This document shows positions 1-64,000 of a stretch of 64,000 bases of DNA, in pieces. This DNA is from Streptomyces sp. NBC_00224 (GTDB taxonomy: Bacteria; Actinomycetota; Actinomycetes; Streptomycetales; Streptomycetaceae): positions 1 through 64,000 of the forward strand of contig NZ_CP108106.1 of NCBI RefSeq assembly GCF_041435195.1, given 5' to 3'. A program made the position numbers and the translations under genes. Each line of letters starts with the position of its first letter. Position 1 is the first letter of the stretch. Under the pieces are notes generated by a model, which had not been told where the DNA came from, searched no databases, and was given only the letters and a program-made list of their open reading frames with translations.

Positions 1-600
1 CTACGCAGACATGACGCGCCGCCGCTACGCGGCGGGAAAGATGCCGCGCTCCGCGCGGCTAATTCCGGCTTCGCCGGAATTGCTGCCAACTCCGTTGGCA
101 GCGGCACGAATTGCTCCGCAATTCGGCCTGCGGAATTCGCTCCGCGAATTCCTTTGTCTGGCTGGGGGGTTAGGGGCGGGCCGTTTTCCGGCTCCCTCTG
201 CGTTTTTGATGATCCGTCAAAAACGTGTGATTCAGATCTGCTTTGCTGTTCTGATATCCCGTTCTGCCTCTTCTATTTGGTCAACCAAACTGCCTCGTGT
301 GAGGATTCGCCCGCTCAAGCGGCTACCTCCATGCCCCCTCCCGTGGCCCTGTGGGCCACGCCAACGGCCGCGCGGAGGCTCTGCCGACGCGCAAACCCAC
401 GAAGCCCGCCCCGATCCCCGAGGCCGCCGCGCAGCCCATGCCCGCCCCACCCTTTTCTCTCATTCGGGCAGGGAGAGCGGCAGCAGAGGGGATGTCAGCA
501 CCCCAACCACGGGTGAATGGGCTTCTGACCTGGGGCAATCGTAGGTGGGTGGTCTGGCGAGGTCAGGAGATCGTTCAGGGGATAGCGCAGGGGATTACGC
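1..600. other. Non-coding, hairpin-rich left region
   Basis: No convincing gene lies here; open frames run through repeats and lack ribosome binding sites. The first 152 bases are a hairpin array (separate entry). Downstream come a 9-bp stem with arms CGTTTTTGA and TCAAAAACG (201-225), TTTGG/CCAAA around TCAA (276-289) and CGTGGCCC/GGGCCACG around TGT (342-360). Bases 150-300 are noticeably more AT-rich than the rest. This is compatible with an origin, a replicon end or a transfer site, but nothing seen here decides which. Confidence 0.6.
19..152. repeat. Six tandem perfect hairpins with GNA loops
   Basis: Six perfect stems follow each other: 19-35 (7 bp, loop TAC), 43-59 (7 bp, loop TCC), 61-81 (9 bp, loop TTC), 82-102 (9 bp, loop TCC), 107-125 (8 bp, loop TCC) and 132-152 (9 bp, loop TCC). 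Arm sequences differ, for example AATTCCGGC, GCTGCCAAC and GGAATTCGC, but every loop reads GNA on the minus strand (GTA, GGA, GAA, GGA, GGA, GGA). Stable single-strand hairpins with GNA loops are known from the ends of linear Streptomyces replicons. That this is such an end, or another single-strand recognition site, is inference. Confidence 0.8.
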
Positions 601-602
601 AG

Positions 603-662
603 GGGGGTTCCCCCAAGAAGCAAGACACACTATTATATGAAGTCCTGGGGGAGGCGACCCCC
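603..662 (+). promoter_or_regulatory. Regulon promoter P1 with leader hairpin
   Basis: TTCCCC at 608-613 is separated by 17 bp from TATTAT at 631-636, which is preceded by ACACAC. A G-run/C-run palindrome (603-614) overlaps the -35 box. GGGGG (647-651) and CCCCC (658-662) form a leader hairpin before the gene at 694. Same architecture as P2-P7. Confidence 0.65.
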
Positions 663-693
663 TGGGCCGCAGAAGTCCATCGAAGGGGAAGAC

Positions 694-1065
694 GTGGAGA
701 TCAAGATCTCTGACGGAATCGTCCGCCGGGTGAAGGGCGGTACGGATGCTCCGATGACCGGCCCGGCCATTCAGGCCCGCACGATCGCGAACTTCCTGCC
801 CCTGATCTGCCAGCGGGCAGGAGCGAGCATCGTGCACAACGCCGACGCGAATTACACCGGAATTCGGTTCGAAACCACGGCGGGTGCGGTCGTGCTCGAA
901 ATGCCGACCGGCGACCGTCCCTACCGGCTCGTTCACCAGCTGCCGGAGCCCGACGCCATTGGGCGCACCGAAGTGGAGATGCGGCGGTTCCCGCAGATCT
1001 ACAAGCCGCGTGGGGTCGCGCACATTACGGCTGAATTCCTCACCTCTCGCGGGTTCCTGAAGTAG
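694..1065 (+). CDS. Plasmid protein of unknown function
   Basis: A 123-residue protein that I do not recognise. The GTG start at 694 is chosen because GAAGGGGA (682-689) sits at ribosome-binding distance; the in-frame ATG at 637 directly follows the -10 box of promoter P1 and cannot be in the mRNA. The protein is soluble and mixed alpha/beta, with no signal peptide, membrane segment or cysteine cluster. It is the first gene of the plus-strand plasmid block and is driven by P1, so it probably belongs to the same regulon as the DUF932 and ParB-like genes. Confidence 0.7.
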   Translation: MEIKISDGIVRRVKGGTDAPMTGPAIQARTIANFLPLICQRAGASIVHNADANYTGIRFETTAGAVVLEMPTGDRPYRLVHQLPEPDAIGRTEVEMRRFPQIYKPRGVAHITAEFLTSRGFLK

Positions 1066-1078
1066 GCGCAAGCATTCT

Positions 1079-1119
1079 CCCCCGGGGTTTGGAAGACCTT
1101 GCTGTTCGAGCCCCGGGGG
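1079..1119. other. Intergenic hairpin
   Basis: CCCCCGGGG (1079-1087) pairs perfectly with CCCCGGGGG (1111-1119) across a 23-base loop, between two genes. It could be a weak terminator or a processing site. The right arm also sits in a smaller palindrome, GAGCCCC/GGGGCTC. Confidence 0.4.
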
Positions 1120-1153
1120 GCTCCACGCACCGTGATCGGAAAGGGGACTGATC

Positions 1154-1519
1154 ATGAAGCTCGTGTCGTGTGTGACCGGCGAGGAAATCCCGGCGGGCCG
1201 GACCCTTCGTGGACAGGCGGGGGCGGCGGCCGGACAGGCGTGGAAGTTCGAGCGGATCTCTCAGCGGGCCGATGGGACCCACCACGTCCACGTGTCGCGC
1301 CCTGGGGGGAAGTTGGGGCGGATCCATCGTGAGTTCCATCCGAGTGCTCTGGGGTGTGAGATCGCGGTGGACATCACGTGGCGCAAGAGCATGGGGCACG
1401 CGGCCTACCGGACGTGGTCCAAGGTCGACGACTACCTGTTGGCGGGGATCTTCGCGCTGGTTCCGCTGGCGTTCTTCGAGCATTACCACTGGTCGGAGTT
1501 CATCGTCTCCATCTTCTGA
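1154..1519 (+). CDS. Unknown protein with one C-terminal membrane segment
   Basis: A 121-residue protein starting at ATG 1154 after GGAAAGGGG. Its first ~90 residues are hydrophilic, with a conspicuous basic, histidine-containing middle (DGTHHVHVSR, GRIHREFHP). Residues ~93-109 (LLAGIFALVPLAFFEHY) form a single hydrophobic stretch, so it is probably anchored in the membrane by its C-terminal end. No family recognised. It lies between two other unknown genes, with no separate P-type promoter, and is likely co-transcribed from P1. Confidence 0.6.
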   Translation: MKLVSCVTGEEIPAGRTLRGQAGAAAGQAWKFERISQRADGTHHVHVSRPGGKLGRIHREFHPSALGCEIAVDITWRKSMGHAAYRTWSKVDDYLLAGIFALVPLAFFEHYHWSEFIVSIF

Positions 1520-1596
1520 CCGGTCAGCCACCACGGCGGAGTGGGGCCCGGAACGATTTCGCCTTTCCGGGCTCCCTGTTGGAGGGAAGAGGGATC

Positions 1597-2121
1597 ATGG
1601 AAGAGAGCCAGGTGATCGACCGCACCGGCGAGCCGGTGACGCAGGACGAGGCCGAGCAGGCTGAGCACGCACTACGGGAGTGGGCGCGCAGCCGGGGTGT
1701 TCCGGGGACGCTGCGGGTGCCGTTGGAGCAGTTCGACGCGATCCTGCCGCTTTTCGTGCTCGGTTGGGCGTCGGCAGTGCGTACGGGGCACACCGCCCCG
1801 GCAGTGGCGGGTGTCCCGGTCGACCAGGAGAGCGTACGGCGTGCCTTCCGGCGGCTGAGGTCGGGGCGGGTGGGTGTTCGGCAGTCCGAAGGGCCCACGC
1901 TGTGGCAGCAGGTGGACTATCACGGCAGCGTGAGGCGTTGTCACGGCACGTACTGGGTGTGCGCGATCCACACGTACGCAGACCCGTACGGAGGTGTGCC
2001 GGAGTTGCGGTACGACCTGTGCGAGGAGGTCGATGTACTCGGGGGTGTGCCCGTGCCGGTGGTGGGGTCGGTGCGTCGTTCGAGCTTGACGCCATTGCCC
2101 GTTCACCGCATCCCGGTCTGA
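1597..2121 (+). CDS. Unknown plasmid protein, 174 residues
   Basis: ATG 1597 follows GAGGGAAGAGGG, a good ribosome binding site. The soluble product has an N-terminal charged helix (QDEAEQAEHALREWARSRG) and a C-terminal part rich in Val, Tyr and Cys, with no known motif visible. The central pattern VDQESVRRAFRRLRSGRVGV could be a helical DNA-contact region, but that is only an impression. It is the last gene before promoter P2 and ends the first transcription unit of the block. Confidence 0.6.
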   Translation: MEESQVIDRTGEPVTQDEAEQAEHALREWARSRGVPGTLRVPLEQFDAILPLFVLGWASAVRTGHTAPAVAGVPVDQESVRRAFRRLRSGRVGVRQSEGPTLWQQVDYHGSVRRCHGTYWVCAIHTYADPYGGVPELRYDLCEEVDVLGGVPVPVVGSVRRSSLTPLPVHRIPV

Positions 2122-2133
2122 GTGTGCTGGTCA

Positions 2134-2207
2134 GGGGTGGGTTTACCCACCCCTGCAACACACTATTATTGGATTTGTGCGGGGGCCGGTGACCCCGGGC
2201 CCCGCAC
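2134..2207 (+). promoter_or_regulatory. Regulon promoter P2 with operator palindrome and leader hairpin
   Basis: The clearest member of the family. A 9-bp-arm palindrome (2134-2153, GGGGTGGGT-TT-ACCCACCCC) contains the -35 box TTTACC (2142-2147). A 16-bp spacer ends in ACACAC, then TATTAT (2164-2169). The leader forms a stem GTGCGGGG/CCCCGCAC (2177-2207). It drives the DUF932 gene. Confidence 0.8.
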
Positions 2208-2239
2208 CGCAGAAGCCAACACGAAGGGGAGAACACCGC

Positions 2240-3418
2240 ATGACTCAGCAGTTCGCCGAGCGCGCTATGAGCGTGGCTCCCATGGGCGCCCGCAACGCCG
2301 ACACGGGCGATCTGGTCCGGATCCTGGAGGACCAGAACCGGCGCAAGCTGGACGTGATCGTGTCCGGGTCCGCGCTGCGGTTCCGTGAGGGCAACGTTCA
2401 CGTCGACGGCATCGAGTCCCTGATCACCGAGGACGGTGTGACGGACGTCGACGGGATCTACCGGCCCACCGCCGTGGCGGACGAGGGGATCGCGGACAAG
2501 CTCCGCATCCCGCTCGCCTACCTGCGCCGCATGCGTACCGAGAACGTCCCGCTGCTGGACGAGAACGTGAACACGTGGCTGCGTGAGGAGCCGGACCGCC
2601 GTTACATGCTCCGTGCGTTCCGGGGCGACAATGGCCCCGGCATGGCGCCCAGTGAGGGAGTGGCCCGCGCGCTGCTGTCCGACAGCTACAAGCGGATGGA
2701 CAACCTCGACATGCTGCTCGCCGCGCTGGACGGGGTCCAGCAGTCCGGCCACCCGACCCGCATCACCGGCTGCGATCTGACGGACCGGCGCATGTACGTG
2801 CGCGTCGAGTCCGAAGCGGTCGCCGTCCAGGCCCGCGAGTTGCTGCGCGGCTACCGCTCCCCGTTCGACGAGCGCAGTGGTGACCAGCTGCCGGTGGTCT
2901 CGGCCGGTTTCGTGATCACCAACAGTGAGGTCGGTTCCGGGGCGTACACCATCACGCCGCGCGCGGTGATCCAGGTATGCCGCAACGGTCTGACCATGAC
3001 GCAGGACGTGATGCGCGCCGTGCACCTGGGAGGCAAGCAGGACGAAGGCGTCGTGTCCTGGTCCGGCCAGACTCAGCGCAAGACGCTGGAACTGATCACA
3101 TCCAAGACCGCCGACGCCGTGCGCACCTTCCTGTCGCGGGAGTACGTCGAGGCCAAGGTCCGGGGAATGGAGGATGCGGCCGGGAAACCGCTGGCCGAGC
3201 CGACGAAGACGATCGAGCACGTCACCAAGTCGCTCAGCATCGGTGCTGAGGCCAAGGACAGGATCCTTGCCCACTTCATCCGGGGCGGTCAGGTCACGGC
3301 CGGGGGCGTGATGCAGGCCATCACGTCGACCGCACAGACCCTTACCGACGCCGACCAGGCAGCCGCCCTGGAAGCGCTCGCACTGCCCGCGCTCACGGCG
3401 GCCGCCGCCCACGGCTGA
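2240..3418 (+). CDS. DUF932-family plasmid/phage protein
   Basis: A 392-residue protein. ATG 2240 is selected by AAGGGGAGAAC just upstream; an upstream in-frame start would lie in the leader hairpin. The C-terminal half carries the family-like stretch SAGFVITNSEVGSGAYTI followed by RAVIQVCRNGLT, typical of DUF932 proteins, which recur on phages and plasmids and whose biochemical role is unknown to me. No membrane segment or signal. The gene is alone between promoter P2 and a strong terminator-like hairpin (3425-3466), so it is a well-insulated single-gene unit. Confidence 0.8.
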   Translation: MTQQFAERAMSVAPMGARNADTGDLVRILEDQNRRKLDVIVSGSALRFREGNVHVDGIESLITEDGVTDVDGIYRPTAVADEGIADKLRIPLAYLRRMRTENVPLLDENVNTWLREEPDRRYMLRAFRGDNGPGMAPSEGVARALLSDSYKRMDNLDMLLAALDGVQQSGHPTRITGCDLTDRRMYVRVESEAVAVQARELLRGYRSPFDERSGDQLPVVSAGFVITNSEVGSGAYTITPRAVIQVCRNGLTMTQDVMRAVHLGGKQDEGVVSWSGQTQRKTLELITSKTADAVRTFLSREYVEAKVRGMEDAAGKPLAEPTKTIEHVTKSLSIGAEAKDRILAHFIRGGQVTAGGVMQAITSTAQTLTDADQAAALEALALPALTAAAAHG

Positions 3419-3424
3419 CAGACC

Positions 3425-3466
3425 CCCGTGCGGGCCGGGCACCTCCCCCAGCCCGGCCCGCACGGG
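3425..3466 (+). terminator. Strong hairpin terminator after the DUF932 gene
   Basis: A perfect 16-bp stem (3425-3440 with 3451-3466) surrounds a 10-base loop and starts 6 bases after the stop codon. There is no U-tract, as is usual for Streptomyces terminators. Confidence 0.8.
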
Positions 3467-3530
3467 CCTATAGTCCGCCCCGCACCGGTCGGGGCGCCCC
3501 AGGCGTCCGGGCGGGCACCGGCCGGCGCCC

Positions 3531-3622
3531 AGCGCGGAGCGCTCCCCGCCCCTTCCTGAGAGCGCGGAGCGCGCCCCCGTCCCCTGCCGCGTAGCGGCAG
3601 CGCAACCCGTCTGCGGAGCAGA
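3531..3622. repeat. Cluster of four GNA-loop mini-hairpins
   Basis: In the 290-base gap before the next gene there are AGCGC-GGA-GCGCT (3531-3543), GCGC-GGA-GCGC (3562-3572), CTGCCGC-GTA-GCGGCAG (3584-3600) and TCTGC-GGA-GCAGA (3610-3622). All loops read GNA, here on the plus strand, the opposite orientation to the array at 19-152. Nothing else was seen in the gap. Confidence 0.7.
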
Positions 3623-3709
3623 GCGCGCGCCCGGAAGACTCCACCGCCCCACGGGCGCGGCCCACCGCCCCCGGTGCTCACCGCCCGTCCCTTCACAAGG
3701 AGGACCAGC

Positions 3710-4213
3710 ATGCCCGCACGCCCGGAACTCACCCGTCCCGACGACGCCGCCGCGGCGGCCGCAATGGAACGGTCCCTGACCGCGCTCGCCGCTCTGGTTC
3801 TGGCCCTGGGTGACGGCGAACACCAAATCAGTCTCGTGGCCGAACGAACTGACGGGGCGTTCCTGCGGGGTCACGTCGACCTGTCCATCGGCAATCTCTG
3901 CACCGATGACATCCCGGTGCGCCTTGCGGTGCTGGACGACGAAGCCTTCTACGCCCTGCGCATCCTGCTCGTGTTCGCGCTGGAGGGCAGCACCGTCCGC
4001 AGCGCCGTCCTGGTGGCCACCACCGCCGCTGACCCCCGCCCCCTTGCGTGCGGCTGGACCATCGAGAACGGGTGGCTGCACCCCATCGACACGGCCGAGC
4101 TCAAAAAAGCCGTCATCCCCTGCCCCGGCGCTCCCGCCGTGTGGCGAGAGGTCTACGACGCACCGCTCTTGCCCCAGTTCACCGCCTCAGAAGAGGAGGA
4201 GGACCGTGGCTGA
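3710..4213 (+). CDS. Unknown plasmid protein, 167 residues
   Basis: ATG 3710 is preceded by CAAGGAGGA, the best ribosome binding site nearby. The soluble protein has an alanine-rich N-terminal helix and an alpha/beta core (for example HVDLSIGNLCTDDIPVRLAV). It has an acidic tail ending EEEEDRG. No catalytic motif recognised. Its stop overlaps the start of a 37-residue peptide gene at 4206, so the two are probably translationally coupled. No P-type promoter lies directly upstream; transcription may begin in the hairpin-rich gap. Confidence 0.6.
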   Translation: MPARPELTRPDDAAAAAAMERSLTALAALVLALGDGEHQISLVAERTDGAFLRGHVDLSIGNLCTDDIPVRLAVLDDEAFYALRILLVFALEGSTVRSAVLVATTAADPRPLACGWTIENGWLHPIDTAELKKAVIPCPGAPAVWREVYDAPLLPQFTASEEEEDRG

Positions 4214-4319
4214 CAGGCCCACCATCACCGTGTACGGCTACCGCACGCGCACCGAGCAGCGCGACGGCATCCGCCGTCGGCGAGCCCAGGCACGCCCCGA
4301 ATCGCGGGAGTCGGTGTGA
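4206..4319 (+). CDS. Small basic peptide, 37 residues
   Basis: A GTG at 4206 behind GAGGAGGA opens a 37-codon gene with a strongly basic, arginine-rich middle (TEQRDGIRRRRAQARPESR). It overlaps the previous gene by 8 bases and the next by 4, a tight arrangement that supports translation. It may be a nucleic-acid-binding peptide; that is inference from charge alone. Confidence 0.5.
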   Translation: MADRPTITVYGYRTRTEQRDGIRRRRAQARPESRESV

Positions 4320-4672
4320 TCATGCGCTGGCTGATGACCTTGGGTGAGCGCTGCCGCCCCGGCGCCCCCGCCTTCGCCGAGTGTCCCAACCCGCACGAGT
4401 CCCGTGCGGTCGCTCTGGTCGACGACGTCGGGCAGCTCTTTCCGGTCCTGCTGGAATGGCAGCGGCTGTTCGGCGCAGAGCTGACAGGCTGGGCTTGCCA
4501 GGTTGAGGCGGAAGACATCGAGAACCTTCCGCCGGACGTGGTCGAGAACTGGGGACCCGACCAACTGCGCCTGGACACGATGCCGGGCGGCTACGTGAAG
4601 GTGGCCGACTACCGCGACCACCAACCACCGCCCGCCCGCCTCACTCCTGGCTCTTCTCCACTCCGGCGCTGA
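4316..4672 (+). CDS. Unknown plasmid protein, ~118 residues
   Basis: Starts at GTG 4316 (overlapping the preceding stop) or at ATG 4322. An acidic soluble protein with WACQVEAEDIENLPPDVVENWGP in the middle and YVKVADYRDHQ near the end; no family recognised. It is the last gene of the short three-gene unit 3710-4672, ending just before promoter P3. Confidence 0.55.
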   Translation: MIMRWLMTLGERCRPGAPAFAECPNPHESRAVALVDDVGQLFPVLLEWQRLFGAELTGWACQVEAEDIENLPPDVVENWGPDQLRLDTMPGGYVKVADYRDHQPPPARLTPGSSPLRR

Positions 4673-4702
4673 ACCGTGCCTCCCTCAAACCCCAGGTCAA
4701 AG

Positions 4703-4764
4703 GCGGGTTCACACCACCCATGACCACACTATTATGAGTGTTATGGGAGGGGGTGTCCCTCCCA
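4703..4764 (+). promoter_or_regulatory. Regulon promoter P3 with leader hairpin
   Basis: TTCACA (4708-4713), a 16-bp spacer ending CCACAC, then TATTAT (4730-4735). A perfect leader stem TGGGAGGG/CCCTCCCA with a 5-base loop spans 4744-4764. Confidence 0.75.
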
Positions 4765-4809
4765 CGCACCGCCCCCTCCGGCACCCCGGAAACGACCGAA
4801 AGGACCGTG

Positions 4810-5052
4810 ATGATCGAGGAGTTCATGTTCACCGCCAATCCCGGTTCGTTCGGGTACCGGGTCCTCGACCGCCACGACCGCAGCACCAGTTATGGAGTCG
4901 TCTGGCGAGATCCCGCCGCATGCAAGTGGGTTGCCGAGTACCCCGCCAGCCATCCGGGCAACGGCGGCGGAATCCCTGGTTTCGCCAGCAGGGAATGGGC
5001 CGCGCGCTTCCTGTACCGCTACCACAAGCCCCGGCCCTCCGGCCGCCCCTGA
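4810..5052 (+). CDS. Small unknown protein, 80 residues
   Basis: ATG 4810 (or GTG 4807) follows GAAAGGACC, downstream of promoter P3 and its leader hairpin. The product is rich in aromatic and basic residues (FTANPGSFGYRVLDRHDRS, REWAARFLYRYHKPR) and lacks cysteines and membrane segments. It is the first gene of a run of four small genes (4810-6261) and is not assignable to a family. Confidence 0.6.
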   Translation: MIEEFMFTANPGSFGYRVLDRHDRSTSYGVVWRDPAACKWVAEYPASHPGNGGGIPGFASREWAARFLYRYHKPRPSGRP

Positions 5053-5098
5053 CCAGCCATCCGTCCGCCCCACCCCGCTGGTGCAGAAGGGACTTGCC

Positions 5099-5392
5099 AT
5101 GGCCACCTTCGGCCACATCACCCCCGAACGCTGCGCCCAGCTCGGCCGCGCTCTCACGTCCGCCGGCCTGTCCTGGCAGGACAACGGCCACCAGGACCGC
5201 CCCGAGTTCCTGACCTACACCGCCACCGACCCCCACGGCCGCCGCTGGACCATCAGCCCGGCCACCAGCAACCAGATCACCCCGTCGAAGCCAGCGAGCC
5301 TGTGGCAGGCGCGATGCGCCGAGAACAGCCACTCCAGCCCCGTCAGTTCCGCCCGGGCCGTCGCCGAGCACATCCGCTACTTGCCCGCATGA
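5099..5392 (+). CDS. Small unknown protein, 97 residues
   Basis: ATG 5099 is preceded by CAGAAGGGAC. The protein has a WQDNGHQDRPEFLTYTATD region and an RRWTISPATSN strand suggestive of a small beta-rich fold; function unknown. Its stop overlaps the start of the zinc-ribbon gene at 5389 (ATGA), so the two are coupled. Confidence 0.6.
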   Translation: MATFGHITPERCAQLGRALTSAGLSWQDNGHQDRPEFLTYTATDPHGRRWTISPATSNQITPSKPASLWQARCAENSHSSPVSSARAVAEHIRYLPA

Positions 5393-5592
5393 CGGGCGCA
5401 CTGCGCCCCTGGCGCCCAGAGGACTTCGATGATTGGTGCGAGACATGCGGCGCGCCGCCCGGCCAGTTGTGCAAACCACGGTGCAGCACCGGTTACACCG
5501 CCGAGGACTTCCGCCGCGACGCCGAGCGTCGGGGCCAGAACGCGGCCGCACCCGCGCGCGCCGATCCCCCTCCACCCCGACCGAAGGAGTGA
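5389..5592 (+). CDS. Small zinc-ribbon-like protein
   Basis: 67 residues. Residues ~17-32 read CETCGAPPGQLCKPRC, a C-x2-C-G-x4-x-C pattern that recurs in actinobacterial and phage zinc-finger proteins. The rest is a short charged helix (YTAEDFRRDAERRG) and a proline-rich tail. It is coupled to the upstream gene by an ATGA overlap. Zinc binding is inferred from the motif; the role, perhaps nucleic-acid or protein binding, is unknown. Similar ribbons occur in the protein encoded at 62240-62866. Confidence 0.6.
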   Translation: MTGALRPWRPEDFDDWCETCGAPPGQLCKPRCSTGYTAEDFRRDAERRGQNAAAPARADPPPPRPKE

Positions 5593-5596
5593 CGTC

Positions 5597-6261
5597 GTGG
5601 CCTCGCCGCAGAACCTGACCACCCAGTCACAGTTTGACGCGTTCGCCGACGAGGTGGCGCGGGAGTTGGGCACGCATTGCCGCACAGCCCCGCCGCCGGT
5701 ACCGGGAAGGGGTCTGGTCCGCCTCATCGTCGACGGCGACGGCCGCGCCCTGAGTTTGCGCCAGAGCAACCGGCAGCCCGGCCGCCTGACGATCTCTGCG
5801 GCCCTGCCGGACGGGTCCCAGGTGAGTCCGCCGTCGATCGGGGTCACGGCCAGCAGCGCCCGTCATGTGGCGCACGAGATCACCCGGCGGCTCTACCCGC
5901 TGCACACGCAGGCCGTTGAGCGCGCCGGGGAACTCGCCGCTCTCAGGCAGCGGAGAGCGATGCCCGGCGTACCGTCGCTGACGCCGTGGCCGGTGCACTT
6001 CCCGGCGCCGGGGTCACCGAGCGGCATCGGAGCACCAAGATCCTCTGGGAGCACGCGTTCCGCCCGCCCGGGCACAGCGGTCCCGCCTTGCTGGACAGCG
6101 TCTTGGTCGTCATCGGGCCCTCGGGCAAGGAGGTGGGCGTCGACGCGTCCGGCCGCCCCGACTGCATGGTCCCCATGCTGGCGGCGTTCGCCGCAGCCGT
6201 ACGGGCGCGAGACCGCCAGGTCAGTGGCGGGTTCCCCACACCAGAGAACACACTATTATAA
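5597..6261 (+). pseudogene. Unknown gene with a frameshift near 5945-5985
   Basis: From GTG 5597 (GAAGGAGTGAC upstream) a protein-like frame runs to about residue 118 (HEITRRLYPLHTQAVERAGELAA), then turns into low-complexity sequence. The plausible continuation lies in another frame, open from 5920, including ERHRSTKILWEHAFRPPG and SVLVVIGPSGKEVGVDASGR and ending at 6261. That frame has no ribosome binding site of its own. A single-base indel, a recoding event or a sequencing error would join them into about 220 residues. The final stop lies on the -10 box of promoter P4. Confidence 0.5.
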
Positions 6262-6288
6262 CTGTTGCGAGGGGGCGTTCATCCCCCT
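6226..6288 (+). promoter_or_regulatory. Regulon promoter P4 with leader hairpin
   Basis: TTCCCC (6232-6237), a 16-bp spacer ending ACACAC, then TATTAT (6254-6259). AGGGGG/CCCCCT (6270-6288) forms the leader hairpin. An imperfect GTGG/CCAC palindrome flanks the -35 box. Confidence 0.7.
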
Positions 6289-6397
6289 GCGCCGCAGGGC
6301 TGCCGCCGCCCTCATGCGACGCGGGCATGCACAGACCGCCGAATCGCGAGCGCTCCGTCGCCCGTCCTCTCCGCCCGCTTCGAGCCCGGGAGTTGCC

Positions 6398-6745
6398 ATG
6401 CTCCGCGTACTGCGCCGCCTGGTGCGGCCGTCCCACCTGCGCCTGCCCGTCCGTCCCTTCGGTGCCGGAGTCACCGCGCTCCCGCCCACCGCCCGCGAAG
6501 CACTGGGCACCGGTGTCTGCGCCGGGGAGGCCGTGGCCTACAACCGCAGCCGCGTCGCCACCGCGACCGCTCTCACCCTCTATCGCAGCGGCGTCACGCT
6601 GCCGATGCCCGACGGTGAACTGGACACCGCCGTGCACGCCCTGGCCTTCCCCTACTCGGTGCCGAGCCCGCAGACGCGTGCCGCGATCCGTGCCGCCCTC
6701 GCCGTCCTGGAAGCCGACGACACCCTCACCGTGACCACCGACTGA
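6398..6745 (+). CDS. Unknown plasmid protein, 115 residues
   Basis: ATG 6398, preceded by CGGGAGTTGCC, starts a basic N-terminus (LRVLRRLVRPSHLRLPVRP) followed by two helical segments (REALGTGVCAGEAVAYNRSR, TRAAIRAALAVLEADD). It lies 140 bases downstream of P4; the long leader (6289-6397) has no other gene. No family recognised. The basic start and helical body would suit a small DNA-binding protein, but this is inference. Confidence 0.6.
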   Translation: MLRVLRRLVRPSHLRLPVRPFGAGVTALPPTAREALGTGVCAGEAVAYNRSRVATATALTLYRSGVTLPMPDGELDTAVHALAFPYSVPSPQTRAAIRAALAVLEADDTLTVTTD

Positions 6746-6766
6746 CCAGCAGTCGGCCCGCGCCGT

Positions 6767-6791
6767 GGGGCTGCTCTCTTCAGGCAGCCCC
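6767..6791 (+). terminator. Intergenic hairpin
   Basis: GGGGCTGC (6767-6774) and GCAGCCCC (6784-6791) form a perfect 8-bp stem with a 9-base loop, between two genes. Likely a terminator or attenuator. Confidence 0.5.
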
Positions 6792-6810
6792 GCTACGGAA
6801 GGAGACTCCT

Positions 6811-7152
6811 GTGTTCCTCGTGGTACCCGACCCCGCGCACGGACTCGTCGCAGCCCCCCGATGTCCCGATGACCTCACGCCCGACACCGTGGCGATGCTG
6901 ACCGGCGAGGGATTCGTCTGGAACGGCGAGATCGAGGCGTACGCCCGGCCAACCGGCGACGGCCCCGAGGCCGTGGAGCGCACCGCCGGCGCGCTGCGCG
7001 CGCTGGGCCACTTCGTCTACTCCTCCTACACGCCACTGCCCGCCCGCCGAGGACCGCACCACGGCGAGGCCGGGCCGCACACCCCGCTTGTCCGCCCTGT
7101 TGCCGCAGAGGGAGTGCCGCCATGCCCCGACGCCGAGCCCAGCCGCCCGTGA
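6811..7152 (+). CDS. Unknown plasmid protein, 113 residues
   Basis: GTG 6811 follows GGAAGGAGACTCCT. The body contains a segment resembling a small alpha/beta domain (EGFVWNGEIEAYARPTGDGP, GALRALGHFVYSSY), and the C-terminal ~30 residues are proline- and histidine-rich. The last 31 bases overlap the next gene in another frame. No motif identifies a function. Confidence 0.55.
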   Translation: MFLVVPDPAHGLVAAPRCPDDLTPDTVAMLTGEGFVWNGEIEAYARPTGDGPEAVERTAGALRALGHFVYSSYTPLPARRGPHHGEAGPHTPLVRPVAAEGVPPCPDAEPSRP

Positions 7153-7808
7153 GGTACACCGTGGCGGAGCACGGGGGAGTCCACGAGGTCGTGGACACGC
7201 TGCACGGGTACGCGCTCAGCAGCCACGCCACCCGCCCGGCAGCGGAGGCCGCTGCGCGGGAGGTGGCTTCCAGTCCGACGGCCGCCGTCGCGGCCGTGGA
7301 GGCGCTCGACATGGCTCAGAGCGGTCCGGCGGCCGCCGAGCGGCGGATTCTGCGCCGGTACGGGTATGCCTGGAGCCTGCGCCGGGACGAAATGCTGTCC
7401 CTGACGCGGGAGTCCAGCCACCGCCGCCTGGAAGCGCTCGTCCGCGACGGTCATCTGGCCATGGTGTTCAGTCCTGCCTGCCAGCCGTTCTCCACCACAC
7501 CCGAGCGCTTCGGCCAGTTGTCGCCCCGCTGGGTGCGCGACGCGGACGTGTCCTTCCCGGTCGCCGACCTTGCCCGTCTGGAGCGTGAGCGCCCTGCGCT
7601 CAAAGCCCTGCCCGAGCGGGCGTGCTGGGAGCCGTGCGAGCTGCACGGTATCGTGCTGCGGCGGTGTCTGCTGTGCGGGCCGCGCGAGGCCTTCGAGTGC
7701 CGGTGGGGCGAGTGCACCGCCAACCGCATCACCGCCTACTGCGAGCGGTGCGCACGGATCGACCCCCGGCGCAGCTTCCCTCTCCCGCCCTATCCGGACC
7801 GCGAATAG
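7122..7808 (+). CDS. Unknown protein with cysteine-rich C-terminus
   Basis: 228 residues from ATG 7122 (GAGGGAG upstream). The N-terminal third resembles a small fold around YTVAEHGGVHEVVDTLHGYA. A helical middle follows. The C-terminal ~60 residues hold eight cysteines (CWEPCELHG, LRRCLLCGP, FECRWGECTANR, YCERCAR), consistent with two zinc-binding ribbons. It overlaps the upstream gene by 31 bases and ends just before promoter P5. Probably a nucleic-acid or protein adaptor; not assigned. Confidence 0.6.
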   Translation: MPRRRAQPPVRYTVAEHGGVHEVVDTLHGYALSSHATRPAAEAAAREVASSPTAAVAAVEALDMAQSGPAAAERRILRRYGYAWSLRRDEMLSLTRESSHRRLEALVRDGHLAMVFSPACQPFSTTPERFGQLSPRWVRDADVSFPVADLARLERERPALKALPERACWEPCELHGIVLRRCLLCGPREAFECRWGECTANRITAYCERCARIDPRRSFPLPPYPDRE

Positions 7809-7820
7809 CGGCAGCTCAGA

Positions 7821-7912
7821 GGTGGGTTCACACCCCCAAAATACACACTATTATTTTATGTAGTGAGGGTGCGGGCGCACGGACGGCAGGACCGTCCGCC
7901 GCGGCCGCACCC
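7821..7912 (+). promoter_or_regulatory. Regulon promoter P5 with double leader hairpin
   Basis: GGTGGG overlaps TTCACA (7827-7832); a 16-bp spacer ends ACACAC, then TATTAT (7849-7854). The leader has an outer stem GGGTGCGG/CCGCACCC (7867-7912) enclosing an inner stem CGGACGG/CCGTCCG (7880-7898), the most elaborate of the family. Confidence 0.8.
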
Positions 7913-7929
7913 CAGGAAGGACACCGCCC

Positions 7930-8421
7930 GTGAAGCCCGCAGAACTGGACGAACTCCTGACCGCACCGGCCGAGCCGCCCATGCGCGACGCGCTGCGCCG
8001 CCTCTCACCCAGGGCTCTGGACGCGCTGATCGTCGAAGCCCTCTTCGCCGCCGAGGAGGGGTGGCGGCAGGTCGTGGTCGACCGCGTCATGGCGCTCGCT
8101 GCCCAGCAGCCCGATCAGGGCCGCCCAGTGATCGCCGCCTACATCACAGCGACGGAGCAGCGCACGCCGGAAGGCATGTGCGTCGGCTGGAGCCCGCGCA
8201 TCGCGGCATTCGCCAGCACCGACGAGGCCCCCGACCTCACGCACAGCACGACCACGGTGACGTTCGTACCGGCGGGCGGGGAGTCCCTGGCCGAAGAGGC
8301 GGACGCCGATGCGGAGTTGGCTGAGGCGCTCAGACGGCTGGCGGCCCTGGACCCGCCCGGACACGAGGACGTCCTGCACGTCTACCTGCCCGCCCGGCTG
8401 GTCACCCACCTCAAACCCTGA
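7930..8421 (+). CDS. Unknown plasmid protein, 163 residues
   Basis: GTG 7930 behind CAGGAAGGAC starts a mostly helical acidic protein. Residues 1-60 look like a three-helix bundle (PAELDELLTAPAEPPMRDAL, LDALIVEALFAAEEGWRQVV); the C-terminal part has an acidic helix (SLAEEADADAELAEALRRLA). No catalytic signature. It is the single gene between promoter P5 and the hairpin at 8431-8457. Confidence 0.65.
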   Translation: MKPAELDELLTAPAEPPMRDALRRLSPRALDALIVEALFAAEEGWRQVVVDRVMALAAQQPDQGRPVIAAYITATEQRTPEGMCVGWSPRIAAFASTDEAPDLTHSTTTVTFVPAGGESLAEEADADAELAEALRRLAALDPPGHEDVLHVYLPARLVTHLKP

Positions 8422-8430
8422 CCGCCGGTC

Positions 8431-8457
8431 CGTGCGGGCGCTTCATGCGCCCGCACG
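8431..8457 (+). terminator. Hairpin terminator
   Basis: A perfect 11-bp stem CGTGCGGGCGC/GCGCCCGCACG with a 5-base loop begins 9 bases after the stop of the upstream gene. Confidence 0.75.
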
Positions 8458-8487
8458 CCGCGCCTTGCCGGTTCCCCTACCCGGCCG

Positions 8488-8766
8488 GTGCACCAGCGCG
8501 CCGAGGAGGTCCCGGCGGCTGAAGACTTGCCGGCCACCACGGGCGCCGACGGACGGGGCCCGCGGGTGCTGTCCGGCCAGCAACTGGGCATTCTCACCCG
8601 GGCCATGGACGTGCGGTACGCGCTGCTGCCTTCGGCCGCCCGGCAGCGCCCCGGCTTGGAGGCCGAGACCCGCGCCGCCCACCGCCGCAGTCGGCACCCG
8701 AGCCCGGCACCCGAGGAGACCGCCCGCACCCCGCGCCCGAACACGCTCCACACTCCCGGCAGTTGA
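8488..8766 (+). CDS. Possible small protein, ~92 residues
   Basis: An open frame from GTG 8488 with a plausible helix (VLSGQQLGILTRAMDVRYAL) and an arginine/proline-rich tail. There is no clear ribosome binding site, and it follows a terminator-like hairpin, so it may not be translated from its own promoter. It occupies the space before promoter P6. Confidence 0.35.
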   Translation: MHQRAEEVPAAEDLPATTGADGRGPRVLSGQQLGILTRAMDVRYALLPSAARQRPGLEAETRAAHRRSRHPSPAPEETARTPRPNTLHTPGS

Positions 8767-8808
8767 GTCCGAGGGCGGCAGGCAAATGCGGGATCCCCGC
8801 AGGTCAGC

Positions 8809-8871
8809 GGGTATCTACCCCTTTCAGACTCTCACACTATTATTTTATTAGTGATGCGGGTTGACCCCCGC
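8809..8871 (+). promoter_or_regulatory. Regulon promoter P6 upstream of the ParB-like gene
   Basis: GGGTA-TC-TACCC (8809-8820) contains a TCTACC-type -35; an 18-bp spacer ends TCACAC, then TATTAT (8838-8843). GCGGG-TTGACC-CCCGC (8856-8871) forms the leader hairpin and repeats the GGG-TTGACC-CC operator-like core seen at the -35 box of P7. Confidence 0.75.
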
Positions 8872-8906
8872 CGATACGCCGACGCGGCACGCAGAAGGAG
8901 CACCCC

Positions 8907-10379
8907 ATGGCTACCGCCGTCCTGACCCCCACCAACCCCACCAAAGAGCACGTCGAACACGAGGAAGACGTCCGGCAGTTCGTCCTCCTCGACCCGGCGC
9001 TGCTGGTGCGTGACGAGTGCAACGCGCGCGAGACCGACACCGAGCCGGACGACAAGCTCATCGCCTCGGTCAAGGAACTCGGCGTGGAAGAGCCCGTCAG
9101 CGTCCGGCCCCGGCCCGACGGGACCTACAGCGTCTTCAAGGGCTGGCGGCGCGCCCAGGCCGCGCAGGCCGCCAATGCGACCGCCGCACAGGACACCCGC
9201 CCCGCCCGCCCCATCAGGGCCTACGTACGCGAGGACCTGGTCGGCCGCGACGGCTGGACGCGGTTCCTGTCCCTGGTGGAGAACGACCACCGCGAGGGCA
9301 TGAGCGAGCGTGACACCCTGCGGGCCCAGGAACTCTCCCTGATCGACATGAGCGAGGTGGACCAGCGCCGGGCCACCAAGGCCCTGCGCGTCAGCCGTAA
9401 CGCCGTCCGGCAGGCCAAGGTCGCCCAAGCACTCAACGACGCGACCCTGCGCCGTACGGCGGCCGCAGGCATGGACCTGGAGCAGACCGCCCAGCTCGCC
9501 GAGGTCGAACCCGTGCGCGGCGCGGAGAACCGGCTGATGCGGGCACTCCAGCGCGACCAGGACGAGGGGGGCGGCGGTCGCGGCCACTGGGACCAGGAGG
9601 TGGCGCTGCTGCGCGCCGAGCAGGCCGACGCCCAGACCCGCGCCAAGGCCGAGGAGGAGCTCAAGGAGGCCAACATCCCGCTGCTGGGCCGGGTGCCGTC
9701 CTACGAGAAAGACCCCTCGCGCCCCCTGGCGGAGCTCACCACCGGGCTGGGCAACCCGCTCACCGAGGACAACCACCGCAACTGCCCCGGCCACAGCGCC
9801 CGCCTGGACGACGAGCACCGGCCCGTGTGGCACTGCGCCGACCCGGCCGCCTACGGCCACAAAGTCCGCCCGCAGCCCAAGAAACCCCGGACCGAGGCGG
9901 ACGAGCACAAGGCCGAGGAACGCCGCAGGGTCATCTCGTGCAACCGGGCGTGGAAGGCCGCCGCCGGGCCGCGTCAGCAGTTCATCACCCGGCTCGTGCG
10001 CATGAAGGCCCTGCCGGACGCGGCCCGGGTGTTCGCCCAGAACATCCTGCTCACCCTCCCCGGCTTCTACAGCTCCTGGGCCGACAAACGGGAGACCGAG
10101 ACCGTCGCACGCTTCCTGGGAGTCAAGGAGCCCAAGGCCGACCTCGCCGAGACGGCGGTGCACCTGCCCAAGGCACGCCTGGTGAACGCTGTGTTCGCCC
10201 ACGTCGCGGCGGCGTGCGAGTACGACATCCGCGAGCCCAAGGCATGGTCGTCCCTCACCGCACCCCAGGCCCGCTACCTGCTGCTCCTGGAATCCCTCGG
10301 TCAGGCCGACAACGGCAGCTACCAGCTCTCCGAGGTCGAGCAGCAGGCCCTCACCAGCCACCGGACCGCCGCCGCCTGA
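8907..10379 (+). CDS. ParB/RepB-like DNA-binding protein
   Basis: 490 residues from ATG 8907 (AGAAGGAGCACCCC upstream). Residues ~30-110 form a ParB-like N-terminal domain: NARETDTEPDDKLIASVKEL, then EPVSVRPRPDGTYSVFKGWR with RRAQAAQAA, the counterpart of the GERRxRAA motif. Helices at ~150-175 (DQRRATKALRVSRNAVRQAK) resemble the ParB helix-turn-helix. The ~300-residue C-terminal extension is charged and family-specific. ParB proteins bind centromere-like sites and partition replicons; no ParA lies nearby, so a regulatory or nuclease-like role is equally possible. It is a single-gene unit driven by P6. Confidence 0.75.
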   Translation: MATAVLTPTNPTKEHVEHEEDVRQFVLLDPALLVRDECNARETDTEPDDKLIASVKELGVEEPVSVRPRPDGTYSVFKGWRRAQAAQAANATAAQDTRPARPIRAYVREDLVGRDGWTRFLSLVENDHREGMSERDTLRAQELSLIDMSEVDQRRATKALRVSRNAVRQAKVAQALNDATLRRTAAAGMDLEQTAQLAEVEPVRGAENRLMRALQRDQDEGGGGRGHWDQEVALLRAEQADAQTRAKAEEELKEANIPLLGRVPSYEKDPSRPLAELTTGLGNPLTEDNHRNCPGHSARLDDEHRPVWHCADPAAYGHKVRPQPKKPRTEADEHKAEERRRVISCNRAWKAAAGPRQQFITRLVRMKALPDAARVFAQNILLTLPGFYSSWADKRETETVARFLGVKEPKADLAETAVHLPKARLVNAVFAHVAAACEYDIREPKAWSSLTAPQARYLLLLESLGQADNGSYQLSEVEQQALTSHRTAAA

Positions 10380-10408
10380 CCATCCGCCCCTCCCCCTCAC
10401 CACCCCTG

Positions 10409-10435
10409 CGGCCGGGCACGGCCCGTGCCCGGCCG
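10409..10435 (+). terminator. Hairpin after the ParB-like gene
   Basis: A perfect 12-bp stem with a 3-base loop (arms CGGCCGGGCACG and CGTGCCCGGCCG), 30 bases after the stop codon. Confidence 0.65.
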
Positions 10436-10468
10436 GTCGTCCACCTCCGCACAGAGAGGCGAACCAGC

Positions 10469-10843
10469 ATGCCCCCCACGATCGACGACGTCCGTACCTT
10501 CATCGGACAGCTGCCCGACGCCGCAGCCGTCGCACAAGTCCAGGAAGCCGCCGCACAGCGACTCCGCGCCATCGACAAGGCCGCCTTCGCCCGCATCCAG
10601 TCGGGGCGCCGCGCCCGCATCACCCCCGCACTGCGCTCCAAGCTGCTGCGCGGCAAGACGGGCACCGTGCAGGAACGCAACCGCACCGGCACCCGGGCCG
10701 GTTTCCTGCTCGACGAGGAATCCACCCGGCAACTGCGCGCCGACCCGCGCAACAGCCACTACCGCGTCCCCGAGAACGTCCGGCGCTTCCGTCTGCCCGG
10801 CAGCGGCGTCCCGCTCTCCTGTCTGGAACTGACCGAGAGCTGA
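10469..10843 (+). CDS. Unknown plasmid protein, 124 residues
   Basis: ATG 10469 with AGAGAGGCGAACC upstream. An all-helical N-terminal half (IDDVRTFIGQLPDAAAVAQV, AAAQRLRAIDKAAFARIQ) is followed by a basic region (RRARITPALRSKLLRGKTG). A tail contains NSHYRVPENVRRFRLPGSGV. The basic helical character suggests nucleic-acid binding, by inference. It is bracketed by hairpins on both sides and may be a small independent unit or a read-through partner of the ParB-like gene. Confidence 0.6.
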   Translation: MPPTIDDVRTFIGQLPDAAAVAQVQEAAAQRLRAIDKAAFARIQSGRRARITPALRSKLLRGKTGTVQERNRTGTRAGFLLDEESTRQLRADPRNSHYRVPENVRRFRLPGSGVPLSCLELTES

Positions 10844-10850
10844 CCCCCGG

Positions 10851-10882
10851 GCCTGCGTCGCGCCGCCCGGCGCGACGCAGGC
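10851..10882 (+). terminator. Hairpin terminator
   Basis: A perfect 14-bp stem (10851-10864 with 10869-10882) and a 4-base loop start 8 bases after the stop codon. Confidence 0.75.
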
Positions 10883-10948
10883 GCCACCCCGTCCCCACTC
10901 CCCAGCCGGGCGTCCCCGCCACCCGGCCCGCGCCCGAAAGAGGCAGCC

Positions 10949-11278
10949 ATGAGCGACTCCCCGCAGGCGGCATCCCCGGTGGACGCCGACGCCCGCGACC
11001 AACCCCTCACCCTGGCCGTGCTGCGCCAGCTGCTCCGCAACGACTGGCGCCGCCTGCCCGGCAGCACGCTCGTGGTGCTCTCCGGCGACGCCGAGGGCAA
11101 CACTTTCTCGCCGTTGGCCAGCTACAGCCACTCCCGGTACGCGCCGACCCTGAGCGGCCTGGTCGGCGACGTCTTCCGCCTGCCCGAGCAGCTGGCCAAG
11201 GACCCGGAACTGCGCGAGCTGTTCCCCACCGTCCCCGACAGCGCCGTGCGGGCCCTCGTGCTCTTCCCGCTCGGCTGA
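10949..11278 (+). CDS. Unknown plasmid protein, 109 residues
   Basis: ATG 10949 follows GAAAGAGGCAGCC. The protein has an alpha/beta appearance: LTLAVLRQLLRNDWRRLPG, then STLVVLSGDAEGNTFSPLAS, then a leucine-rich C-terminus (ELFPTVPDSAVRALVLFPLG). No known motif. It sits between two hairpins and has no recognisable P-type promoter. Confidence 0.6.
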   Translation: MSDSPQAASPVDADARDQPLTLAVLRQLLRNDWRRLPGSTLVVLSGDAEGNTFSPLASYSHSRYAPTLSGLVGDVFRLPEQLAKDPELRELFPTVPDSAVRALVLFPLG

Positions 11279-11293
11279 CCGACCCCCGCACGC

Positions 11294-11322
11294 GGCGGGG
11301 CAGCCCGCCCGGCTGTCCCGCC
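11294..11322 (+). terminator. Intergenic hairpin
   Basis: GGCGGGGCAGCC (11294-11305) pairs with GGCTGTCCCGCC (11311-11322) with one G-T pair and a 5-base loop, just after the preceding gene. Confidence 0.55.
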
Positions 11323-11350
11323 CTCTCACAAAATCGACGGGTCACCTGCC

Positions 11351-11770
11351 ATGTCCGCTCCCGCACACGCTGCCCCGGACCCGCCCCGCCAGCCGGTGCT
11401 GATCATCAGCGACCGACTCGACCACGACCCCATCGGCCTGCTGCCCTGCCCCGTCCCCCTGCACCACTCACCGTCCGCCGTGTTCACCCGCGAGGCCTAC
11501 CACAAAGCCCCCCTCGTCATCCTGGACGATCGCAGCTACCCCCACTTCTTGCTCCGCCACATGCCCCACCGCCCCGGCCTGATCCTGGCCGCCACCGACC
11601 CCGACGACGCCACCGCCTATCCCCGGGCCGCCGCCATCGCCGCCGAAGCCGTCCTGCACGCCGGACAACCTCTCGGCTGGCTGCACCTGCGCCTGCACAC
11701 CGCCACCGACTTCCGCCACGCCCACTGGGACACCCTGCTCACCACCCCTCCCCCACCACAGAGCAGTTGA
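11351..11770 (+). CDS. Unknown plasmid protein, 139 residues
   Basis: ATG 11351 opens a histidine- and proline-rich soluble protein. Strand-helix patterns such as PVLIISDRLDHDPIGLLP, APLVILDDRSYPHFLLRH and RPGLILAATDPDDATAYPRA suggest a small Rossmann-like alpha/beta fold without a recognised nucleotide motif. No cysteine cluster or membrane segment. It is followed by two more unknown genes in the same direction. Confidence 0.6.
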   Translation: MSAPAHAAPDPPRQPVLIISDRLDHDPIGLLPCPVPLHHSPSAVFTREAYHKAPLVILDDRSYPHFLLRHMPHRPGLILAATDPDDATAYPRAAAIAAEAVLHAGQPLGWLHLRLHTATDFRHAHWDTLLTTPPPPQSS

Positions 11771-11826
11771 AGCGACGCCACGGGCCAGGCGCGCAACCCC
11801 ATCCCCGCGATTCGAAGGAGCCAGTG

Positions 11827-12441
11827 ATGCCACCGGTCCCCCAACGCTGTGCACGTCGACCGCTGGCCGGCGGGCTGGTCGTGCCCTGGGTGTCCCTGAT
11901 CCATAACGGCCACGCGGCGTTCGGGAGTCTCGACGCCGAGCGGGCCCGTGCCGCCTTCCTGCACTGCCTGTGCCAGATCTGTGGCCAGTCACTCAACGAG
12001 CGGTGCTTCGTGATCGTGCGCCCCGCCGACGTGGCCCAGGGCCATTGCCCGGAACCCGCGCTGCACCCCGAGTGCCTTCCGTACACCGCCGCGCACTGCC
12101 CCATGCTCAACGGCACCGCCACCCGCTACCGCCAGCGTCCCGTCCTGGCCAGCCACGCGGCCGGACGGCCCTGCACCGATCCGGCCTGCCCCTGCCCCTC
12201 CCTCGCCCCCGACCACGGCGACGCCGCCCGCAACGGCCAACCGGCCGACCGCTACGAGGCCTGGATGATCCACACCCACACCTACCGCCTGGTCTTCCCG
12301 CCCGGCCAGATCGACGCGCCCTCGGGCATCAGCCTCGACGTACCCGTCCTGCGCACCCGCGTCCTGCGCACCGCCCCGCTCACGGCCGAACAGGAGCGTC
12401 TGATGGCGCTGGTGCACGACCTCCTGGACGGCACACCGTGA
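11827..12441 (+). CDS. Unknown cysteine/histidine-rich protein
   Basis: 204 residues from ATG 11827 (CGAAGGAGCCAGTG upstream). The middle carries CLCQICGQSLNERCFVIV, CPEPALHPECLPYTAAHC and CTDPACPCPSLAPDHG, enough cysteine and histidine for two zinc sites. The C-terminal third is a beta-type region (HTHTYRLVFPPGQIDAP). The pattern resembles treble-clef or ribbon adaptors rather than an enzyme. It is one of several zinc-ribbon-like proteins in the window. Confidence 0.6.
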   Translation: MPPVPQRCARRPLAGGLVVPWVSLIHNGHAAFGSLDAERARAAFLHCLCQICGQSLNERCFVIVRPADVAQGHCPEPALHPECLPYTAAHCPMLNGTATRYRQRPVLASHAAGRPCTDPACPCPSLAPDHGDAARNGQPADRYEAWMIHTHTYRLVFPPGQIDAPSGISLDVPVLRTRVLRTAPLTAEQERLMALVHDLLDGTP

Positions 12442-12482
12442 CCCTTCCCTCCCTGACCATCCCTTCCCAAAGGAGCCTTTCC

Positions 12483-13235
12483 ATGATCACGCCTGACCCG
12501 GCCACGCCCGAGGGCGCGGCCGTCATCGACCTGCACGAGCAGATGACCGCGCTCCACGAGCGCGCGGGCGAGTGGCCCGGCGCCGACACCGTCGGCATCC
12601 TCGACGCGTGGCTGGCGGGGTTCGACTTCACCAGCCCGCCCGCGCCGTCGCGCACCATCGTCGGCAGCGCCTGGGCGCCGCACCGCGAGGACCGGAACGG
12701 GCAGGAGGTGACGCTGTGGGCCGACGAGAACTCCGCGCTGGCCTGCCTGGCGCAGCGTGTGCGCAGCAACTGGGACAACGTGGCCGGGGACGACCGCATC
12801 CCGCACTGCCCGCCGATCAGCGACCGTGCGGCCGTCCGCCTGCACTACGGGCCGCGGGCACAACGAGCAGATGAGCGCTACTCGTTGTACGCCGACGACA
12901 TCGAACTGCCGCTACCGGCTGTCTCCGGCCCCGACGGCTTCCGCTTCCCGGGCGAAGAGATGTGTGCCGAGGCCAACAGTGCGGCCGTCTTCCACCCGAT
13001 GACGGACCGCGCCGACGAGGGCCTGCCCTGCCTTGAGGTCGCCAAAGTCCTGGTCTTCGCGTACCTGGACGCGGACCGCCGTGCTATGCGGGTCTCGGTG
13101 CATCTCGATGCCGCTGACGAGTTGATCGTCCAGCCCAGCGGCACGGTTGCCCTGCTGGTCGAGGTCGGGGACTCCACCGTGTTCTGCGGCGGTGCCGCGC
13201 CGACACACGCAGTTCCACCACGGTTGCGGCGATGA
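12483..13235 (+). CDS. Unknown plasmid protein, 250 residues
   Basis: ATG 12483 follows AAAGGAGCCTTTCC. A soluble acidic protein with regions GSAWAPHREDRNGQEVTLWA and YSLYADDIELPLPAVSGPDG and a Val-rich C-terminal part. I see no motif that names a family. It is the last gene of the 10949-13235 stretch and ends 40 bases before promoter P7. Confidence 0.6.
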   Translation: MITPDPATPEGAAVIDLHEQMTALHERAGEWPGADTVGILDAWLAGFDFTSPPAPSRTIVGSAWAPHREDRNGQEVTLWADENSALACLAQRVRSNWDNVAGDDRIPHCPPISDRAAVRLHYGPRAQRADERYSLYADDIELPLPAVSGPDGFRFPGEEMCAEANSAAVFHPMTDRADEGLPCLEVAKVLVFAYLDADRRAMRVSVHLDAADELIVQPSGTVALLVEVGDSTVFCGGAAPTHAVPPRLRR

Positions 13236-13270
13236 CTGCGGCGGCTGGTCCGGCGAGGAGGGCCGGCCAA

Positions 13271-13304
13271 GGGGGATTGACCCCATCCCAACTCACACAA
13301 TTAT
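13271..13304 (+). promoter_or_regulatory. Regulon promoter P7 upstream of ssb
   Basis: GGGGG-ATTGA-CCCC contains the best -35 of the family, TTGACC (13277-13282). A 16-bp spacer ends TCACAC and the -10 is AATTAT (13299-13304). GGAGGTG, the ribosome binding site, follows closely, so the leader is short and lacks the hairpin of P1-P6. Confidence 0.75.
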
Positions 13305-13326
13305 TTGGTATCGGAGGTGTTCCCGC

Positions 13327-13867
13327 ATGTCCCCGCCGACCACGCACGTGTCCGGCACCGTCACCAGCGACGTCGAATGCCGCTTCACCGCATCCGGCCT
13401 CGCCGTCTGCCGCTTCCAGCTGGCCCAGACCTCACGGCAGTGGGACCCCGCCACGCAGACGTGGCGGGACGGGAACCCGATCACCTACATCTGCACCGCA
13501 TGGCGGAACCTCGCCCGCAACGCCACCGAATCCCTCACCCGCGGAGTCACCGTCCTGGCCACAGGCCGCATCACCGCGACCAAGGACAACTCCATCCACC
13601 TCAGCCTCGACGACCTCGGCATCAGCCTCCGCCAGCGCATCGCCTACACCGAAACCAGCCTGCCCAGCCCGGCCGCCGCCGCCCCCATCACCGCACCCGA
13701 AGCGCCCCGACCCGCACCGCCACGGGCTGCTCCCGCTGCGCTCAGCCAGCCGGGCCGCCCTCCCGCCTGGTGGGAGCAGCAGCGGTCTTCCGGCTGGTGC
13801 AGCACCACCACCGCGACGGACAACGGCACTTCCCCCCCCCCCCCCCCCCCCCCACGTCGACATCTGA
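13327..13867 (+). CDS. ssb: Single-stranded DNA-binding protein with a C22 tract
   Basis: ATG 13327 follows GGAGGTGTTCCCGC. Residues 1-105 are an SSB-type OB fold: THVSGTVTSDVECRFTASGL, the strand-loop FQLAQTSRQWDP, then TYICTAWRNLARNATESLTR and GVTVLATGRI. A Pro/Ala linker follows. At 13832-13853 there are 22 consecutive C. As written, the frame runs on into the next gene; with one base fewer or one pair more it ends HVDI-stop at 13867, a more natural end. The tract is therefore a sequencing problem or a slippage/phase-variation site. The acidic tip usual for SSB is absent. Role: protection of single strands in replication or transfer. Confidence 0.8.
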
Positions 13868-14311
13868 CAGCGCTCTCCCGCGCTGAGCTGACCGCCGGCC
13901 CTGACTGGCCTCTGCGTGCCGCGCCCGCCACCCAGCATGTGCACACGGACCGCAGTGCCTCGCGGCACGCCGTCCAGGGCACGCACCCCTGCGGCCGCCC
14001 TGCCTCCCTCGTCAACAGCCCTCCCCTGCACGGCGGCCCAAGCCCGGGCAGGCAGAGAGGAACCCGCCACGCCTCAGCACGCCGAGTACGTCGAGTTCTT
14101 CGACGCCGTCGTCACCGCCCACACCGACGACGAAGACCACGCCCCGCTGCTCCGGATCCCGCGCTCGCGCGGATGGCCCGCGCCGGTGACGTCGCCGACG
14201 GCGACCTGACCCTGCCCGCCGTATCCCCGCACGGAGCGGACTACTTCAACGCCTGCTGCTCATCATCCCCGCCCAGACCCGGCCCGGCCCGGCCGCGAAG
14301 GAGCCCGTGCC
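13868..14311 (+). pseudogene. Decayed small gene between ssb and the PP-loop gene
   Basis: This 440-base stretch has no intact gene. At 14069, behind GAGAGGAACCCGCC, an ACG stands where a start codon is expected and opens a protein-like frame (TPQHAEYVEFFDAVVTAHTD) that stops at 14209. A second protein-like piece in another frame (LARMARAGDVADGDLTLPAV) continues to about 14270. Together they look like one small gene with a lost or ACG start and a frameshift. 13868-14060 shows nothing. Confidence 0.35.
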
Positions 14312-15535
14312 ATGCCAAGCACCGCGTACAGCCTCTTCCTGCCCGGCCTGACCGCCGACGACGACCTGGACACCGTCATCAACTGGGGGCTCGGCGCCGA
14401 CTCCACCGCCTACCTCGCCCGCATGCTCACCGACCCCGCCGCCCACGGCATCGACCTCCAGCGCACCGCCGTCCTCTACATGGCCACGGGCAGCGAGTGG
14501 CCCGAAACCCGGCTGCTGTGTACGGAGTTCATGCTCCCACTGCTGCGCCAGCACCGCGTGCGGTTCGTCCAGCTGGCCCGCAACAGACATCTCAAGGCGG
14601 ACGGGATCACCGTGCTGGACGACTGCCGCCACCCTGAGCAGCTCCACGCCCGTGGAGCGTGGACGCTGTGGGAGGAGATGGAGTCCGTCGGCACCGTTCC
14701 CCAGCAGGCCGGGGCGCGCAAGTGCAGCCTCCGGGCCAAGGGCGAGGTCGGTGACCTGTGGCTCGGCCGGGTCTTCGGCGGCCGCCCCTTCCGGCAGATC
14801 CTGGGCTTCAACGCCGACGAGCCGGGCCGCCTCTTGAATGACACCACTCACTCGAAGATCCCGGGCCGCACCGGGGTGTTCCCGCTCATCGAATGGGGCT
14901 GGGGCAGGCGCGAGGTCGAGGACTACCTCCACCTGCGGTTCGGCGTCCACTGGCCCAAGTCGTACTGCACCTTCTGCTGCTTCCCCGTCTCCATGGGCGC
15001 GCTGCCCGCCCACCTGGAGCGCATGCGCACCCACCCGGACATCGCCGGACAGGTGCTGCGCCTGGAGTACACCGCGATGAGCCTCAACCCCAACGCCACG
15101 CTCTACGGCAGGACCGGCAGCCTCCTGGACATGCTGGACCCCTCCCAGCTACGGGACCGGGCCTGCCTGGAGGCCTTCGCACGCGAACTCGACACGCCCT
15201 GGGCGCTCTACCACGTGCGCCGCCTGTTCCTGCTGACCGCCGACGGCCGACGCCGCCCCGTGATGCGCTCCACCGAACGCGTCGACCTCGGCCACCCCCA
15301 GCTACTCGCCCGGCGACTGACCTCCCTCTCCCAGCGGCACCGCGTCGACGTCGAGCACGACCGGCTCTACGGGCGCGCCCGGGCCTGGGTCCGCCCCCGC
15401 CAAGACGGCTGGCCGATGGCCGAGGAACTGTTCTGCACCGCCCCGGCCCACGTGATCGACAAGCAGGACGGCGGCTTCGACAAGGCGTGGGACGCCCTGC
15501 TTTCGGGCTCCGGCGCGCAGCTCCAGCTGCCCTGA
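14312..15535 (+). CDS. PP-loop ATP pyrophosphatase / PAPS-reductase-like protein
   Basis: 407 residues, ATG 14312 behind CGAAGGAGCCC. Residues ~26-37 read NWGLGADSTAYL, a variant PP-loop in which the usual SGGKDS serine/glycine pattern is altered, followed by VLYMATGSEWPET typical of the fold. A cysteine cluster YCTFCCFP lies at ~215-222. The N-terminal two thirds match phage/plasmid members of the phosphoadenosine phosphosulfate reductase superfamily. Such enzymes adenylate a substrate before sulfur or amine transfer; the substrate here is unknown. It lies 40 bases before a DNA C5-methyltransferase, so a nucleic-acid modification role is plausible. Confidence 0.7.
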   Translation: MPSTAYSLFLPGLTADDDLDTVINWGLGADSTAYLARMLTDPAAHGIDLQRTAVLYMATGSEWPETRLLCTEFMLPLLRQHRVRFVQLARNRHLKADGITVLDDCRHPEQLHARGAWTLWEEMESVGTVPQQAGARKCSLRAKGEVGDLWLGRVFGGRPFRQILGFNADEPGRLLNDTTHSKIPGRTGVFPLIEWGWGRREVEDYLHLRFGVHWPKSYCTFCCFPVSMGALPAHLERMRTHPDIAGQVLRLEYTAMSLNPNATLYGRTGSLLDMLDPSQLRDRACLEAFARELDTPWALYHVRRLFLLTADGRRRPVMRSTERVDLGHPQLLARRLTSLSQRHRVDVEHDRLYGRARAWVRPRQDGWPMAEELFCTAPAHVIDKQDGGFDKAWDALLSGSGAQLQLP

Positions 15536-15575
15536 CGCAGCCATCCACCTCTCTTTGAAGAGCAGGAACTTCGAC

Positions 15576-16970
15576 GTGATCACCGTGACCGACTTGTTCT
15601 GCGGCGCCGGTGGCTCCACTCTCGGGGCCGAGCTGATTGACGGCGTCCGCGTGCGGATGGCGGCCAACCATGCCCGGCACGCCATCGACACCCACCAGCA
15701 CAACCATCCGCACACCGACCACGACTGCGCCGACATTTCCCAGGTCGTCCCGGCCAAGTACCCGCGCACCGACATCCTGTGGGCGTCACCGGAATGCACC
15801 CACCACACCCGGGCCCGGGGCAAAAAGCGCTGCTACGGGGAGTTCAACGACGGGCTGTTCGCCACCGACGGCACGGACGAAGCCGCCATCCGCTCACGGG
15901 CCACCATGCACGACGTCGCCCGCTTCGCCGAGCACCACCGCTACCGGGCGATCATCGTCGAGAACGTGCCCGACGCCCGCTGGTGGGGACCCGCAGATGC
16001 TCCGGGGTTCGCGTTCGACACCTGGGTGCGCAGCGTCGCCCTGTGGGGCCCGTACCTGTACCGGATCGTCTACCTGGACTCCGCCCATGCCCAGGCCGCC
16101 GGTCCCGGCTCCCGCTCCCGCCGCCCGCGGATGTATGTCGTCTTCTGGCGCCAGGGCGACCGCGCGCCCGACTTCGACAAGTGGTTGCGCCCCTACGGGA
16201 TCTGCCCCGCGCACGGCCGTGTCCATCTGATGCAGTCCTTCAAACGGACGCGGGTGTGCAGCCCGGAGCGCCCCTGGGGCGTCTACGGCGTCAAGACGGG
16301 CCAGTATCTCTACCGCTGTCCCCACGTCACCTGCCGCAACCAGGTGGTCGAACCGCCCGTGCGCGGCGCGATCGAGGCCCTGGACCTCACCCTTCCCGCC
16401 CAGATGCTCGGGGAGCGGCTCAGGCCTCTGGCGCCCAACACCATGCGGAAGATCAGCGCAGGGTGGGACAGGTACCAGCGGGTGCACGGCCCAGGTGCCT
16501 TCATCGAGCCGTACATGGTCGAGCTGCACGGCGGCGGCTCCACGCACCGCCGGGCCAGCGAGCCAATGTCCACGCTGACCGCCGGTGGCATCAACCACGG
16601 CGTCGTCTACGCCGATCCGGCCTCCCACGAGCTCCTGCCGTACTACGGCAACAGCACGGCGCAGCCCGTGACCCAGCCGATGCCCACCCTCACCACCCAC
16701 GACCGCCACGGGCTGATCGGCTACGCCACCAGCCTGGAGGAGTGCCGGTACCGGATGATCCGGGCCCGGGAGGCAGCACGGGCGATGGAGTTCCCCGACA
16801 CCTTCGTCTTCCTCGGACGGCGCGAGCAGCAGGTCGAGATGATCGGCAACGCCGTCACCTCCAACGCGGGCCGGGACCTGGTCGGCATGGTCGTCGAGGC
16901 CCTGACGGGCCAGGACACCGTGGCAGGGGCAGCGGCCCCGCACAGCCAGCCTGTGCAGGAGGCGGCGTAA
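15576..16970 (+). CDS. DNA cytosine-C5 methyltransferase (SPECT type)
   Basis: 464 residues from GTG 15576 (GAAGAGCAGGAAC upstream). Motif I is DLFCGAGGS at ~6-14. The catalytic loop usually written PCQ reads ASPECTHHT at ~70-78, with the nucleophile cysteine kept. ENVPD (motif VI) is at ~128-132 and the C-terminal GNAVTSNAG (motif X) at ~423-431. This SPECT variant is found in actinobacterial phage and plasmid enzymes. It methylates cytosine in DNA using S-adenosylmethionine. No restriction endonuclease is adjacent, so it is an orphan enzyme, perhaps for protection against host restriction during transfer. AGGAGG at its end serves the next gene. Confidence 0.85.
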   Translation: MITVTDLFCGAGGSTLGAELIDGVRVRMAANHARHAIDTHQHNHPHTDHDCADISQVVPAKYPRTDILWASPECTHHTRARGKKRCYGEFNDGLFATDGTDEAAIRSRATMHDVARFAEHHRYRAIIVENVPDARWWGPADAPGFAFDTWVRSVALWGPYLYRIVYLDSAHAQAAGPGSRSRRPRMYVVFWRQGDRAPDFDKWLRPYGICPAHGRVHLMQSFKRTRVCSPERPWGVYGVKTGQYLYRCPHVTCRNQVVEPPVRGAIEALDLTLPAQMLGERLRPLAPNTMRKISAGWDRYQRVHGPGAFIEPYMVELHGGGSTHRRASEPMSTLTAGGINHGVVYADPASHELLPYYGNSTAQPVTQPMPTLTTHDRHGLIGYATSLEECRYRMIRAREAARAMEFPDTFVFLGRREQQVEMIGNAVTSNAGRDLVGMVVEALTGQDTVAGAAAPHSQPVQEAA

Positions 16971-17155
16971 TTGAGGCGGCCCGCGCAGGAACCGCTGCCC
17001 ATCGCGAACGCGCCGGAGGCAGCACCGGCGTCGTCTTGGTGCCAGCGCTGGCACCGGGGCAGGCATTCGTGGCGGCACGTACGAGAGGGGGCTTCGACCG
17101 CCGCGACTACCACGTCGAGGTCATCGCCGAACTGGAGCAGGCTAAGAGGTCCTAA
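16970..17155 (+). pseudogene. Gene start truncated by the IS5-family element
   Basis: AGGAGG (16957-16962) lies 7 bases before ATT 16970 and TTG 16971. The ATT frame gives a protein-like sequence, including PALAPGQAFVAARTRGGFDR and DYHVEVIAELEQAK, that stops 10 bases inside the insertion element. Removing both nested elements restores continuity to 19566, but the frame soon loses protein character. ATT would be an unusual start; the TTG frame is less protein-like. Confidence 0.45.
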
Positions 17156-18030
17156 CAAAGGCGTTGGACGTGGCGGTGGGTGATGAGGCAGGTGGCGAGT
17201 CCGAGGAAGGCTTCGTGGATGTCGTCGCGTCGTTCCCAGCGGATGCGTAGTCGGCGGAAGCCGTGGAGCCAGGCGATGGTCCGTTCCACAACCCACCGGT
17301 GGACTCCGAGGCCGGATCCGTGCGGGACGCCGCGGCGGGCGATCACCGGTTTGACACCCATTGCCCAGACGAGACGGCGGTATTTGTCGTGGTCGTAGCC
17401 GCGGTCGCCGAGCAGGCTGTCGGGGCGGTTGCGTGGCCGTCCGACGAGGCCGGCAACAGACGGGATCTTCTTCAGCAGGGGTATCAGCTGGGTGATGTCG
17501 TTGCGGTTGCCGCCGGTCAGCGAGACGGCGAGTGGGATGCCCTGGCCGTCGACGATGAGGTGGTGTTTGCTGCCCGGACGTGCTCGGTCGACCGGGCTGG
17601 GACCGCTTTTGGGCCCCGTCGAGCTGCCCTGACGTGGGAGGAGTCGATCACCGCCCTCGACCAGTCCAGCTTCTTCGCGACCCGCAGCTTCTTCAGCAGC
17701 ACCAAGTGCAGTTGGTCCCAGACGCCGGCATCGTTCCACGCTGCCAGGCGCCGCCAGCAGGTCATACCGGATCCGAACCCCAGCTCCTGCGGCAGGTACT
17801 CCCACTGGATCCCGGTATGCAGCACGAACAGGATCCCGCAGAGTGCCTGCCGGTCCGGTACCCGGGGGCGTCCCTCCACCTGTTTCGGCGCCGGACCCGG
17901 AAGCAACGGCTCAATGAGCGACCACAGTTCATCCGACACGATCCAAGGCCGCGACTGACGTTTCCCCACGGCCAGACCAACGACCATCCGAACCAAAAGT
18001 CACATGATCAACAACTTCTGTTAGGGCCTC
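17146..18030. mobile_element. IS5-family insertion sequence, copy 1 (885 bp)
   Basis: The left end GAGGTCCTAACA and the right end (inverted) GAGGCCCTAACA form imperfect inverted repeats, and TAA is duplicated at 17143-17145 and 18031-18033. It contains one frameshifted transposase. It is nearly identical in length and organisation to copy 2 at 36621-37506, though diverged in sequence. It truncates the small gene at 16970. Confidence 0.9.
17152..17996 (-). CDS. IS5-family transposase, two frames joined by -1 frameshift
   Basis: Frame A (17517-17996) encodes the DNA-binding half (IVSDELWSLIEPLLPGP, CGILFVLHTGIQWEYLPQEL) and the first catalytic Asp in AVIDSSHV. It meets frame B at CCAAAAG, where a -1 slip gives RRGPK-SGPSPVDRARPGSKHH. 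Frame B holds the second Asp (GDRGYDHD) and the Glu (WVVERTIAWLHG), completing the DDE triad. Two-frame transposases joined by -1 frameshifting are common in the IS5 family, so the element may be active. Both halves are intact. Confidence 0.85.
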
Positions 18031-18034
18031 TAAG

Positions 18035-19560
18035 CTTCGCTTTTATCCCTGAGAGTGGTGGATCGTAGGTCATGCGGTTGTTTTGACTGCTGGATGGCGG
18101 GGTGCGGGGCCTCGTCGGCTGCCTGGTGGTCGGCCGGTGGAACGTCCGCAGGGTTGTGGTGGGTTGGTCAGTGTTCCCACTGCTGCCTGAACATGACGAA
18201 ATCGTCGACGGACCCGGCCAGGTGTGAGCCGATTTGATGGCAGTGGTTTCTCCCAGGGCAGGCGGTGGTCGGTGACCAGGGGGCGGGCGAGGCGGAGTTG
18301 GGTGTAGGCGACGAGCACGATCCAGGTCCATCGGTCGGCCTGTTCCGGGGTGCGCGGGCGGGGCAGGGTCCAGTTCAGTGTCTGGCGGGCGAAGCGGAAG
18401 GTGTGCTCGATGTCGAAGCGGCGGGTATAGGCCCGCCAGAGCAAATCCGGATCGGGAACCTGGCCGGAGGGTCCCGCCCACCACAGCCACAACGTCTTCG
18501 GTGCCCTGGCCCGGCCGGGCAGCCGGTCGACGCTGAGGCGGACCACGGTGCCCGGGACGACAGGGCGAGGGCCACGGCTGCCATGCCCGTCATGCTGCTG
18601 GGTCTTGGCGTGCAGGCGGTGCCAGAGCTGCACGGTGACCACGCCGTACTGCTCGTCCGCACATGAGTGGACGGAGTCCGGGGTCGGCCAGGTGGCGGGA
18701 TCGGCACAGGTGAACTTCGCGCCGTGGCGCCGCGGCCGCCCCGCGACCGTCGTCCTGCGGGGTGGCGGGTCGGCGTAGAAGCACCGGTCGGAGCGGACCC
18801 GGACCAGGATCTGAGCCGGACTGCCGGTGAGGTCGAGCGCGAGGCGGACGGAGTCGTACCCGCCATCGAAGACGAACAGCGGGCTCCGAGCGCCCAGTTC
18901 GGGACGCCGTTGCAGCAGGCCGCGGATCTGGCGGGCGGCGATGGTGCTGGGGTTCTCGCCCGGGAGCAGGCGCCGGGCATCGACCGGAGCGCTCCACGAG
19001 TTCGTGCTCAGCTCCAGGCCGGCCAGCCAGGAATAGGCCCAGCCTGCCACGATCGGCTGGCCCGCCGAGTGCCTGGAGGGGTGGTAGTAGTAACCGCGGC
19101 CGGGCGAGCACTCGGCATCACTGCGGACCCACACACTCACATCCACCGCGAACACCGGACACGACACACCAGGCAGCGAGTCGGCCAGCAACTCACGTGC
19201 CGCTTCGGGATCCACTCGGCCCTGGGCCAAGGCGGCGTAGGTGCTGCCGTGACCACGTCGGTGCAGCCCGTCCAGCGACAGATACGGCAGCGAGACGACC
19301 GGCCCGGCCGCCAGTAGAGCGTCCGTCAGCTCAAACAACGCATCCGCGCGCCGGACCAGACAGGCATACCAACTCCTACGAAAGCGCATCAGGTTGGCTT
19401 GCCCCTGGCGGGACATCCCGGGCCCGAGCACACTGACAGCGACGGCCATCGCGTCCTCCCCTGGTCTTCACCTACCTGGAGAGTCCCGCGATGGCCGTTC
19501 CATGTCCCACACATCACCCAACCAACCATGCAGGCCCACGGCGCAGGGATAAAAGCGAAG
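18035..19560. mobile_element. IS701/IS4-like insertion sequence (1526 bp)
   Basis: Perfect 17-bp terminal inverted repeats, CTTCGCTTTTATCCCTG (18035-18051) and its complement (19544-19560), are flanked by 5-bp direct repeats CTAAG (18030-18034 and 19561-19565). The left duplication overlaps the end of the IS5-family copy and its TAA duplication, so this element inserted after, and right beside, the first. One transposase gene fills it. Confidence 0.9.
18070..19449 (-). CDS. IS701/IS4-like DDE transposase
   Basis: 459 residues, start at 19449. The RNase H-like DDE core is visible: first Asp in CPVFAVDVSVWVRSDAE, second in LFVFDGGYDSVRLALD, and Glu in RRFDIEHTFRFARQTLNW. An N-terminal helical domain precedes and an arginine/proline-rich tail follows. 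Length and motifs fit the large actinobacterial transposase group related to IS701/IS4. The gene is complete inside intact inverted repeats, so the element is probably functional. Confidence 0.85.
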   Translation of the reverse strand: MAVAVSVLGPGMSRQGQANLMRFRRSWYACLVRRADALFELTDALLAAGPVVSLPYLSLDGLHRRGHGSTYAALAQGRVDPEAARELLADSLPGVSCPVFAVDVSVWVRSDAECSPGRGYYYHPSRHSAGQPIVAGWAYSWLAGLELSTNSWSAPVDARRLLPGENPSTIAARQIRGLLQRRPELGARSPLFVFDGGYDSVRLALDLTGSPAQILVRVRSDRCFYADPPPRRTTVAGRPRRHGAKFTCADPATWPTPDSVHSCADEQYGVVTVQLWHRLHAKTQQHDGHGSRGPRPVVPGTVVRLSVDRLPGRARAPKTLWLWWAGPSGQVPDPDLLWRAYTRRFDIEHTFRFARQTLNWTLPRPRTPEQADRWTWIVLVAYTQLRLARPLVTDHRLPWEKPLPSNRLTPGRVRRRFRHVQAAVGTLTNPPQPCGRSTGRPPGSRRGPAPRHPAVKTTA

Positions 19561-19565
19561 CTAAG

Positions 19566-19752
19566 GGCCGAATGCGCGGACTCGCTCCGGCTGATGCGCC
19601 TGTTCAGCATCACCGATGCAGACCGCCATGCGCTATGTCAGCACCGCCTGCCGGAAGCGCACCGCGAAACTACCCAGGTAGCGGGCCCACCCTGAGCCCG
19701 ATACCGCTAAAGCCCGTGGCGGGTGTAGCAGCGGATCCGGCATCATCCCCAT
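19566..19752 (+). other. Remnant to the right of the nested IS elements
   Basis: No intact gene. One short frame ending near 19678 reads MQTAMRYVSTACRKRTAKLP, reminiscent of the tail of a tyrosine recombinase after its catalytic tyrosine, suggesting a deleted integrase. The match is short and could be chance. Confidence 0.25.
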
Positions 19753-20376
19753 GTGATCGTGATGCAACCCGTTCTGGAGATCCTTACTGCCGACGACTTC
19801 GCGCTTTGGCCGGTTGGTGAGCGCGACTTCTACGGCTACCTCGTACTGGACGGGAAGCTGACTCCGGCGGAGGTCGGCACGGCCGTCATGCGAATCGCCG
19901 ACTGCAATGACTTCGAGCCGGAGGAGGAGCACGGGCCGTGCCCGACCGACCCGCTCGGCACATTCCTGCACGGACTGCTCACCATGCCTGATCTGTTCGC
20001 CGCCGGAGGGTTCCGGGTGACCGACAACGCCACCGTCTTCGTCGAGCCGGGCTGCTGCAACGGCCTGGAGACCTGGCGGGATTGGCTGGAGGTGCTCGAC
20101 GGCACCGGCTGCTCCTCCTTCGGTCACGATCCGTCCTCGGTGGCCGAACGCGTTGGCGACATCGTCCGGCCGACACTCGACGCCCACGGGACGGACGGCA
20201 GCCCAGTGATCGAACTGTCAGTAGACCAGGTACGCAGGCTCGTCTCGGGCGCCCAGCAGGATTTGCAGGACTTCCTCAGCCTTGCCGGAACCTGGGCTGA
20301 ACAACACCTGCCGGCACACGCTGCCGCCGTCACTGCCGCCCTGGCACGGGCACTGGACCTGGCGCCCCCACAATGA
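19753..20376 (+). CDS. Unknown protein, ~207 residues
   Basis: Possible starts are GTG 19753 and ATG 19762; no clear ribosome binding site separates them. An acidic soluble protein with strands and helices such as FYGYLVLDGKLTPAEVGTAV, GGFRVTDNATVFVEPGCCNG and ELSVDQVRRLVSGAQQDLQD. The stop overlaps the ATG of the next gene (ATGA), so the pair is co-translated. It resembles uncharacterised Streptomyces proteins; no function inferred. Confidence 0.6.
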   Translation: MIVMQPVLEILTADDFALWPVGERDFYGYLVLDGKLTPAEVGTAVMRIADCNDFEPEEEHGPCPTDPLGTFLHGLLTMPDLFAAGGFRVTDNATVFVEPGCCNGLETWRDWLEVLDGTGCSSFGHDPSSVAERVGDIVRPTLDAHGTDGSPVIELSVDQVRRLVSGAQQDLQDFLSLAGTWAEQHLPAHAAAVTAALARALDLAPPQ

Positions 20377-21026
20377 CCAGTTTCCTGACCCACCGAGCGC
20401 GCGTGCACGACGCCTGCCTTCCCCTCCGCCGCCGGCACAGTGCGCTGCGGACCTGCATCACCCTCTTTGCTCCGTACGGCTTCCGGGCGACCTACCACCA
20501 CCTCACGCTCAGCGCCGCGATCCCTCGGCGGCTGGAGGCGGACCCGGACGCGCTGGTGCGTGCGGTGGAGGAACTGTATGAGGCGCGGGTGCTGTGGCTC
20601 GCGCGGGCGGAGAAGTACGCAGCGCAACGCCGGGCGGAGAAGCGGGCCGGGCGCCGGGCTGTAGTGACCCCGCGACCGTGGTGGCTGCGGAGCTGGTGGG
20701 AGGCCCCGAACCGCGCCTGGTACGAAGACCCGTTTCGCCATCCGTCGCTGCGGCTGCCCGAGTACGTCCGGCGACAGAACGCGATTCTGGACGGCGCCGA
20801 TCTCCCCGGCTGCCCAGCATGCGGCGACGAGAGACCGCTGATGTCGAACTCGACCGGGCACGGCTGGGTGGAACTGTGCCGGGGGTGCGCGTGGGTGCTG
20901 GCGCCATGTCCGTGCGGGCAGCGGCACCGGTTCGTCCCGGAGACCCCGTTCAACTGGAACGGGATCTGGCAGCGGGCGCACATGCGCGATGACGGCATGC
21001 CTAACCCACACTGGCCTGCGGGCTAG
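20373..21026 (+). CDS. Unknown protein with C-terminal zinc ribbon
   Basis: 217 residues, ATG 20373 overlapping the previous stop. The N-terminal half is helical and basic (EELYEARVLWLARAEKYAAQ then RRAEKRAGRRA); a tryptophan-rich segment (WWLRSWWEAPNRAWYEDPF) follows. The C-terminal part has CPACGDE, LCRGCAW and PCPCGQ, a likely two-site zinc ribbon, ending in a tail with aromatic residues. Probably a nucleic-acid-associated or adaptor protein; not recognised. Confidence 0.6.
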   Translation: MTSFLTHRARVHDACLPLRRRHSALRTCITLFAPYGFRATYHHLTLSAAIPRRLEADPDALVRAVEELYEARVLWLARAEKYAAQRRAEKRAGRRAVVTPRPWWLRSWWEAPNRAWYEDPFRHPSLRLPEYVRRQNAILDGADLPGCPACGDERPLMSNSTGHGWVELCRGCAWVLAPCPCGQRHRFVPETPFNWNGIWQRAHMRDDGMPNPHWPAG

Positions 21027-21177
21027 CCAGTTGGATGCGGCACGGGGGGCTTGAGTGTGGCTGATCAGCCGGGTGGCACGCGCTCTTCAAATCATTGCCC
21101 GCCGCGCAGGTGATCGTTGCCCGGCACTCCTCGTAGCGAAGGGATATCGCGGACGCTACCGAGAGGGTGCCGGCCGG

Positions 21178-21696
21178 TCACCACACGTCGATGGACCAGA
21201 CGTCGCCCCTCTGGTGTCCGTCTGGATCTGGGTCGCCTGACCCGTACGGGTCAGGGTCGGCGACCACGTGGATGCGGGCGGCGGACCCGGATACGCGGTA
21301 GCAGTCCATGTCACTCGACGTGTTGTGCTTGTCGAGTTCGATCGTGTGGCCCAGGGCCAGGATGGCGGCCTGCAGTTCCTTGAAGGGGACTCTGGGTGCG
21401 AATTCCCCGTACTCCCGCGAGAGCGGGGACGGCACGGTGTTCGGGGACTGGTCGTACAGCAGCCGTTGGATCTTCACGCCGAAGCCGAAGCACGACATCT
21501 GCCCTTGCCACCCTGGCTGGTCCGGCGAAAAGTTAATTTCCACGAGCCCGTAGTCCCGCCGCAGTAGGCCACCACCGGGAACATCAAGGCATCTCGCCCC
21601 CAGGGCGGCCTCCCAGGCTTCCGGGTCGGCACCGAGGCCAACTCCCAGGACCTCACCGCAAACGGCGACGTGAGCGTAGAAGCCAAAAGCGGACAC
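21178..21696 (-). CDS. Unknown SMI1/immunity-like small protein
   Basis: 172 residues on the minus strand from GTG 21696 (GGGAGC upstream). The pattern of a conserved Trp/Gly-rich alpha/beta protein (DYGLVEINFSPDQPGW, VPFKELQAAILALGHTIELD, CYRVSGSAARIHVVADPDPY) resembles small immunity or SUKH-type proteins of toxin systems, but no diagnostic motif is present and no toxin lies beside it. It is convergent with the genes on its left and divergent from the sugar island. Confidence 0.45.
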   Translation of the reverse strand: MSAFGFYAHVAVCGEVLGVGLGADPEAWEAALGARCLDVPGGGLLRRDYGLVEINFSPDQPGWQGQMSCFGFGVKIQRLLYDQSPNTVPSPLSREYGEFAPRVPFKELQAAILALGHTIELDKHNTSSDMDCYRVSGSAARIHVVADPDPYGSGDPDPDGHQRGDVWSIDVW

Positions 21697-22350
21697 CCGT
21701 CAGCTCCCTCAACTATCCGGACAGGACACCACCTGCTGATCTCGGCACAGGACAGGCGGATCACTTCCCTGCATTCGGTGATCGTACAGAGCGGCCAGTC
21801 ATGGCAGTCGCCGGGTAAGTTCGTCGCCGTCGTCGAAGTCGAAGTCCCAGGCGGGATGTGTATTTCAGATCAGCCGTGGTCTTCCCATTCCTCCTGGCAG
21901 AACCGGGGTTCGCTCACCATGTCCCGTCAGCTAAGCCGGAACCCGCACGTGGGACCGCCGAGCCATCAACAGGCACGCAGGTTTCGGCTTACCAACGTTC
22001 AGGATTCCGGAAACCGGCGCGCTTCCGGCCGGACGGCACAGAAGATCCGCCGCCAGGAGCAGGGCCACCAGTACACGGCCGCCAAGCTCACCGCGCTGGG
22101 CTTCGCAGCTGCGGCCTGGCGGGGACCCGACCGCGTGGCTGCACGAGGCGCTGGCCGCAACCGGTGCCCGCAGGGTCCGGCACCGCGGTGTTCACCGTTT
22201 CTGCGGACAGTTGCTGCGTGTTGCCGCCTGGCCTGTGACGGTATCAGGATGAGAGGGTTGCGGCCGATGGCTGCCGCCCGAGGCACCCTTTCCTGCCGAC
22301 ATTCGCAGCTATACGCTGCGTCTACTCAGGCGCCGGGGAGGAGTTGGGCT
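21697..22350. other. Intergenic region before the sugar island
   Basis: About 650 bases without an intact gene. A protein-like stretch around 22035-22110 (QKIRRQEQGHQYTAAKLTAL) has no start or stop context and looks like a fragment of a lost gene. Near the right end GGGGAGGAG (22335-22343) is the ribosome binding site of the cyclase gene. No promoter of the P1-P7 type was seen. Confidence 0.5.
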
Positions 22351-22353
22351 TTG

Positions 22354-23421
22354 GTGGACCAGGGGCAGGCATTCACTGTCTGGTCGTATCGCGGTGCGTA
22401 TGAAGTTCGATGGATCTCGCTGAAGCGTGCCCTTCCGACGGGGCTGTCCGCATCGGACCGGCTCGTAGTCGACGCCACCGTGCTGGCAGGACACCCGGAA
22501 GTTGGAACACTCGCGTCTACCGCCCCCACGCTGCCGGTCGTGGCCGAGGAAGACCTCAAGTCACTCGAAGGCGCCCTGCTGGTCGTGACGTGGCTTCTCG
22601 ATTCCGGCTTCGACCGCGGCGGCACGCTTTACGTGATCGGCGGTGGAACGGTTCAGGACGCCGCCGCGTTCGCAGCCTCCATCGTCCACCGCGGCGCCCG
22701 TTGGGTGTTCGTGCCGACCACTCTCCTGGCCCAGGGCGACAGCTGTATCGGCAGCAAGTCGTCGATCAATCACCGGGGTTACAAGAATCAGCTCGGCACC
22801 TTCCACCCGCCGGCCGAGGTCATTGTCGACGACGCGTTCCTGGGCACTCTGGCGCCGCGCGATGTCCAGTCCGGCATTGGCGAGATGCTCCACTACGCCG
22901 CTCTAGGAGGCGACACGGTATGGGCGGCCTTCGAGGCGGAACTGTCCGGGGGTTGGGAGCGGCTCAGCACAGCGGACATGTCCGCCCTGGCCAGGCGGGC
23001 CATGACGGTCAAGAAGGACTTCGTCGAAACCGATGAATTCGACACCGGACTCCGCAGGAACCTTAACTTCGGGCACACTTTCGGCCACGGGATCGAATAC
23101 GCATCGAAGGGCCACATTCCCCACGGGATCGCGGTGGCCTACGGCATGGAGTGCGCGAACGCCTACGCCGAGAAGCTCGGCATCCTGGCCCCGGAGGTCC
23201 GCGCACGAATCGGCCTGATCATCCGCGGCCTGGTGGACGGGAGCGAACTCCGGGAGGTCAGCGCCTCCCAGATCGTGAGCGGCATGGCGCAGGACAAGAA
23301 GCGAGTGGGCGATGAAGCCGAGCTGATCCTCCTGGAGGACCTGGGGCGGCCGGTCAGGGTGAGCGCGCGGCTGGACGGGCACCTCGAACGGTTCCTCGAA
23401 CACGTCCTTGACACTTGGTGA
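22354..23421 (+). CDS. Dehydroquinate-synthase-like sugar phosphate cyclase
   Basis: About 355 residues; GTG 22354 or TTG 22351 fits GGGGAGGAG upstream. NAD-binding and active-site motifs of the family are present: LYVIGGGTVQDAAAFAASIV, WVFVPTTLLAQGDSCIGSKS, SINHRGYKNQLGTFHPP and the metal ligands in NLNFGHTFGHGIEYA. This superfamily converts sugar 7-phosphates or glucose 6-phosphate into carbocycles (dehydroquinate, 2-deoxy-scyllo-inosose, valiolones). The DSCIGSKSSIN stretch differs from the DHQS and DOI synthase forms I know, so the product is not assigned. It starts the sugar island and is followed by an aminotransferase and dehydrogenase, as in aminocyclitol pathways. Confidence 0.75.
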   Translation: MDQGQAFTVWSYRGAYEVRWISLKRALPTGLSASDRLVVDATVLAGHPEVGTLASTAPTLPVVAEEDLKSLEGALLVVTWLLDSGFDRGGTLYVIGGGTVQDAAAFAASIVHRGARWVFVPTTLLAQGDSCIGSKSSINHRGYKNQLGTFHPPAEVIVDDAFLGTLAPRDVQSGIGEMLHYAALGGDTVWAAFEAELSGGWERLSTADMSALARRAMTVKKDFVETDEFDTGLRRNLNFGHTFGHGIEYASKGHIPHGIAVAYGMECANAYAEKLGILAPEVRARIGLIIRGLVDGSELREVSASQIVSGMAQDKKRVGDEAELILLEDLGRPVRVSARLDGHLERFLEHVLDTW

Positions 23422-23433
23422 GCCGAGCGGGCC

Positions 23434-24759
23434 ATGACCGGTACCGCCGGCAGCCGCCGAAACGGAGTGCCCGTGGACCGTTACGCCACTTCTCACGCCT
23501 CCTACGCCCGGACCAGGCGTTCACTGGCCCGGGGCGTTTCGTCGGCCATGAAGGCGACACAGGCCCCTGTGCCCATCACCGCCAGCCGGGGCGCGGGCAG
23601 CCGCATCTGGGACGTCGACGGAAACGAATACGTGGACTTCACGCTCTCCTTCGGCCCTATGCTCCTCGGCCAGTCCCCGGACGTGGTCAAAGACGCGGTA
23701 CGAAGCCAGCTGAACCGCGGTATCGGGTTCGGCGCGGGAAACCAGCACGAGGCGCCGTTTGCTGAACTCCTCTGCGAGGTCGTGCCGTCGGCAGAACTCG
23801 TGATCTTCAGCAACACAGGCACGGAGGCGGTCCAGGCGGCGCTGCGCGTCGCCCGGGCGGCGACGGGGCGGAGCAGAGTCGTCAAGTTCCGCGGTCACTA
23901 CCACGGATGGCTCGACTCCATGCATATCGCCATTCCGGGACTGCAAGGGGACGGCCCGGGAACCGCCGGACAGGATCCCCTTGCCGCGCAGCAGGTGACG
24001 ATCTGCCCGTGGAACGACACCAGGGCACTCGCCGCCGCGCTGGCCGACGACGTGGCCGCCGTCATCATGGAGCCCCTTAACATCAACGGCGGCTGTTTCG
24101 CGCCCGAGCCCGGATACCTGGAAGAGGTTCGGCAGCTGACCCGGGAGGCCGGCGCTCTGCTGATCTTCGATGAGGTAATTACCGGTTTTCGAGTGGCGCT
24201 GGGCGGGGCGCAGGAACTCCTCGGGGTCGTACCGGACCTGACGGTCCTGGGCAAGGCCCTCGGCTCCGGGTTCCCGATCAGTGCCGTGTGCGGGTCCCGA
24301 GACGTCATGTCGGTGGTCGCTACAGGTACCGTTGCGCACATGGGCAACTTCAACGGCAGCCCGCTCGCCGCCGCGGCTGGATTCGCTGGCATCAATCACC
24401 TGCGCGAGCACCGTGAAGAGGTCTACCCGAGGCTGGAGTCCGCGATGAAGGTGATCGCCGGAGCGTTCGAGCGAGCCAACTCCGAGCATGGACTACCTGT
24501 CCAGTTCAACCACACGGTCGGCGCCGGCTTCGGCTTTGTCGCGGAGCAACCGGTGCGCGAGCACGGCGACCGCCTCCTGTCCGACGCGCAGGCCTACGGC
24601 AGGTTCGCAGCCCGTCTGCTCGACAAGGGCGTGTTCGTTCCGGCGCGGGGGCTCTGGTACGTCTCGACGGAGCACTCCGCGGAGGACCTCGCACGCGCCG
24701 CCGGCGCCGTACTCGCCGTCGCCGCCGAATTCACCGACATGAGGGGAGACGACCTGTGA
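23434..24759 (+). CDS. Class III PLP aminotransferase, GSA-aminomutase-like
   Basis: 441 residues from ATG 23434, or shorter from GTG 23473, which has a better GGAG. Fold-type I PLP motifs: NTGTEAVQAALRVARAATGR, FRGHYHGW, LLIFDEVITGFRVALGGAQE and the Schiff-base lysine in LTVLGKALGSGFP. The overall pattern is that of glutamate-1-semialdehyde aminomutases and related aminotransferases, several of which aminate carbonyl sugars or cyclitols. Its end overlaps the dehydrogenase start (GTGA), so the two are coupled. Likely role: amination of a ketone made by the cyclase/dehydrogenase pair. Confidence 0.8.
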   Translation: MTGTAGSRRNGVPVDRYATSHASYARTRRSLARGVSSAMKATQAPVPITASRGAGSRIWDVDGNEYVDFTLSFGPMLLGQSPDVVKDAVRSQLNRGIGFGAGNQHEAPFAELLCEVVPSAELVIFSNTGTEAVQAALRVARAATGRSRVVKFRGHYHGWLDSMHIAIPGLQGDGPGTAGQDPLAAQQVTICPWNDTRALAAALADDVAAVIMEPLNINGGCFAPEPGYLEEVRQLTREAGALLIFDEVITGFRVALGGAQELLGVVPDLTVLGKALGSGFPISAVCGSRDVMSVVATGTVAHMGNFNGSPLAAAAGFAGINHLREHREEVYPRLESAMKVIAGAFERANSEHGLPVQFNHTVGAGFGFVAEQPVREHGDRLLSDAQAYGRFAARLLDKGVFVPARGLWYVSTEHSAEDLARAAGAVLAVAAEFTDMRGDDL

Positions 24760-25805
24760 AGGCCGTGGTCGCCACAGCGCCCGGGCCCGACCGGGTGGCT
24801 CTGCTGGATGTCGAGGAGGTGGCCTGCCGACCCGGGCACGTCATCGTGCGGGTGGAAGCGGTCGGCATCTGCGGGAGCGAGATCCACATCCAGCAGGGCG
24901 ACGTCTCCTGGGACATGACCTACCCGGTCACCCTCGGCCACGAGTTCTCCGGAGTGGTCGTCGAGGCAGGGGCCGGAGTGACTTCGTTCGCGGTGGGCGA
25001 CCGCGTCGTCTCCGAGACGGCCGCCGAGATAGACGCCGCGTCCGAATGGGCCCGGACCGGTGTGTACAACCTCGATCCGAACCGTCGCGGTTTCGGCGCA
25101 CGGGCGGACGGAGGCATGGCCGAACGGGTGGTCGTTCCCGAGCGGTGCCTGCACCGGCTTCCGGACAATGTCTCCTTCAAGCAGGGGGCTCTGACCGAGC
25201 CGGTATGCGTGGCCTATCAGGCGACCTGTGTCCGCACGGAGATCCGTCCCGGTGATGCCGTTGCCGTCGTCGGGGCTGGCACTATCGGGCTGCTCAGCGC
25301 GTGGCTCGCCACCCTCGGTGGGGCCGGCCCCGTGGTCGTGGTGGGGCTGCCTGGAGACGCCTGGAGAGCCCCGACGATGCAGGCGATGGGGCCGATACGG
25401 TTCGCCGCGTCCGTCGAGGAGGCGCGCGCTGCCCTGGAGCGCCGCGGTCGGGCCGGAGCCGACGCTGTCATCGATGCTGCCGGGGCCAGCGAGGCGCTCC
25501 GTACCGCTCTGGAACTGGCACGGCCCTTGGGCCAGGTGACGAAGGTGGGGTGGGGGCCGCAACCCTATGCATACTCGCTCGATTCGCTCGTGGCCAAGCA
25601 ACTCACCCTTCGCGGGAGCTTTTCGCATACATGGACCGTGTGGGAGCGGGTGCTGGCGCTGCTGGCGGACGGCGCCGGCGAGGTGGTCGAGCGGATTGTC
25701 GGCTGGGAGGGAACTCTGGACGACTGGGCGACCGGCTTTGGACTCCAGGCCGAAGGAGCTGTGATCAAAGGGATGCTGCTGCCTCGGTCCTGCCCGGCAG
25801 GGTGA
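24756..25805 (+). CDS. Zinc-dependent medium-chain dehydrogenase lacking the structural zinc
   Basis: 349 residues, GTG 24756. The catalytic zinc ligands are present (VGICGSEIH, LGHEFSG), as is the NAD motif AVVGAGTIGLLSAWLA. The loop that normally binds structural zinc with four cysteines reads DAASEWARTGVYNLD, where aligned positions are Asp, Ser, Ala and Asp. The family includes sorbitol and scyllo-inosamine dehydrogenases. It is translationally coupled to the aminotransferase and probably oxidises an alcohol on a cyclitol or sugar to the ketone that is then aminated. Confidence 0.8.
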   Translation: MKAVVATAPGPDRVALLDVEEVACRPGHVIVRVEAVGICGSEIHIQQGDVSWDMTYPVTLGHEFSGVVVEAGAGVTSFAVGDRVVSETAAEIDAASEWARTGVYNLDPNRRGFGARADGGMAERVVVPERCLHRLPDNVSFKQGALTEPVCVAYQATCVRTEIRPGDAVAVVGAGTIGLLSAWLATLGGAGPVVVVGLPGDAWRAPTMQAMGPIRFAASVEEARAALERRGRAGADAVIDAAGASEALRTALELARPLGQVTKVGWGPQPYAYSLDSLVAKQLTLRGSFSHTWTVWERVLALLADGAGEVVERIVGWEGTLDDWATGFGLQAEGAVIKGMLLPRSCPAG

Positions 25806-25820
25806 CTGCTGGGCAGGCGC

Positions 25821-26573
25821 TCAGCGTCCGCCAGCCACGTCCAGAACCGAGCCGACGCAGTACGAGGCGGCGTCGCTGAGCAGCCACAGCACCGCCTCCG
25901 CGACCTCGTACGGCGCTGCGGCGCGGCGCAGCGGGATCAGTGGCTCCATAGCGCGGACTCGTGCCGACTGCCCGTTGCGCTCATGGATCTCCGTCAATGT
26001 CGTGCCCGGCCGGACCGCGTTCACCCGAATCCCCTCGGCCGCGACCTCGCGGGAGAGGCCAGTCACGAGACTGTCCACGGCGCCTTTGCTGGCCGCGTAG
26101 TCGACGTACTCGCCGGCAGAACCGATGCGGCTGGCCGCTGAGGAAACCAGCACGATGGAGCCCCCGGCGTGACCGTCCGCTGTAGACATCCTGCGTACGG
26201 CCTCACGGCAACACAGAATAGTGCCGAGCACGTTCACGTCCAGAACGCGCCGAACCCGCTCCGCAGTAAAATCCCGCAGCCGCGACGGCGGGGCGACAAC
26301 GGCCGCATTCGCGACCAGGCCGCGAACGGGACCGAGAACGTCCGCCGCGCGGAAGAGCGCCAGGACGTCGGGCTCCTGCGCGATGTCCGCCCGCACGGCG
26401 ACCGCCCGCCCACCGGACTCGCGCACTTCGACCACTAGGGCGTCGGCTCGGTCCTCCGCCTCGACGTAGCTGAAGCAGACGTCCCAGCCGCTCGCCACCG
26501 CGCGACGGACGGTCTCCGCGCCGATGCCGCGGCTGCCGCCAGTCACGACCAGGACGCCCCGCTCAGTGGGCAC
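25821..26573 (-). CDS. Short-chain dehydrogenase/reductase (SDR)
   Basis: 250 residues; GTG at 26573 behind GAGGGG, overlapping the end of the upstream isomerase gene by 11 bases. Classical SDR motifs: VLVVTGGSRGIGAETVRRAV (cofactor), LVANAAVVAP, SIVLVSSAASRIGS with YVDYAASKGAVDSLV (YxxxK), and a C-terminal GSVLDVAGGR. It probably reduces a keto sugar or cyclitol intermediate, using NAD(P)H. It is transcribed with the GmhA-like gene, convergent to the cyclase-aminotransferase-dehydrogenase unit. Confidence 0.85.
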   Translation of the reverse strand: MPTERGVLVVTGGSRGIGAETVRRAVASGWDVCFSYVEAEDRADALVVEVRESGGRAVAVRADIAQEPDVLALFRAADVLGPVRGLVANAAVVAPPSRLRDFTAERVRRVLDVNVLGTILCCREAVRRMSTADGHAGGSIVLVSSAASRIGSAGEYVDYAASKGAVDSLVTGLSREVAAEGIRVNAVRPGTTLTEIHERNGQSARVRAMEPLIPLRRAAAPYEVAEAVLWLLSDAASYCVGSVLDVAGGR

Positions 26574-27153
26574 TGATGAACCCCTCGGGCAGGCTCGACG
26601 ATCCCTCGTACATGAAGGAGCAGTACATGGCGTGCATAACAGCCGAGGCCACGTCTTCCGCGATGCCGGGTTCAGCCGATCCGAGCAGGACCGGATGGTC
26701 CGCCAGCCGGGCGGCGGTGCTCCCCGGAGTCCCCACGAGGGCAACGACCGGCATACCGGCTGCCCCGGCTGCGGCGATCGCCTGGTTGACGTTAGCGCTC
26801 TCACCGGACACCGTGAACGCGCACAGGACGTCGCCAGCACGCCCGTTGCATTCAAGCAACGCCCTGAGGGCCTCACGGGAGCCGAAATCGTTGACGGCTG
26901 CGCTGAGCGCGGCGGCGTCCGCGCTCAGGCACACCGCCCGGAACGGCCTGCCCCCCGAGCGCCGTGTGTTCAACGTCAGTCCGATCGCCAGATGCGAGGC
27001 AAGAGCGCCACAACCGCCGTTGCCCACCGTCCATACTGTCGCGTCGCGCTCCCTGGCCTCGGCCAGCACCTCCACGGCCCGCTCGACCGCCGTGACGTCG
27101 ACAGTCTCCGCCACACGCAGCCACGCATTGATGTATTTCGCCGCGAAACTCAC
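26563..27153 (-). CDS. SIS-domain phosphosugar isomerase, GmhA-like
   Basis: 196 residues from GTG 27153. SIS-domain signatures: VWTVGNGGCGALASHLAIGL near residue 40 and LCAFTVSGESANVNQAIAAA near residue 110, then PVVALVGTPGS. Length and pattern fit sedoheptulose-7-phosphate isomerase (GmhA), which makes heptose 7-phosphate, although an NDxSK-like serine loop is altered (GNGGCGA rather than GNGGSAA). Presence beside a cyclase suggests a pathway branching from sedoheptulose 7-phosphate. Transcribed leftward with the SDR from a divergent intergenic region (27154-27366). Confidence 0.8.
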   Translation of the reverse strand: MSFAAKYINAWLRVAETVDVTAVERAVEVLAEARERDATVWTVGNGGCGALASHLAIGLTLNTRRSGGRPFRAVCLSADAAALSAAVNDFGSREALRALLECNGRAGDVLCAFTVSGESANVNQAIAAAGAAGMPVVALVGTPGSTAARLADHPVLLGSAEPGIAEDVASAVMHAMYCSFMYEGSSSLPEGFISAH

Positions 27154-27366
27154 AAGCGCTGCCCCCTGGCCCCCATCCCGGTCGTCCCAGACACCGCAGG
27201 ACCGGAGACAGCCATGTTAACCACTGATCAGATTCGCGGGCGGGAGTCCTTGAACTGACCGAACATCAAGACCGATCACACAGCCGCCGCGTAGGGTTGG
27301 CGGAGCTTCTCGTAAACGGCGCGGAGGAGACCTTCCGGTCCCGGGTGCTACGGAGGAGGACGCGAG

Positions 27367-28362
27367 ATGGCAGCACGCGACATCTACGTTCCGCCTCAGC
27401 GCATTGGCATCAGGGCGCTCGACGCTTCCGAGGCGGCGCACGCGAACTCCCTTGCCCGTGCAGCCATCGCCGCATTCAATCTGGATGGCTACACCGTCGC
27501 AGAGTTGGTCAGGCATTCAAATGTGACGGCCCGGCTGGTGTCGGCCGCAGGCCCCGCGCTCGCGCTCCGCCTGCGGAGGGGGCCGAGCGTCGACAGCAGG
27601 ACCGAGTTGGCTTGGCTGAGCGCTGTCCGACGAGGCACCGAGGTGCGGGTTCTGGAGCCCTACGCCGAGGAGTTCGACCGGAACACCCGCACCGTCGCGA
27701 ACCGCGACGGGACGCCCGTCGAGTGCAGCCTGTTCTTCTGGGCGGACGGGCGACCGCTCGCCGCCGACCTGACCCAGCTCAACTACTGCGAGCTTGGCCG
27801 GATGACCGCACAACTCCACGAATTCGCGGCCAGCTGGCAGTCCGCCCCGGGCCTCAAGCCGCTGGTGTGGGACCGAACCATGTACTACGCGGGCACGCAG
27901 CTCGTGATCACGGATCCCCGCTACGCCGAGTTCGTCCCGGCTCGGCACGCGAGAGTGGTCGAATCCGTGGTCGGGGAGGCCGATGCCGAGCTGGGCCGAC
28001 TCACCCGTGCTCCCGACCGCATGTTCCTCCACGGCAACATCGAAATGTGGAACGTGCTGTCCACCGGCCCAGGCGAGCTGAGACTGCTCGACTTCGAGGA
28101 CGTGATGGTGGGTCCCCCGGTGCTCGATGTCGCGATCACCCTGTTCTACGGCCGTGAACGAACGGACTACACCGCCCTGGTTGAGGCATACGGGGCTGGT
28201 TACCGCAGCGTCCGTCCCTGGCCCGTACGCGACTCCCGGCAACTAGCCCTCCTCACCGCCGCCAGGGCGGCGATGCTGCTGAACCACGCGCTGCTGACCG
28301 AACGGGACAGGCAGTCGGTGACCGACCGGCTCCTCCCGCTGATCCTCGATGCGGCCCGGTGA
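27367..28362 (+). CDS. APH-fold phosphotransferase with altered catalytic motif
   Basis: 331 residues from ATG 27367 (GGAGGAGGACGCG upstream). The aminoglycoside phosphotransferase/choline-kinase fold is recognisable: Brenner-type loop FLHGNIEMWNVLSTGPG near residue 220 and LRLLDFEDVMVGPPVLDVAI after it. The catalytic Asp of HGDxxxxN is Asn here (HGNIEMWN, codon AAC), while the metal-binding Asp in LLDFED is kept. It may be a kinase of a sugar with altered chemistry, or inactive. Transcribed rightward, divergent from the isomerase. Confidence 0.75.
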   Translation: MAARDIYVPPQRIGIRALDASEAAHANSLARAAIAAFNLDGYTVAELVRHSNVTARLVSAAGPALALRLRRGPSVDSRTELAWLSAVRRGTEVRVLEPYAEEFDRNTRTVANRDGTPVECSLFFWADGRPLAADLTQLNYCELGRMTAQLHEFAASWQSAPGLKPLVWDRTMYYAGTQLVITDPRYAEFVPARHARVVESVVGEADAELGRLTRAPDRMFLHGNIEMWNVLSTGPGELRLLDFEDVMVGPPVLDVAITLFYGRERTDYTALVEAYGAGYRSVRPWPVRDSRQLALLTAARAAMLLNHALLTERDRQSVTDRLLPLILDAAR

Positions 28363-28545
28363 AGACCACCTCGAGTGCGCAGACGCCAGGAACGCCCCTC
28401 CTATCCCGGTCGCCCAGCCCCTGACGAGTCCTGACGCCGGACTGCCGACCGCCGCACGGTGAGCCAGCATCATCAACTCACCCAAATAGCACTGTGCAAA
28501 ACAGCCCGCCTCGCGGCGCGAGCCGTGCGGGCATCCCTCTACGCC

Positions 28546-29652
28546 TCACCGCTCGCCAGCACCGACGGAGTCACCATCATGTTCCCTCGACCCTGCCCGT
28601 GTGCTCGCCGCGAGGAAGTCGACTACCTGACAGGCGGTAGCGTCGGACGGAGGGACCTCGCTGTCGGTCATCCTCGCCCAGGCCACGGTCCAGGAGGCAG
28701 CATTGGTGAGGTCGAGACGGTGCTCCCAGCGCAGCGATCTCGCGGCACGCCCTCCGTCAAGCCTCAGAACCGGCTCTTCAGGGAAATCGACCTCGTCTCG
28801 GCCGTCACTCACGAGAGCGCCGGGACCCCACTCGCGGGCCAGTTCGGCAACGAGTTCACCCGCCGAGCTCGCCATGCTCGGGGGAGCGAAGTTCAGCGCG
28901 CGGCCACTGTCGATTTGGCGGAAGAGAAGACGGGACGCAAGCGTGGCCAGCCCCCACACGACGTCGAGCACATGCTGGAAAGGTCGTTCAGCCGCCGGGT
29001 CGCGTAGGCGGAATGCCGTCCCCGAACGAAACGCCCGCAGCGCGTTCGGCACGAGCCGGTCCGCTTCGTCGCCGCCGCCGATAACGTTCCCCAGCCGCAC
29101 CGACGCGATCGACGAATCTGCCGGGACCAGCGCGCGAAACTCGTTGAACAGTGCCTCAGCCATCCACTTCGACGCCGGATACGGCCCTGCTCCGCCGAGC
29201 CGTGACCCCTCGGTGAGGGGCGGCGCGCCCGCACCAGCGGGCGCATAGCACTTGTCGGAGGTGACATGCACCAGGGCCCGAACGGCGCCCAGGCGGACGG
29301 TCTCAAGGACGGACAGCGATCCGTTGAGGTTCACGTCGAATGTCAGGTGCGGTTCCGTGAACCCGCGGCCGAGAAGGGGCTGAGCAGCCAAGTGGACCAC
29401 AACGTCGGGCTCGAAGACGCGGGCCGCCGCGACGACCGAGGCGAGGTCGCGGACATCACCCCGGACATCGGTCACTCCTAGAAGCGTGAGCCACTGGGCG
29501 CGCGTGGCGCTGGCGGGGTCCTCGGACAGGGAGTAGCCGACCACATCGGCCCCGCACGCGACCAACAGGGAGCAAAGCCACGATCCGATGAAGCCGGAGT
29601 GCCCGGTGATAAGGACGGTGCGTCCGCGCAATGCCTCCGGATCGCCTACCAC
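28546..29652 (-). CDS. NAD-dependent epimerase/dehydratase, CDP-glucose-4,6-dehydratase-like
   Basis: 368 residues from GTG/ATG 29652. Rossmann start TVLITGHSGFIGSWLCSLLV, LAAQPLLGRGFTEP, HVTSDKCYAP and the active-site YPASKWMAE. The GHSGFIGSWL and TSDKCY motifs are those of RfbG-type CDP-glucose 4,6-dehydratases. The C-terminal half (LVPNALRAFRSGTAFRLRDP) agrees. It acts on a nucleotide sugar, making a 4-keto-6-deoxy sugar, or is an epimerase. It overlaps the glycosyltransferase gene by a few bases. Confidence 0.8.
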   Translation of the reverse strand: MVGDPEALRGRTVLITGHSGFIGSWLCSLLVACGADVVGYSLSEDPASATRAQWLTLLGVTDVRGDVRDLASVVAAARVFEPDVVVHLAAQPLLGRGFTEPHLTFDVNLNGSLSVLETVRLGAVRALVHVTSDKCYAPAGAGAPPLTEGSRLGGAGPYPASKWMAEALFNEFRALVPADSSIASVRLGNVIGGGDEADRLVPNALRAFRSGTAFRLRDPAAERPFQHVLDVVWGLATLASRLLFRQIDSGRALNFAPPSMASSAGELVAELAREWGPGALVSDGRDEVDFPEEPVLRLDGGRAARSLRWEHRLDLTNAASWTVAWARMTDSEVPPSDATACQVVDFLAASTRAGSREHDGDSVGAGER

Positions 29653-30566
29653 CCCCGGGATCCGTCCGCTGAGCGCGAGTGGCGTTCGTCCAGACGAGAG
29701 GGCCGTAGCAGCCAGTCCGCCGTGCCGACGCTCCAGCCGGCGATCCAGGCGAGTTCGCCGAGAACGCCGAGGCGACCACCCTGGCGCATGCGACTGGCCC
29801 GGCGCTTGAGCGCATGGACGAGTTTCCGCAGCATGAACCAGTCCCCGCGGGCGAGGTACTTACCGTAATAGCCGCCTTGGCCCCGGCCGTAGGCGAAGCG
29901 GACAGCCAGGTAGTTCCGCTCGGTCCGCCAGGCACGGTGGTGGACGAGCGCCGCCGGCTCAAACACGATGGAGTACCCCGCCAGCAACAGGCGATAGCCG
30001 TAGTCGTTGTCCTCCGAGGACGGGAACCGGGTGCCGGGGCCGATCCGGGAGTCGAAGGGCCCGATCTCGGTGAAAGTCTCCGCGTACAAGGCGAAGTTGA
30101 AGGTTGCCAGCGGATCGATGGTGATCCGGCCGGTGAACTCGGCCGCTTGGTCATCGGTATGCAGCGAGGGCGCGAAAGCACCCTGCTCCTCCGCCGCTCC
30201 GGCGAGGACTCGGCCCGTCACCACCGCTCTGGGGCCGGCCTGGAGTAGTGCTCGCACGATCACCTCCAGCCAGTCCTTCGCCACGAGGCAGTCGTCGTCG
30301 ATGACGACGATGACCGGATGGGAGGCGTATCCGAAAGCCAGGTTGCGGCTCCTGCTGATTCCTCTCGTGTCCGACGTGATGTAGCGGAACACGACTGTGT
30401 CCGGCGTCTGCAAGCTTTTCAGGGCCTCGTTCGGTGCGTCGCTTTGATCGACCACGACGATCTCGTCCGGCAGGGTCGAGCCATCAAGCACCGATCGAAC
30501 TGCGTCGTACAGGAGCCGTGGGCGATTGCGCGAGCTGATTAGCAAGCTCACCAACGGTCGCTCCAT
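29646..30566 (-). CDS. Family 2 glycosyltransferase
   Basis: 306 residues; ATG at 30566 is preceded by GGTGGGGGCAACG, a better site than the ATG at 30596. GT-A fold: SLLISSRNRPRLLYDAVRSV, EIVVVDQSDAP, IVVIDDDCLVAKDWLEVIVR (DxD-type DDD) and a late ED acid pair in PSSEDNDYGYRLLLAGYSI. Family 2 inverting transferases move NDP-sugars onto glycans or lipids. No membrane segment. It completes the sugar island and probably attaches the modified sugar or cyclitol. Confidence 0.85.
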   Translation of the reverse strand: MERPLVSLLISSRNRPRLLYDAVRSVLDGSTLPDEIVVVDQSDAPNEALKSLQTPDTVVFRYITSDTRGISRSRNLAFGYASHPVIVVIDDDCLVAKDWLEVIVRALLQAGPRAVVTGRVLAGAAEEQGAFAPSLHTDDQAAEFTGRITIDPLATFNFALYAETFTEIGPFDSRIGPGTRFPSSEDNDYGYRLLLAGYSIVFEPAALVHHRAWRTERNYLAVRFAYGRGQGGYYGKYLARGDWFMLRKLVHALKRRASRMRQGGRLGVLGELAWIAGWSVGTADWLLRPSRLDERHSRSADGSRGW

Positions 30567-30867
30567 CGTTGCCCCCACCTCGTTGGCCGACGGCACAGCG
30601 TAACGCTCGTAGGTGCCTGAGTAACGGCGAACGGGTTGAGCCGATGCGGAGGTACTGAGGTCCTAACATCACATGGCGACATATCGGTTGCGTTGGCCTA
30701 GAAGGCTCGAGCTGGGGCGGCGGACAGACAACGAGGGGGTGCGGTAACGCGGCGGGGTGGCAGGTCGTCGTGCTGCCGGCCACCGCGTTGCTGGGGTAAT
30801 GCCCGCTCTGGTCTTGGCCACCGAGGCGACGGCACAGCACGGCACCCGCCGTCGATTGACGCCAAGG
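30567..30867. other. Boundary region with an IS-end-like sequence
   Basis: No gene. GAGGTCCTAACA at 30657-30668 is identical to the left terminus of IS5-family copy 1 but is followed by unrelated sequence, so it is a solo or decayed IS end or a chance match. The region lies between the 3' end of the recombinase quartet and the sugar island, and may hold the outer end of that element. Confidence 0.4.
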
Positions 30868-31395
30868 TCAGGGACGACGCCGCCGGCTGAGATCGGGGAC
30901 CGAGGCCTGGGCGGCCACCTGCTGTTCCAGGGCCGCGTTGGTCTCCTTGAGCTTGCTGTTCTCGATCTCCAGGACGTGGACGATCCGAACCAGGAGCTGC
31001 GTCTGTCCGCGCAGATCGTCGCGTTCGGCGCGGACGCGGGCCAGGTCCTGTTCCTGCTTGGCCGCGCGGGCTCGCGCCGAGTCGGGCAGCGCTTCGGGGA
31101 CGGGGGTGCGGGCCTTGACCAGGGCGTAGAACAGGTCCTTGAGGCCGGTGTGCTTGTGGGTGAGCTTGTTGCGGCGCAGTCCGGCCTCGATGGCCAGGGA
31201 GACGATGGTCAGTTTGCCGTCGGAATGCAGCGGGGCGCCGATCAGCAGGCGCACCATGGCGTCGGTGATGGCCTGCGCCTCTGCGGCGTCCTCGGTGTCG
31301 GCGTGGCCTTGGACGTGGGTGAGGGCCTCGCCGACGAGCTGGGCCAGCGCCGCGCCGTCGTGCGGTCCGGGGGCGGCAGCGGTGGGGGTGTTCAT
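30868..31395 (-). CDS. TnpC-like coiled-coil protein of the recombinase quartet
   Basis: 175 residues; ATG 31395 overlaps the upstream recombinase stop by 4 bases, behind CAGGAGCG. Residues ~60-95 (GKLTIVSLAIEAGLRRNKLT) look like a helix-turn-helix segment and ~115-165 form a heptad-rich coiled coil (RAAKQEQDLARVRAERDDLR, LEIENSKLKETNAALEQQVA). Small coiled-coil proteins of this kind accompany Tn554-type recombinase pairs (TnpC) and recombinase trios. It probably assists or orients recombination. Last gene of the leftward quartet. Confidence 0.7.
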   Translation of the reverse strand: MNTPTAAAPGPHDGAALAQLVGEALTHVQGHADTEDAAEAQAITDAMVRLLIGAPLHSDGKLTIVSLAIEAGLRRNKLTHKHTGLKDLFYALVKARTPVPEALPDSARARAAKQEQDLARVRAERDDLRGQTQLLVRIVHVLEIENSKLKETNAALEQQVAAQASVPDLSRRRRP

Positions 31396-33578
31396 CGTCG
31401 CTCCTGGGCGTGGTTGCCGGCGGGCTGCTGCGCGTCGTGGCGGCGGATGATGGCGGTGAGGTGATCCTTGCGCTGCTGTTCGCGGGCGGCGATGGGGTAG
31501 GGGTCGAGGCCAGCGTCGGCGTCCGCGTCGATCCGCGCGACCTCGGTGCGCAGGGCGGTGATTTGGCTGTCGGTGCGGCTGATGTTTGCGCACGCCGGGT
31601 GGCAGCGGGAGTGGTCGGGGGTGCTGCGACCGCCGTCGCCCGCCCGGTCGCGGTCGGGGTTGCACAGCGCGGTGAACGCGTCGTGGTTGCAGGTCAGGAA
31701 CGCCTTCGGGTCCTCGTAGACCTGGAGGCGGGGGTTGGCGACCAGCGCGCGCAGTTCGCGTCGTCCGAGGTAGGTCCCGGCGTAGCAGTCGGAGAACTCG
31801 GCGGCCGCAGCGCGGTAGCGGTCGGCGGCCGGGCCGCTGACCTTCTCGCCGGCGGCGAGGCGTTCGCTGGCCTCGGTGAGGGTCTCGGCCAGGGCCAGAC
31901 CCTTCTCCTGGTCCAGTACCTCGAGCATGTCGGCCTTCGAGCGGCCGGCGTAGGACTCCGACATGGCGGTGGCCGCGTGCCCGTACTGCACCGCGAGCGC
32001 AATCCGGCCACCGGGCTGGCGGTAGATGAACCAGGCGATGGTGCGGCGGAAGCGGCGCAGGGCGACGGCGCCGTCCGGGTCGTCCGGGATCAGCTCGTGG
32101 GGGCGGTCGTGGGCGGCGGCGAGCTGGTTGGCCCAGGCGGTGAAGGCTCGGATCCGTTCCACGGCTGTGTCGGAGGACAGGCCGGTGCGGGGCATGCAGG
32201 TGCCCTTGGCGTACCGGTAGAGGGTGCGGGTGAACAGCTGCTCGCCGTCTTCGAGTTCCTCGACGACGGCGATGGCGCGCGCGACGGGCTCCAGCACGAT
32301 CCACGGGTCCGCTCGCACTTCGCCTTCGCCGATCGCGTTGCCGTCCTCGTCCAGCACGCCCTTGAAGTGCCGGCCGCGGACCTCGAACCGTACGGTGCCG
32401 TCATCGCGCTCCACGCGCGTGCAGCAGCCCCGGCGCAGGGCCAAGACTTCCTCGGGCCGCATGCCGGAAAGGTAAGCGCAGCAGATCAGGGCGGCGGTGG
32501 ACAGGTGCAGCACCAGCACGTCCACGTCATCGAAGCCGATCGCCTCTCGCCACGGGACTGCGCCGATCCGGGCGGCGAGCTGAACGTCGAGGCGCGGTGC
32601 GGGGCCGAAGTCGTTCGGGGTCAGCTCGCCGGACAGGATGCCGCGGGCGCGCGCGACCTGGGAGGTGGTCACGCCGAGGGTGCCGGCCAGGAAGGTGTTG
32701 GCCATCGGTGGCAACGCACCGCCGTAGCGGGCGCGTACGGCGGTGGCGCCGGGCGCACCGCTGGAGGGCAGCTTCTCGCTGGCCGCGAGCAGGCCGCGCA
32801 GGTAGGCCACCGTGGTCTCGGTGCCGCCGAGCGGGGCGCGGGCGGGAATGGCGGCGAGCAGCCGACGGTGCTCGCGGGCGGCGGTCAGGATGTCCGGTGC
32901 CAGGTCCAGGACCGTGCGAAGCGCCCACACCAGCAGTGGGGCCATGACTGCCGGGTGCACGATCGCGACGCTGTTCTCGCCGTCCGGGGTGTCGTCATTG
33001 GTGCCGAGGAAGTCGGACATGACCGCGCCCGGGTCCTCCCAAGGCGGCATGACCAGGCGGTCGCTCTCGGGCAGGTAGGGGGCGTATGCCCATAGCCGTG
33101 AGATCACCCAAAGGGCCTTGGCGTCGGTGCGCCACCGGCGGCCGAGCGGGCGCAGCTGCTCGGCGTAGGCCTCCAGGTCGCCGGTCGTGACCTGTGCGAG
33201 TTCGGTGATGCCGCGCCCGTCGAGCCAGGAGGCGAGACGGATCCAGATCTGGAAGTTGTGGCGCAGGGTGCCCGGTTGGGTGGTGGAGCGCGAGGCCCGC
33301 TGCTGGAGCAGCACCGCCGGGGTTGGGACGTTCAGCTCGGCGAAGGCCGCGCGCATCACGCCGGGCCGCAGCCCGGCGGGGCAGCGGCTCCAGTCGATGA
33401 CCAGTGAGCGGTTCGACTCCCTGGGGCTGATCAGCGCCAGGCGCCAGGCCAGATCGCGAAAGCGCGGCAGCTGCTCGGGGTCGAAGCCGGGCCGCAGCCG
33501 GTTGAACGGCAAGACGAAGGCGTCCGGGGCCGGGTCGACGACCTCCGGGCCAGCGGGCAGGGGCGAGGAAGCGTTCAC
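31392..33578 (-). CDS. Tyrosine recombinase, third of the trio
   Basis: 728 residues; GTG 33578 overlaps the preceding stop by 4 bases. An N-terminal SAM-like region and a C-terminal catalytic domain: the first Arg in YLSGMRPEEVLALRRG, then LRRFRRTIAWFIYRQPGGR, and the His/Tyr pair in VQYGHAATAMSESYAGRSK. A long C-terminal extension has Cys/His (CNHDAFTALC, HSRCHPACAN), a possible zinc site. The ATGA/GTGA couplings and order suggest a recombinase-in-trio (RIT) or Tn554-like unit. Downstream it is coupled to the TnpC-like gene. Confidence 0.8.
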   Translation of the reverse strand: MNASSPLPAGPEVVDPAPDAFVLPFNRLRPGFDPEQLPRFRDLAWRLALISPRESNRSLVIDWSRCPAGLRPGVMRAAFAELNVPTPAVLLQQRASRSTTQPGTLRHNFQIWIRLASWLDGRGITELAQVTTGDLEAYAEQLRPLGRRWRTDAKALWVISRLWAYAPYLPESDRLVMPPWEDPGAVMSDFLGTNDDTPDGENSVAIVHPAVMAPLLVWALRTVLDLAPDILTAAREHRRLLAAIPARAPLGGTETTVAYLRGLLAASEKLPSSGAPGATAVRARYGGALPPMANTFLAGTLGVTTSQVARARGILSGELTPNDFGPAPRLDVQLAARIGAVPWREAIGFDDVDVLVLHLSTAALICCAYLSGMRPEEVLALRRGCCTRVERDDGTVRFEVRGRHFKGVLDEDGNAIGEGEVRADPWIVLEPVARAIAVVEELEDGEQLFTRTLYRYAKGTCMPRTGLSSDTAVERIRAFTAWANQLAAAHDRPHELIPDDPDGAVALRRFRRTIAWFIYRQPGGRIALAVQYGHAATAMSESYAGRSKADMLEVLDQEKGLALAETLTEASERLAAGEKVSGPAADRYRAAAAEFSDCYAGTYLGRRELRALVANPRLQVYEDPKAFLTCNHDAFTALCNPDRDRAGDGGRSTPDHSRCHPACANISRTDSQITALRTEVARIDADADAGLDPYPIAAREQQRKDHLTAIIRRHDAQQPAGNHAQERR

Positions 33579-35374
33579 GGGTCGAGCCTCCGTTCCAGCA
33601 TCGCGTGGATCAGCTCCCGCTCGCTGTCGGCCACGGCGGCGACCAGCTGGGGCCGCGCGTCGGTGGTGGTGTAGGTGGTGAGGAAGTCGCCAATCCGCGC
33701 GTGGTGTGTCGCCCAGTCCGCGGCCCACACCGTCGGCGTCACGGCCGAGCGCAGGGACTCCAGCGCCTGGTGCAGGTAGGCGATGCGGGGCAGGTCGCGG
33801 CCGGTGGCCACCGCGTTGCGGCAGGCGAAACACAGCAGGAACGACACCGCGCACGGCATCCCGGCCGTGGTGTGGTCGGAGTTGAGGAAGTCCGCGCATG
33901 AGGCGACCGGGGTGCGCAGCCGGCCGGCCAGGATCCGGCGCGCCACCTCCAGGTCGATCCCGGCCTCCTTGGCCACGAGCTCGGCGCTCACCTCGCCAGC
34001 GGCGTCGACCTCCTCGACCAGGCGCATGGCGACCGTCTGCCGGGCGGAGGCCAGAGCCTGGGCCAGTCCGAGCTCCACCGCGCCGCGCGAGGCGGTACGG
34101 ACGTCCTCGTCCTCCAGCTGGTAATCCCGCTCGTGGGTGGCCTGGGTGTTGTTGCGGGCACGGCCGTGGTGCGCCTGCGCGCTGTGGCGCAGCGCCTGGG
34201 CGTGCACCCGAGCGGGCAGGTCGACGCCGCCGTCGCGGACCTGCTGCTGCCAGCGCCGGATCGCGCCCTCCAGGGCCTTGCCGACCTCGTGGTCCCGCAG
34301 ATTCTCAGCTCCACCCAAGCCGCGGTGGCCGACCAGCAGCTTCGTCGCGGGCCGGCCCAGCGCCTCCAGGGTGACCCGGGCCGGCGCGGTCAGCTCCAAC
34401 ACGTGCCGCAGGGCCCGGCCGCTGGACCCCTCCCCGACGTCGACGAGCATGTTGCTCGCGTGCCGGCGCCGTCCGCGCCGGGCCTTATCCGTGTCGACCT
34501 GGTGCACGGCGGGGTCTTCGCGGTCCGCGTTCGGCCACCAAGTAGGCACATCCATCTTCTTGAGCACCGACTGGTTCCACGCCCCGTGCGCGATCAGCAG
34601 CACGGCCGCCGCCCCGATCTCCGCCGGCGTCGGAAAGAGTCGGCTCAGCGAGGCGGCGTTGCCCTCGAAGCCGCACGCGCGATCCGCGTACGCGGTCACC
34701 GCGCGGTCGGCACTGTTGGGGTAGCGCGGAAGGTCGCCGGTGCGGGCCAGCACGTCCAGCACCTCCCCGAGGGGCCAGTCGCCGTCCCAGCGCTCGATCG
34801 CCCCGGCCCGCCACCGCTGGAGGACCGCGGTGTTCGCCGCGATCCGCAACCGCCCTGCACGTACCGTCGCGGCGGCCGCGTCCCTGATCCGGCGCAGTTC
34901 CTCCCTGGTGTGCGCCTGCTTGCGCGGCCGTCCTCGCCGGGCCGGCGGCCGGCGCCGCGGCGTCTGCAGGAACACCCGGGTCGCCTCTGGCACCCCGGGC
35001 GCCCGCCGGACGACCGCGGCCAAGACCCGGCGGACGTGGATGTCACCGGTCCACTGCTTCCACCACTCGACCGTGATCTGACTGGTCGCGGCGACGGGTG
35101 GCTCGGCCGCCGCCGCGTCCTTGAACAGCAGCCTCAGCGTGCTGGCGTTCGTCTGGTAGGTGTCCTGGCTGCCCCAGCCCCGTCCCTGCCCGGCCAGCCC
35201 GGCCACCAGCGCCTGCCGGAAGTCGACGGGGCCGGGGCTGTCCCGGAAGTCCCACACACCCAGCGGCTTCCCGGCACCGCTGACGGGGCGGATGACCAGG
35301 CCGTCCGCATCCAGCACCGGCGCCTTGCGGTAGTCCGTCGGCGGCAGCGCCGCCCGGCGCCCCCGCCCGCTCAC
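33575..35374 (-). CDS. Tyrosine recombinase, second of the trio
   Basis: 599 residues; GTG 35374 overlaps the first recombinase stop (GTGA). The catalytic region contains ARVHAQALRHSAQAHHGRA, then NNTQATHERDYQLEDEDV, with the likely nucleophile Tyr in the last motif. The N-terminal region (GWGSQDTYQTNASTLRLLF) is the core-binding type. An extension after the tyrosine carries LCFACRNAV. Long recombinases of this class occur as the middle gene of recombinase trios. It acts in site-specific integration with its partners. Confidence 0.8.
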   Translation of the reverse strand: MSGRGRRAALPPTDYRKAPVLDADGLVIRPVSGAGKPLGVWDFRDSPGPVDFRQALVAGLAGQGRGWGSQDTYQTNASTLRLLFKDAAAAEPPVAATSQITVEWWKQWTGDIHVRRVLAAVVRRAPGVPEATRVFLQTPRRRPPARRGRPRKQAHTREELRRIRDAAAATVRAGRLRIAANTAVLQRWRAGAIERWDGDWPLGEVLDVLARTGDLPRYPNSADRAVTAYADRACGFEGNAASLSRLFPTPAEIGAAAVLLIAHGAWNQSVLKKMDVPTWWPNADREDPAVHQVDTDKARRGRRRHASNMLVDVGEGSSGRALRHVLELTAPARVTLEALGRPATKLLVGHRGLGGAENLRDHEVGKALEGAIRRWQQQVRDGGVDLPARVHAQALRHSAQAHHGRARNNTQATHERDYQLEDEDVRTASRGAVELGLAQALASARQTVAMRLVEEVDAAGEVSAELVAKEAGIDLEVARRILAGRLRTPVASCADFLNSDHTTAGMPCAVSFLLCFACRNAVATGRDLPRIAYLHQALESLRSAVTPTVWAADWATHHARIGDFLTTYTTTDARPQLVAAVADSERELIHAMLERRLDP

Positions 35375-36620
35375 GCCACGTCCAAGATCAGACCCGTACG
35401 GGCCGCCAGCTCCGCGATCCTCTCCGCGTTCACGGGATTGTCGTCGTCGCCGAGCAGCGACTCCAGCTGCAGCCCACGCACCGGCTCCAGGTACACGTCC
35501 CGCGTCACCTGCTCGCTGCGGTGCCCGAGCATGTCCTTGACCATCAGCCAGACCTGCCCGTACACCTCCTCGTAGTGCAGGCGCTCGGCGGGCGTCAGCC
35601 CGAGCCGACGGTCCAGCGCGTTGTGCAGCGCGATCAGCGTCCGCAGAGCCATGGAGTGCCGCAGCATCTTCGGCGTCGCGAAAACGTCGAGCCCCGCGGC
35701 CGCGCACCGGTCGCTCGCCCGCTCGAAGACCTTCGTCCAACTCGTGTACCGCAGCGGCAGCCCGCTCTCGGTCAGCCACAGCATCGCCGGCTCCAAGCCG
35801 TCCTCACCCTCGACGAACAACCGCATCCGCTCAGCGGCCGTCAGCCGCCCCAGCGCGCTCTCGCCCGCACGCCCGTCCCGCCCCTTCCACTGCACACGGC
35901 CCGCCCGGCTGACCCCCTGGATGATGCGCAGGCCGGGCAACCGGTCGTAGACGCCACGCCGCCGGGCGCGGGCCACCGCCAAGGCGCGCGTGCTCACCCG
36001 GTAGCCCTCGACACGCTGAAGCGCCGGATGACCGACGTAGAAGGTGTAGCCGGCCCGCTTGGCCACGGCCTGGCCCACCCGCCCCGCGTAGTAGTTCCGT
36101 CGCCCAAGCGCCGGGAGCTCGCAGAGCAGCACGGTGCCTCCCTCGCGGCGCCGCAGGCCGCTGGAGTACATCAGGTCGGCGTACGCCGTATCCCGGCCAG
36201 CCGACCGACCGCGCCACGCCTCGTCCTCCAGGCCGTCCGGCAGCATGCCACCGAGCCCGACGTTGCGCCACAGCCGAAAGGCCCGAGGCGACAACCACTT
36301 CACGTCCGAGGTCTTCACGTCCGACGGCGAGGCGAGCGTCACCGGGTTCGACGGAACGAGACCGCGCTGGGCCGCGATGCCGTACAGCAGCTTCAACGCC
36401 GCCTGCTCCTTCGCCCACGTGCCGCCGTCGACCGGCGCCGGATTCGCCGCCCCTCGTCGACGCCAGTCCTCCCAGTCCTCGACGTCATCCTCCGACGCCT
36501 CGTCCCAGTCCAGCCCGCGCTGCCACAGGAACGTGAAGAACAGCCGGTAAAGCGGGGCGTACGTGACCTGCGTTCCCTGCGCCTTGGCCGAGAACGCCGA
36601 GCGGCGCAGGCACTCACTAA

Positions 36621-37506
36621 GAGGTGCTAACAAAGGCGTTGGACGTGGCGGTGGGTGATCAGGCAGGCGGCGAGGCTGAGGAAGGCTTCGTGGATGTCGT
36701 CGCGGCGTTCCCAGCGGATCCGTAGGCGGCGGTAGCCGTGCAGCCAGGAGATCGTGCGCTCAACGACCCAGCGGAAAACACCCAGGCCGCTGCCGTGCGG
36801 CTCACCTCGTCTGGCGATCACGGGCCGGATGCCGCGTGCCCACAGCAGACGACGGTACTTGTCGTGGTCGTAGCCGCGGTCGGCGAACAGCATGTCGGGC
36901 CGGTGCCGGGGACGTCCGACCGTGCCGGCCACAGACGGGATCTTGTCGAGCAGGGGCAGCAACTGCGTGACATCGTTGCGATTTCCACCGGTCAGCGAGA
37001 CCGCGAGCGGGATGCCCTGGCCGTCGACGATGAGGTGGTGTTTACTGCCCGGCCGTGCCCGGTCGACCGGGCTGGGACCGCTTTTGGGCCCCGCCGAGCC
37101 GCCCGGACATGGGAGGAATCGATCACCGCCCGCGACCAGTCCAGCTGGTTCTTCGACCGCAACTCCCGCAGCAGTACTGCGTGCAGACGGTCCCAGACAC
37201 CAGCCTCGTTCCACGCGGCCAGGCGCCGCCAGCAGGTCATGCCCGAACCGAAACCCAGCTCCTGGGGCAGGTACTCCCACTGGATCCCGGTGTGCAGGAC
37301 GAAAAGGATCCCGCACAACGCCTGCCGGTCCGGCACCCGAGGCCTGCCCTCGACCTGCTTGGGACCTGGCACGGGCAGCAACGGCTCGACGAGCGACCAC
37401 AGTTCGTCCGACACCACCCACGGCCGCGACCGACGGTTCACCATGACCAAACCAACGAGCCGACAAGCCAACAGTCACATGATCAACGGCCTTTTGTTAG
37501 GGCCAG
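36621..37506. mobile_element. IS5-family insertion sequence, copy 2 (886 bp)
   Basis: The left end GAGGTGCTAACAAAGG and right end (inverted) CTGGCCCTAACAAAAGG are imperfect inverted repeats. TAA is duplicated at 36618-36620 and 37507-37509. It is the same element type as 17146-18030 with the same 3-bp TAA target preference, and interrupts the first recombinase gene. Confidence 0.9.
36627..37471 (-). CDS. IS5-family transposase, two frames joined by -1 frameshift
   Basis: Frame A (36992-37471) carries VVSDELWSLVEPLLPVPGP and the first Asp in AVIDSSHV; frame B (to 36627) carries ADRGYDHDKYRRLLWARG and the Glu in WVVERTISWLHGYRRL. They overlap at the same CCAAAAG slip site as in copy 1, giving GPK-SGPSPVD. 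Amino-acid differences from copy 1 show the two copies did not arise by a very recent duplication. Both frames are intact. Confidence 0.85.
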
Positions 37507-37714
37507 TAAGTCGAGGATCCACCCGGCCATCCGGCGAGACGAGGATCGGCTGCCGCTCGCGCAGCCCGAGCACCCGCTCCCGCGCCTCCAAGTCCTCCCA
37601 GCCAGGGACGGGTCGGCCTCCGACAGGATCGCCCCCGTCACCAACCCAGAAAAGCCCCCATTCGTACGCCACTTGACTCCCTCAGCCGCAACACGACATG
37701 AGGCAACACAGCGT

Positions 37715-37843
37715 ATGTCCACAGAACACCGCTTCGTGTTCCGGCTCGGCCGGGCCCGCCGCGAACGGGAGGAGATCGGCATCGGTCTGCCCGTCGTGCG
37801 GCCGTACCCCAAGCGGGCCGACTCCCAACCACCAGCAATGTGA
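37715..37843 (+). CDS. Possible small basic protein, 42 residues
   Basis: ATG 37715 starts a short frame with STEHRFVFRLGRARREREEI and a proline-rich end. A weak GAGG lies 12-15 bases upstream. It is divergent from the recombinase and 57 bases upstream of the PP-loop gene. It may be real, as tiny basic genes are common in this window, but the evidence is thin. Confidence 0.35.
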   Translation: MSTEHRFVFRLGRARREREEIGIGLPVVRPYPKRADSQPPAM

Positions 37844-37899
37844 GCCGCCGCCCTTCCCCTCCCCTCTCACCAGCCACCCATGGCCACCATGGAGCCGAC

Positions 37900-38958
37900 A
37901 TGCCTGCGCGCCCCGTCAACCACCCCTCCAGCACACCCGATCTCTCGTCCTATGACCTGCTCGCTCCCCAGCTGTCCGGCGGCAAGGACAGCGCGGCCAT
38001 GATGGCCGTGTTCATGGACGCCGCCCAGGCCGCCGGGGTGGAAACCCGGGTGATCTCCTACCACTCCAGCCTCGGCGCCCTGGAATGGCCCCCCGTCGTC
38101 TTCGACGGCACCCGCTACCCGGGCGTGTCCGAGCTCGCCGCCCTGCACAGCGCCGCCTTCGGGCTACCTCCCGACCGGCACCTGGAGGTCACCCGCACGA
38201 TGGCCGGCCCCGACGGCACGCGGATGCCGCGCGCACTGCTGACCGAGATCGCGGCGTACGGGCGCTTCCCACGCCTGGGCAGCCCGTACTGCCGCAAGAG
38301 CGCCAAGGAGAGCGTGGTCTCCAGCGCCTGGACACCGATCGTCCGCCGCCTGCGGCGCGAGCTCGGCCGACCGGTGCGGATTCTCAAGGTCATGGGGCTG
38401 CGCAGCGACGAGGGGCCCGACCGAAGGAAGCGTGCGGCCTGGCGCACCGTGCAGGCCAACGGCGCACGCGTCGTGGACGAGTGGCTGCCCATCAAGGACT
38501 GGCCGACCGCCGCGGTCAAGGCCTGGCACAGCGACGCGAACGTGCCCTATAGCTGGACCTACGACTCGGTGCCCGGCGCGGGCGACTGGTCCGGCACCTC
38601 CCGCTGCTCCTGCTCACTCTGCGTCTTCGCTGCCCGCCGCGACGTGCTGCTGGCTGTCGCCCGGCGGCCGCGGCTGGCCGACCTGTACGCCGAAGTCGAG
38701 CAAGCACGGGGGGACAGCTTCCGGCCCGACTGGCGCATCACCGACCTCATCCGCCACGCCCGAACCTGCGAGGCCCCCGAACCCGGCGTCGTCTGCCCGG
38801 ACGACGGACCAGAGTTCACCTCCCTCCAGCAGCAGGTCCGCACCGCACTCAACAGCACGCCCCGCAAACAGCCCGACCTGGCCCGGCACACCCAGCACAC
38901 GCCATGCGACGGCTGCTCCCCCAGGCGACCTCCCGCAATCCCCCGCACTCCGGGGTGA
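37900..38958 (+). CDS. PAPS-reductase-like PP-loop protein
   Basis: 352 residues from ATG 37900 (GGAGCCGAC upstream). A canonical PP-loop, PQLSGGKDSAAMMAVFMDAA, is at ~22-40; further on are SPYCRKSAKESVVSSAW and a cysteine cluster RCSCSLCVFAARRDVLLAVA near ~235. The pattern matches phage/plasmid-type phosphoadenosine phosphosulfate reductase-family enzymes that activate a substrate by adenylation. It is a distant relative of the protein at 14312, which has an altered loop. It ends in a GTGA overlap with a small gene. The substrate is unknown. Confidence 0.75.
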   Translation: MPARPVNHPSSTPDLSSYDLLAPQLSGGKDSAAMMAVFMDAAQAAGVETRVISYHSSLGALEWPPVVFDGTRYPGVSELAALHSAAFGLPPDRHLEVTRTMAGPDGTRMPRALLTEIAAYGRFPRLGSPYCRKSAKESVVSSAWTPIVRRLRRELGRPVRILKVMGLRSDEGPDRRKRAAWRTVQANGARVVDEWLPIKDWPTAAVKAWHSDANVPYSWTYDSVPGAGDWSGTSRCSCSLCVFAARRDVLLAVARRPRLADLYAEVEQARGDSFRPDWRITDLIRHARTCEAPEPGVVCPDDGPEFTSLQQQVRTALNSTPRKQPDLARHTQHTPCDGCSPRRPPAIPRTPG

Positions 38959-39317
38959 AAGGCATACTGCTGTCGATGACGACGACCACGCAGCGCATTC
39001 TCGACCTCGCCGCAGCCGCACCGGCCCGCCACGGCGAGGACCTGGAGCTGCTCCTGCGCGAAGCGAGCGGGCTGTACGAGCAGGGCTTCGCCGACCTGCG
39101 CGACCGCTTGACGGCCCGCTTCGCCAAGACGCCCGGCCGTGATCTGCTGGCAACCGCGACGGCGGCTGGCATGCCGTGCGACGCGGACCAGGACCGCGAC
39201 GAGCTGATCCTGCTGCTCGCCCTGGCCGAGTGGGCGATGACGCCGGCGGCCCTGGCCTATACGCAGATGGCCGAAGACGCGGCCCGCCGCGGTGTGTGCC
39301 TGATCCCCGAGCCATAG
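38955..39317 (+). CDS. Unknown small helical protein
   Basis: 120 residues from GTG 38955 (GTGA overlap with the PP-loop gene) or about 113 from ATG 38976. All-helical (TTTTQRILDLAAAAPARHGE, LYEQGFADLRDRLTARFAKT, DELILLLALAEWAMTPAALA). No known motif. The coupling suggests it works with the PP-loop protein. Confidence 0.6.
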   Translation: MKGILLSMTTTTQRILDLAAAAPARHGEDLELLLREASGLYEQGFADLRDRLTARFAKTPGRDLLATATAAGMPCDADQDRDELILLLALAEWAMTPAALAYTQMAEDAARRGVCLIPEP

Positions 39318-39357
39318 CGCCCTCCCGAGGCTGCCTGGGAAAACCTGGGCAGCGCAC

Positions 39358-39386
39358 TGGACCCCCACCTTCACTCCTGCCATTAT
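39358..39386 (+). promoter_or_regulatory. Divergent member (P8) of the regulon promoter family
   Basis: TGGACC (39358-39363), a 17-bp spacer, then CATTAT (39381-39386). It lacks the CACAC element and its downstream palindrome is CGGGCC/GGCCCG. Tentative, included because spacing and position before a regulator-like gene fit the family. Confidence 0.4.
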
Positions 39387-39440
39387 GTGAGTTGTGAGCC
39401 GGACGGGCCGGCCCGCCTCCGACCGGACGGAAGCCGTGCC

Positions 39441-40145
39441 ATGACCTCGCGCCGCGCGCCTCGCCTGGCCGACGCTGCCGAGATCGCGGCCGAACAGGGC
39501 CTCACCCCCGCACGGATCAGCAGCCTCTACAACGACCGCGCTGAAAACGGCTTCCCCGAGATCGCCGGCATGCGCGGGCGCGCCCGCCTTTGGGACCACG
39601 CACAGGTCACCGACTGGTTCACCAAGCGGCCGCAGGCACGACTGCGCAAGCACACCCCGCCCGCCCATGACCCGCAGGACCTGCTGAACGCCGCCGATTC
39701 CTCAAGGTTCCTGGGCTACAAGAACCCCAACCAGGTCACCACCTTCGTCCGCGACCACCCCGGCTACTTCCCCGACCCGGACGTCGTCGAAGAACTCGGC
39801 ACCCCCGAACACCCCTACCTCCGACAGTGGTGGCGCGTGCAGACCCTCCTGGACTGGATGGCCACCCGGCCCGGCCGCGGCAAGCGCACCGGCGCCCAGC
39901 GCACCGCACCCGCACTGCCCGACGTCCCCCGCGACGGCGACCCCAACGAGCTCCTGGGAGCGACGCAAGCCGCGGCACTGCTGGGATTCAAGAGCGTCAA
40001 CTCCTTCTCCAGCAGCCTCTCCCAGGGCAACCTGCCCCTGCTGGAAACCCCCGACGCGATCACCGACAAGGGCGGGCGCCGTCAGTGGAAACGCAAGCGG
40101 CTCCTCGCGCAGGACGCCCAGCGACGGGGCAGAACCCAGCAGTGA
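39441..40145 (+). CDS. Triple helix-turn-helix DNA-binding protein
   Basis: 234 residues from ATG 39441 (GGACGGAAGCC upstream). Three similar units follow each other: ADAAEIAAEQGLTPARISSL at ~10-30, LLNAADSSRFLGYKNPNQVT at ~77-97, and LLGATQAAALLGFKSVNSFS at ~173-193. Each has the excisionase/MerR-like pattern of an N-terminal helix, a turn and a recognition helix, followed by a Trp/Arg-rich wing (GRARLWDHAQVTDWF, RQWWRVQTLLDWMATRP, RQWKRKRLL). Basic residues end the protein. It probably recognises a long or repeated DNA site; it is a candidate regulator of the plasmid genes (inference). Confidence 0.75.
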   Translation: MTSRRAPRLADAAEIAAEQGLTPARISSLYNDRAENGFPEIAGMRGRARLWDHAQVTDWFTKRPQARLRKHTPPAHDPQDLLNAADSSRFLGYKNPNQVTTFVRDHPGYFPDPDVVEELGTPEHPYLRQWWRVQTLLDWMATRPGRGKRTGAQRTAPALPDVPRDGDPNELLGATQAAALLGFKSVNSFSSSLSQGNLPLLETPDAITDKGGRRQWKRKRLLAQDAQRRGRTQQ

Positions 40146-40653
40146 GCACATCTGTGCCCACTCCCCCCTAGACGCGGCACCCGGTTACGGGCCGTTGGTC
40201 CCTTGCGGGCCGGATGCCGCACGATGGCCGGCACGGCGCGGCTCGCCACCACGCCCCGCAGCAGCCCCGGCTGCTGCGGACCGGCCATCCCCCTCGCTGA
40301 CGGTGGATTTCAGTCAGTGGGCCGTGCTTCCGCTCAGCTCACCGCCGTGGCCCGGCTAGCGTGGGGTGTGCCGGGTGCGGACGTTCCCCCGTCGCCCGCA
40401 CCCGGCGTCCGGTGCCCACACCGGCCTCTTTGATCTCGGATGCCGAACGTGCGTCAGGCCTGTCAGGCGAGTGCCCCCCAGGTGTCCGCGCCTGCCGGAT
40501 ATCTGGCGTTATGCAGACGAGTGGGGCACGTACGGGATGAGCCAGCCGCCCACCTTTGCGGATCCGAGAAGAAGTTCCGCGACCTCATGGAATCCGCACG
40601 AGCTCCGGCACCCGCCAGCAGCGACATGGCGCCACTGCTGGCGAGGCATTAGG
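40146..40653. other. Intergenic region without a recognised gene
   Basis: About 500 bases. One short frame (40440-40652) lacks a ribosome binding site and protein-like character. GC-rich inverted repeats near 40260-40280 (GCAGCAGCCCCGGCTGCTGC, arms GCAGCAGCC/GGCTGCTGC) may be a terminator for the upstream gene. Nothing else seen. Confidence 0.5.
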
Positions 40654-41382
40654 TCATCGGGCGCTTGCGCGCTCCAGCGCGGCGGCAGCCGCACGGGCGA
40701 TGTCCGGACTGGCGAGGATCGCCGCGGTCACGTCGTCGGCTGTGGGCCCGGCCGCCTGGGCCGGCAGGACGACGCACGTCCGGCTCTCCAGCTCATCGAG
40801 GAAGGCGATGCACTCATCGAATTCGACAATGCCCTCCGTCAGGTCAGGGTCAGTCGGTTCATCGGATTCGGCAGCGTCCTGCGTCAGGTTGCGGGCAGTC
40901 AGTTCGACGCACAGACCGGTGAGCGCTGTACGCAGGCTCGACAGGACTGTTTTCATCTCCTGCGGCTTCCTGGCGGTGGCCAGGCTCGGGTACTTCTTCG
41001 TCGGCTGGTACGCCTCGCTCAGGCGCCGTGCGACGACTTGGACGCAGGAGGCCGTCTCGTAGAGCAACTCGTCGGGGTTGCCGAGGGCGAAGAGGGGGCT
41101 GTAGGCACGGCCATCCGCGTCCTTCGCCATCTGATTGCCGATGCCCAGGGCCCGCATTCCGTGGACCTGGGCCAGCAGGTTGACCGCGTGGACCAGCGTG
41201 CGGCTCGCGTCCGTGATGGACTGGACCATGCGGCGCACGGTGCCCTGGCGCTCTTTGGCGGTGGTCTCCTTCTCCTCTGCCGTCAGGGCCTGGTGCTCGG
41301 CCCCCAGACTCTCGAAGGCCGCCACGAGTCCCATCGCGACGGTACGGAGGTGATCACCTTCGGCGCAGGGCTGCTCGGTCAT
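40654..41382 (-). CDS. Unknown helical protein, 242 residues
   Basis: ATG 41382 follows GGAAGG on the minus strand. Long helices dominate (TTAKERQGTVRRMVQSITDA, ASRTLVHAVNLLAQVHGMRA), with a conserved-looking middle (GIGNQMAKDADGRAYSPLFA). The C-terminal helices are acidic (DEPTDPDLTEGIVEFDECIA). No membrane segment or motif. It is a single gene transcribed leftward, opposite to its neighbours. Confidence 0.6.
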   Translation of the reverse strand: MTEQPCAEGDHLRTVAMGLVAAFESLGAEHQALTAEEKETTAKERQGTVRRMVQSITDASRTLVHAVNLLAQVHGMRALGIGNQMAKDADGRAYSPLFALGNPDELLYETASCVQVVARRLSEAYQPTKKYPSLATARKPQEMKTVLSSLRTALTGLCVELTARNLTQDAAESDEPTDPDLTEGIVEFDECIAFLDELESRTCVVLPAQAAGPTADDVTAAILASPDIARAAAAALERASAR

Positions 41383-41403
41383 CGCAGGCCTTCCGGTTCG
41401 TTG

Positions 41404-41610
41404 ATGCGACGCAAGCTCGCCGTGCCGCACGCGGTGACGCGCCAGATGGTCGCGCCGTCGCATACAACGGGTCAAAGGCCGAAGGGACACGCGGCACGGG
41501 AGGCTGCGCCCCCCGAGTTACCTTTCTCGTGGCTCCGCAATGCCGACGTCCCCTTCGCGATGCTCCGCGACGGGACCTTATACAAGCCGGAACCGGCTGC
41601 GGCCAGGTGA
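41404..41610 (+). CDS. Possible small protein, 68 residues
   Basis: ATG 41404 opens a frame with a basic N-terminus and a protein-like end (LPFSWLRNADVPFAMLRDGT). There is no clear ribosome binding site. The gap 41383-41727 otherwise shows only a GC-rich spacer. Confidence 0.3.
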   Translation: MRRKLAVPHAVTRQMVAPSHTTGQRPKGHAAREAAPPELPFSWLRNADVPFAMLRDGTLYKPEPAAAR

Positions 41611-41727
41611 GGAGTCCAGACCGCTCGGTCAGTCCTCCGGCCGAAGCCGCTGACGAGCGGCCTTAGGTCGCTGGTCATAGTCAGGCGCGAACAGATCAGG
41701 AAGCGCCAGGGGTGCGATGATTCGTTC

Positions 41728-42117
41728 GTGGTGACAGATGACGAGTGGGCTCGGATTCGGAAGAACCTGCGCTTCGGACAGGTCTTCGAGGGAACGGTGG
41801 TGAAGGTTCCCCGACCTGGTGCGATCGGGATCTTCGTGGATATCGGCCTGAGCGTCGGAGGCTTCGTCGACGTCTTGCTGCTACCGGAGGAGAGCGAGGC
41901 ATGGCCGGTGGAAGGCACCGTTGCCGATTTCGAAATCTGGTGGGCTGACAGCCGTCAACAGATCCGGCTGAAGCCGACCGATGCCCGGTATCTGCGGAAC
42001 GACTTCACGAATTTCGTCGAAGGGTGGCGTCCCAGTTGGTCATCCGACGTAGGCCAGCCCGTTCGCGATCCGGGACCTCCGACCCTCGACGAGCTGCAGT
42101 CCGCGTTTTCGCTCTGA
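41728..42117 (+). CDS. S1-like RNA-binding domain protein
   Basis: 129 residues from GTG 41728. Residues ~18-75 resemble an S1 OB-fold: FGQVFEGTVVKVPRPGAIGI then FVDIGLSVGGFVDVLLLPEE, followed by VADFEIWWADSRQQIRLKP. Such single S1-domain proteins in Streptomyces are uncharacterised; RNA or single-strand binding is inferred from the fold. It stands alone between a gap and the convergent methyltransferase gene. Confidence 0.55.
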   Translation: MVTDDEWARIRKNLRFGQVFEGTVVKVPRPGAIGIFVDIGLSVGGFVDVLLLPEESEAWPVEGTVADFEIWWADSRQQIRLKPTDARYLRNDFTNFVEGWRPSWSSDVGQPVRDPGPPTLDELQSAFSL

Positions 42118-42192
42118 CAGGCCGCGGCCAGTTGACCTCCCCACAGGTCAAGCAGAGCGTGACACACAGCCTCTTCTAGCCGCCGTCCCCGG

Positions 42193-43374
42193 TCAGGGAC
42201 GGCCAGCGAAGGCGGGCAGAGGCTCACTCGGGGCTCGCAGCCACGTGTGCTGGCCGTGGCAGTCAACGGTCAGGCCGAGCTGGCCGAGGCCCGGCTCGCC
42301 GTGGTCGCGCCACCAGGCATGAGCGCGCTCGGCCTCATCCCACAGCCGGCGGTCGCCGTACTGGTAGACCGTGGACGGTGCTTCGTCGCCGTCGTCGCGG
42401 AAGAGGACACAGGCCCACGACCGGTCCGCGCCGAGTCCGCACAGCCATACCGGACGGCGGCCGTCTTGCGGTGAGTCGAAGAGGACCGTGCAGGAGGGGA
42501 TGAGGAGGCCGAGGACGAACCGGCCGATGTCCCACTCTGCTCCGAAGCTCTCGTTCAGCGTGAGCGTGGTGGTGCTCTGTTCTGCCTTCTCCCGGGATTC
42601 GGCGGTGACATAGTCCCCGTAGGCGGGTTCGGTCTGGCGCTGGGCTCGCAGGCTCATGAACTGCACCAGGCCGGTGAACAGCCCGCTCGCGCTCTGGCCG
42701 TCCTGGGAGAGGGTTAGCTGGGCGGTGGCCTCCAGGCGGGTGAAGGGGGTGCCCCAGGGCACCACGATCCGCCCGCCCGGCCGGCACTGCTCCAGCCAGG
42801 CGGCCGGGACGGTCCGTACACCGCAGGTGGCGACGATCCGGTCATACGGTGCCCCGGGCCGGTATCCGGCAAAGCCGTCCCCGCGCACCACGCTCACCCC
42901 ACCCAGACCATGCCGCTCCAACGACATGCGGGCCATGTCGGCGAGAGCCGGGTCCACCTCAATCGTGGTCACCGCCCCGGCGCCGAGCCGTTGCGCCAGG
43001 AGTGCGGCATTCCAGCCCGTGCCGGTACCGACCTCCAGGACTCGCTGGCCGGGCCGCACATCGAGATCCTTCAGCATCGCGGCGACGACGGAGGGGGCGG
43101 ACGCCGATGACGACGCCGTCCTCCCCTGCTCCAGCCCCTGGTGTGTGCCGTCGTCCCACTGCGTCACCAGCGGGTCAGCGGAGTCGGCCGCAGCAGTCCA
43201 CCGTGCCGGCTCCACGCTCCGGTCGACCGCCGTGACCGTGCCCGTGGCCACGTGGTGCTGCCACACCACATCGGGCAGGAACCCCTCCCGCGGCAGTTCC
43301 TCGAACACCGGTCGCCATCCTGGCGACAGCGCACCATCCCCGGCGAGGCGTGCAACCAGCTCCCGCCAGCTCAC
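42193..43374 (-). CDS. PCMT-like methyltransferase of a peptide-modification type
   Basis: 393 residues; GTG 43374 overlaps the stop of the 42-residue peptide gene upstream (GTGA). The SAM-binding core resembles protein-L-isoaspartate O-methyltransferase: LDVRPGQRVLEVGTGTGWNA, VTTIEVDPALADMARMSLER, GDGFAGYRPGAPYDRIVATC and GGRIVVPWG. An N-terminal ~100-residue and a C-terminal ~150-residue domain are added. Such enlarged PCMT proteins occur with ribosomally made peptides (ATP-grasp and FxLD-type systems), but no ATP-grasp ligase or FxLD motif is nearby. Role: methylation of a peptide or protein aspartate. Confidence 0.75.
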   Translation of the reverse strand: MSWRELVARLAGDGALSPGWRPVFEELPREGFLPDVVWQHHVATGTVTAVDRSVEPARWTAAADSADPLVTQWDDGTHQGLEQGRTASSSASAPSVVAAMLKDLDVRPGQRVLEVGTGTGWNAALLAQRLGAGAVTTIEVDPALADMARMSLERHGLGGVSVVRGDGFAGYRPGAPYDRIVATCGVRTVPAAWLEQCRPGGRIVVPWGTPFTRLEATAQLTLSQDGQSASGLFTGLVQFMSLRAQRQTEPAYGDYVTAESREKAEQSTTTLTLNESFGAEWDIGRFVLGLLIPSCTVLFDSPQDGRRPVWLCGLGADRSWACVLFRDDGDEAPSTVYQYGDRRLWDEAERAHAWWRDHGEPGLGQLGLTVDCHGQHTWLRAPSEPLPAFAGRP

Positions 43375-43499
43375 TTGCCGTGTTTCCCGCCGCCACCCGG
43401 GGCACCACCATCCGTGGTGGGCGGCTCTTGCGGCGGGGTCCACGGCTGCCCCGGCAGCTTGTCGCCCTGACCGTCGTCCGGCTTCTCGTGATCGCCCAC
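43371..43499 (-). CDS. 42-residue Asp/Gly/Pro-rich peptide coupled to the methyltransferase
   Basis: GTG 43499 with GGGGAG 5 bases upstream; the stop overlaps the methyltransferase start. The peptide has an acidic N-terminal half (GDHEKPDDGQGDKLPGQPW) and a glycine-rich basic end (GGAPGGGGKHGK), no cysteine and no signal. The coupling makes it the likely partner or substrate of the methyltransferase; Asp residues beside Gly (DG, GD) are good candidates for isoaspartate chemistry. This is inference. Confidence 0.5.
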   Translation of the reverse strand: MGDHEKPDDGQGDKLPGQPWTPPQEPPTTDGGAPGGGGKHGK

Positions 43500-43623
43500 A
43501 GCAACTCCCCATGCCGACCTACAAGGCCCGTCACCATATTGGCAGGCGACTGCTCGGGACAGACCACGTTCAGGCCATGACCGCGAGCCTGGCCAGCGGC
43601 TGACCATGGATTGGCACCCGTCG

Positions 43624-44055
43624 CTAGAGCTCGTAGTCCTGCGCCAGCTCCTCCCAGCGAATGCTGCGCAGCACAAGGTCGGCGTCCTCGCCCGACGGAA
43701 CCTCCAAGCTGGACTGGAACCAGACCATGGTGAGAGCGGAACGGTGCAGCACCGGGTCGAGTTCAGGGGCGACCGCTGTCGAGCGGAAGGCCCCGATGCA
43801 GGCCACGGAAGGCAGTACCTCAACGGGGCCGAAGGCCCTGGCGGTCTCGTCCGGGTACTCGCGGGAGGGGGCAACCAGATGGACCGGTGTGGAGGGAAAC
43901 GCCCGCTCAGCCTGCCACTGGAGGCCTCTGACCTTCATGTCATTGATGGGCTTGCACGGGTAGCCCTCCAGCAACCCTCCGTACGTCGAGGACATGCCCA
44001 GCTCGGTGAGCTCGATTGAGCGTCCGGACGAGAGGGCTATGTGGCTCAGCGACAT
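43624..44055 (-). CDS. Unknown protein, 143 residues
   Basis: Starts at ATG 44055, just beyond the 3' end of the group II intron. A soluble alpha/beta protein (IELTELGMSSTYGGLLEGYP, VHLVAPSREYPDETARAFGP, LDPVLHRSALTMVWFQSSLE); no known family. It lies upstream of the peptide-methyltransferase pair on the same strand, about 125 bases away, and may be in the same unit. Confidence 0.55.
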   Translation of the reverse strand: MSLSHIALSSGRSIELTELGMSSTYGGLLEGYPCKPINDMKVRGLQWQAERAFPSTPVHLVAPSREYPDETARAFGPVEVLPSVACIGAFRSTAVAPELDPVLHRSALTMVWFQSSLEVPSGEDADLVLRSIRWEELAQDYEL

Positions 44056-44069
44056 TGGTAGTTGGAGGC

Positions 44070-45549
44070 GCGGTGCTCCTTGCGGGCCCGTTTCCTCCGT
44101 CCCCTTTCAATCCGTGCGTGCGGTTTTCCCGCACACGGCTTACCGATGATCTTCTTGGTTGTGTTACGCGGTCTTCGGGTATCGGACCGTGCCGCGAAGG
44201 CGGTACAGCCCATGCCCGCGGAACCAGTCCCCAGTCCATTGCCTGATCTGTCCGGCGCGGAGGTTGCGACCTCTCTTCTTGACCATCAGGCCGAGAAGCC
44301 GCTTCTCCACGTAGGCGTCAACCTGGCGGAACTTGGTGGCTGCGTTGCCGGTCCGGAAGTAGCCGCCCCAGCCGCGCAGGACGGGGTTGATGTCCGCGAT
44401 CACGTCACGGATGTCCGTCCCGCATCGGTTGCGGCCGGTTCGGTCCCGGACCTTCTCCCGGATGCGTTTCATCGCCCGCTGGGACGGCCATCGGTGCAGG
44501 TAGTAGCGCCGAACACGCTTCTGCTCCCACAGCTTTCCCGACATGCGGGCGCGAAAATGACATCCGAGGAAGTCGAAACCTTCCCGGCCCTCCCTGAGAT
44601 CGATCACCTGGGTCTTGTCCGGATGCAGTTGCAGTCCGAGACCGCTTAAGATCTCGCGGGCCGTCTCCAGCGCCGCCTTGGGGGCGCCTGCCTCCATCGG
44701 GTTTGGGGATCTCCACGCGCCTGGCCGGCGCGGGGCGATAGGAGCCGTTTTGCAGGGCGTCACGGAGTTCGTCGAGGAACCGGTGTACTCCGTATCGCTC
44801 CACTTCCTCCAGGGTTACCCGATCCACCCCGGCGGCCCCACGGTTCTCACGCACACGCACCCATGCCCGCCACAGGACGTCACCCCGGTGGATACGGTCG
44901 AACAAGGCATGGAAGCGTCTGCCCGGAGACTGCTTTGCAGCAGCCCATAGCTTGCGTTGAAGTTCTCGCACGTTGTCTCGGACGGGTCCTCGTGCACACT
45001 GCGGGTGCCCGTCGTCGGGGTGGTTGGACCGGGCGGTCCCGGTCATGCCCTTGCGCTTACCCTCTTCGCCAGCGCGATCAAAGTGAGGGCCCTTCCCTCC
45101 CGGCGCGTTATGTTGCACGCCGATCGGCGGTACTACGACCCCCTCGGACTCCCGCTGCACTCCGGAGAACTTCACCATCGGCTTATATCTCCGGTCTCTG
45201 CCCTGACGACGGGCGCGCACAGACGGGTCTCTCCTGTTCCCCACCAGGCCATGAACACGTGCCACTCCCCTTACCCCGGGAGAACCCGACGGGCTGACCC
45301 CGGAACAGGGCCCGCCGGACATGGCCTTCGCCGTGACATGAGCGGCTCGGCTTCTCCATCGTGAGTGTGACGAGGCTGCAGGATTCGCTTGACGCTGCGG
45401 CCCGTGTTCTTGCTCCCTCCGAAGAGGCTCTTGACACCCCGCTCGGCCCGCCGGATCTCTCCGACGAGCTGGGGCCTGCTACCGGGCGCTCCGGTGCCTA
45501 CCCGGGCGGGACTCGCACCCGCAGGTCTGATGGAGCTTTCAGGACGCAC
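44070..45549 (-). mobile_element. Group II intron with internal deletion
   Basis: The 5' end is GTGCGTCCTGAAAGC (reading from 45549 on the minus strand), matching the GUGYG consensus. Domain V is a 33-base hairpin (44109-44141) with the AGC triad and a GAAA loop. The intron-encoded protein lies between. The 3' boundary (~44070) is approximate. The total of ~1.5 kb is shorter than the usual ~1.9-2 kb because the protein gene is deleted internally. Confidence 0.8.
44164..45046 (-). pseudogene. Group II intron reverse transcriptase, core deleted
   Basis: The N-terminal region is kept (AWVRVRENRGAAGVDRVTLE, VEIPKPDGG), as is the C-terminal X/maturase region (LGLQLHPDKTQVIDLREG, FDFLGCHFRARM, ADINPVLRGWGGYFRTGNA). 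Between them, at about 44700, roughly 200 residues that should hold the RT fingers and palm, including the YADD motif, are missing, and the frame changes. The protein cannot reverse transcribe. The intron could splice only with a maturase supplied from elsewhere. Confidence 0.85.
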
Positions 45550-45663
45550 CATGCCGACACCCTACGTGCAAGATTCACTTCCGATACACGGCCCAGGAGT
45601 TCGACCAGTCCTCGAACATCCATGCCTCCCGAGCGACGCTCCTGCGGAATCCGGCCGGCGCCT

Positions 45664-46010
45664 TCACCCCTGCGCCGAAGCCCAGAAGTCAGCCCAGAGC
45701 CGGGAGCCTTCGGTGACCGACTCGACACCGGGCACGCCGTCGTCGTTGAGATCCTGCCAGCGGCGGGCTTCGGCGTCGGCCAGGAGATGCGCGGCCTGGG
45801 GTGAGGCGGCGGCGAACGCCGGGATGCGCTGGGCCTGGTGGCGAGCTTGTTCGGGGCTGTGGCCGCCGTCGGAGATGAGCCGCATGGCCCACAGCGCGCC
45901 ATCCACCCACGGCGGCCCGACCGCTGCCCATGACCAGTCGATCAGGTGGGCGCGGTCGGTGCTGTCTACCGTGGTACTCCTGAGCCTGTGGAGGTCTGCG
46001 CAGCCAGGAC
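45664..46010 (-). pseudogene. C-terminal fragment of an APH-fold phosphotransferase
   Basis: A frame contains HLIDWSWAAVGPPWVDGALW, then RLISDGGHSPEQARHQAQ and PAFAAASPQAAHLLADAEAR, the C-terminal part of an aminoglycoside-phosphotransferase-fold protein including the metal-binding Asp (IDW). No N-terminal lobe or HGD loop exists upstream, where GTGGTGGGG repeats begin. It is a truncated relic, probably cut by the rearrangement that brought in the transfer operon. Confidence 0.5.
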
Positions 46011-46056
46011 GCGGCAGCGACGGCGCAACGCAGACCGGCCAGAGCCGACCATCTGC

Positions 46057-46409
46057 CGTGGTGGGGGTCATGGTGCGCCCCACCATGACCCCCACCACGC
46101 CCCTGTGAGGCTCGGCCCCATCCGGACTGCGCAACGGCGACGGCGCTTGGCACGTGTGACCGAATGCGCAGTCGGAGCCACGGTCCGCCCAGCAACTGCG
46201 CACGGCTCTCTTCTCGCATCACTGCCGCCACAGCACTTGTTGCCCCCGCCGGACGAAGCCCGCGCGGCGTGGTGGGGGCATGGGTGGGCCCCCATGAGCC
46301 CCACCACGGCTTTTGTGTCCTGTTCGTGACTGTGGTGGGGGTCTGGTGGTGGGTGGTGTGGTGGGGGTCGGCAGGTTTTCTCGAGGTCAGTAATCACCCA
46401 TTCTGACCT
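46057..46409 (+). promoter_or_regulatory. Operator-like repeat array before the transfer operon
   Basis: A 19-bp perfect inverted repeat CGTGGTGGGGGTCATGGTG (46057-46075) with its complement (46081-46099). A related palindrome spans 46268-46308 (arms CGTGGTGGGG/CCCCACCACG with central CATG). Two further direct copies of GTGGTGGGGGTC lie at 46332-46343 and 46358-46369. AGGTCAG/CTGACCT (46384-46409) sits 12 bases before the first start codon. Probably binding sites for a transfer regulator; a role as a transfer recognition locus is possible. No regulator gene is adjacent. Confidence 0.75.
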
Positions 46410-46421
46410 GGGAGTTCGAAC

Positions 46422-47360
46422 ATGTCCTCTGGCATGCAGCAGGCCCCGCTGAGCGCGGCTGCTGCTCCGATGGCGGGGGGCGCGCGGCTGGAGGCGATGC
46501 GGCGGCGTGTCCGCCTCTCGCGCCTCGCCCTGTGGGGCGTTATAGCCTCCGGTCCCGTCGCCCTGGCGGTCGCCGTCGCCTCCAGCGCACCCACGGTGAA
46601 GACGGCCACCCCGGCGAGCCCCGCGCCGTCGCGCAGCACGACGACCGCCGCTTACGCGGCCCCAGCGGGCTTTGCGCAGCTGTTCGTCGGCGCGTGGCTG
46701 CGCAGCACGACGAGTGATCCGTCGAGTGCACAGGCGCGGCTTGCGCAGTCCATGGCGCCCGGCGTCGACTTGCCCGAGTCGGCGGGTGCGCAGTCGGCGC
46801 CCGCGTCGGTGACCGCGCTGCGCAGTGCGCAGCGCGCCAGGGGCATGTGGTCGGTGACGGTGGCCGCGCAGTACGCCGACGGCACGGTGCGCTACTACGC
46901 GGTCCCGGTTGCCGCCGATGCCTCAGGCTCCTCGTTCGCCGTGACCGGTGCGCCGGGTGTGGTGGCCGGACCGGGCCGGGCCGCGATGGCGAAGTCGCCG
47001 TACGGCGTGTCAGTCCCGGCCGGTGATCTGACTTCCGCCATCGGGCAGTTCCTCGGCGCCTACCTCACCGGGGCCGGCGAGGTCGAGCGTTACCTCGCAC
47101 CGGGCGTGAAGTTGAGCGCTGTCTCCCCTGCCCCGTTCCAAGGGGCAACGGTGCAGCGGATATCCGCCGCCGAGACGGTAGCGGCAGCTGAGCGTGTTCC
47201 GGCGGACGGCACCACGGTCCGGGTCCTGGCGGCGGTGGAGGCCCGCGACCGCGTCGGCCGCTGGCCGCTGGCGTACGAACTGGCCCTCAAGGCCCGCTCT
47301 GGCCGCTGGGAGATCACGGCATTGGACTCCGGGACCGCCCAGGACGGGGGTGCCCGGTGA
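46422..47360 (+). CDS. TcpC-like conjugal transfer protein
   Basis: 312 residues, ATG 46422. A cytoplasmic N-terminus is followed by one membrane segment at ~33-53 (ALWGVIASGPVALAVAVASS), an Ala/Thr/Pro-rich linker and a C-terminal region of two similar NTF2-like repeats (FAQLFVGAWLRSTTSDPSSA and LTSAIGQFLGAYLTGAGEVE). This is the layout of TcpC, the VirB8-like component of Gram-positive type IV secretion systems. It starts the operon; its stop overlaps the next start (GTGA). Confidence 0.75.
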   Translation: MSSGMQQAPLSAAAAPMAGGARLEAMRRRVRLSRLALWGVIASGPVALAVAVASSAPTVKTATPASPAPSRSTTTAAYAAPAGFAQLFVGAWLRSTTSDPSSAQARLAQSMAPGVDLPESAGAQSAPASVTALRSAQRARGMWSVTVAAQYADGTVRYYAVPVAADASGSSFAVTGAPGVVAGPGRAAMAKSPYGVSVPAGDLTSAIGQFLGAYLTGAGEVERYLAPGVKLSAVSPAPFQGATVQRISAAETVAAAERVPADGTTVRVLAAVEARDRVGRWPLAYELALKARSGRWEITALDSGTAQDGGAR

Positions 47361-47698
47361 ACACGGTGCACAGTCTGATGCTCGCGGGAGAGCTCAACGA
47401 TCTCGGTGACAGCTGGATCAACATGTTCAAGGAGTGGGCGACCAAGGGCCTGCAGGCCGGCCTGGTCTGCCTGGTGGTCGTCATCATGATCCAGAAATTC
47501 AGTCTCAAGGCCGGGATCGGCGCCCTGCTGCTGATGATCATCGCGCTCGGGCTGTACAACTCGCGCGACAGCCTGGCGAAGATGTTCGAGGACGAGGTGA
47601 ACAACCCCTCCAAGGGCGCCCCCTTCCCCGGCCTCGTCCAACAGGTCGACCCCACAGCGTCCCGCGCACATGCGCCGAGCGACGGAGGCTCGTTGTGA
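47357..47698 (+). CDS. Small integral membrane transfer protein
   Basis: 113 residues, GTG 47357 overlapping the TcpC-like stop. An N-terminal amphipathic part (LNDLGDSWINMFKEWATKG) precedes two membrane segments, LQAGLVCLVVVIMIQKF and AGIGALLLMIIALGLY, and a hydrophilic tail. Size and topology suit a VirB2/VirB3-like small subunit of the transfer channel. Coupled by GTGA to both neighbours. Confidence 0.6.
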   Translation: MNTVHSLMLAGELNDLGDSWINMFKEWATKGLQAGLVCLVVVIMIQKFSLKAGIGALLLMIIALGLYNSRDSLAKMFEDEVNNPSKGAPFPGLVQQVDPTASRAHAPSDGGSL

Positions 47699-48273
47699 GC
47701 GCGACCGCCGGGCGGGTGGGTCGCTTCTACACCACGGCACGCCGCCACCCCTGGGTGCTGGGCAAGGTCGCCGACTGGCGAATCCCCCTCGGGCCGTACA
47801 CCCCGGCGCAGATCACGGTCGCCGTCGGCGGCGGCCTGCTCCTGGTCAAGACCATCAGCTGGTGGTCGTGGATGGGGCCGGTGCCGATTGCGGCCTGGGT
47901 CCTGGCCGTCTGGACCGTACGCCGGCCGAAGATGAGGGGGCGCGCCCCGCTCCAGGCCGCCGTGGGATGGATGCTGCTCGGCTGGCAGCCGCGGGGCGGG
48001 CGGATCGGCGGGCGGGCCGCCCGCGACCGCGTGCCACGAGCGCTGCTCGGCGGCTTCAGCATCGAGGCCGGGTGCGCCCCGGTCGCATCGGCCGCGTCGC
48101 TGGGGGCGGCTCCGCCGTCCGCGCGGGCGCCCCGCCGGAGCAGGTCCGCACAACCTCCGTCTTCGCCCCACTCTCCGGTCCGGACCGCTTCTGCGGGTTC
48201 TCCAGCTCCGGTGCGGCCGGTGTCGGCTGTGCAGCAGTTGCTCGCACTCTCCGAGAGCGGGGGTGTGCGGTGA
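47695..48273 (+). CDS. PrgI/TcpE-like membrane transfer protein
   Basis: 192 residues, GTG 47695. After a hydrophilic N-terminus (RVGRFYTTARRHPWVLGKVA) come two close membrane segments, ITVAVGGGLLLVKTISWW and MGPVPIAAWVLAVWTV, then a Pro/Ser/Ala-rich cytoplasmic tail. Two closely spaced N-terminal segments and position before the VirB4-like ATPase match PrgI/TcpE-type (VirB3-like) proteins. GTGA overlap with the ATPase. Confidence 0.65.
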   Translation: MSATAGRVGRFYTTARRHPWVLGKVADWRIPLGPYTPAQITVAVGGGLLLVKTISWWSWMGPVPIAAWVLAVWTVRRPKMRGRAPLQAAVGWMLLGWQPRGGRIGGRAARDRVPRALLGGFSIEAGCAPVASAASLGAAPPSARAPRRSRSAQPPSSPHSPVRTASAGSPAPVRPVSAVQQLLALSESGGVR

Positions 48274-50969
48274 GGGTGCCGATCCGTCACATCGCCGGGC
48301 ACCTGGTGTGGTCGACACAGGGCAGCGTCTGGGCCCTCTACCGCCTGCGCCCCGGTCCCGACACGCAAGGCCAGCACGCCGAGAGCGTCCAGGGCACCTA
48401 CGTTCCCGCCGCGGTCCGCGACGAACAGCTGGCCCACGTCACCCACTTGGTCCGCTCGCTGTCCGGCAGCCCGCGTCTGTTCGGGCTGTGCGCTCAGGTG
48501 GACCCGGGGGAGGTCGCCCACAAGATGATCGAGGGCATCGAACCCTCCGGGCAAGGCCCCGATGCCGGGCCGCATCCGTGGGTGGAGACCATCGAGGCCA
48601 CGCTGGACCTGCTGGACCAGGAGGAGATGCACCGCCGCACCCTGTGGCTGGCCGTGCCCCTGCGCACCGACGCCGCCCGGCTGCAGGTGTCGGCGCAGCT
48701 GGGCGCGGTGTGGGCGGAGATTTCTCCGAAGCTGGGCCTGCGCCCGGTGCCGGTGGCGCGGCGCGAGGTGATGGCGTATCGCGAGCAGGCCTCCCGGGTG
48801 GAGTCAGCGCTCGCCGGTGGGATCGCGTTGCGTCCGGCCCGTCCGGCGGAGGTCGTGTGGATGATCCAGCACGCCCTGCACCGCGGCCTGCCGGAGCCGC
48901 TGCTGGCCGAGGCCGAGAGCAGCGATCTGTGCAACGGGCAGATCCGCGATGGCGTGCTGCGGTCGCCCAGTTATGCCGACCTTGGCCAGGTCCGCCTGCA
49001 CGAGGGCGGCATCGACCCGGTGCTCGACGACGCCAGCAAGCTCACGAACGCGGGCGGCCAGGTCACCCGCTCTGGCCGTGGGTCCTGGTGGCGGCTGAAG
49101 ACGAGTTCGCCGCTGAGGCGGCGGTGGCTGCAGGTCGAGTCCGAGACGGGGGTGGGCTATCAGGCGCACCTCGCGCTGGCCGAGTGCCCGCCCGCGGTCA
49201 GCCAGGGTGCCGCGGATCTGTTCGCCCAGCTGGAGAGCCTCGACTTCCCTATCGACTACACCGTCGACCTCACGCTCGTGTCCGCGGAGAAGGCGCGTCA
49301 GCAGGTGCGCCGTAAGAAGACGGAGTTGATCGACCAGGCCGAGCAGTACGACGTCCGCCCGACCGGCATGCCCGCTTCCCTGCCGGATGCGGCCCGCGAC
49401 CTGGGTGAGCTCGATGCGCGTCTGTCCCGCACGTCGGTCGAGGTGGAGGTGCAGTCGGTCACCGTGCTGAGCGTGTGGGGGCCCACCGCCGCCGTCTGCG
49501 ACGCCCGCGCGCGAGCCCTGGCTGCCCTGCTCGGGGGTGCCGACTACCGGGCCGTGCGCCCAGCCGGCCTGCAAGAAGCCCTGTTCACGCTCGGCCTGCC
49601 GGGCACCGCCCGGCCGGGCCTGGTACGGGAGTTCACCCAGCACCAGGTCTCGGAGGACTGGGCCTTGAACGGGGCCCTCACTGTGAGCGAGGTCGGCGAC
49701 CCGAACGGGATGTTCCTCGGCATCGACCTGGACTGCGGCACCACCCGCCCCGTCATGATCAATGTGGCGGATGCGCCCAAGGTCGACGCGTCCGCCTCGA
49801 TGGGCATCGTCGGGGACCTGGGCGCGGGCAAGTCCGTGCTGCAGAAACTGATCGCGGAGGCGGTGTGGGCGCGCGGTGGCTGCGCCATCTGCATCGACCG
49901 CACCCCCGTACGCGAGTGGGCTACCTTCGCGCGCACCGCCACCGACGGCCGTGCCCAGATCATCGACGCCGCCGAAGCAGAGGTGTCCATCGACCCGCTG
50001 CGGATCTTCGGCGGGCCCGAGGGCCGCCACTACGCCTTGTCCTACCTCACTCTCCAGCTCGGCATCGGTCCCATGAGCACCAGCGGTGAAGTCCTCCACC
50101 ACGCCGTCGAGCAGGCCGCCGCCAGCGACACCCCCTGCATGCAGCAGGTCGTGGGCGTCCTGGAACAGATGGCCACCACGGGGTCCGGTAAGCGGCAGGA
50201 CGCGGCCGCCACGCTCGCCGGGCTGATCCGGGTCGTCGCCACCAACCCGCTGGCGCGGATGGTCTTCGATCCGACGTTGGCGCCGGTGCGCCTGGACGCG
50301 TCCAGCACCACCGACATGATCGTGATCACTACGGCCGGTCTGACGCTTCCCCCCAAGGCGGCGTTCGACAAGCCCGAGGTTCTGCACCAGCAGCCGCTGG
50401 AGGCGCTGATCGGCCGCGCGGTGCTCTACCTGATCGCAGCCCTCGCCCGCCAGACCGCGTTCGCGGACCCTGATCGGTTCACCGCGGTGGTGCTGGACGA
50501 GCTGTACTGGCTCACCTCCTCCGCCGAAGGCACCGCCCTGGTGCACGAGATCCTCCACGACGGCCGCAAACACGGCGCCGGCCTGCTCGGCGCCTCCCAC
50601 GACGCCCTCGAACTGGGCCCCGACCGTGGCCTGATGGCCTACCGGGCTCTCGCCCGCACCGCGGATCGCGAGCGGGCCCGCCGGGGCCTCGAGTTCGTTG
50701 GGCTCGACCCCAACGACGATGCGCTGCTGCGGCTGGTCACCACCGGCCTGTCCCCCGTCGGCCATCAGGGCCGCGAAGGCGAGTTCCTGCTGGCCTGCCC
50801 AAGGCAGAACACCGGCCGCGTCAAAGCCGTCATTCCCCGCATCGCCCGCATCACCTCCTCCATCACCACCACACCCGGCGACCACCGCCCGGGGCCTGCC
50901 GCGCCGTCAACGCCGCAGCCACCCGACCCCCAGGCGACCGGCCCCCATCCGAAGGCGGCCTTCCAATGA
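48270..50969 (+). CDS. VirB4-like conjugal transfer ATPase
   Basis: 899 residues from GTG 48270. Walker A MGIVGDLGAGKSVLQKLIAE is at ~510-530 and Walker B FTAVVLDELYWLTSS at ~737-751, with a GLLGASHDALE sensor-like region after it. The N-terminal 450 residues match the regulatory domain of VirB4/TcpF ATPases. It powers substrate transfer at the inner face of the membrane and is the best-marked energy component of the operon. The stop overlaps the next start (ATGA). Confidence 0.85.
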   Translation: MRVPIRHIAGHLVWSTQGSVWALYRLRPGPDTQGQHAESVQGTYVPAAVRDEQLAHVTHLVRSLSGSPRLFGLCAQVDPGEVAHKMIEGIEPSGQGPDAGPHPWVETIEATLDLLDQEEMHRRTLWLAVPLRTDAARLQVSAQLGAVWAEISPKLGLRPVPVARREVMAYREQASRVESALAGGIALRPARPAEVVWMIQHALHRGLPEPLLAEAESSDLCNGQIRDGVLRSPSYADLGQVRLHEGGIDPVLDDASKLTNAGGQVTRSGRGSWWRLKTSSPLRRRWLQVESETGVGYQAHLALAECPPAVSQGAADLFAQLESLDFPIDYTVDLTLVSAEKARQQVRRKKTELIDQAEQYDVRPTGMPASLPDAARDLGELDARLSRTSVEVEVQSVTVLSVWGPTAAVCDARARALAALLGGADYRAVRPAGLQEALFTLGLPGTARPGLVREFTQHQVSEDWALNGALTVSEVGDPNGMFLGIDLDCGTTRPVMINVADAPKVDASASMGIVGDLGAGKSVLQKLIAEAVWARGGCAICIDRTPVREWATFARTATDGRAQIIDAAEAEVSIDPLRIFGGPEGRHYALSYLTLQLGIGPMSTSGEVLHHAVEQAAASDTPCMQQVVGVLEQMATTGSGKRQDAAATLAGLIRVVATNPLARMVFDPTLAPVRLDASSTTDMIVITTAGLTLPPKAAFDKPEVLHQQPLEALIGRAVLYLIAALARQTAFADPDRFTAVVLDELYWLTSSAEGTALVHEILHDGRKHGAGLLGASHDALELGPDRGLMAYRALARTADRERARRGLEFVGLDPNDDALLRLVTTGLSPVGHQGREGEFLLACPRQNTGRVKAVIPRIARITSSITTTPGDHRPGPAAPSTPQPPDPQATGPHPKAAFQ

Positions 50970-51271
50970 TCGCGTCGCCCTGGAGCCGCATCCGGGAGGG
51001 CGCAGTGGCCGCGAGTGTGGCCTTCGCTCTGATCACCATCGCCTGTGGTGTCATCGCCCTCACGGTCGCAGGGGGCGTGCCAGCGGGATGGTGGCCCCGC
51101 ACCGGGCGGGCCTTTGACCCCGCCCCGGATCTTGTTCAGCAAGGCCCGTGTGCGGTGAACGTCGGCCTGGCCGACGCGTTGGACTCGGCCGGTGTGGGTG
51201 TGGCGGGTGTGGGTGTGATCGGCCTGGTGGTGTGGCAGGTGGGGTGCCTGCCTGGGCCGGGGCGGGGCTGA
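50966..51271 (+). CDS. Small two-segment membrane protein
   Basis: 101 residues, ATG 50966 overlapping the VirB4-like stop. Two hydrophobic segments, VAASVAFALITIACGVIALTV (first ~20-40) and ADALDSAGVGVAGVGVIGLV with VWQVG (late). The loop between carries a single Cys (LVQQGPCAVN). Function unknown; position suggests an accessory subunit of the transfer channel. One base separates it from the TrbL-like gene. Confidence 0.6.
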   Translation: MIASPWSRIREGAVAASVAFALITIACGVIALTVAGGVPAGWWPRTGRAFDPAPDLVQQGPCAVNVGLADALDSAGVGVAGVGVIGLVVWQVGCLPGPGRG

Positions 51272-51272
51272 G

Positions 51273-54008
51273 ATGCTGCGTCCCCACCGTGCGACGTGGC
51301 GTTCACTCGGCTTCGTCGTGCTGCTCACCTGGGTGTTCGTCGTGGTGAACACCCAGGTCGTCTACGCCGCCAGCAGCAATGCTGAGACCGGGGATCTGCT
51401 CGCGCCGCTGAACATCGCCTCGTCCGAGGGGGTGCCGATCGACGGGTACGAGCTGAACGCCTCCGGCGGCTCCATCGTCGCCTTCAAGAGCCAGGCCCTC
51501 GCCTTCGCCCTGTCCGGTCTGTTCACCCTGGTCCGGCTGCTGGTCGGCCTCGCCGGATGGGCAGTCGAGGTGGCCTTCCGCTTCCCGCTGCTCAAGATCC
51601 TCACCCGCCCCGCGCAGAAGGCGGCCGACACCTACGACAACGTCGTGGTCGACACCCTGGGGTTGAAGGGGCTGCTGCTGGCGTGGGCATTCGTCTTCGC
51701 CGCCTTCATGCTGGTGCGCGGCCGGGTCGGCCGGGGGCTGGGGGAAATCTTCCTCACCCTGCTGATCGGGGCGATCGCCGCCTCTGCGCTCATCCGCCCC
51801 GACACCCTGCTCGCCGAGTCCGGGCCGCTGGGGCAGGCCCAGCAGGTCGGTGCCGAGGTCGCCCAGCAGAGCGTCGGCGCCTATGACTGGGGCGGCAAGC
51901 TCGCCAGCCGCGGCCCCTGCGATGCCATGACGGGCAACGGCGAACGAACCTGCCTCGCCCAACCAGGGCACGAGCCTGCCGCTGCCGTGGCGGTGGCCCG
52001 CCCGCTCCAGGACTCGCTCACCAACGCTCTGATCGTCAAGCCCTTCATGCTGCTGCAGTACGGGCGCATCCTCGACCCCGGCAAGGCATCCGACCGTGCC
52101 GCGTATGCGGTGCATCTGAAGTGGGTCACCGGCGGCTACAAGCCCAGGGACGATGTGCCGGGCGGGCCGTGCAGCCTGATCAAGGGCCCCGCCAAGCAGT
52201 ACTGCCTGGCCGGACAAGGCGGCGCGGCACCCGACCGCCGCGACGTCCTGCCGTCCCTGACCGCGGCCGGTGACCTACTCGATTCGCCCCATCCGGTGCT
52301 GGGCGAGGACGACCAGGAGTTCGCCGCCTTCCTCACGGATCTCAAGAAGACGGGGCCGGTCGGCAAGGCCTGCGCCGCCTACGCGGAACGGCCCACCTGG
52401 TGGCGGGTCGGCGGCGCCGGGCTCCTCCTGGTCGCCGCACTGTTCATCTGCGGCATGCTCCTGTCCTCCGCGGTCGTGCTGCTGGGCACGCAGGGCGTGT
52501 GCGTGGCGGCCGCGGCCGCCGGCGGCATCACCTTCGTCGCGGGCATGCTCCCGGGACCGGCCCGGCAGTCGGTGTGGAAGTGGCTGTCCCTGTGGGGCAT
52601 CGCGATCGTCGCGGTGGTCGGGATCTGCGCGTTCATCCCGTTCTTCGGGATCGCCATAGATGCCACCGTCACGAACGGCCCGGACCTGATGGTGGAGCGG
52701 ATCCTGCTCATCGACGTCCTGGCCATCGCCGGTACGGCCGGGCACCGCCGCCTGCTTGGCGGCATCAGCTCGTTCGGGCGGCGGATGGCGATGCGGATGC
52801 GCTACGCCAAGATCGGCGGCACCCACCTGCCGGGCGACACCTCCGAACTCGGGGCCGCGCTCGCCATGAACTCCCCCGCAGCGCTGGGCGGATACGGCGG
52901 TGGGCTGCGCCTGTTCACCGGCACCGGCGGCCGGTACGGGATGCTCGGCACCCGCCAGCGCCTGCTGGGCGCGCTGAGCTCCCTGGCCGACGGGACGGGG
53001 ATGCCGGTGGACACCGGCGCGATGCTGGCCGACGCCAGTGCCGAAGTCGGACGCGGACTCGCCCCCCTCACCGCGGCCGCCGCAATCGGCGGGCTCGGGG
53101 CGCGGCTCGGCGTCAGGGGCGGGCACTGGCTGCTGATCGGACGACGGCCGGACAAGGAGCAGCTGGCCAAGTGGCGCAAACCCACCGCCGACACGGACAC
53201 CAACGGTGGCGGACCGTCGGGTGGCGGGAGCGATGGCTCGGGCGGCACCGGTCCGCGTCGGCCCGGTGGGCCACCGGACCGCTACCGCGACGCCGACGGC
53301 CAGATCATCGACCGCAACAGCGACACGGTGCTGCACGACCAGCACACCGACCGCACCCTGCTCTCCACCCGGGCACACAACCGGCTGGTCCGCTACCGCG
53401 GTTACCGCATCCTGCACCGTGGCGGCCGGACCGCTTACGGGGCGACCGTCGGGCTCCCGGCCAACGTCCGCCGGACCCGCGCGGGCGACACCGTCGCCTC
53501 GCGCTACACCCGCGACGCCCGCCAGCAGGTGCGGGTGTGGGGCAACACCTGGCGCGAGGACGGCCGCGCCTGGCACGACACCGCACGGCACGCCTCCCAT
53601 GACGTGCGGGAGAACACCGACCGCGGCGGCCCCGGCCCGTTCCCCAGCCGCCGCCTACCGACCACAGGCACATCGACAGTCACCTCCCGCCCGGTAACCC
53701 CGGCTCGGCCAGCGTCCCCCGGACGTCCTGCGGGCCCTCCGGCCCCCGCCGGACGGACCGCCCAAGCAACGGGTGCCCCCTCTACAACCACGCCCCCGGC
53801 ACAGCCGTCGCACCCGGACGGTCCTGGGCGCCGCGCTCGCCCCGATCTTCACCAGGCCGTGCTTCCCGGCGGCGGGAGCGCCCGCGGGCAGGCGCGCCAG
53901 GAGGCGCGGGCCCGGATGCAGGAGTTGATGCGCAGGACCGCCCCCGAAGCCGAACGCCTGCGCCAGCAACGGGCCCGCCGGCGGAACAAGGGCGGCGAGC
54001 AAGAATGA
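51273..54008 (+). CDS. TrbL/VirB6-like polytopic transfer protein
   Basis: 911 residues, ATG 51273. An N-terminal hydrophobic segment (GFVVLLTWVFVVVNTQVVYA) may be a signal anchor. Further membrane segments lie in the first half (FALSGLFTLVRLLVGLAGWA, LLLAWAFVFAAFMLVRG, FLTLLIGAIAASALI) and middle (GGAGLLLVAALFICGMLLSS, IAIVAVVGICAFIPFFGIAI). A soluble, Gly/Pro/Arg-rich C-terminal third (from ~630) follows. This fits the TrbL/VirB6 channel component. ATGA overlap with the next gene. Confidence 0.75.
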   Translation: MLRPHRATWRSLGFVVLLTWVFVVVNTQVVYAASSNAETGDLLAPLNIASSEGVPIDGYELNASGGSIVAFKSQALAFALSGLFTLVRLLVGLAGWAVEVAFRFPLLKILTRPAQKAADTYDNVVVDTLGLKGLLLAWAFVFAAFMLVRGRVGRGLGEIFLTLLIGAIAASALIRPDTLLAESGPLGQAQQVGAEVAQQSVGAYDWGGKLASRGPCDAMTGNGERTCLAQPGHEPAAAVAVARPLQDSLTNALIVKPFMLLQYGRILDPGKASDRAAYAVHLKWVTGGYKPRDDVPGGPCSLIKGPAKQYCLAGQGGAAPDRRDVLPSLTAAGDLLDSPHPVLGEDDQEFAAFLTDLKKTGPVGKACAAYAERPTWWRVGGAGLLLVAALFICGMLLSSAVVLLGTQGVCVAAAAAGGITFVAGMLPGPARQSVWKWLSLWGIAIVAVVGICAFIPFFGIAIDATVTNGPDLMVERILLIDVLAIAGTAGHRRLLGGISSFGRRMAMRMRYAKIGGTHLPGDTSELGAALAMNSPAALGGYGGGLRLFTGTGGRYGMLGTRQRLLGALSSLADGTGMPVDTGAMLADASAEVGRGLAPLTAAAAIGGLGARLGVRGGHWLLIGRRPDKEQLAKWRKPTADTDTNGGGPSGGGSDGSGGTGPRRPGGPPDRYRDADGQIIDRNSDTVLHDQHTDRTLLSTRAHNRLVRYRGYRILHRGGRTAYGATVGLPANVRRTRAGDTVASRYTRDARQQVRVWGNTWREDGRAWHDTARHASHDVRENTDRGGPGPFPSRRLPTTGTSTVTSRPVTPARPASPGRPAGPPAPAGRTAQATGAPSTTTPPAQPSHPDGPGRRARPDLHQAVLPGGGSARGQARQEARARMQELMRRTAPEAERLRQQRARRRNKGGEQE

Positions 54009-55159
54009 CGCGTTCTGGACGCCGCGTCCGGCGGTGGAGATGCCTGCTGGCGCTGCTGGTGTTCGCCGCCACGTGCTGCGCGGCCCCCGTATCCAACGCG
54101 ATCAGCGCATACGTAACGCTCAGAACACGGGCGCAGGACGACGGTGGCCTCGTTGAGGGCGGCAGCGCGGCGGACATCCCGGCCCGGATGCTCACCGCCT
54201 ACAAGAACGCTGCCGAGCACGTCGGCGCGTACGTACCGAAGTGCCGGGGGATGCGCTGGCCCGTCCTGGCGGGGATCTCGAAGGTCGAGTCCAACCACGC
54301 CGTCGGCCGGACCATCGCCGCCAACGGCGACATCCGCCCCCGGATCTATGGGGTCTTGCTCAACGGCTCCGGGCAGGGCGGCAACACCACGACAGTTACC
54401 GACACCGACGGCGGCAAGTGGGACGGCACCTCTCAAGGTGAACGTGCGGTCGGTCCTTTCCAGTTCCTGCCCTCCACTTGGGAGTCGACAGGCAAGGACG
54501 CCAACGATGACGGAATAGCCGATCCGCACAACGCGGACGACGCCGCCCTCGGCGCCGCTCTCTACCTCTGTGGGAACGGCCGTGATCTGGCGCAGCGTTC
54601 ACAGCTCGAAGCGGCGATCTGGCAGTACAACCACTCCACCGCGTACGTGGCGGAGGTGCTGGGCTGGATCGACCAGTACACGGCGGCGGCCGCCGCCGGC
54701 CCGGCGACGAACCACTTGACCGGCACGGTCCGCACCGTCATCCAGGCCGCCCTCGCCCAGAAGGGGGTGCCGTACTCCTGGGGCGGCGGCGATGCCAGCG
54801 GCCCCACCTACGGGATCTGCTGCACCCCCAGCGGCAAGAGCGGCACCAGCATTAAGGGCTTCGACTGCTCCGGGCTCACCGCGTACGCGTACGCCAAGGC
54901 CGGGGTGCGCCTGCCGCGCACCGCAGCCGAACAGGCTGGGGTGGGAAAGCGGATCCCGGCCGGCCTCGGCACCAGCGCTCTGCGCCCCGGGGACCTGACC
55001 TTCTACGCCTACGCTCCCGGGCGCGACGCGACGATCTACCACGTCGGGATCTATGTGGGCGGCGGGCAGATGGTCAACGCCGCCCGCCCAGGGACTGTCG
55101 TGCGCCTCGACGCCGTCACCGCCATGTCCGGCTACGCGGGGGGAGCCAGGCTGCTGTGA
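54005..55159 (+). CDS. Secreted lytic transglycosylase + NlpC/P60 hydrolase
   Basis: 384 residues, ATG 54005. A signal peptide (residues ~1-32, RCLLALLVFAATCCAAPVSNA) precedes a transglycosylase domain: the catalytic Glu in LAGISKVESNHAV, then ERAVGPFQFLPSTWE and AIWQYNHSTAYVAEVLGWID. The C-terminal NlpC/P60 domain has VPYSWGGG, KGFDCSGLTAYAYAKAG (Cys) and YHVGIYVGGGQMVNA (His). It opens the peptidoglycan so the transfer channel can cross the wall, as do similar proteins of Gram-positive type IV systems. Confidence 0.9.
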   Translation: MTRSGRRVRRWRCLLALLVFAATCCAAPVSNAISAYVTLRTRAQDDGGLVEGGSAADIPARMLTAYKNAAEHVGAYVPKCRGMRWPVLAGISKVESNHAVGRTIAANGDIRPRIYGVLLNGSGQGGNTTTVTDTDGGKWDGTSQGERAVGPFQFLPSTWESTGKDANDDGIADPHNADDAALGAALYLCGNGRDLAQRSQLEAAIWQYNHSTAYVAEVLGWIDQYTAAAAAGPATNHLTGTVRTVIQAALAQKGVPYSWGGGDASGPTYGICCTPSGKSGTSIKGFDCSGLTAYAYAKAGVRLPRTAAEQAGVGKRIPAGLGTSALRPGDLTFYAYAPGRDATIYHVGIYVGGGQMVNAARPGTVVRLDAVTAMSGYAGGARLL

Positions 55160-55803
55160 CCACCACACCGCGCTCCCCACGTCTGCTGTTGCTGAGCACC
55201 GTCATGTTGGCCGTCGGCGGAGTTGCCCTGCTGGGCGTGCCCGACCGGCAGGAGCCTTCATCCCCGACGCCAGCGCCGACCGAGCACCCCACCACCCGTC
55301 AGCCACCGGTCCACAGTGCTTCTCCCTCGACCCCACTGGCCCCCGACACGTCTGGCGCCGCGACGCCACCCCAGTCGTCGCCCACGGCCACCACCTCCGC
55401 TCTGCCCCCGCGCGGCGACGGCCTGGGCGGCGACGCGGTCATTCAACGGAGCCTGGAGGCGGCCTGGCCCGCCGACCTTGCGCCCGCTGATGAGCGGGTA
55501 TTGCTCGACGCCGGCCGCGCGCTACTGCGGGCGGATGCCACCGGCGTCGGCCGCGCGCAGTGGCCCACCGTCTTCCCCACCTCGGGCCAGGCGCTGGCCC
55601 CGGCGTTCTCTGCCGCGCGTTGGCGCGTCCAGGCCGCGGTCGCCCGCCGGGAGGGGGCTGCTGACCGGGCGGTGGTGCATCTGGTGTGGGCGGGCGCTGA
55701 TCGGGGCGGCGCCTACGCGGAAGGCCGCATCACCGACTGGCACTTCGCCCGCACCCTGTCGAAGAAGGAGGGCATCACGTGGATACCGCGGCCCCGTACG
55801 TGA
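55156..55803 (+). CDS. Secreted or membrane-anchored transfer accessory protein
   Basis: 215 residues, GTG 55156 overlapping the preceding stop. One N-terminal hydrophobic segment (RLLLLSTVMLAVGGVALLG) is followed by a ~60-residue Pro/Ser/Thr-rich linker and a compact C-terminal domain (QRSLEAAWPADLAPADERVL, ARWRVQAAVARREGAADRAV). Likely exported and anchored; family unknown, role inferred from the operon. The end overlaps the VirD4-like gene by 25 bases. Confidence 0.6.
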   Translation: MTTTPRSPRLLLLSTVMLAVGGVALLGVPDRQEPSSPTPAPTEHPTTRQPPVHSASPSTPLAPDTSGAATPPQSSPTATTSALPPRGDGLGGDAVIQRSLEAAWPADLAPADERVLLDAGRALLRADATGVGRAQWPTVFPTSGQALAPAFSAARWRVQAAVARREGAADRAVVHLVWAGADRGGAYAEGRITDWHFARTLSKKEGITWIPRPRT

Positions 55804-58409
55804 CCGGACCGGCAGGCGAGGCGGCGTCCGCGCCGTTCCTCGGGCTCGTGCTGGGCGTCGTGCATGCCGTGGGCTGGGTGATCACTTATTGGTGGGTGGT
55901 GGCCGCGGCCGCCATCAGCCTGTGGGTGGCGGGTGAGGTGGTGGTGCGCCGTCTGGCGCGTAAGGCCTCGGCGCAGCGGATGGCGCTGGAGCTCGTGCCG
56001 TCGCGGCATTTCGATCCTGGTATCGAGGAGATTTTCCGCCGGGGTGTCCAGCTCGCCCGGGCCTCGACCTCCATGCCGTGGTGGGCGCCGCGGCGCTCAA
56101 AGACGGTGCAGATCCGGCTGCGCGCAGACGGCTCCAGCCCGCTGCGCTACCGGATCGAAGGACCGGCAGGCGGTGAACGCCTGTTGTCGATCACCCCGTT
56201 CGGCCCCGGGGTGACAGTGAACAGGGCCGGCTCGCTGACGGACAAGCCGCGCACCCATGTGGTGCGGGCGGAGTTCATCCTGCGCGGCAGGCCCACCGCG
56301 CCGCTGCGCGAAGTACCCCTCTCCCCCGACCCGCTCCAGCCGCTCGTCGATGCTGTGTCCGACCTGCGGGCCGACCTGGGTGACCTGGCCGAGATACGGC
56401 TCGACATCCAGCGCGCCCCCAAAACGTCGCTGCGCGCGCGACGTCTGCAACTGATGACGCAGGCGCGCCGCATGGAACGGCGCGAGGCCCAGCGGGCCGC
56501 CCGGTGGATACGGCAGGACGCCTTGGGGATCGAGGACTCGCTGGCCTGGCAGGTGCAGCAGCTGGTGACCGGAAAGAACAGCGGTGGCGGGCGGCGGCTG
56601 GTGATGCCGCCGGTCCCCCGCCGCATCGATCCGGCCGACGCGCTGGGCAAACTCGCCGACGACGACCACCTGGTGCGGGTGCAGTTGCTGGTGATGTGCG
56701 CCTCCCACACCAAAGGCCGGGCCGAGGCCCGGCTCGCTCAGCTCCAGGCGGCGCTGGATGTGTTCGGCGGCGGGTCACGGTGGGCGATGCGCGGGCTGCG
56801 GGTGGGTCCCTGGCGGATCGGCGCGGACCGCTGGCCCAGCCGCCGCGCCTTCGAACGCCGCTGGAATCTGGGGCACTGCCAGCCGCCGCGCGCCAACTGG
56901 GTCCAGCTGGACGAACTGACCGGTCTGCTCAAGCCTCCCACCGTGCACTGCCGCCTGCCCCTACTGGCCGGCGACCTGCCGACCTTCGCACACGGCAATC
57001 CCGACCTGCTGTTGCAGGGGATCTACCGCGGGCCGGACGGCCGCCGTCGCCTGGTCGCCACCTACGCGCGCGAGACGCTCTTCGAGGTCGGCGTCGGCAA
57101 AGCAGGCGGCGGCAAGACCGAACGCGCCTTGGCCCAGGCCATCGGCTGGGCCCACGCCGGCGGCGGACTCATGTTCGTCGACCCCCACCGCGACTCGTGG
57201 CCGCGCGCGCTGCCCTTCTTGGCCCACGACCATCTGATGGAACGGATCGCGCTCATCGACCTCAACGCACACGGGCCGACTCCGCAGATCAGCTGCTGGA
57301 ACCCGATCGGCATGCACCAGGGACAGGTCGCCCACGAGGTCGTCGAAGCGACCGCCGACGCGTACGCGTCCGTGCTGGGCTGGGACGATGCCACAGCACC
57401 GCGGGCACTGACCATCTTCACCGCGGCACTGGCGGTGCTGGTGGCCGTCAACGAGGCCGCCTGCCACGCCGGGAAGCCCGAGGACCAGGCCACGATCTTC
57501 CACACCCGCTCCCTGCTCACCGACCCCGCCTTCCGTGCCGCAGCCCTCACGGCGGTGGAGGGGTGCCTGGACGAGGAGACCCGCTCCTGGTGGCACACGG
57601 TGTTCCCCACGCTTCCCGCCGACGCGTTCGCCGTGGTCCTCAACCCGATCGCCCGCCTCGCCGCGAACCCGGTGACCCGCGCCTTCCTCGGACAGCCCGC
57701 CGGCGTCTACAACATCCGCGCCGCCATGGACACGAAGATGATCGTGTGGGTGTGCCCGGGCGGCAACGGGCCCACCGACCGGCTCATCACCGCGCTCCTC
57801 GCCCGCGACCTGTTGCGCGCCGTCCGCTCGCGCCGCGACACCCCCGAAGACCAGCGGGTGCCGTTCCGCTCCTACTTCGACGAACTGATCACGCTGACCG
57901 GCGCGGCCCCCGAGACGATCGCCGCGATGTTCGAGGACTTCCGCAAATACCGCGTTCACGTCCACGGCATGACCCAGCTCCTGGGCCGCCTTCCTATGCC
58001 GGTGAAGCTGTCGCTGGTGCAGAACGCCTCGACTCTGGCCTCGACCGCGGGCTCGCAGTCCGCCATCACCCCGATCACCGCCGAATGGGGCGACCACCCC
58101 AGCCCCGAAGTCGTCGCTTCTCTGGACCGGTTCGAGCACTACATGTCACTGACCGTCGAAGGCCGCCGTGTCGGCCCCGTCCGCATCACCGGCCCGCACC
58201 TCGATGACGTCTTCGCCGACTACGCCCGCCCCCACGAGGCGGCGGCAGTGGAGCGCGCCGCCCAGGCCGCGGCGGGCGCCGCACCCCTTCCGCAGCTCAC
58301 CGACCGGGCCGAAAAGCAGCTGACCCGTGTGACCCGCTTCGTCACCCGCCACGCCGCCGCGACCGGCCCGCGTACCCGGCCGGGCAAGAAGAAGAGGTAT
58401 CAGCCGTGA
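55779..58409 (+). CDS. VirD4/TraG-like conjugal coupling ATPase
   Basis: 876 residues, GTG 55779. An N-terminal membrane region (LGVVHAVGWVITYWWVVAAA) precedes a large cytoplasmic part. Walker A FEVGVGKAGGGKTERALAQA lies at ~432-452, GGGLMFVDPHRDSWPRALPF follows, and Walker B VPFRSYFDELITLTG is at ~695. QLLGRLPMPVKLSLVQNAST is in the C-terminal third. The architecture is a TraG/VirD4-type coupling protein that brings DNA to the channel. The stop overlaps the relaxation gene (GTGA). Confidence 0.85.
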   Translation: MDTAAPYVTGPAGEAASAPFLGLVLGVVHAVGWVITYWWVVAAAAISLWVAGEVVVRRLARKASAQRMALELVPSRHFDPGIEEIFRRGVQLARASTSMPWWAPRRSKTVQIRLRADGSSPLRYRIEGPAGGERLLSITPFGPGVTVNRAGSLTDKPRTHVVRAEFILRGRPTAPLREVPLSPDPLQPLVDAVSDLRADLGDLAEIRLDIQRAPKTSLRARRLQLMTQARRMERREAQRAARWIRQDALGIEDSLAWQVQQLVTGKNSGGGRRLVMPPVPRRIDPADALGKLADDDHLVRVQLLVMCASHTKGRAEARLAQLQAALDVFGGGSRWAMRGLRVGPWRIGADRWPSRRAFERRWNLGHCQPPRANWVQLDELTGLLKPPTVHCRLPLLAGDLPTFAHGNPDLLLQGIYRGPDGRRRLVATYARETLFEVGVGKAGGGKTERALAQAIGWAHAGGGLMFVDPHRDSWPRALPFLAHDHLMERIALIDLNAHGPTPQISCWNPIGMHQGQVAHEVVEATADAYASVLGWDDATAPRALTIFTAALAVLVAVNEAACHAGKPEDQATIFHTRSLLTDPAFRAAALTAVEGCLDEETRSWWHTVFPTLPADAFAVVLNPIARLAANPVTRAFLGQPAGVYNIRAAMDTKMIVWVCPGGNGPTDRLITALLARDLLRAVRSRRDTPEDQRVPFRSYFDELITLTGAAPETIAAMFEDFRKYRVHVHGMTQLLGRLPMPVKLSLVQNASTLASTAGSQSAITPITAEWGDHPSPEVVASLDRFEHYMSLTVEGRRVGPVRITGPHLDDVFADYARPHEAAAVERAAQAAAGAAPLPQLTDRAEKQLTRVTRFVTRHAAATGPRTRPGKKKRYQP

Positions 58410-59317
58410 GCACCCCCTTCGAGTCCCCGCCCACTGGAGGTCGGCCGAGTCCCGGCGAGACGCTGGCGCATCAGCTCCTGGCTGCGCTCGCCCAGCACCG
58501 CATCGCGACCACCTCTCAGCTCCATGAACTCCTCCGTCCCCACGCACGGCTGCAGACCCTCTCCGCGCCGCTGAACAAACTGCGCCACGAAGGCCTGGTG
58601 GATGCCGCGGTGCTGCCCGCCTCCAACCGGTCCCGCCTGTGGTTCCTCACCCGCGAAGGCGCCCGCCTCACCCGCGACTTCCCCGCCCTGCGCGGCCGGC
58701 CCCCCTACCCCATCACCACGGCGACAGCCGCCTCGCTCAAAACCCCGCACACCCTCACCGTCCTGCGCACCCACCTCGCCTTCGTCACCGACGCCCGACA
58801 GCGCGGCGACGAGCACGGCCCCTGGGACTGGACCCCCGAGGTCTCCCACCCCCTCGGCGACGGCGAGCGCCTCATCGCCGACGCCCTCATGCACTACACC
58901 CTCACCACAGACCACCAGCGCACCCAGCTCCGCGCGTTCATCGAAGTCGACCGGGCGACCATGAGCAGCGAGCGCCTCGCCACCAAACTCATCGAATACG
59001 CCCGCCTGTGGACGTACGAACCGCAACTCGTCGGCCGGCCCCGCACACGCCAGCCCACCCCGGGGCCGATATGGCTGCGCTGGTACCCCGTCTTCCCCCG
59101 CATCCTGTTCGTCCTGACCGGGGCCTCCCGTACCGTCCTCGGCAACCGCATCAGCGACCTGCAGGCCATGGCGGCCGAACACCCCCTCGTCGCCGCACTC
59201 GCCCGGCAGGTACCCATGGGCGCAGCCATCCTCGACGACCTCGAAAACCCAGGCCCCACCGGCAACGTCTGGAAGCCTCTCGCCGGGGGCAAAGCACGGC
59301 CGTGGACCGAGTTGTGA
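58406..59317 (+). CDS. Replication-relaxation family protein (relaxase-like)
   Basis: 303 residues, GTG 58406. An N-terminal winged-helix region (LLAALAQHRIATTSQLHELL, LNKLRHEGLVDAAVLPASNR, LWFLTREGARLT) is followed by an alpha/beta part with LIADALMHYTLTTDHQRTQL then RAFIEVDRATMSSERLATKL. This matches the replication-relaxation family of actinobacterial plasmids, which act at the origin of transfer or replication. Its position directly after the coupling ATPase supports a role in nicking or preparing DNA. Confidence 0.75.
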   Translation: MSTPFESPPTGGRPSPGETLAHQLLAALAQHRIATTSQLHELLRPHARLQTLSAPLNKLRHEGLVDAAVLPASNRSRLWFLTREGARLTRDFPALRGRPPYPITTATAASLKTPHTLTVLRTHLAFVTDARQRGDEHGPWDWTPEVSHPLGDGERLIADALMHYTLTTDHQRTQLRAFIEVDRATMSSERLATKLIEYARLWTYEPQLVGRPRTRQPTPGPIWLRWYPVFPRILFVLTGASRTVLGNRISDLQAMAAEHPLVAALARQVPMGAAILDDLENPGPTGNVWKPLAGGKARPWTEL

Positions 59318-59568
59318 CGCAGCCGCCCGGGCAACAGCGGGGGCGCAGCAGGCCCCGGAAAGGCTCCCGAACCGCGCTGCGCGCCTGCGGTTTCGGCATG
59401 CGGTACGCACGGCAGTGGGCGGGCAAGGCTCGGACTGGAACGTCACCGATGGGAGCCACTCCCCTCTCACCCTGGTCGAGGTATCCGCCCAAAGCCCGCC
59501 CAGTCTGCTGCGGCGACGACATCATCGTCCCGATATGCCTGGCAGAGCCCTGCTTGGTGTTCCTATAG
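59314..59568 (+). CDS. Possible small basic protein at the operon end
   Basis: 84 residues, GTG 59314 overlapping the relaxation gene stop (GTGA). A basic N-terminus (QQRGRSRPRKGSRTALRACG) and a C-terminal half with CCGDDIIVPICLAEPC. The overlap supports translation; the composition does not. Function unknown. Confidence 0.35.
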   Translation: MTQPPGQQRGRSRPRKGSRTALRACGFGMRYARQWAGKARTGTSPMGATPLSPWSRYPPKARPVCCGDDIIVPICLAEPCLVFL

Positions 59569-59578
59569 TTCTGCCTCG

Positions 59579-59845
59579 ATGAAGAGACGCGTGCAGTTTA
59601 CTGAGCAGGCCGGGCGGTTCCGTGACTACCTGCCAGCCGAAGATCGCAAGAAGTTGGTACGTCTTGTCGACAGGATCGCAGCGGAGCCTGAAGCCGCTGC
59701 CAGTCACCTTGCTTACACAACCGACTCTGTGACGCGCTCATTGTGGGAAGACCATGTGATGGTCAACTACGTCGTGACCGCCTTTTACATAGTGGTCATC
59801 GAGGCGGACATCTACGACGCCTCGCGTGGCTTCAACGAGGTGTAG
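59579..59845 (+). CDS. RelE/ParE-like toxin without visible antitoxin
   Basis: 88 residues, ATG 59579. The pattern RVQFTEQAGRFRDYLPAEDR, LVRLVDRIAAEPEAA, then VNYVVTAFYIVVIEADIYDA follows the helix-helix-beta-sheet order of RelE/ParE family proteins (ribosome- or gyrase-targeting toxins). No small antitoxin gene lies directly before or after it. Either the partner is elsewhere, or the protein is a solitary relative with another role. Third-position GC is lower than in neighbouring genes. Confidence 0.55.
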   Translation: MKRRVQFTEQAGRFRDYLPAEDRKKLVRLVDRIAAEPEAAASHLAYTTDSVTRSLWEDHVMVNYVVTAFYIVVIEADIYDASRGFNEV

Positions 59846-60372
59846 GCACCTTGCTGGGCCGCTGCCAGCACAAGATTGGCGGCCGCACACACGCCGCTGC
59901 CCAGCTCAGCCGCAGTCACCGCCTTCCTCGCGGGCGCTGCCGGTCTGTCGGGGGAGAACGGATGGCACTGACCACCGCCTCGGTGCAAGGCCGTGCGACT
60001 GGATACCCTCGCCGCAGCCTGGGCACACCAGAGGGAGACGGTGGGTCAACTACGGACGTCAGCGGGCCCGGACCACGCTGATCTGCTCGTCGGGACAACC
60101 CGCCAGCGTCTCACTCAGAGCGGCTTGCGCGGTCGGGTCGATGCTCAGTCCCCCAGCGGATCTTGTCGGCCACCCAGTCCGTGACGTACTGGCTTTGTTC
60201 GCGAGAACGGGCTCTGGTCCACTTCGTGTGGTCGCGTACACAGGGGTGACTGTTGGTCTTCGCCTAATGGTGGTTTTGGTGGTCGTAGCCGGTCACCGCG
60301 CGCATGACTGGTTGGCCGCGCATGAATCTGGCTCCACTCATCAGGCCCCCTGGGAATCTCATCTAGTCTGGC
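59846..60372. other. Intergenic region without a recognised gene
   Basis: About 530 bases with short frames but no ribosome binding sites or protein-like sequence. Composition varies more than in the surrounding genes, suggesting decayed sequence. No repeats or hairpins of note. Confidence 0.5.
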
Positions 60373-61224
60373 GTGGTGACTGATGAGCAGGAGCGGGTGC
60401 AGCCGTCGGGAGTGTGGGCCACGGCGGTGGGGGTGGCCAGGGTGCGGGCTTTGGAGAGCGAGCGGGAGAACGCGCTGTTCCGCGACCCGCTGGCACAGGC
60501 CTTCGCCACCGCCGGCGGCCTGGGGCCCTCCTCGCCGCCGCTGCCCGACGAGGCCGCGCACCTGCGCCGACTGGCCGTGTCGCACTCCATCGTCATCAGG
60601 ACGAAGTTCCTCGACGACCTGTTGCAGCAGGCCTGTGCGTCCGGGGTCCGCCAGGTCGTGCTGCTCGGCGCCGGCATGGACAGCCGGGCCTTCCGGATGG
60701 ACTGGCCCAAGGGCACCCGGCTGTTCGAGGTCGACACCGCCGCCCCACTCGACTTCAAGGCTTCGATACTGCGCCAGGAGCAGGCCGTCGCACGCTGCGA
60801 GCGGATCACCGTCGCGGTGGATCTGCGCGAGGACTGGGCAGCCGCGCTGGCCGCCGCAGGACACGACCCTGCGGTGCCGACCGTATGGATCGCCGAAGGA
60901 CTGCTGATCTACCTCCCCGAGGAAGCGGTGGAACTGCTGCTGGCCCGGATCAGCGCGCACTCGGCGCCGGGCAGCCGGATGGGGCTGACGCTGAGCCCGC
61001 GCGGCGTGATCGAGCGCTTCCGCGCGGACGCCGAGCCGGGATCGGCGGCGTCCATGTGGCTCTCGGAGATGCCCGACGACCCGGTGGACTGGCTGGCCGG
61101 GCACGGCTGGGAGGCCACCAGCCACACCCTGCGCGAGCGCGCCGCCGCCTACGGCCGCCCGATCACCACCCCGCCGCAGAGCGAGGAGCGCCCCGGCGGA
61201 CTGATCTCGGCCGTCCGCCGGTAG
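60373..61224 (+). CDS. SAM-dependent methyltransferase, LCM/TIGR00027 type
   Basis: 283 residues from GTG 60373 or 60376. Motifs of the class I family often annotated as leucine carboxyl methyltransferase-like: SGVWATAVGVARVRALESER, RDPLAQAFATAG, VVLLGAGMDSRAFRMDWPKG, RLFEVDTAAPLDFKASIL and VWIAEGLLIYLPEEAVELLL. Many Streptomyces paralogues act on small molecules or proteins; the substrate here is unknown. Single-gene unit. Confidence 0.8.
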   Translation: MVTDEQERVQPSGVWATAVGVARVRALESERENALFRDPLAQAFATAGGLGPSSPPLPDEAAHLRRLAVSHSIVIRTKFLDDLLQQACASGVRQVVLLGAGMDSRAFRMDWPKGTRLFEVDTAAPLDFKASILRQEQAVARCERITVAVDLREDWAAALAAAGHDPAVPTVWIAEGLLIYLPEEAVELLLARISAHSAPGSRMGLTLSPRGVIERFRADAEPGSAASMWLSEMPDDPVDWLAGHGWEATSHTLRERAAAYGRPITTPPQSEERPGGLISAVRR

Positions 61225-61329
61225 AACGCCTCCTGGTTCCCTAGGCTGCCCAGCCGTCAAACGGCAGACTGTTAGGCACTGTTTCTCGGATCATGTTCGG
61301 AGCCAGATCATGAGGGCTGTTGGGCAGTC

Positions 61330-61563
61330 ATGCGTACCTTGATCACCATCACTGCCGTTGCGGCAGTCGCCGCTCTCGCGGGCCCGGCCGCCGCCCTCGC
61401 CACCTCCGGCAGGCCGCCGGCTACCCGGGTCACCGCGGATTTCCACTCGTGCGGCTACTACCCGACGGGCCCGGTGCACCTGCGGTCCGGGCCGGGCACG
61501 CGGTATCTCACGCCTCCGTGCCGGGATCCTCCCCGGATGCCCAGCGCGCGGTCAGTGGAATGA
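61330..61563 (+). pseudogene. Truncated secreted SH3-domain protein
   Basis: ATG 61330 starts a signal peptide (TLITITAVAAVAALAGPAAA) and the beginning of a bacterial SH3 domain (GYYPTGPVHLRSGPGTRYL), which normally continues for ~40 residues more. Instead the sequence shifts to unrelated low-complexity residues and stops. The gene is cut at about 61505, at the end of a converging frame. Confidence 0.6.
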
Positions 61564-61833
61564 CGACAGCCGCGCCCACCAGGACCCCCACGGCGGCGCC
61601 GCCGAAAAAGCCGAATGCGGACGACGCAGAGGGAAAGTGGCTTCCGTCGGCCCAGGCCGCGACGGTGGGGAGGCCCAGGCCGAGAATCACGCCCGCAGAG
61701 TTCAGGAATAGTCCAGCACAGGGCTCATCACCCCTATGCCCGCCGACCGCCATCGCACGAGCCCGCCCGCAGCCGCAGCCGCCATCAGCGCGGCAGGGAA
61801 CTGCCAGGTGAGAAAAACATCGAATCCTGTCAT
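61508..61833 (-). CDS. Small membrane protein frames, possibly one frameshifted gene
   Basis: A frame from ATG 61833 to 61702 has one membrane segment (FLTWQFPAALMAAAAAGGLV). A second frame ending at 61508 adds another (FGFFGGAAVGVLVGAAVVIP). They overlap and could be two tiny coupled genes or one gene with a frameshift. No family recognised. Confidence 0.3.
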
Positions 61834-61960
61834 GGCCTTCCCCTCGACGGTTAGAACGCGTCTTTGACTGAGTCCTCGTTGGCTTCGTGGTGACCGTGAG
61901 GGCACTGCTACAACGGAGCCGGGGGAATGGACGGGCACGTTCTGTGTCAGCGTGGGAAAC

Positions 61961-62167
61961 ATGAGCCAGCCGAAGCAGATGTACCCCCGGTCCGAGGCGC
62001 GCCGCCTGCGCGCTCACCCCTGCCCCGCCTGCCGGACGATGAGCCATCCTCGCATCTCAGAACTCCCGAGCCTGCAGCCTGATCTGGACCCGGACGTCCT
62101 GGTCACCTGGCTCTGTCCAGACCCGCTGTGTGAGCAGCACGACGGGTTCTGGATCGCCACCAGGTAG
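61961..62167 (+). CDS. Small zinc-binding-like protein
   Basis: 68 residues, ATG 61961. It contains HPCPACRTMSHPR near residue 20 and WLCPDPLCEQHDGFW near the end: two Cys pairs that could hold one zinc. Short basic N-terminus. It belongs to the same type of small Cys-rich Streptomyces protein as the others in the window; function unknown. Confidence 0.5.
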   Translation: MSQPKQMYPRSEARRLRAHPCPACRTMSHPRISELPSLQPDLDPDVLVTWLCPDPLCEQHDGFWIATR

Positions 62168-62239
62168 CGGCCGACGCCGAACGGCGCCAGGGAGCCTTGC
62201 CACGGGCCGAGTTGCGTGGTAGCCACCCCGTGGCCAGGG

Positions 62240-62866
62240 TTAATTGGAGACCTCTGTTGTATCAGTCGGTCGGACACTAACGGCCGGGCGTCCGTAGCGC
62301 TTGAGGTGTACAAGCCGGGGATCGGGCTGCGGATACTTCTTGCGGCGGTTCAGGCACAACTCTCCTGCCTGCACGCCGCACTGCGGACACGGGAAGGTCA
62401 GGGCCTCGCGGCGCCTTTGCTCCTGTTTCCGGCGCTGCCGTTCCTGGCGCTCCGCGGGCGTCAGGCTACGGTCCCGGATCTCCTGGTCGGCGCAGAACCG
62501 CACATGCAACTGCGCGGCGTTTTCGGCGTCCTTGCGCTTCGGCTTCTGGCATGCCCAACCGCAGTTCGGGCAGTGCGTCACGTAGAACGCACGGCCTGGA
62601 CAGCGTGAGTCGAGCGGGCGTTGAACGTGCTTACCCTTCCCCGTTCGCGGGCACCGGGACCCATCCGCATGTTCCGCCGTCAGCCTGGGGCGGAATTGGC
62701 TGAAGATGATTGGGTCCACGCGCGACATGATCAGTGCCCACCGGTTCATGTGCACGACACCGCCCGGGCAGGGCTCTCCTTCGTCGGCGCCGCAGTCCGG
62801 GCACGGCACCGCCGTGGGGGCCATGTCGTCCCACTTGCGGATCACGTCCGTCGTTTCCGTCGTCAT
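62240..62866 (-). CDS. Protein with three zinc-finger-like units
   Basis: 208 residues; ATG 62866 chosen although the ribosome binding site is weak. Three cysteine units occur: VPCPDCGADEGEPCPGGVVH with MNR at ~20, THCPNCGWACQKPKRKDAEN at ~98, and FPCPQCGVQAGELCLNRRKK at ~160. The first and third follow the C-x2-C-G-x5-C...H pattern of actinobacterial and phage zinc fingers. A charged linker (LTPAERQERQRRKQEQRRRE) separates units two and three. A nucleic-acid-binding role is likely but unproven. Confidence 0.65.
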   Translation of the reverse strand: MTTETTDVIRKWDDMAPTAVPCPDCGADEGEPCPGGVVHMNRWALIMSRVDPIIFSQFRPRLTAEHADGSRCPRTGKGKHVQRPLDSRCPGRAFYVTHCPNCGWACQKPKRKDAENAAQLHVRFCADQEIRDRSLTPAERQERQRRKQEQRRREALTFPCPQCGVQAGELCLNRRKKYPQPDPRLVHLKRYGRPAVSVRPTDTTEVSN

Positions 62867-63069
62867 GGCGTACCAGTATGCGAAGCTGCCGTCCGGCCAG
62901 AACGCAGCGACATGCACGGACAATCGGGCCTCGGCCGATACCGAGGCGCTCCGGCCTCCCTTCGTTGGAGCCTTCCGAACTTCACGATCGCTCCAGCAGC
63001 GGCCGCGGCGGCGGCGGAGGAGGATGATGGGGAGGTGCGATTCCCAAGTCTCCGAGAGGGGCTGTCGCG

Positions 63070-64000
63070 TTGAACGACTTTTCCGATCATGAGACCAGCC
63101 CGTACGAGGCACTCCGGCAGGGCCGGACGGCGGCGGATCGTCTGATGACGCGCATGCTGGACGCTGGCGGAATGTTCCATGAGGTGGCGGCAACCCAGGT
63201 GCTGCTGTCCACCGCGAGCCCACGCATCCAATTCGTCGAGACGGCTGGCCAGGAGAAGGAGAACGGAGCCGACTGGCTGTGGTGGTGGGTGGACCGGGAC
63301 GGCACCTGCTACGGGCTCCTCGTCCAGGCAAAGATCTTGAAGGTGCACGGCACGCGCTGGAGCATCGATTTCACCTACAAGACGCCCGGCGACAACAGGA
63401 CGCAGCTCTCCAAGCTGATCGGGGCGGCAAATCGCTTCCAGGTCCCTGCGGCCTACATCCTGTACTGCGGTGACTCGCAGTACAGGTCGACGCTGAACTG
63501 CGATCGCACCCATGATGACGCTCTTTGCAAGGAACGCGACCGGGCCGGGGTGTCCATCGTCTCTGCCCTGGTGGCGGAGACCGCAGTCGGTCTGGGCGGG
63601 AGAAGTGCGGGCGTGATGGCCTTCCACGACGCGACCCCTGTCGAAGACATCGCCAGCCCCGACCACCTGGACGCGCCGATCGTGCCTCTCGTGCGCAGCC
63701 TGGACGAAGGCCTCGACCGCTTTTTGCGGCAGCCGCAGCGGGGGTCTCGCCGGGTGGCAAAAGAGCTTCTCCGGCCGGTTCAGCAGATCAGGTACGGCCA
63801 GTTCGCCGGTGCGGCGGTCATGGACCGCGCCGCTCCTGTCACCGGCGCCCTTTTCGAGAACGTCCCCAACGACTTCGGGCACTTCTCCGTGCCTTACCTC
63901 GCGCACGCGCTCCGCGGTCTGCGGGCGGAGGCCCCCGACTACGTGCGCGACGTCCTGGAAGGCCGGACTCCTCCGGCATGGGTCACTGACCACCTCGGCG
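63070..64000 (+). CDS. DUF6615-like protein, cut by the window edge
   Basis: Starts at TTG 63070 behind GAGAGGGGC and stays open to the last base, so at least 310 residues. Residues ~50-85 read GADWLWWWVDRDGTCYGLLV then QAKILK, which resembles DUF6615 and has the D-x(n)-QxK spacing of PD-(D/E)xK nuclease folds. Then DFTYKTPGDNRTQLSKLIGA and VPAAYILYCGD. The nuclease idea is inference. The C-terminus lies outside the window. Confidence 0.6.
   Translation, partial: MNDFSDHETSPYEALRQGRTAADRLMTRMLDAGGMFHEVAATQVLLSTASPRIQFVETAGQEKENGADWLWWWVDRDGTCYGLLVQAKILKVHGTRWSIDFTYKTPGDNRTQLSKLIGAANRFQVPAAYILYCGDSQYRSTLNCDRTHDDALCKERDRAGVSIVSALVAETAVGLGGRSAGVMAFHDATPVEDIASPDHLDAPIVPLVRSLDEGLDRFLRQPQRGSRRVAKELLRPVQQIRYGQFAGAAVMDRAAPVTGALFENVPNDFGHFSVPYLAHALRGLRAEAPDYVRDVLEGRTPPAWVTDHLG

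What the first reader, a model, noticed from the sequence alone, without database searches (positions are those of the whole stretch)
603..13304. One promoter type repeated seven times: a plasmid-wide regulon
At 608, 2142, 4708, 6232, 7827, 8814 and 13277 a TTNACC-like box, a 16-18 bp spacer ending in CACAC and TATTAT/AATTAT recur ahead of different genes. Most -35 boxes lie inside G-run/C-run palindromes (best: GGGGTGGGT-TT-ACCCACCCC). Fixed spacing and a palindrome over the -35 suggest one repressor or one alternative sigma factor controlling about 25 unrecognised genes, including DUF932, ParB-like and ssb. This is the strongest candidate for an undescribed co-regulated system.
Basis: partly seen in the sequence, partly recalled or inferred. 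Interest (0 to 1): 0.85.

Follow-up and report, generated by a model that had tools for sequence, protein, structure and literature searches.

The report
Shared promoters at Streptomyces replicon ends
Seven near-identical promoters lie in the first 13 kb beside the end of a linear Streptomyces chromosome, ahead of a gene block that also sits at the ends of related linear plasmids, where related blocks carry their own versions of the promoter, as if one hidden regulator read them all and perhaps switched on helper genes when the DNA enters a new cell.

Summary
CACACTATTAT with at most one mismatch occurs 14 times in the 9.18-Mb genome: the seven sites and their mirror images in the other terminal inverted repeat. 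So here the regulon is subtelomeric and chromosomal, not plasmid-wide. The same promoter family precedes orthologous genes at ends of linear Streptomyces plasmids; in six whole records 28 of 28 sites lie within 20 kb of an end and point inward. Blocks commonly carry gene A, DUF932, ParB-like and SSB genes, often DNA methylases. The -35 and upstream part is shared between elements; the four bases upstream of CTATTAT are alike within an end and differ between ends (0.815 vs 0.51, 0 of 2000 permutations), though some ends are mixed. Some relatives use another -10 context in the same layout. A leader hairpin with compensatory changes and 12-bp iterons complete the anatomy. Best reading: an establishment (leading-region-like) regulon of linear replicons, housekeeping-type promoters under a block-encoded factor, probably a repressor. 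Induction on entry and the factor were not shown. The -35 palindrome is not general. New variant of a known kind.

The parts
576..605 (+). 12-bp iteron array (CAGGGGATAACG, 2.5 copies) directly upstream of the first promoter
   Evidence: TRF; period-12 signal before the first promoter in 13 of 13 ends scanned, out of 19 held
605..636 (+). promoter 1 (-35 TTCCCC 608-613, -10 TATTAT 631-636), gene A class
644..667 (+). leader hairpin 1 (CCTGGGGG..CCCCCTGG)
   Evidence: direct reading, RNA fold
694..1065 (+). gene A, 123 aa, no known family; starts within 1.3 kb of an end in 13 of 13 plasmid records matched
   Evidence: AlphaFold model of low confidence
1597..2121 (+). gene B, 174 aa, unknown, usually the second gene of the block
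2134..2153 (.). palindrome GGGGTGGGTTTACCCACCCC over the -35 of promoter 2
   Evidence: 2 places in the genome, one per terminal repeat
2139..2169 (+). promoter 2 (-35 TTTACC 2142-2147, -10 2164-2169)
2177..2207 (+). leader hairpin 2, with compensatory changes across orthologues
   Evidence: 180 of 195 pairs; permutation maximum 175
2240..3418 (+). DUF932-type protein, 392 aa
   Evidence: orthologues annotated DUF932; phrog_1362 E 1.7e-93; no Pfam hit of its own
3710..4213 (+). conserved unknown protein (14 of 19 ends)
4705..4735 (+). promoter 3 (-35 TTCACA 4708, -10 4730-4735)
4745..4763 (+). leader hairpin 3
4810..5392 (+). small unknown genes behind promoter 3 (4810-5052, 5099-5392)
6229..6259 (+). 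promoter 4 (-35 TTCCCC 6232, -10 6254-6259)
6267..6291 (+). leader hairpin 4 (not in the RNA minimum-energy fold)
   Evidence: direct reading, DNA fold
6398..7808 (+). unknown genes behind promoter 4 (6398-6745, 6811-7152, 7161-7808)
7824..7854 (+). promoter 5 (-35 TTCACA 7827, -10 7849-7854)
7864..7914 (+). leader hairpin 5 (long)
7930..8421 (+). unknown gene, 163 aa
8812..8843 (+). promoter 6 (ParB class, TATCTACC; -10 8838-8843)
8856..8871 (+). leader hairpin 6 (GCGGGTTGACCCCCGC; not in the RNA minimum-energy fold)
   Evidence: direct reading, DNA fold
8907..10379 (+). ParB-like protein, 490 aa, with a helix-turn-helix read by eye; the only family found in 18 of 19 ends; candidate trans factor
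   Evidence: TIGR00180 E 6.7e-12 and PF02195 E 1.6e-5, both below their curated cut-offs
10469..13235 (+). conserved unknown genes downstream of the parB-like gene (10469-10843, 10949-11278, 11351-11770, 11827-12441, 12483-13235)
13274..13304 (+). promoter 7 (-35 TTGACC 13277, -10 AATTAT 13299-13304); short leader without hairpin
13327..13890 (+). ssb; contains a run of 22 C at 13832-13853, true end uncertain
   Evidence: PF00436 E 7.1e-14
14312..16970 (+). PAPS-reductase-like gene (14312-15535) and C5 DNA methyltransferase (15555-16970), likely end of the block

Best explanation
The block is the establishment (leading-region-like) regulon of a family of linear Streptomyces replicons. Its genes lie next to the telomere and read inward, so they could be the first genes to enter a recipient if transfer is end-first. 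Each operon has a promoter of housekeeping-sigma type (TTNACN-like, 16-17 bp, mostly TANNNT) with a shared upstream element (AGGTCA..GGGTTCAC). One factor, encoded inside the block, reads the -10 region. It most likely represses the promoters in a resident cell and is missing in a new recipient, giving a burst of SSB, DUF932, ParB-like and methyltransferase expression. Specificity for the bases flanking the -10 has diverged between element families, so blocks are insulated from one another. A 5' leader hairpin probably stabilises or regulates the mRNA. Shown here: promoter motif, location, orientation, conservation, concerted flank change, leader covariation. Inferred: transcription itself, the factor, repression, induction on entry, mRNA effect.
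For: Motif confined to the two terminal repeats of the 9.18-Mb genome. In six whole plasmid records (2.13 Mb), 28 of 28 CACTATTAT sites lie within 20 kb of an end and point inward; reversed control 1. The pattern alone found 17 Streptomyces loci (14 contigs) and 17 of 17 encode block proteins. Gene A starts within 1.3 kb of an end in 13 of 13 records. Flank: within-end 0.815 vs between-end 0.51, 0 of 2000 permutations, while the upstream block shows no such effect (0.584 vs 0.595); the same with four ends not used for training (0.817 vs 0.356) and with one end per group (0.821 vs 0.429). Relatives with another -10 context keep the layout: GTATTATGGAA 13 of 13 hits inward in three plasmids, reversed control 2; ATCTAGTATCGAA 9 of 9 on one strand; 18 of 18 on one strand in a circular plasmid whose block holds ArdC-like, N6-methylase and ParB genes. 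Related ends hold ssb, N6 and C5 methylases, DUF3560 and DprA genes. Transfer-type genes in the window: VirB4/TcpF-like (below its curated cut-off), NlpC/P60, Replic_Relax. Leader covariation 180 of 195 pairs, 0 of 5000 permutations.
Against: No expression or transfer data. No regulator identified: ParB-like is in 18 of 19 ends, but its recognition helix is not unusually variable (108 of 476 windows are more variable), and L093 and L108, with different flanks, share nearly the same helix. Some ends are mixed (L082, L083, L087), and the 4 nt before the flank (0.477 vs 0.41, 1 of 2000) and the 5 nt after the -10 (0.433 vs 0.363, 0 of 2000) also show a smaller within-end excess. The permutations do not correct for relatedness of ends. 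The second end of plasmid NZ_CP108236 carries both flank types, so a single factor encoded elsewhere in the plasmid is unlikely; a block-encoded one is not excluded. The dyad around the -10 is weak (mean arm 3.67 vs 3.39, 1 of 1000 permutations). The 101 leaders folded are not more stable than the GC-rich background. One ATCTAGTATCGAA copy lies in the middle of its plasmid. Gene A was found in only 1 of 121 Streptomyces genomes, our own.
Confidence: 0.5

Rival explanations
1. A dedicated sigma factor or activator reads the extended -10 region; the sites are not housekeeping promoters.
For: The conserved part is asymmetric and centred on the -10, and the flank just upstream is where sigma contacts an extended -10 (recalled). 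It changes in concert within an end. One related plasmid, NZ_CP108729, has an annotated RNA polymerase sigma factor gene at 130425-130997, about 3.5 kb upstream of the internal ATCTAGTATCGAA copy, and a WhiB-type gene in its block.
Against: No sigma-like family among the block proteins scanned with Pfam. No sigma gene is annotated in NZ_CP109573, which has the block on 57 kb. -35, spacing and TANNNT (66 of 72 sites) fit the housekeeping type.
Confidence: 0.2
2. Ordinary constitutive promoters, with -10 flanks alike within an end because the promoters were copied or gene-converted.
For: Promoters within a block resemble each other. The inner part of the second end of NZ_CP108236 keeps its own flank type, with 94-97% identity to NZ_CP108307.
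Against: The strong effect is limited to about 4 bases; neighbouring bases show a much smaller one and the upstream block none. Gene-specific promoter classes (gene A, ParB, ssb) are conserved between elements, so the promoters predate the flank changes.
Confidence: 0.12
3. Single-stranded-DNA promoters (Frpo/ssi type) active on the incoming strand.
For: Some sites fold well as ssDNA: z -6.0 at 2125-2210, -6.5 at 7815-7920, -3.1 at 8795-8875, -2.1 at 4695-4775. Gene content resembles leading regions (PMC11541004, passages read).
Against: -10 and -35 are not in one duplex: at most the first two bases of the -10 are paired in the seven + strand folds. Three of seven sites (590, 6215, 13262) fold about as well as shuffles.
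Confidence: 0.08
4. A telomere-maintenance or replication-stress regulon (SSB, ParB-like, iterons) not tied to transfer.
For: Location beside telomeres, and 12-bp iterons at the first promoter. SSB is present.
Against: The same layout stands in a circular plasmid, and related blocks hold DNA methylases and ArdC-like or DprA genes.
Confidence: 0.15

Closest known systems
Establishment regulon of pLS20-family plasmids, clade II p576 with its repressor (PMC8708921; abstract and sections 12, 20, 21 read)
   Same: Many small operons of establishment genes, each with the same regulatory sequence and a strong promoter; a plasmid-encoded repressor gives transient expression after transfer
   Different: Bacillus plasmids with a ribbon-helix-helix repressor. 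Here linear Streptomyces replicons, telomere-adjacent, no repressor identified, element-specific -10 flank, leader hairpins, iterons
Leading region with Frpo/ssi promoters, F-type plasmids (PMC11541004; passages read)
   Same: ssb, methyltransferases and uncharacterised genes in one orientation in the first-transferred DNA, under a repeated promoter type
   Different: Promoters here are not duplex-forming ssDNA hairpins; no oriT shown; location is the telomere. That paper shows one island from Streptomyces sp. DJ in a figure legend; whether it is related was not tested
EGeRS1 sequences of pLS20 clades I, III, IV (PMC8708921, sections 12 and 20)
   Same: A repeated regulatory sequence rich in inverted repeats ahead of establishment operons
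   Different: EGeRS1 is 400-600 bp, and the copy studied has no strong sigma-A promoter; here a compact promoter of about 45 bp plus a hairpin
KorB/ParB-type regulators of conjugative plasmids (recalled)
   Same: A ParB-family DNA-binding protein encoded among the controlled genes
   Different: No evidence that the ParB-like protein here binds these promoters

Membership tests
Establishment/leading-region regulon | Several operons in one cluster and mostly one orientation under the same regulatory sequence | tested here: met
Establishment/leading-region regulon | Gene content: ssb, anti-restriction genes, methyltransferases, unknowns | tested here: met
   ssb and C5 methylase in the window; N6 methylase, ArdC-like, DUF3560, DprA annotated in related blocks. 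No anti-restriction gene was recognised in the window itself
Establishment/leading-region regulon | Located in the DNA that enters the recipient first | not testable with these tools
   Beside the telomere, but end-first transfer is a recalled model; a search for it found no paper
Establishment/leading-region regulon | Transient expression after entry | not testable with these tools
   No expression data
Frpo/ssi single-strand promoter | -10 and -35 held in duplex in one folded ssDNA strand | tested here: not met
   -10 unpaired, or in a loop with at most its first two bases paired, in the seven + strand minimum-energy folds
Repressor-controlled promoters of p576 type | A plasmid-encoded repressor with operators at each promoter | tested here: inconclusive
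   Element-specific -10 flank implies a reader; weak dyad; no repressor found
Housekeeping-sigma promoter | -35 TTGACN-like, 16-18 bp spacer, -10 TANNNT (consensus recalled) | tested here: met
   Spacing 16-17 bp in 34 of 35 training sites; -10 fits TANNNT in 66 of 72 sites, misfits include the window's AATTAT; the -35 of the ParB class fits poorly

The most novel reading that the evidence does not exclude
Linear replicon ends of Streptomyces carry an 'immunity-group' code: each block encodes its own regulator, the -10 flanks of its 4-18 promoters co-evolve with that regulator's specificity, and divergence lets an incoming element escape silencing by a resident relative's regulator, as phage immunity groups do. 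The same layout in a circular plasmid would make it a general entry-gene system of these bacteria.
Probability: 0.35. Interest if true: 0.85.

Novelty: new variant of a known kind. Interest (0 to 1): 0.7.

Why it matters
How linear Streptomyces plasmids and chromosomes establish themselves after conjugation is, to my knowledge, poorly understood. This gives a definable set of candidate entry genes, most of them without a recognised family and perhaps including unknown anti-defence functions. It also gives a promoter signature that finds them from DNA alone, and a natural series of diverged promoter specificities with which to find and test the regulator. I found no description of it in the library searched (listings); most subscription papers are not in that library.

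Tried and rejected
Plasmid-wide regulon: rejected, since sites stop at 13.3 kb and the contig is 8.91 Mb with terminal repeats. The -35 palindrome as general operator: rejected, as 17 orthologous promoters often break it (windows typed by eye, L099 out of register). Leader energy as evidence: rejected, mean -25.9 vs background -26.5 kcal/mol over 101 leaders, 43% below the background median; only covariation was kept. ParB-like as proven reader: not supported. Rfam, E up to 1: one hit, far below its gathering score, at 43-157. Gene A in IMG/VR: 1 pattern match, none confirmed; the 8 IMG/VR loci of the promoter pattern encode no block protein at E 1e-6. The 37 hits outside Streptomyces were not tested and are taken as chance in AT-richer genomes. 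Structure of gene A: mean pLDDT 54, mixed helix and strand, no conclusion. PDB by sequence: nothing useful for gene A or 10469-10843; one weak ParB match, E 0.0018. Site choice: the matrix was trained on 35 sites of the window, L082-L084, L086 and L087, so similarity among these is biased; one search repeats the test on four ends not used for training, one of which (L099) is a close relative of L087. L095 was dropped as a near copy of L094. Gene calls for families came from a simple script of mine. Leader covariation used 15 of the 22 DUF932 leaders printed, arms picked by eye; some changes come from stems of different length; L092, L094, L096, L097, L098 and L100 have other shapes, and L070 was left out by oversight. 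Period-12 scan took the best 90-nt window per end, which favours period 12; 63 other promoters scanned alike averaged 0.39 (maximum 0.50) against 0.47-0.65, so the ranges touch.
Full report
WHAT IS THERE. All are on the + strand, between 0.6 and 13.3 kb. CACACTATTAT with up to one mismatch occurs at 14 places in the whole 9.18-Mb genome: these seven and their mirror images at 8.899-8.912 Mb; the reversed control has 1. The contig is 8,912,376 bases long and its two ends are inverted copies of each other, 99.995% identical over the window and onward to at least 124 kb. The window is therefore the end of a linear chromosome with a long terminal inverted repeat. The genus is taken from the relatives found; the genome itself is unnamed.

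THE BLOCK IN OTHER REPLICONS. The region matches 14 Streptomyces plasmid records. The fetched ends of linear plasmids commonly show the same order: telomere, gene A, gene B, DUF932 protein, small unknown genes, ParB-like, more unknowns, ssb, often followed by PAPS-reductase-like or DNA-methylase genes, mostly reading inward. Gene A starts within 1.3 kb of an end in 13 of 13 records. In six whole plasmid records, CACTATTAT occurs 28 times, 28 of 28 within 20 kb of an end and pointing inward; the reversed control occurs once. A scan of GTDB species genomes with the promoter pattern alone gave 54 stretches. The 17 from Streptomyces (14 contigs, 14 organisms by title) all encode block proteins; the other 37 were not tested. 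The block is uncommon in genomes: gene A in 1 of 121 and TCACACTATTAT in 2 of 295, our own genome counted in both.

ANATOMY OF A PROMOTER. Over 35 training sites in six ends the printed consensus is aGGtCaggGGnGGGTTcaC, then about 12 bp, then naCACTATTATT; -35 to -10 spacing is 16 or 17 bp in 34 of 35. Gene-specific classes recur between elements: gene A (CAACAGGGGTTCC), ParB-like (GGGTATCTAGCC), ssb (GGGGGTTGACC, short leader). At score 16 or more, 12 ends hold 78 sites. In the 72 sites left after dropping L095, 66 have a -10 of the form TANNNT.

CONCERTED -10 FLANK. The upstream block is no more alike between non-orthologous promoters of one end than between ends (0.584 vs 0.595). The four bases just 5' of CTATTAT are (0.815 vs 0.51; 215 and 2187 pairs; 0 of 2000 label permutations within gene class). 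Smaller effects exist in the 5 nt after the -10 (0.433 vs 0.363, 0 of 2000), in the 4 nt before the flank (0.477 vs 0.41, 1 of 2000) and in the hexamer (0.929 vs 0.916, 33 of 2000). The result holds for four ends not used in training (0.817 vs 0.356) and with one end per group (0.821 vs 0.429). Examples: window CACAC 7 of 7; L094 TCCAC 6 of 6; L093 ATC before TATTAT 9 of 9; L086 TGCAC 5 of 7; but L082, L083 and L087 are mixed. The test does not correct for relatedness of ends. Copying of whole promoters would have carried the neighbouring bases along; selection by one reader explains the pattern better.

OTHER CONTEXTS, SAME LAYOUT. Ends without matrix hits have their own repeated -10 context ahead of the same kinds of genes. 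GTATTATGGAA: 13 hits in the records of L096-L098, all inward in the first 13 kb, none in five other records; reversed control 2. ATCTAGTATCGAA: 9 hits in one plasmid, one strand, 7 within 16 kb of the end, one at about 25 kb and one in the middle. TGGTAATGTTGTCCTTGTT: 18 hits with up to 3 mismatches in a circular plasmid, all on one strand, 17 of them in about 28 kb that includes ArdC-like, N6-methylase and ParB-like genes. L101 and L102 share a TAGAGT context at gene A only, read by eye.

A NATURAL TEST THAT CUTS BOTH WAYS. Plasmid NZ_CP108236 has [GAC]ACAC flanks at one end (8 of 8 sites). Its other end has a 3.4-kb copy of that end, with two such sites, then a stretch 94-97% identical to NZ_CP108307 with flanks TGCAC at 3 of 5 sites (the others TGTAC and TACAC), much as in NZ_CP108307. 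Flank type thus follows the block. This argues against a reader encoded once elsewhere in the plasmid and fits one encoded in the block, or a recent exchange.

WHO READS IT. Among 438 predicted proteins of 19 ends, only the ParB-like family is in 18; the next is in 14. It has a helix-turn-helix of ParB type by eye, but its recognition helix is not unusually variable, and L093 and L108, with different flanks, have nearly the same helix. It remains a candidate only. One related plasmid has an annotated sigma factor gene about 3.5 kb upstream of its internal motif copy and a WhiB-type gene in its block; neither is shared by the other ends seen. Gene A could not be modelled well. A weak dyad joins the flank to bases after the -10 (49 of 92 sites with arms of 4 or more against a permutation mean of 36 and maximum of 49; 1 of 1000 permutations reaches the mean arm).

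LEADER HAIRPIN AND ITERONS. A G-run/C-run hairpin can be drawn after six of the seven window promoters, not after ssb; the RNA minimum-energy fold shows it at four (626, 2159, 4725, 7844). For 15 of 22 DUF932 leaders, cognate arms pair at 180 of 195 positions against a permutation mean of 160 and maximum of 175 (5000 permutations), with several compensatory changes. Energies are not unusual for this GC content. Upstream of the first promoter, 13 of 13 ends scanned have a period-12 signal of differing sequence (TRF arrays in three of three ends tried).

MECHANISM. Most likely these are housekeeping-sigma promoters held by a block-encoded factor and released when the DNA enters a cell lacking it, as with the p576 repressor (PMC8708921, sections 20 and 21 read). 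Gene content resembles leading regions (PMC11541004, passages read), and transfer-type genes lie inward in the window and in relatives. Transcription, induction on entry, end-first transfer and the factor are inference. A sigma factor or activator is the main rival. Single-strand promoters of Frpo type are unlikely because the -10 is not held in duplex.

NOVELTY. Repeated regulatory sequences ahead of establishment operons are known from Bacillus and F-type plasmids. A telomere-adjacent version in linear Streptomyces replicons, with element-specific -10 flanks, was not found in the library searched (listings). Papers on Streptomyces telomeres (PMC8743542), SCP1 partition (PMC13245405) and pIJ101 SpdA2 (PMC4170104) were seen only as passages or abstract and did not describe it there. 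It is rated a new variant of a known kind.

Noticed in passing
window 13832-13853: Run of 22 C inside ssb, same length in both terminal repeat copies; the reading frame after it is uncertain.
   Followed up: partly
contig ends, left 1-124000 (beyond the window): Terminal inverted repeat of at least 124 kb, nearly identical; its end was not reached.
   Followed up: partly
window 46752-59317: Conjugation-type gene cluster: VirB4/TcpF-like ATPase, NlpC/P60-SLT protein, Replic_Relax protein, large unknown proteins, in a chromosome end.
   Followed up: partly
window 17142-18028 and 36617-37504: Two copies of a 0.9-kb element, 83% identical, possibly insertion sequences; not examined further.
   Followed up: no
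window 576-605; L085 916-984; L096 1097-1149: 12-bp iterons beside the first promoter, element-specific in sequence; possible transfer origin, ParB site or telomere-linked site.
   Followed up: partly
L103/L105 (NZ_CP107769, circular): 17 copies of another promoter in about 28 kb, one strand, plus a 3-mismatch copy at 22733 beside a GntR-type regulator gene.
   Followed up: partly
L106 (NZ_CP108729 126877, - strand): An exact ATCTAGTATCGAA copy far from the end, ahead of a 116-aa unknown gene and about 3.5 kb from an annotated sigma factor gene: possible site of the regulator.
   Followed up: partly
L108 (NZ_CP108236 right end): Chimeric plasmid end: 3.4 kb copied from the other end, then a block of a different flank type.
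   Followed up: yes
L104 (NZ_CP109573): A 57-kb linear plasmid with the block also carries a type III CRISPR gene set.
   Followed up: no
window 107-151: Small palindromes with short loops near the contig start, of telomere type by eye; the class of telomere was not determined.
   Followed up: no
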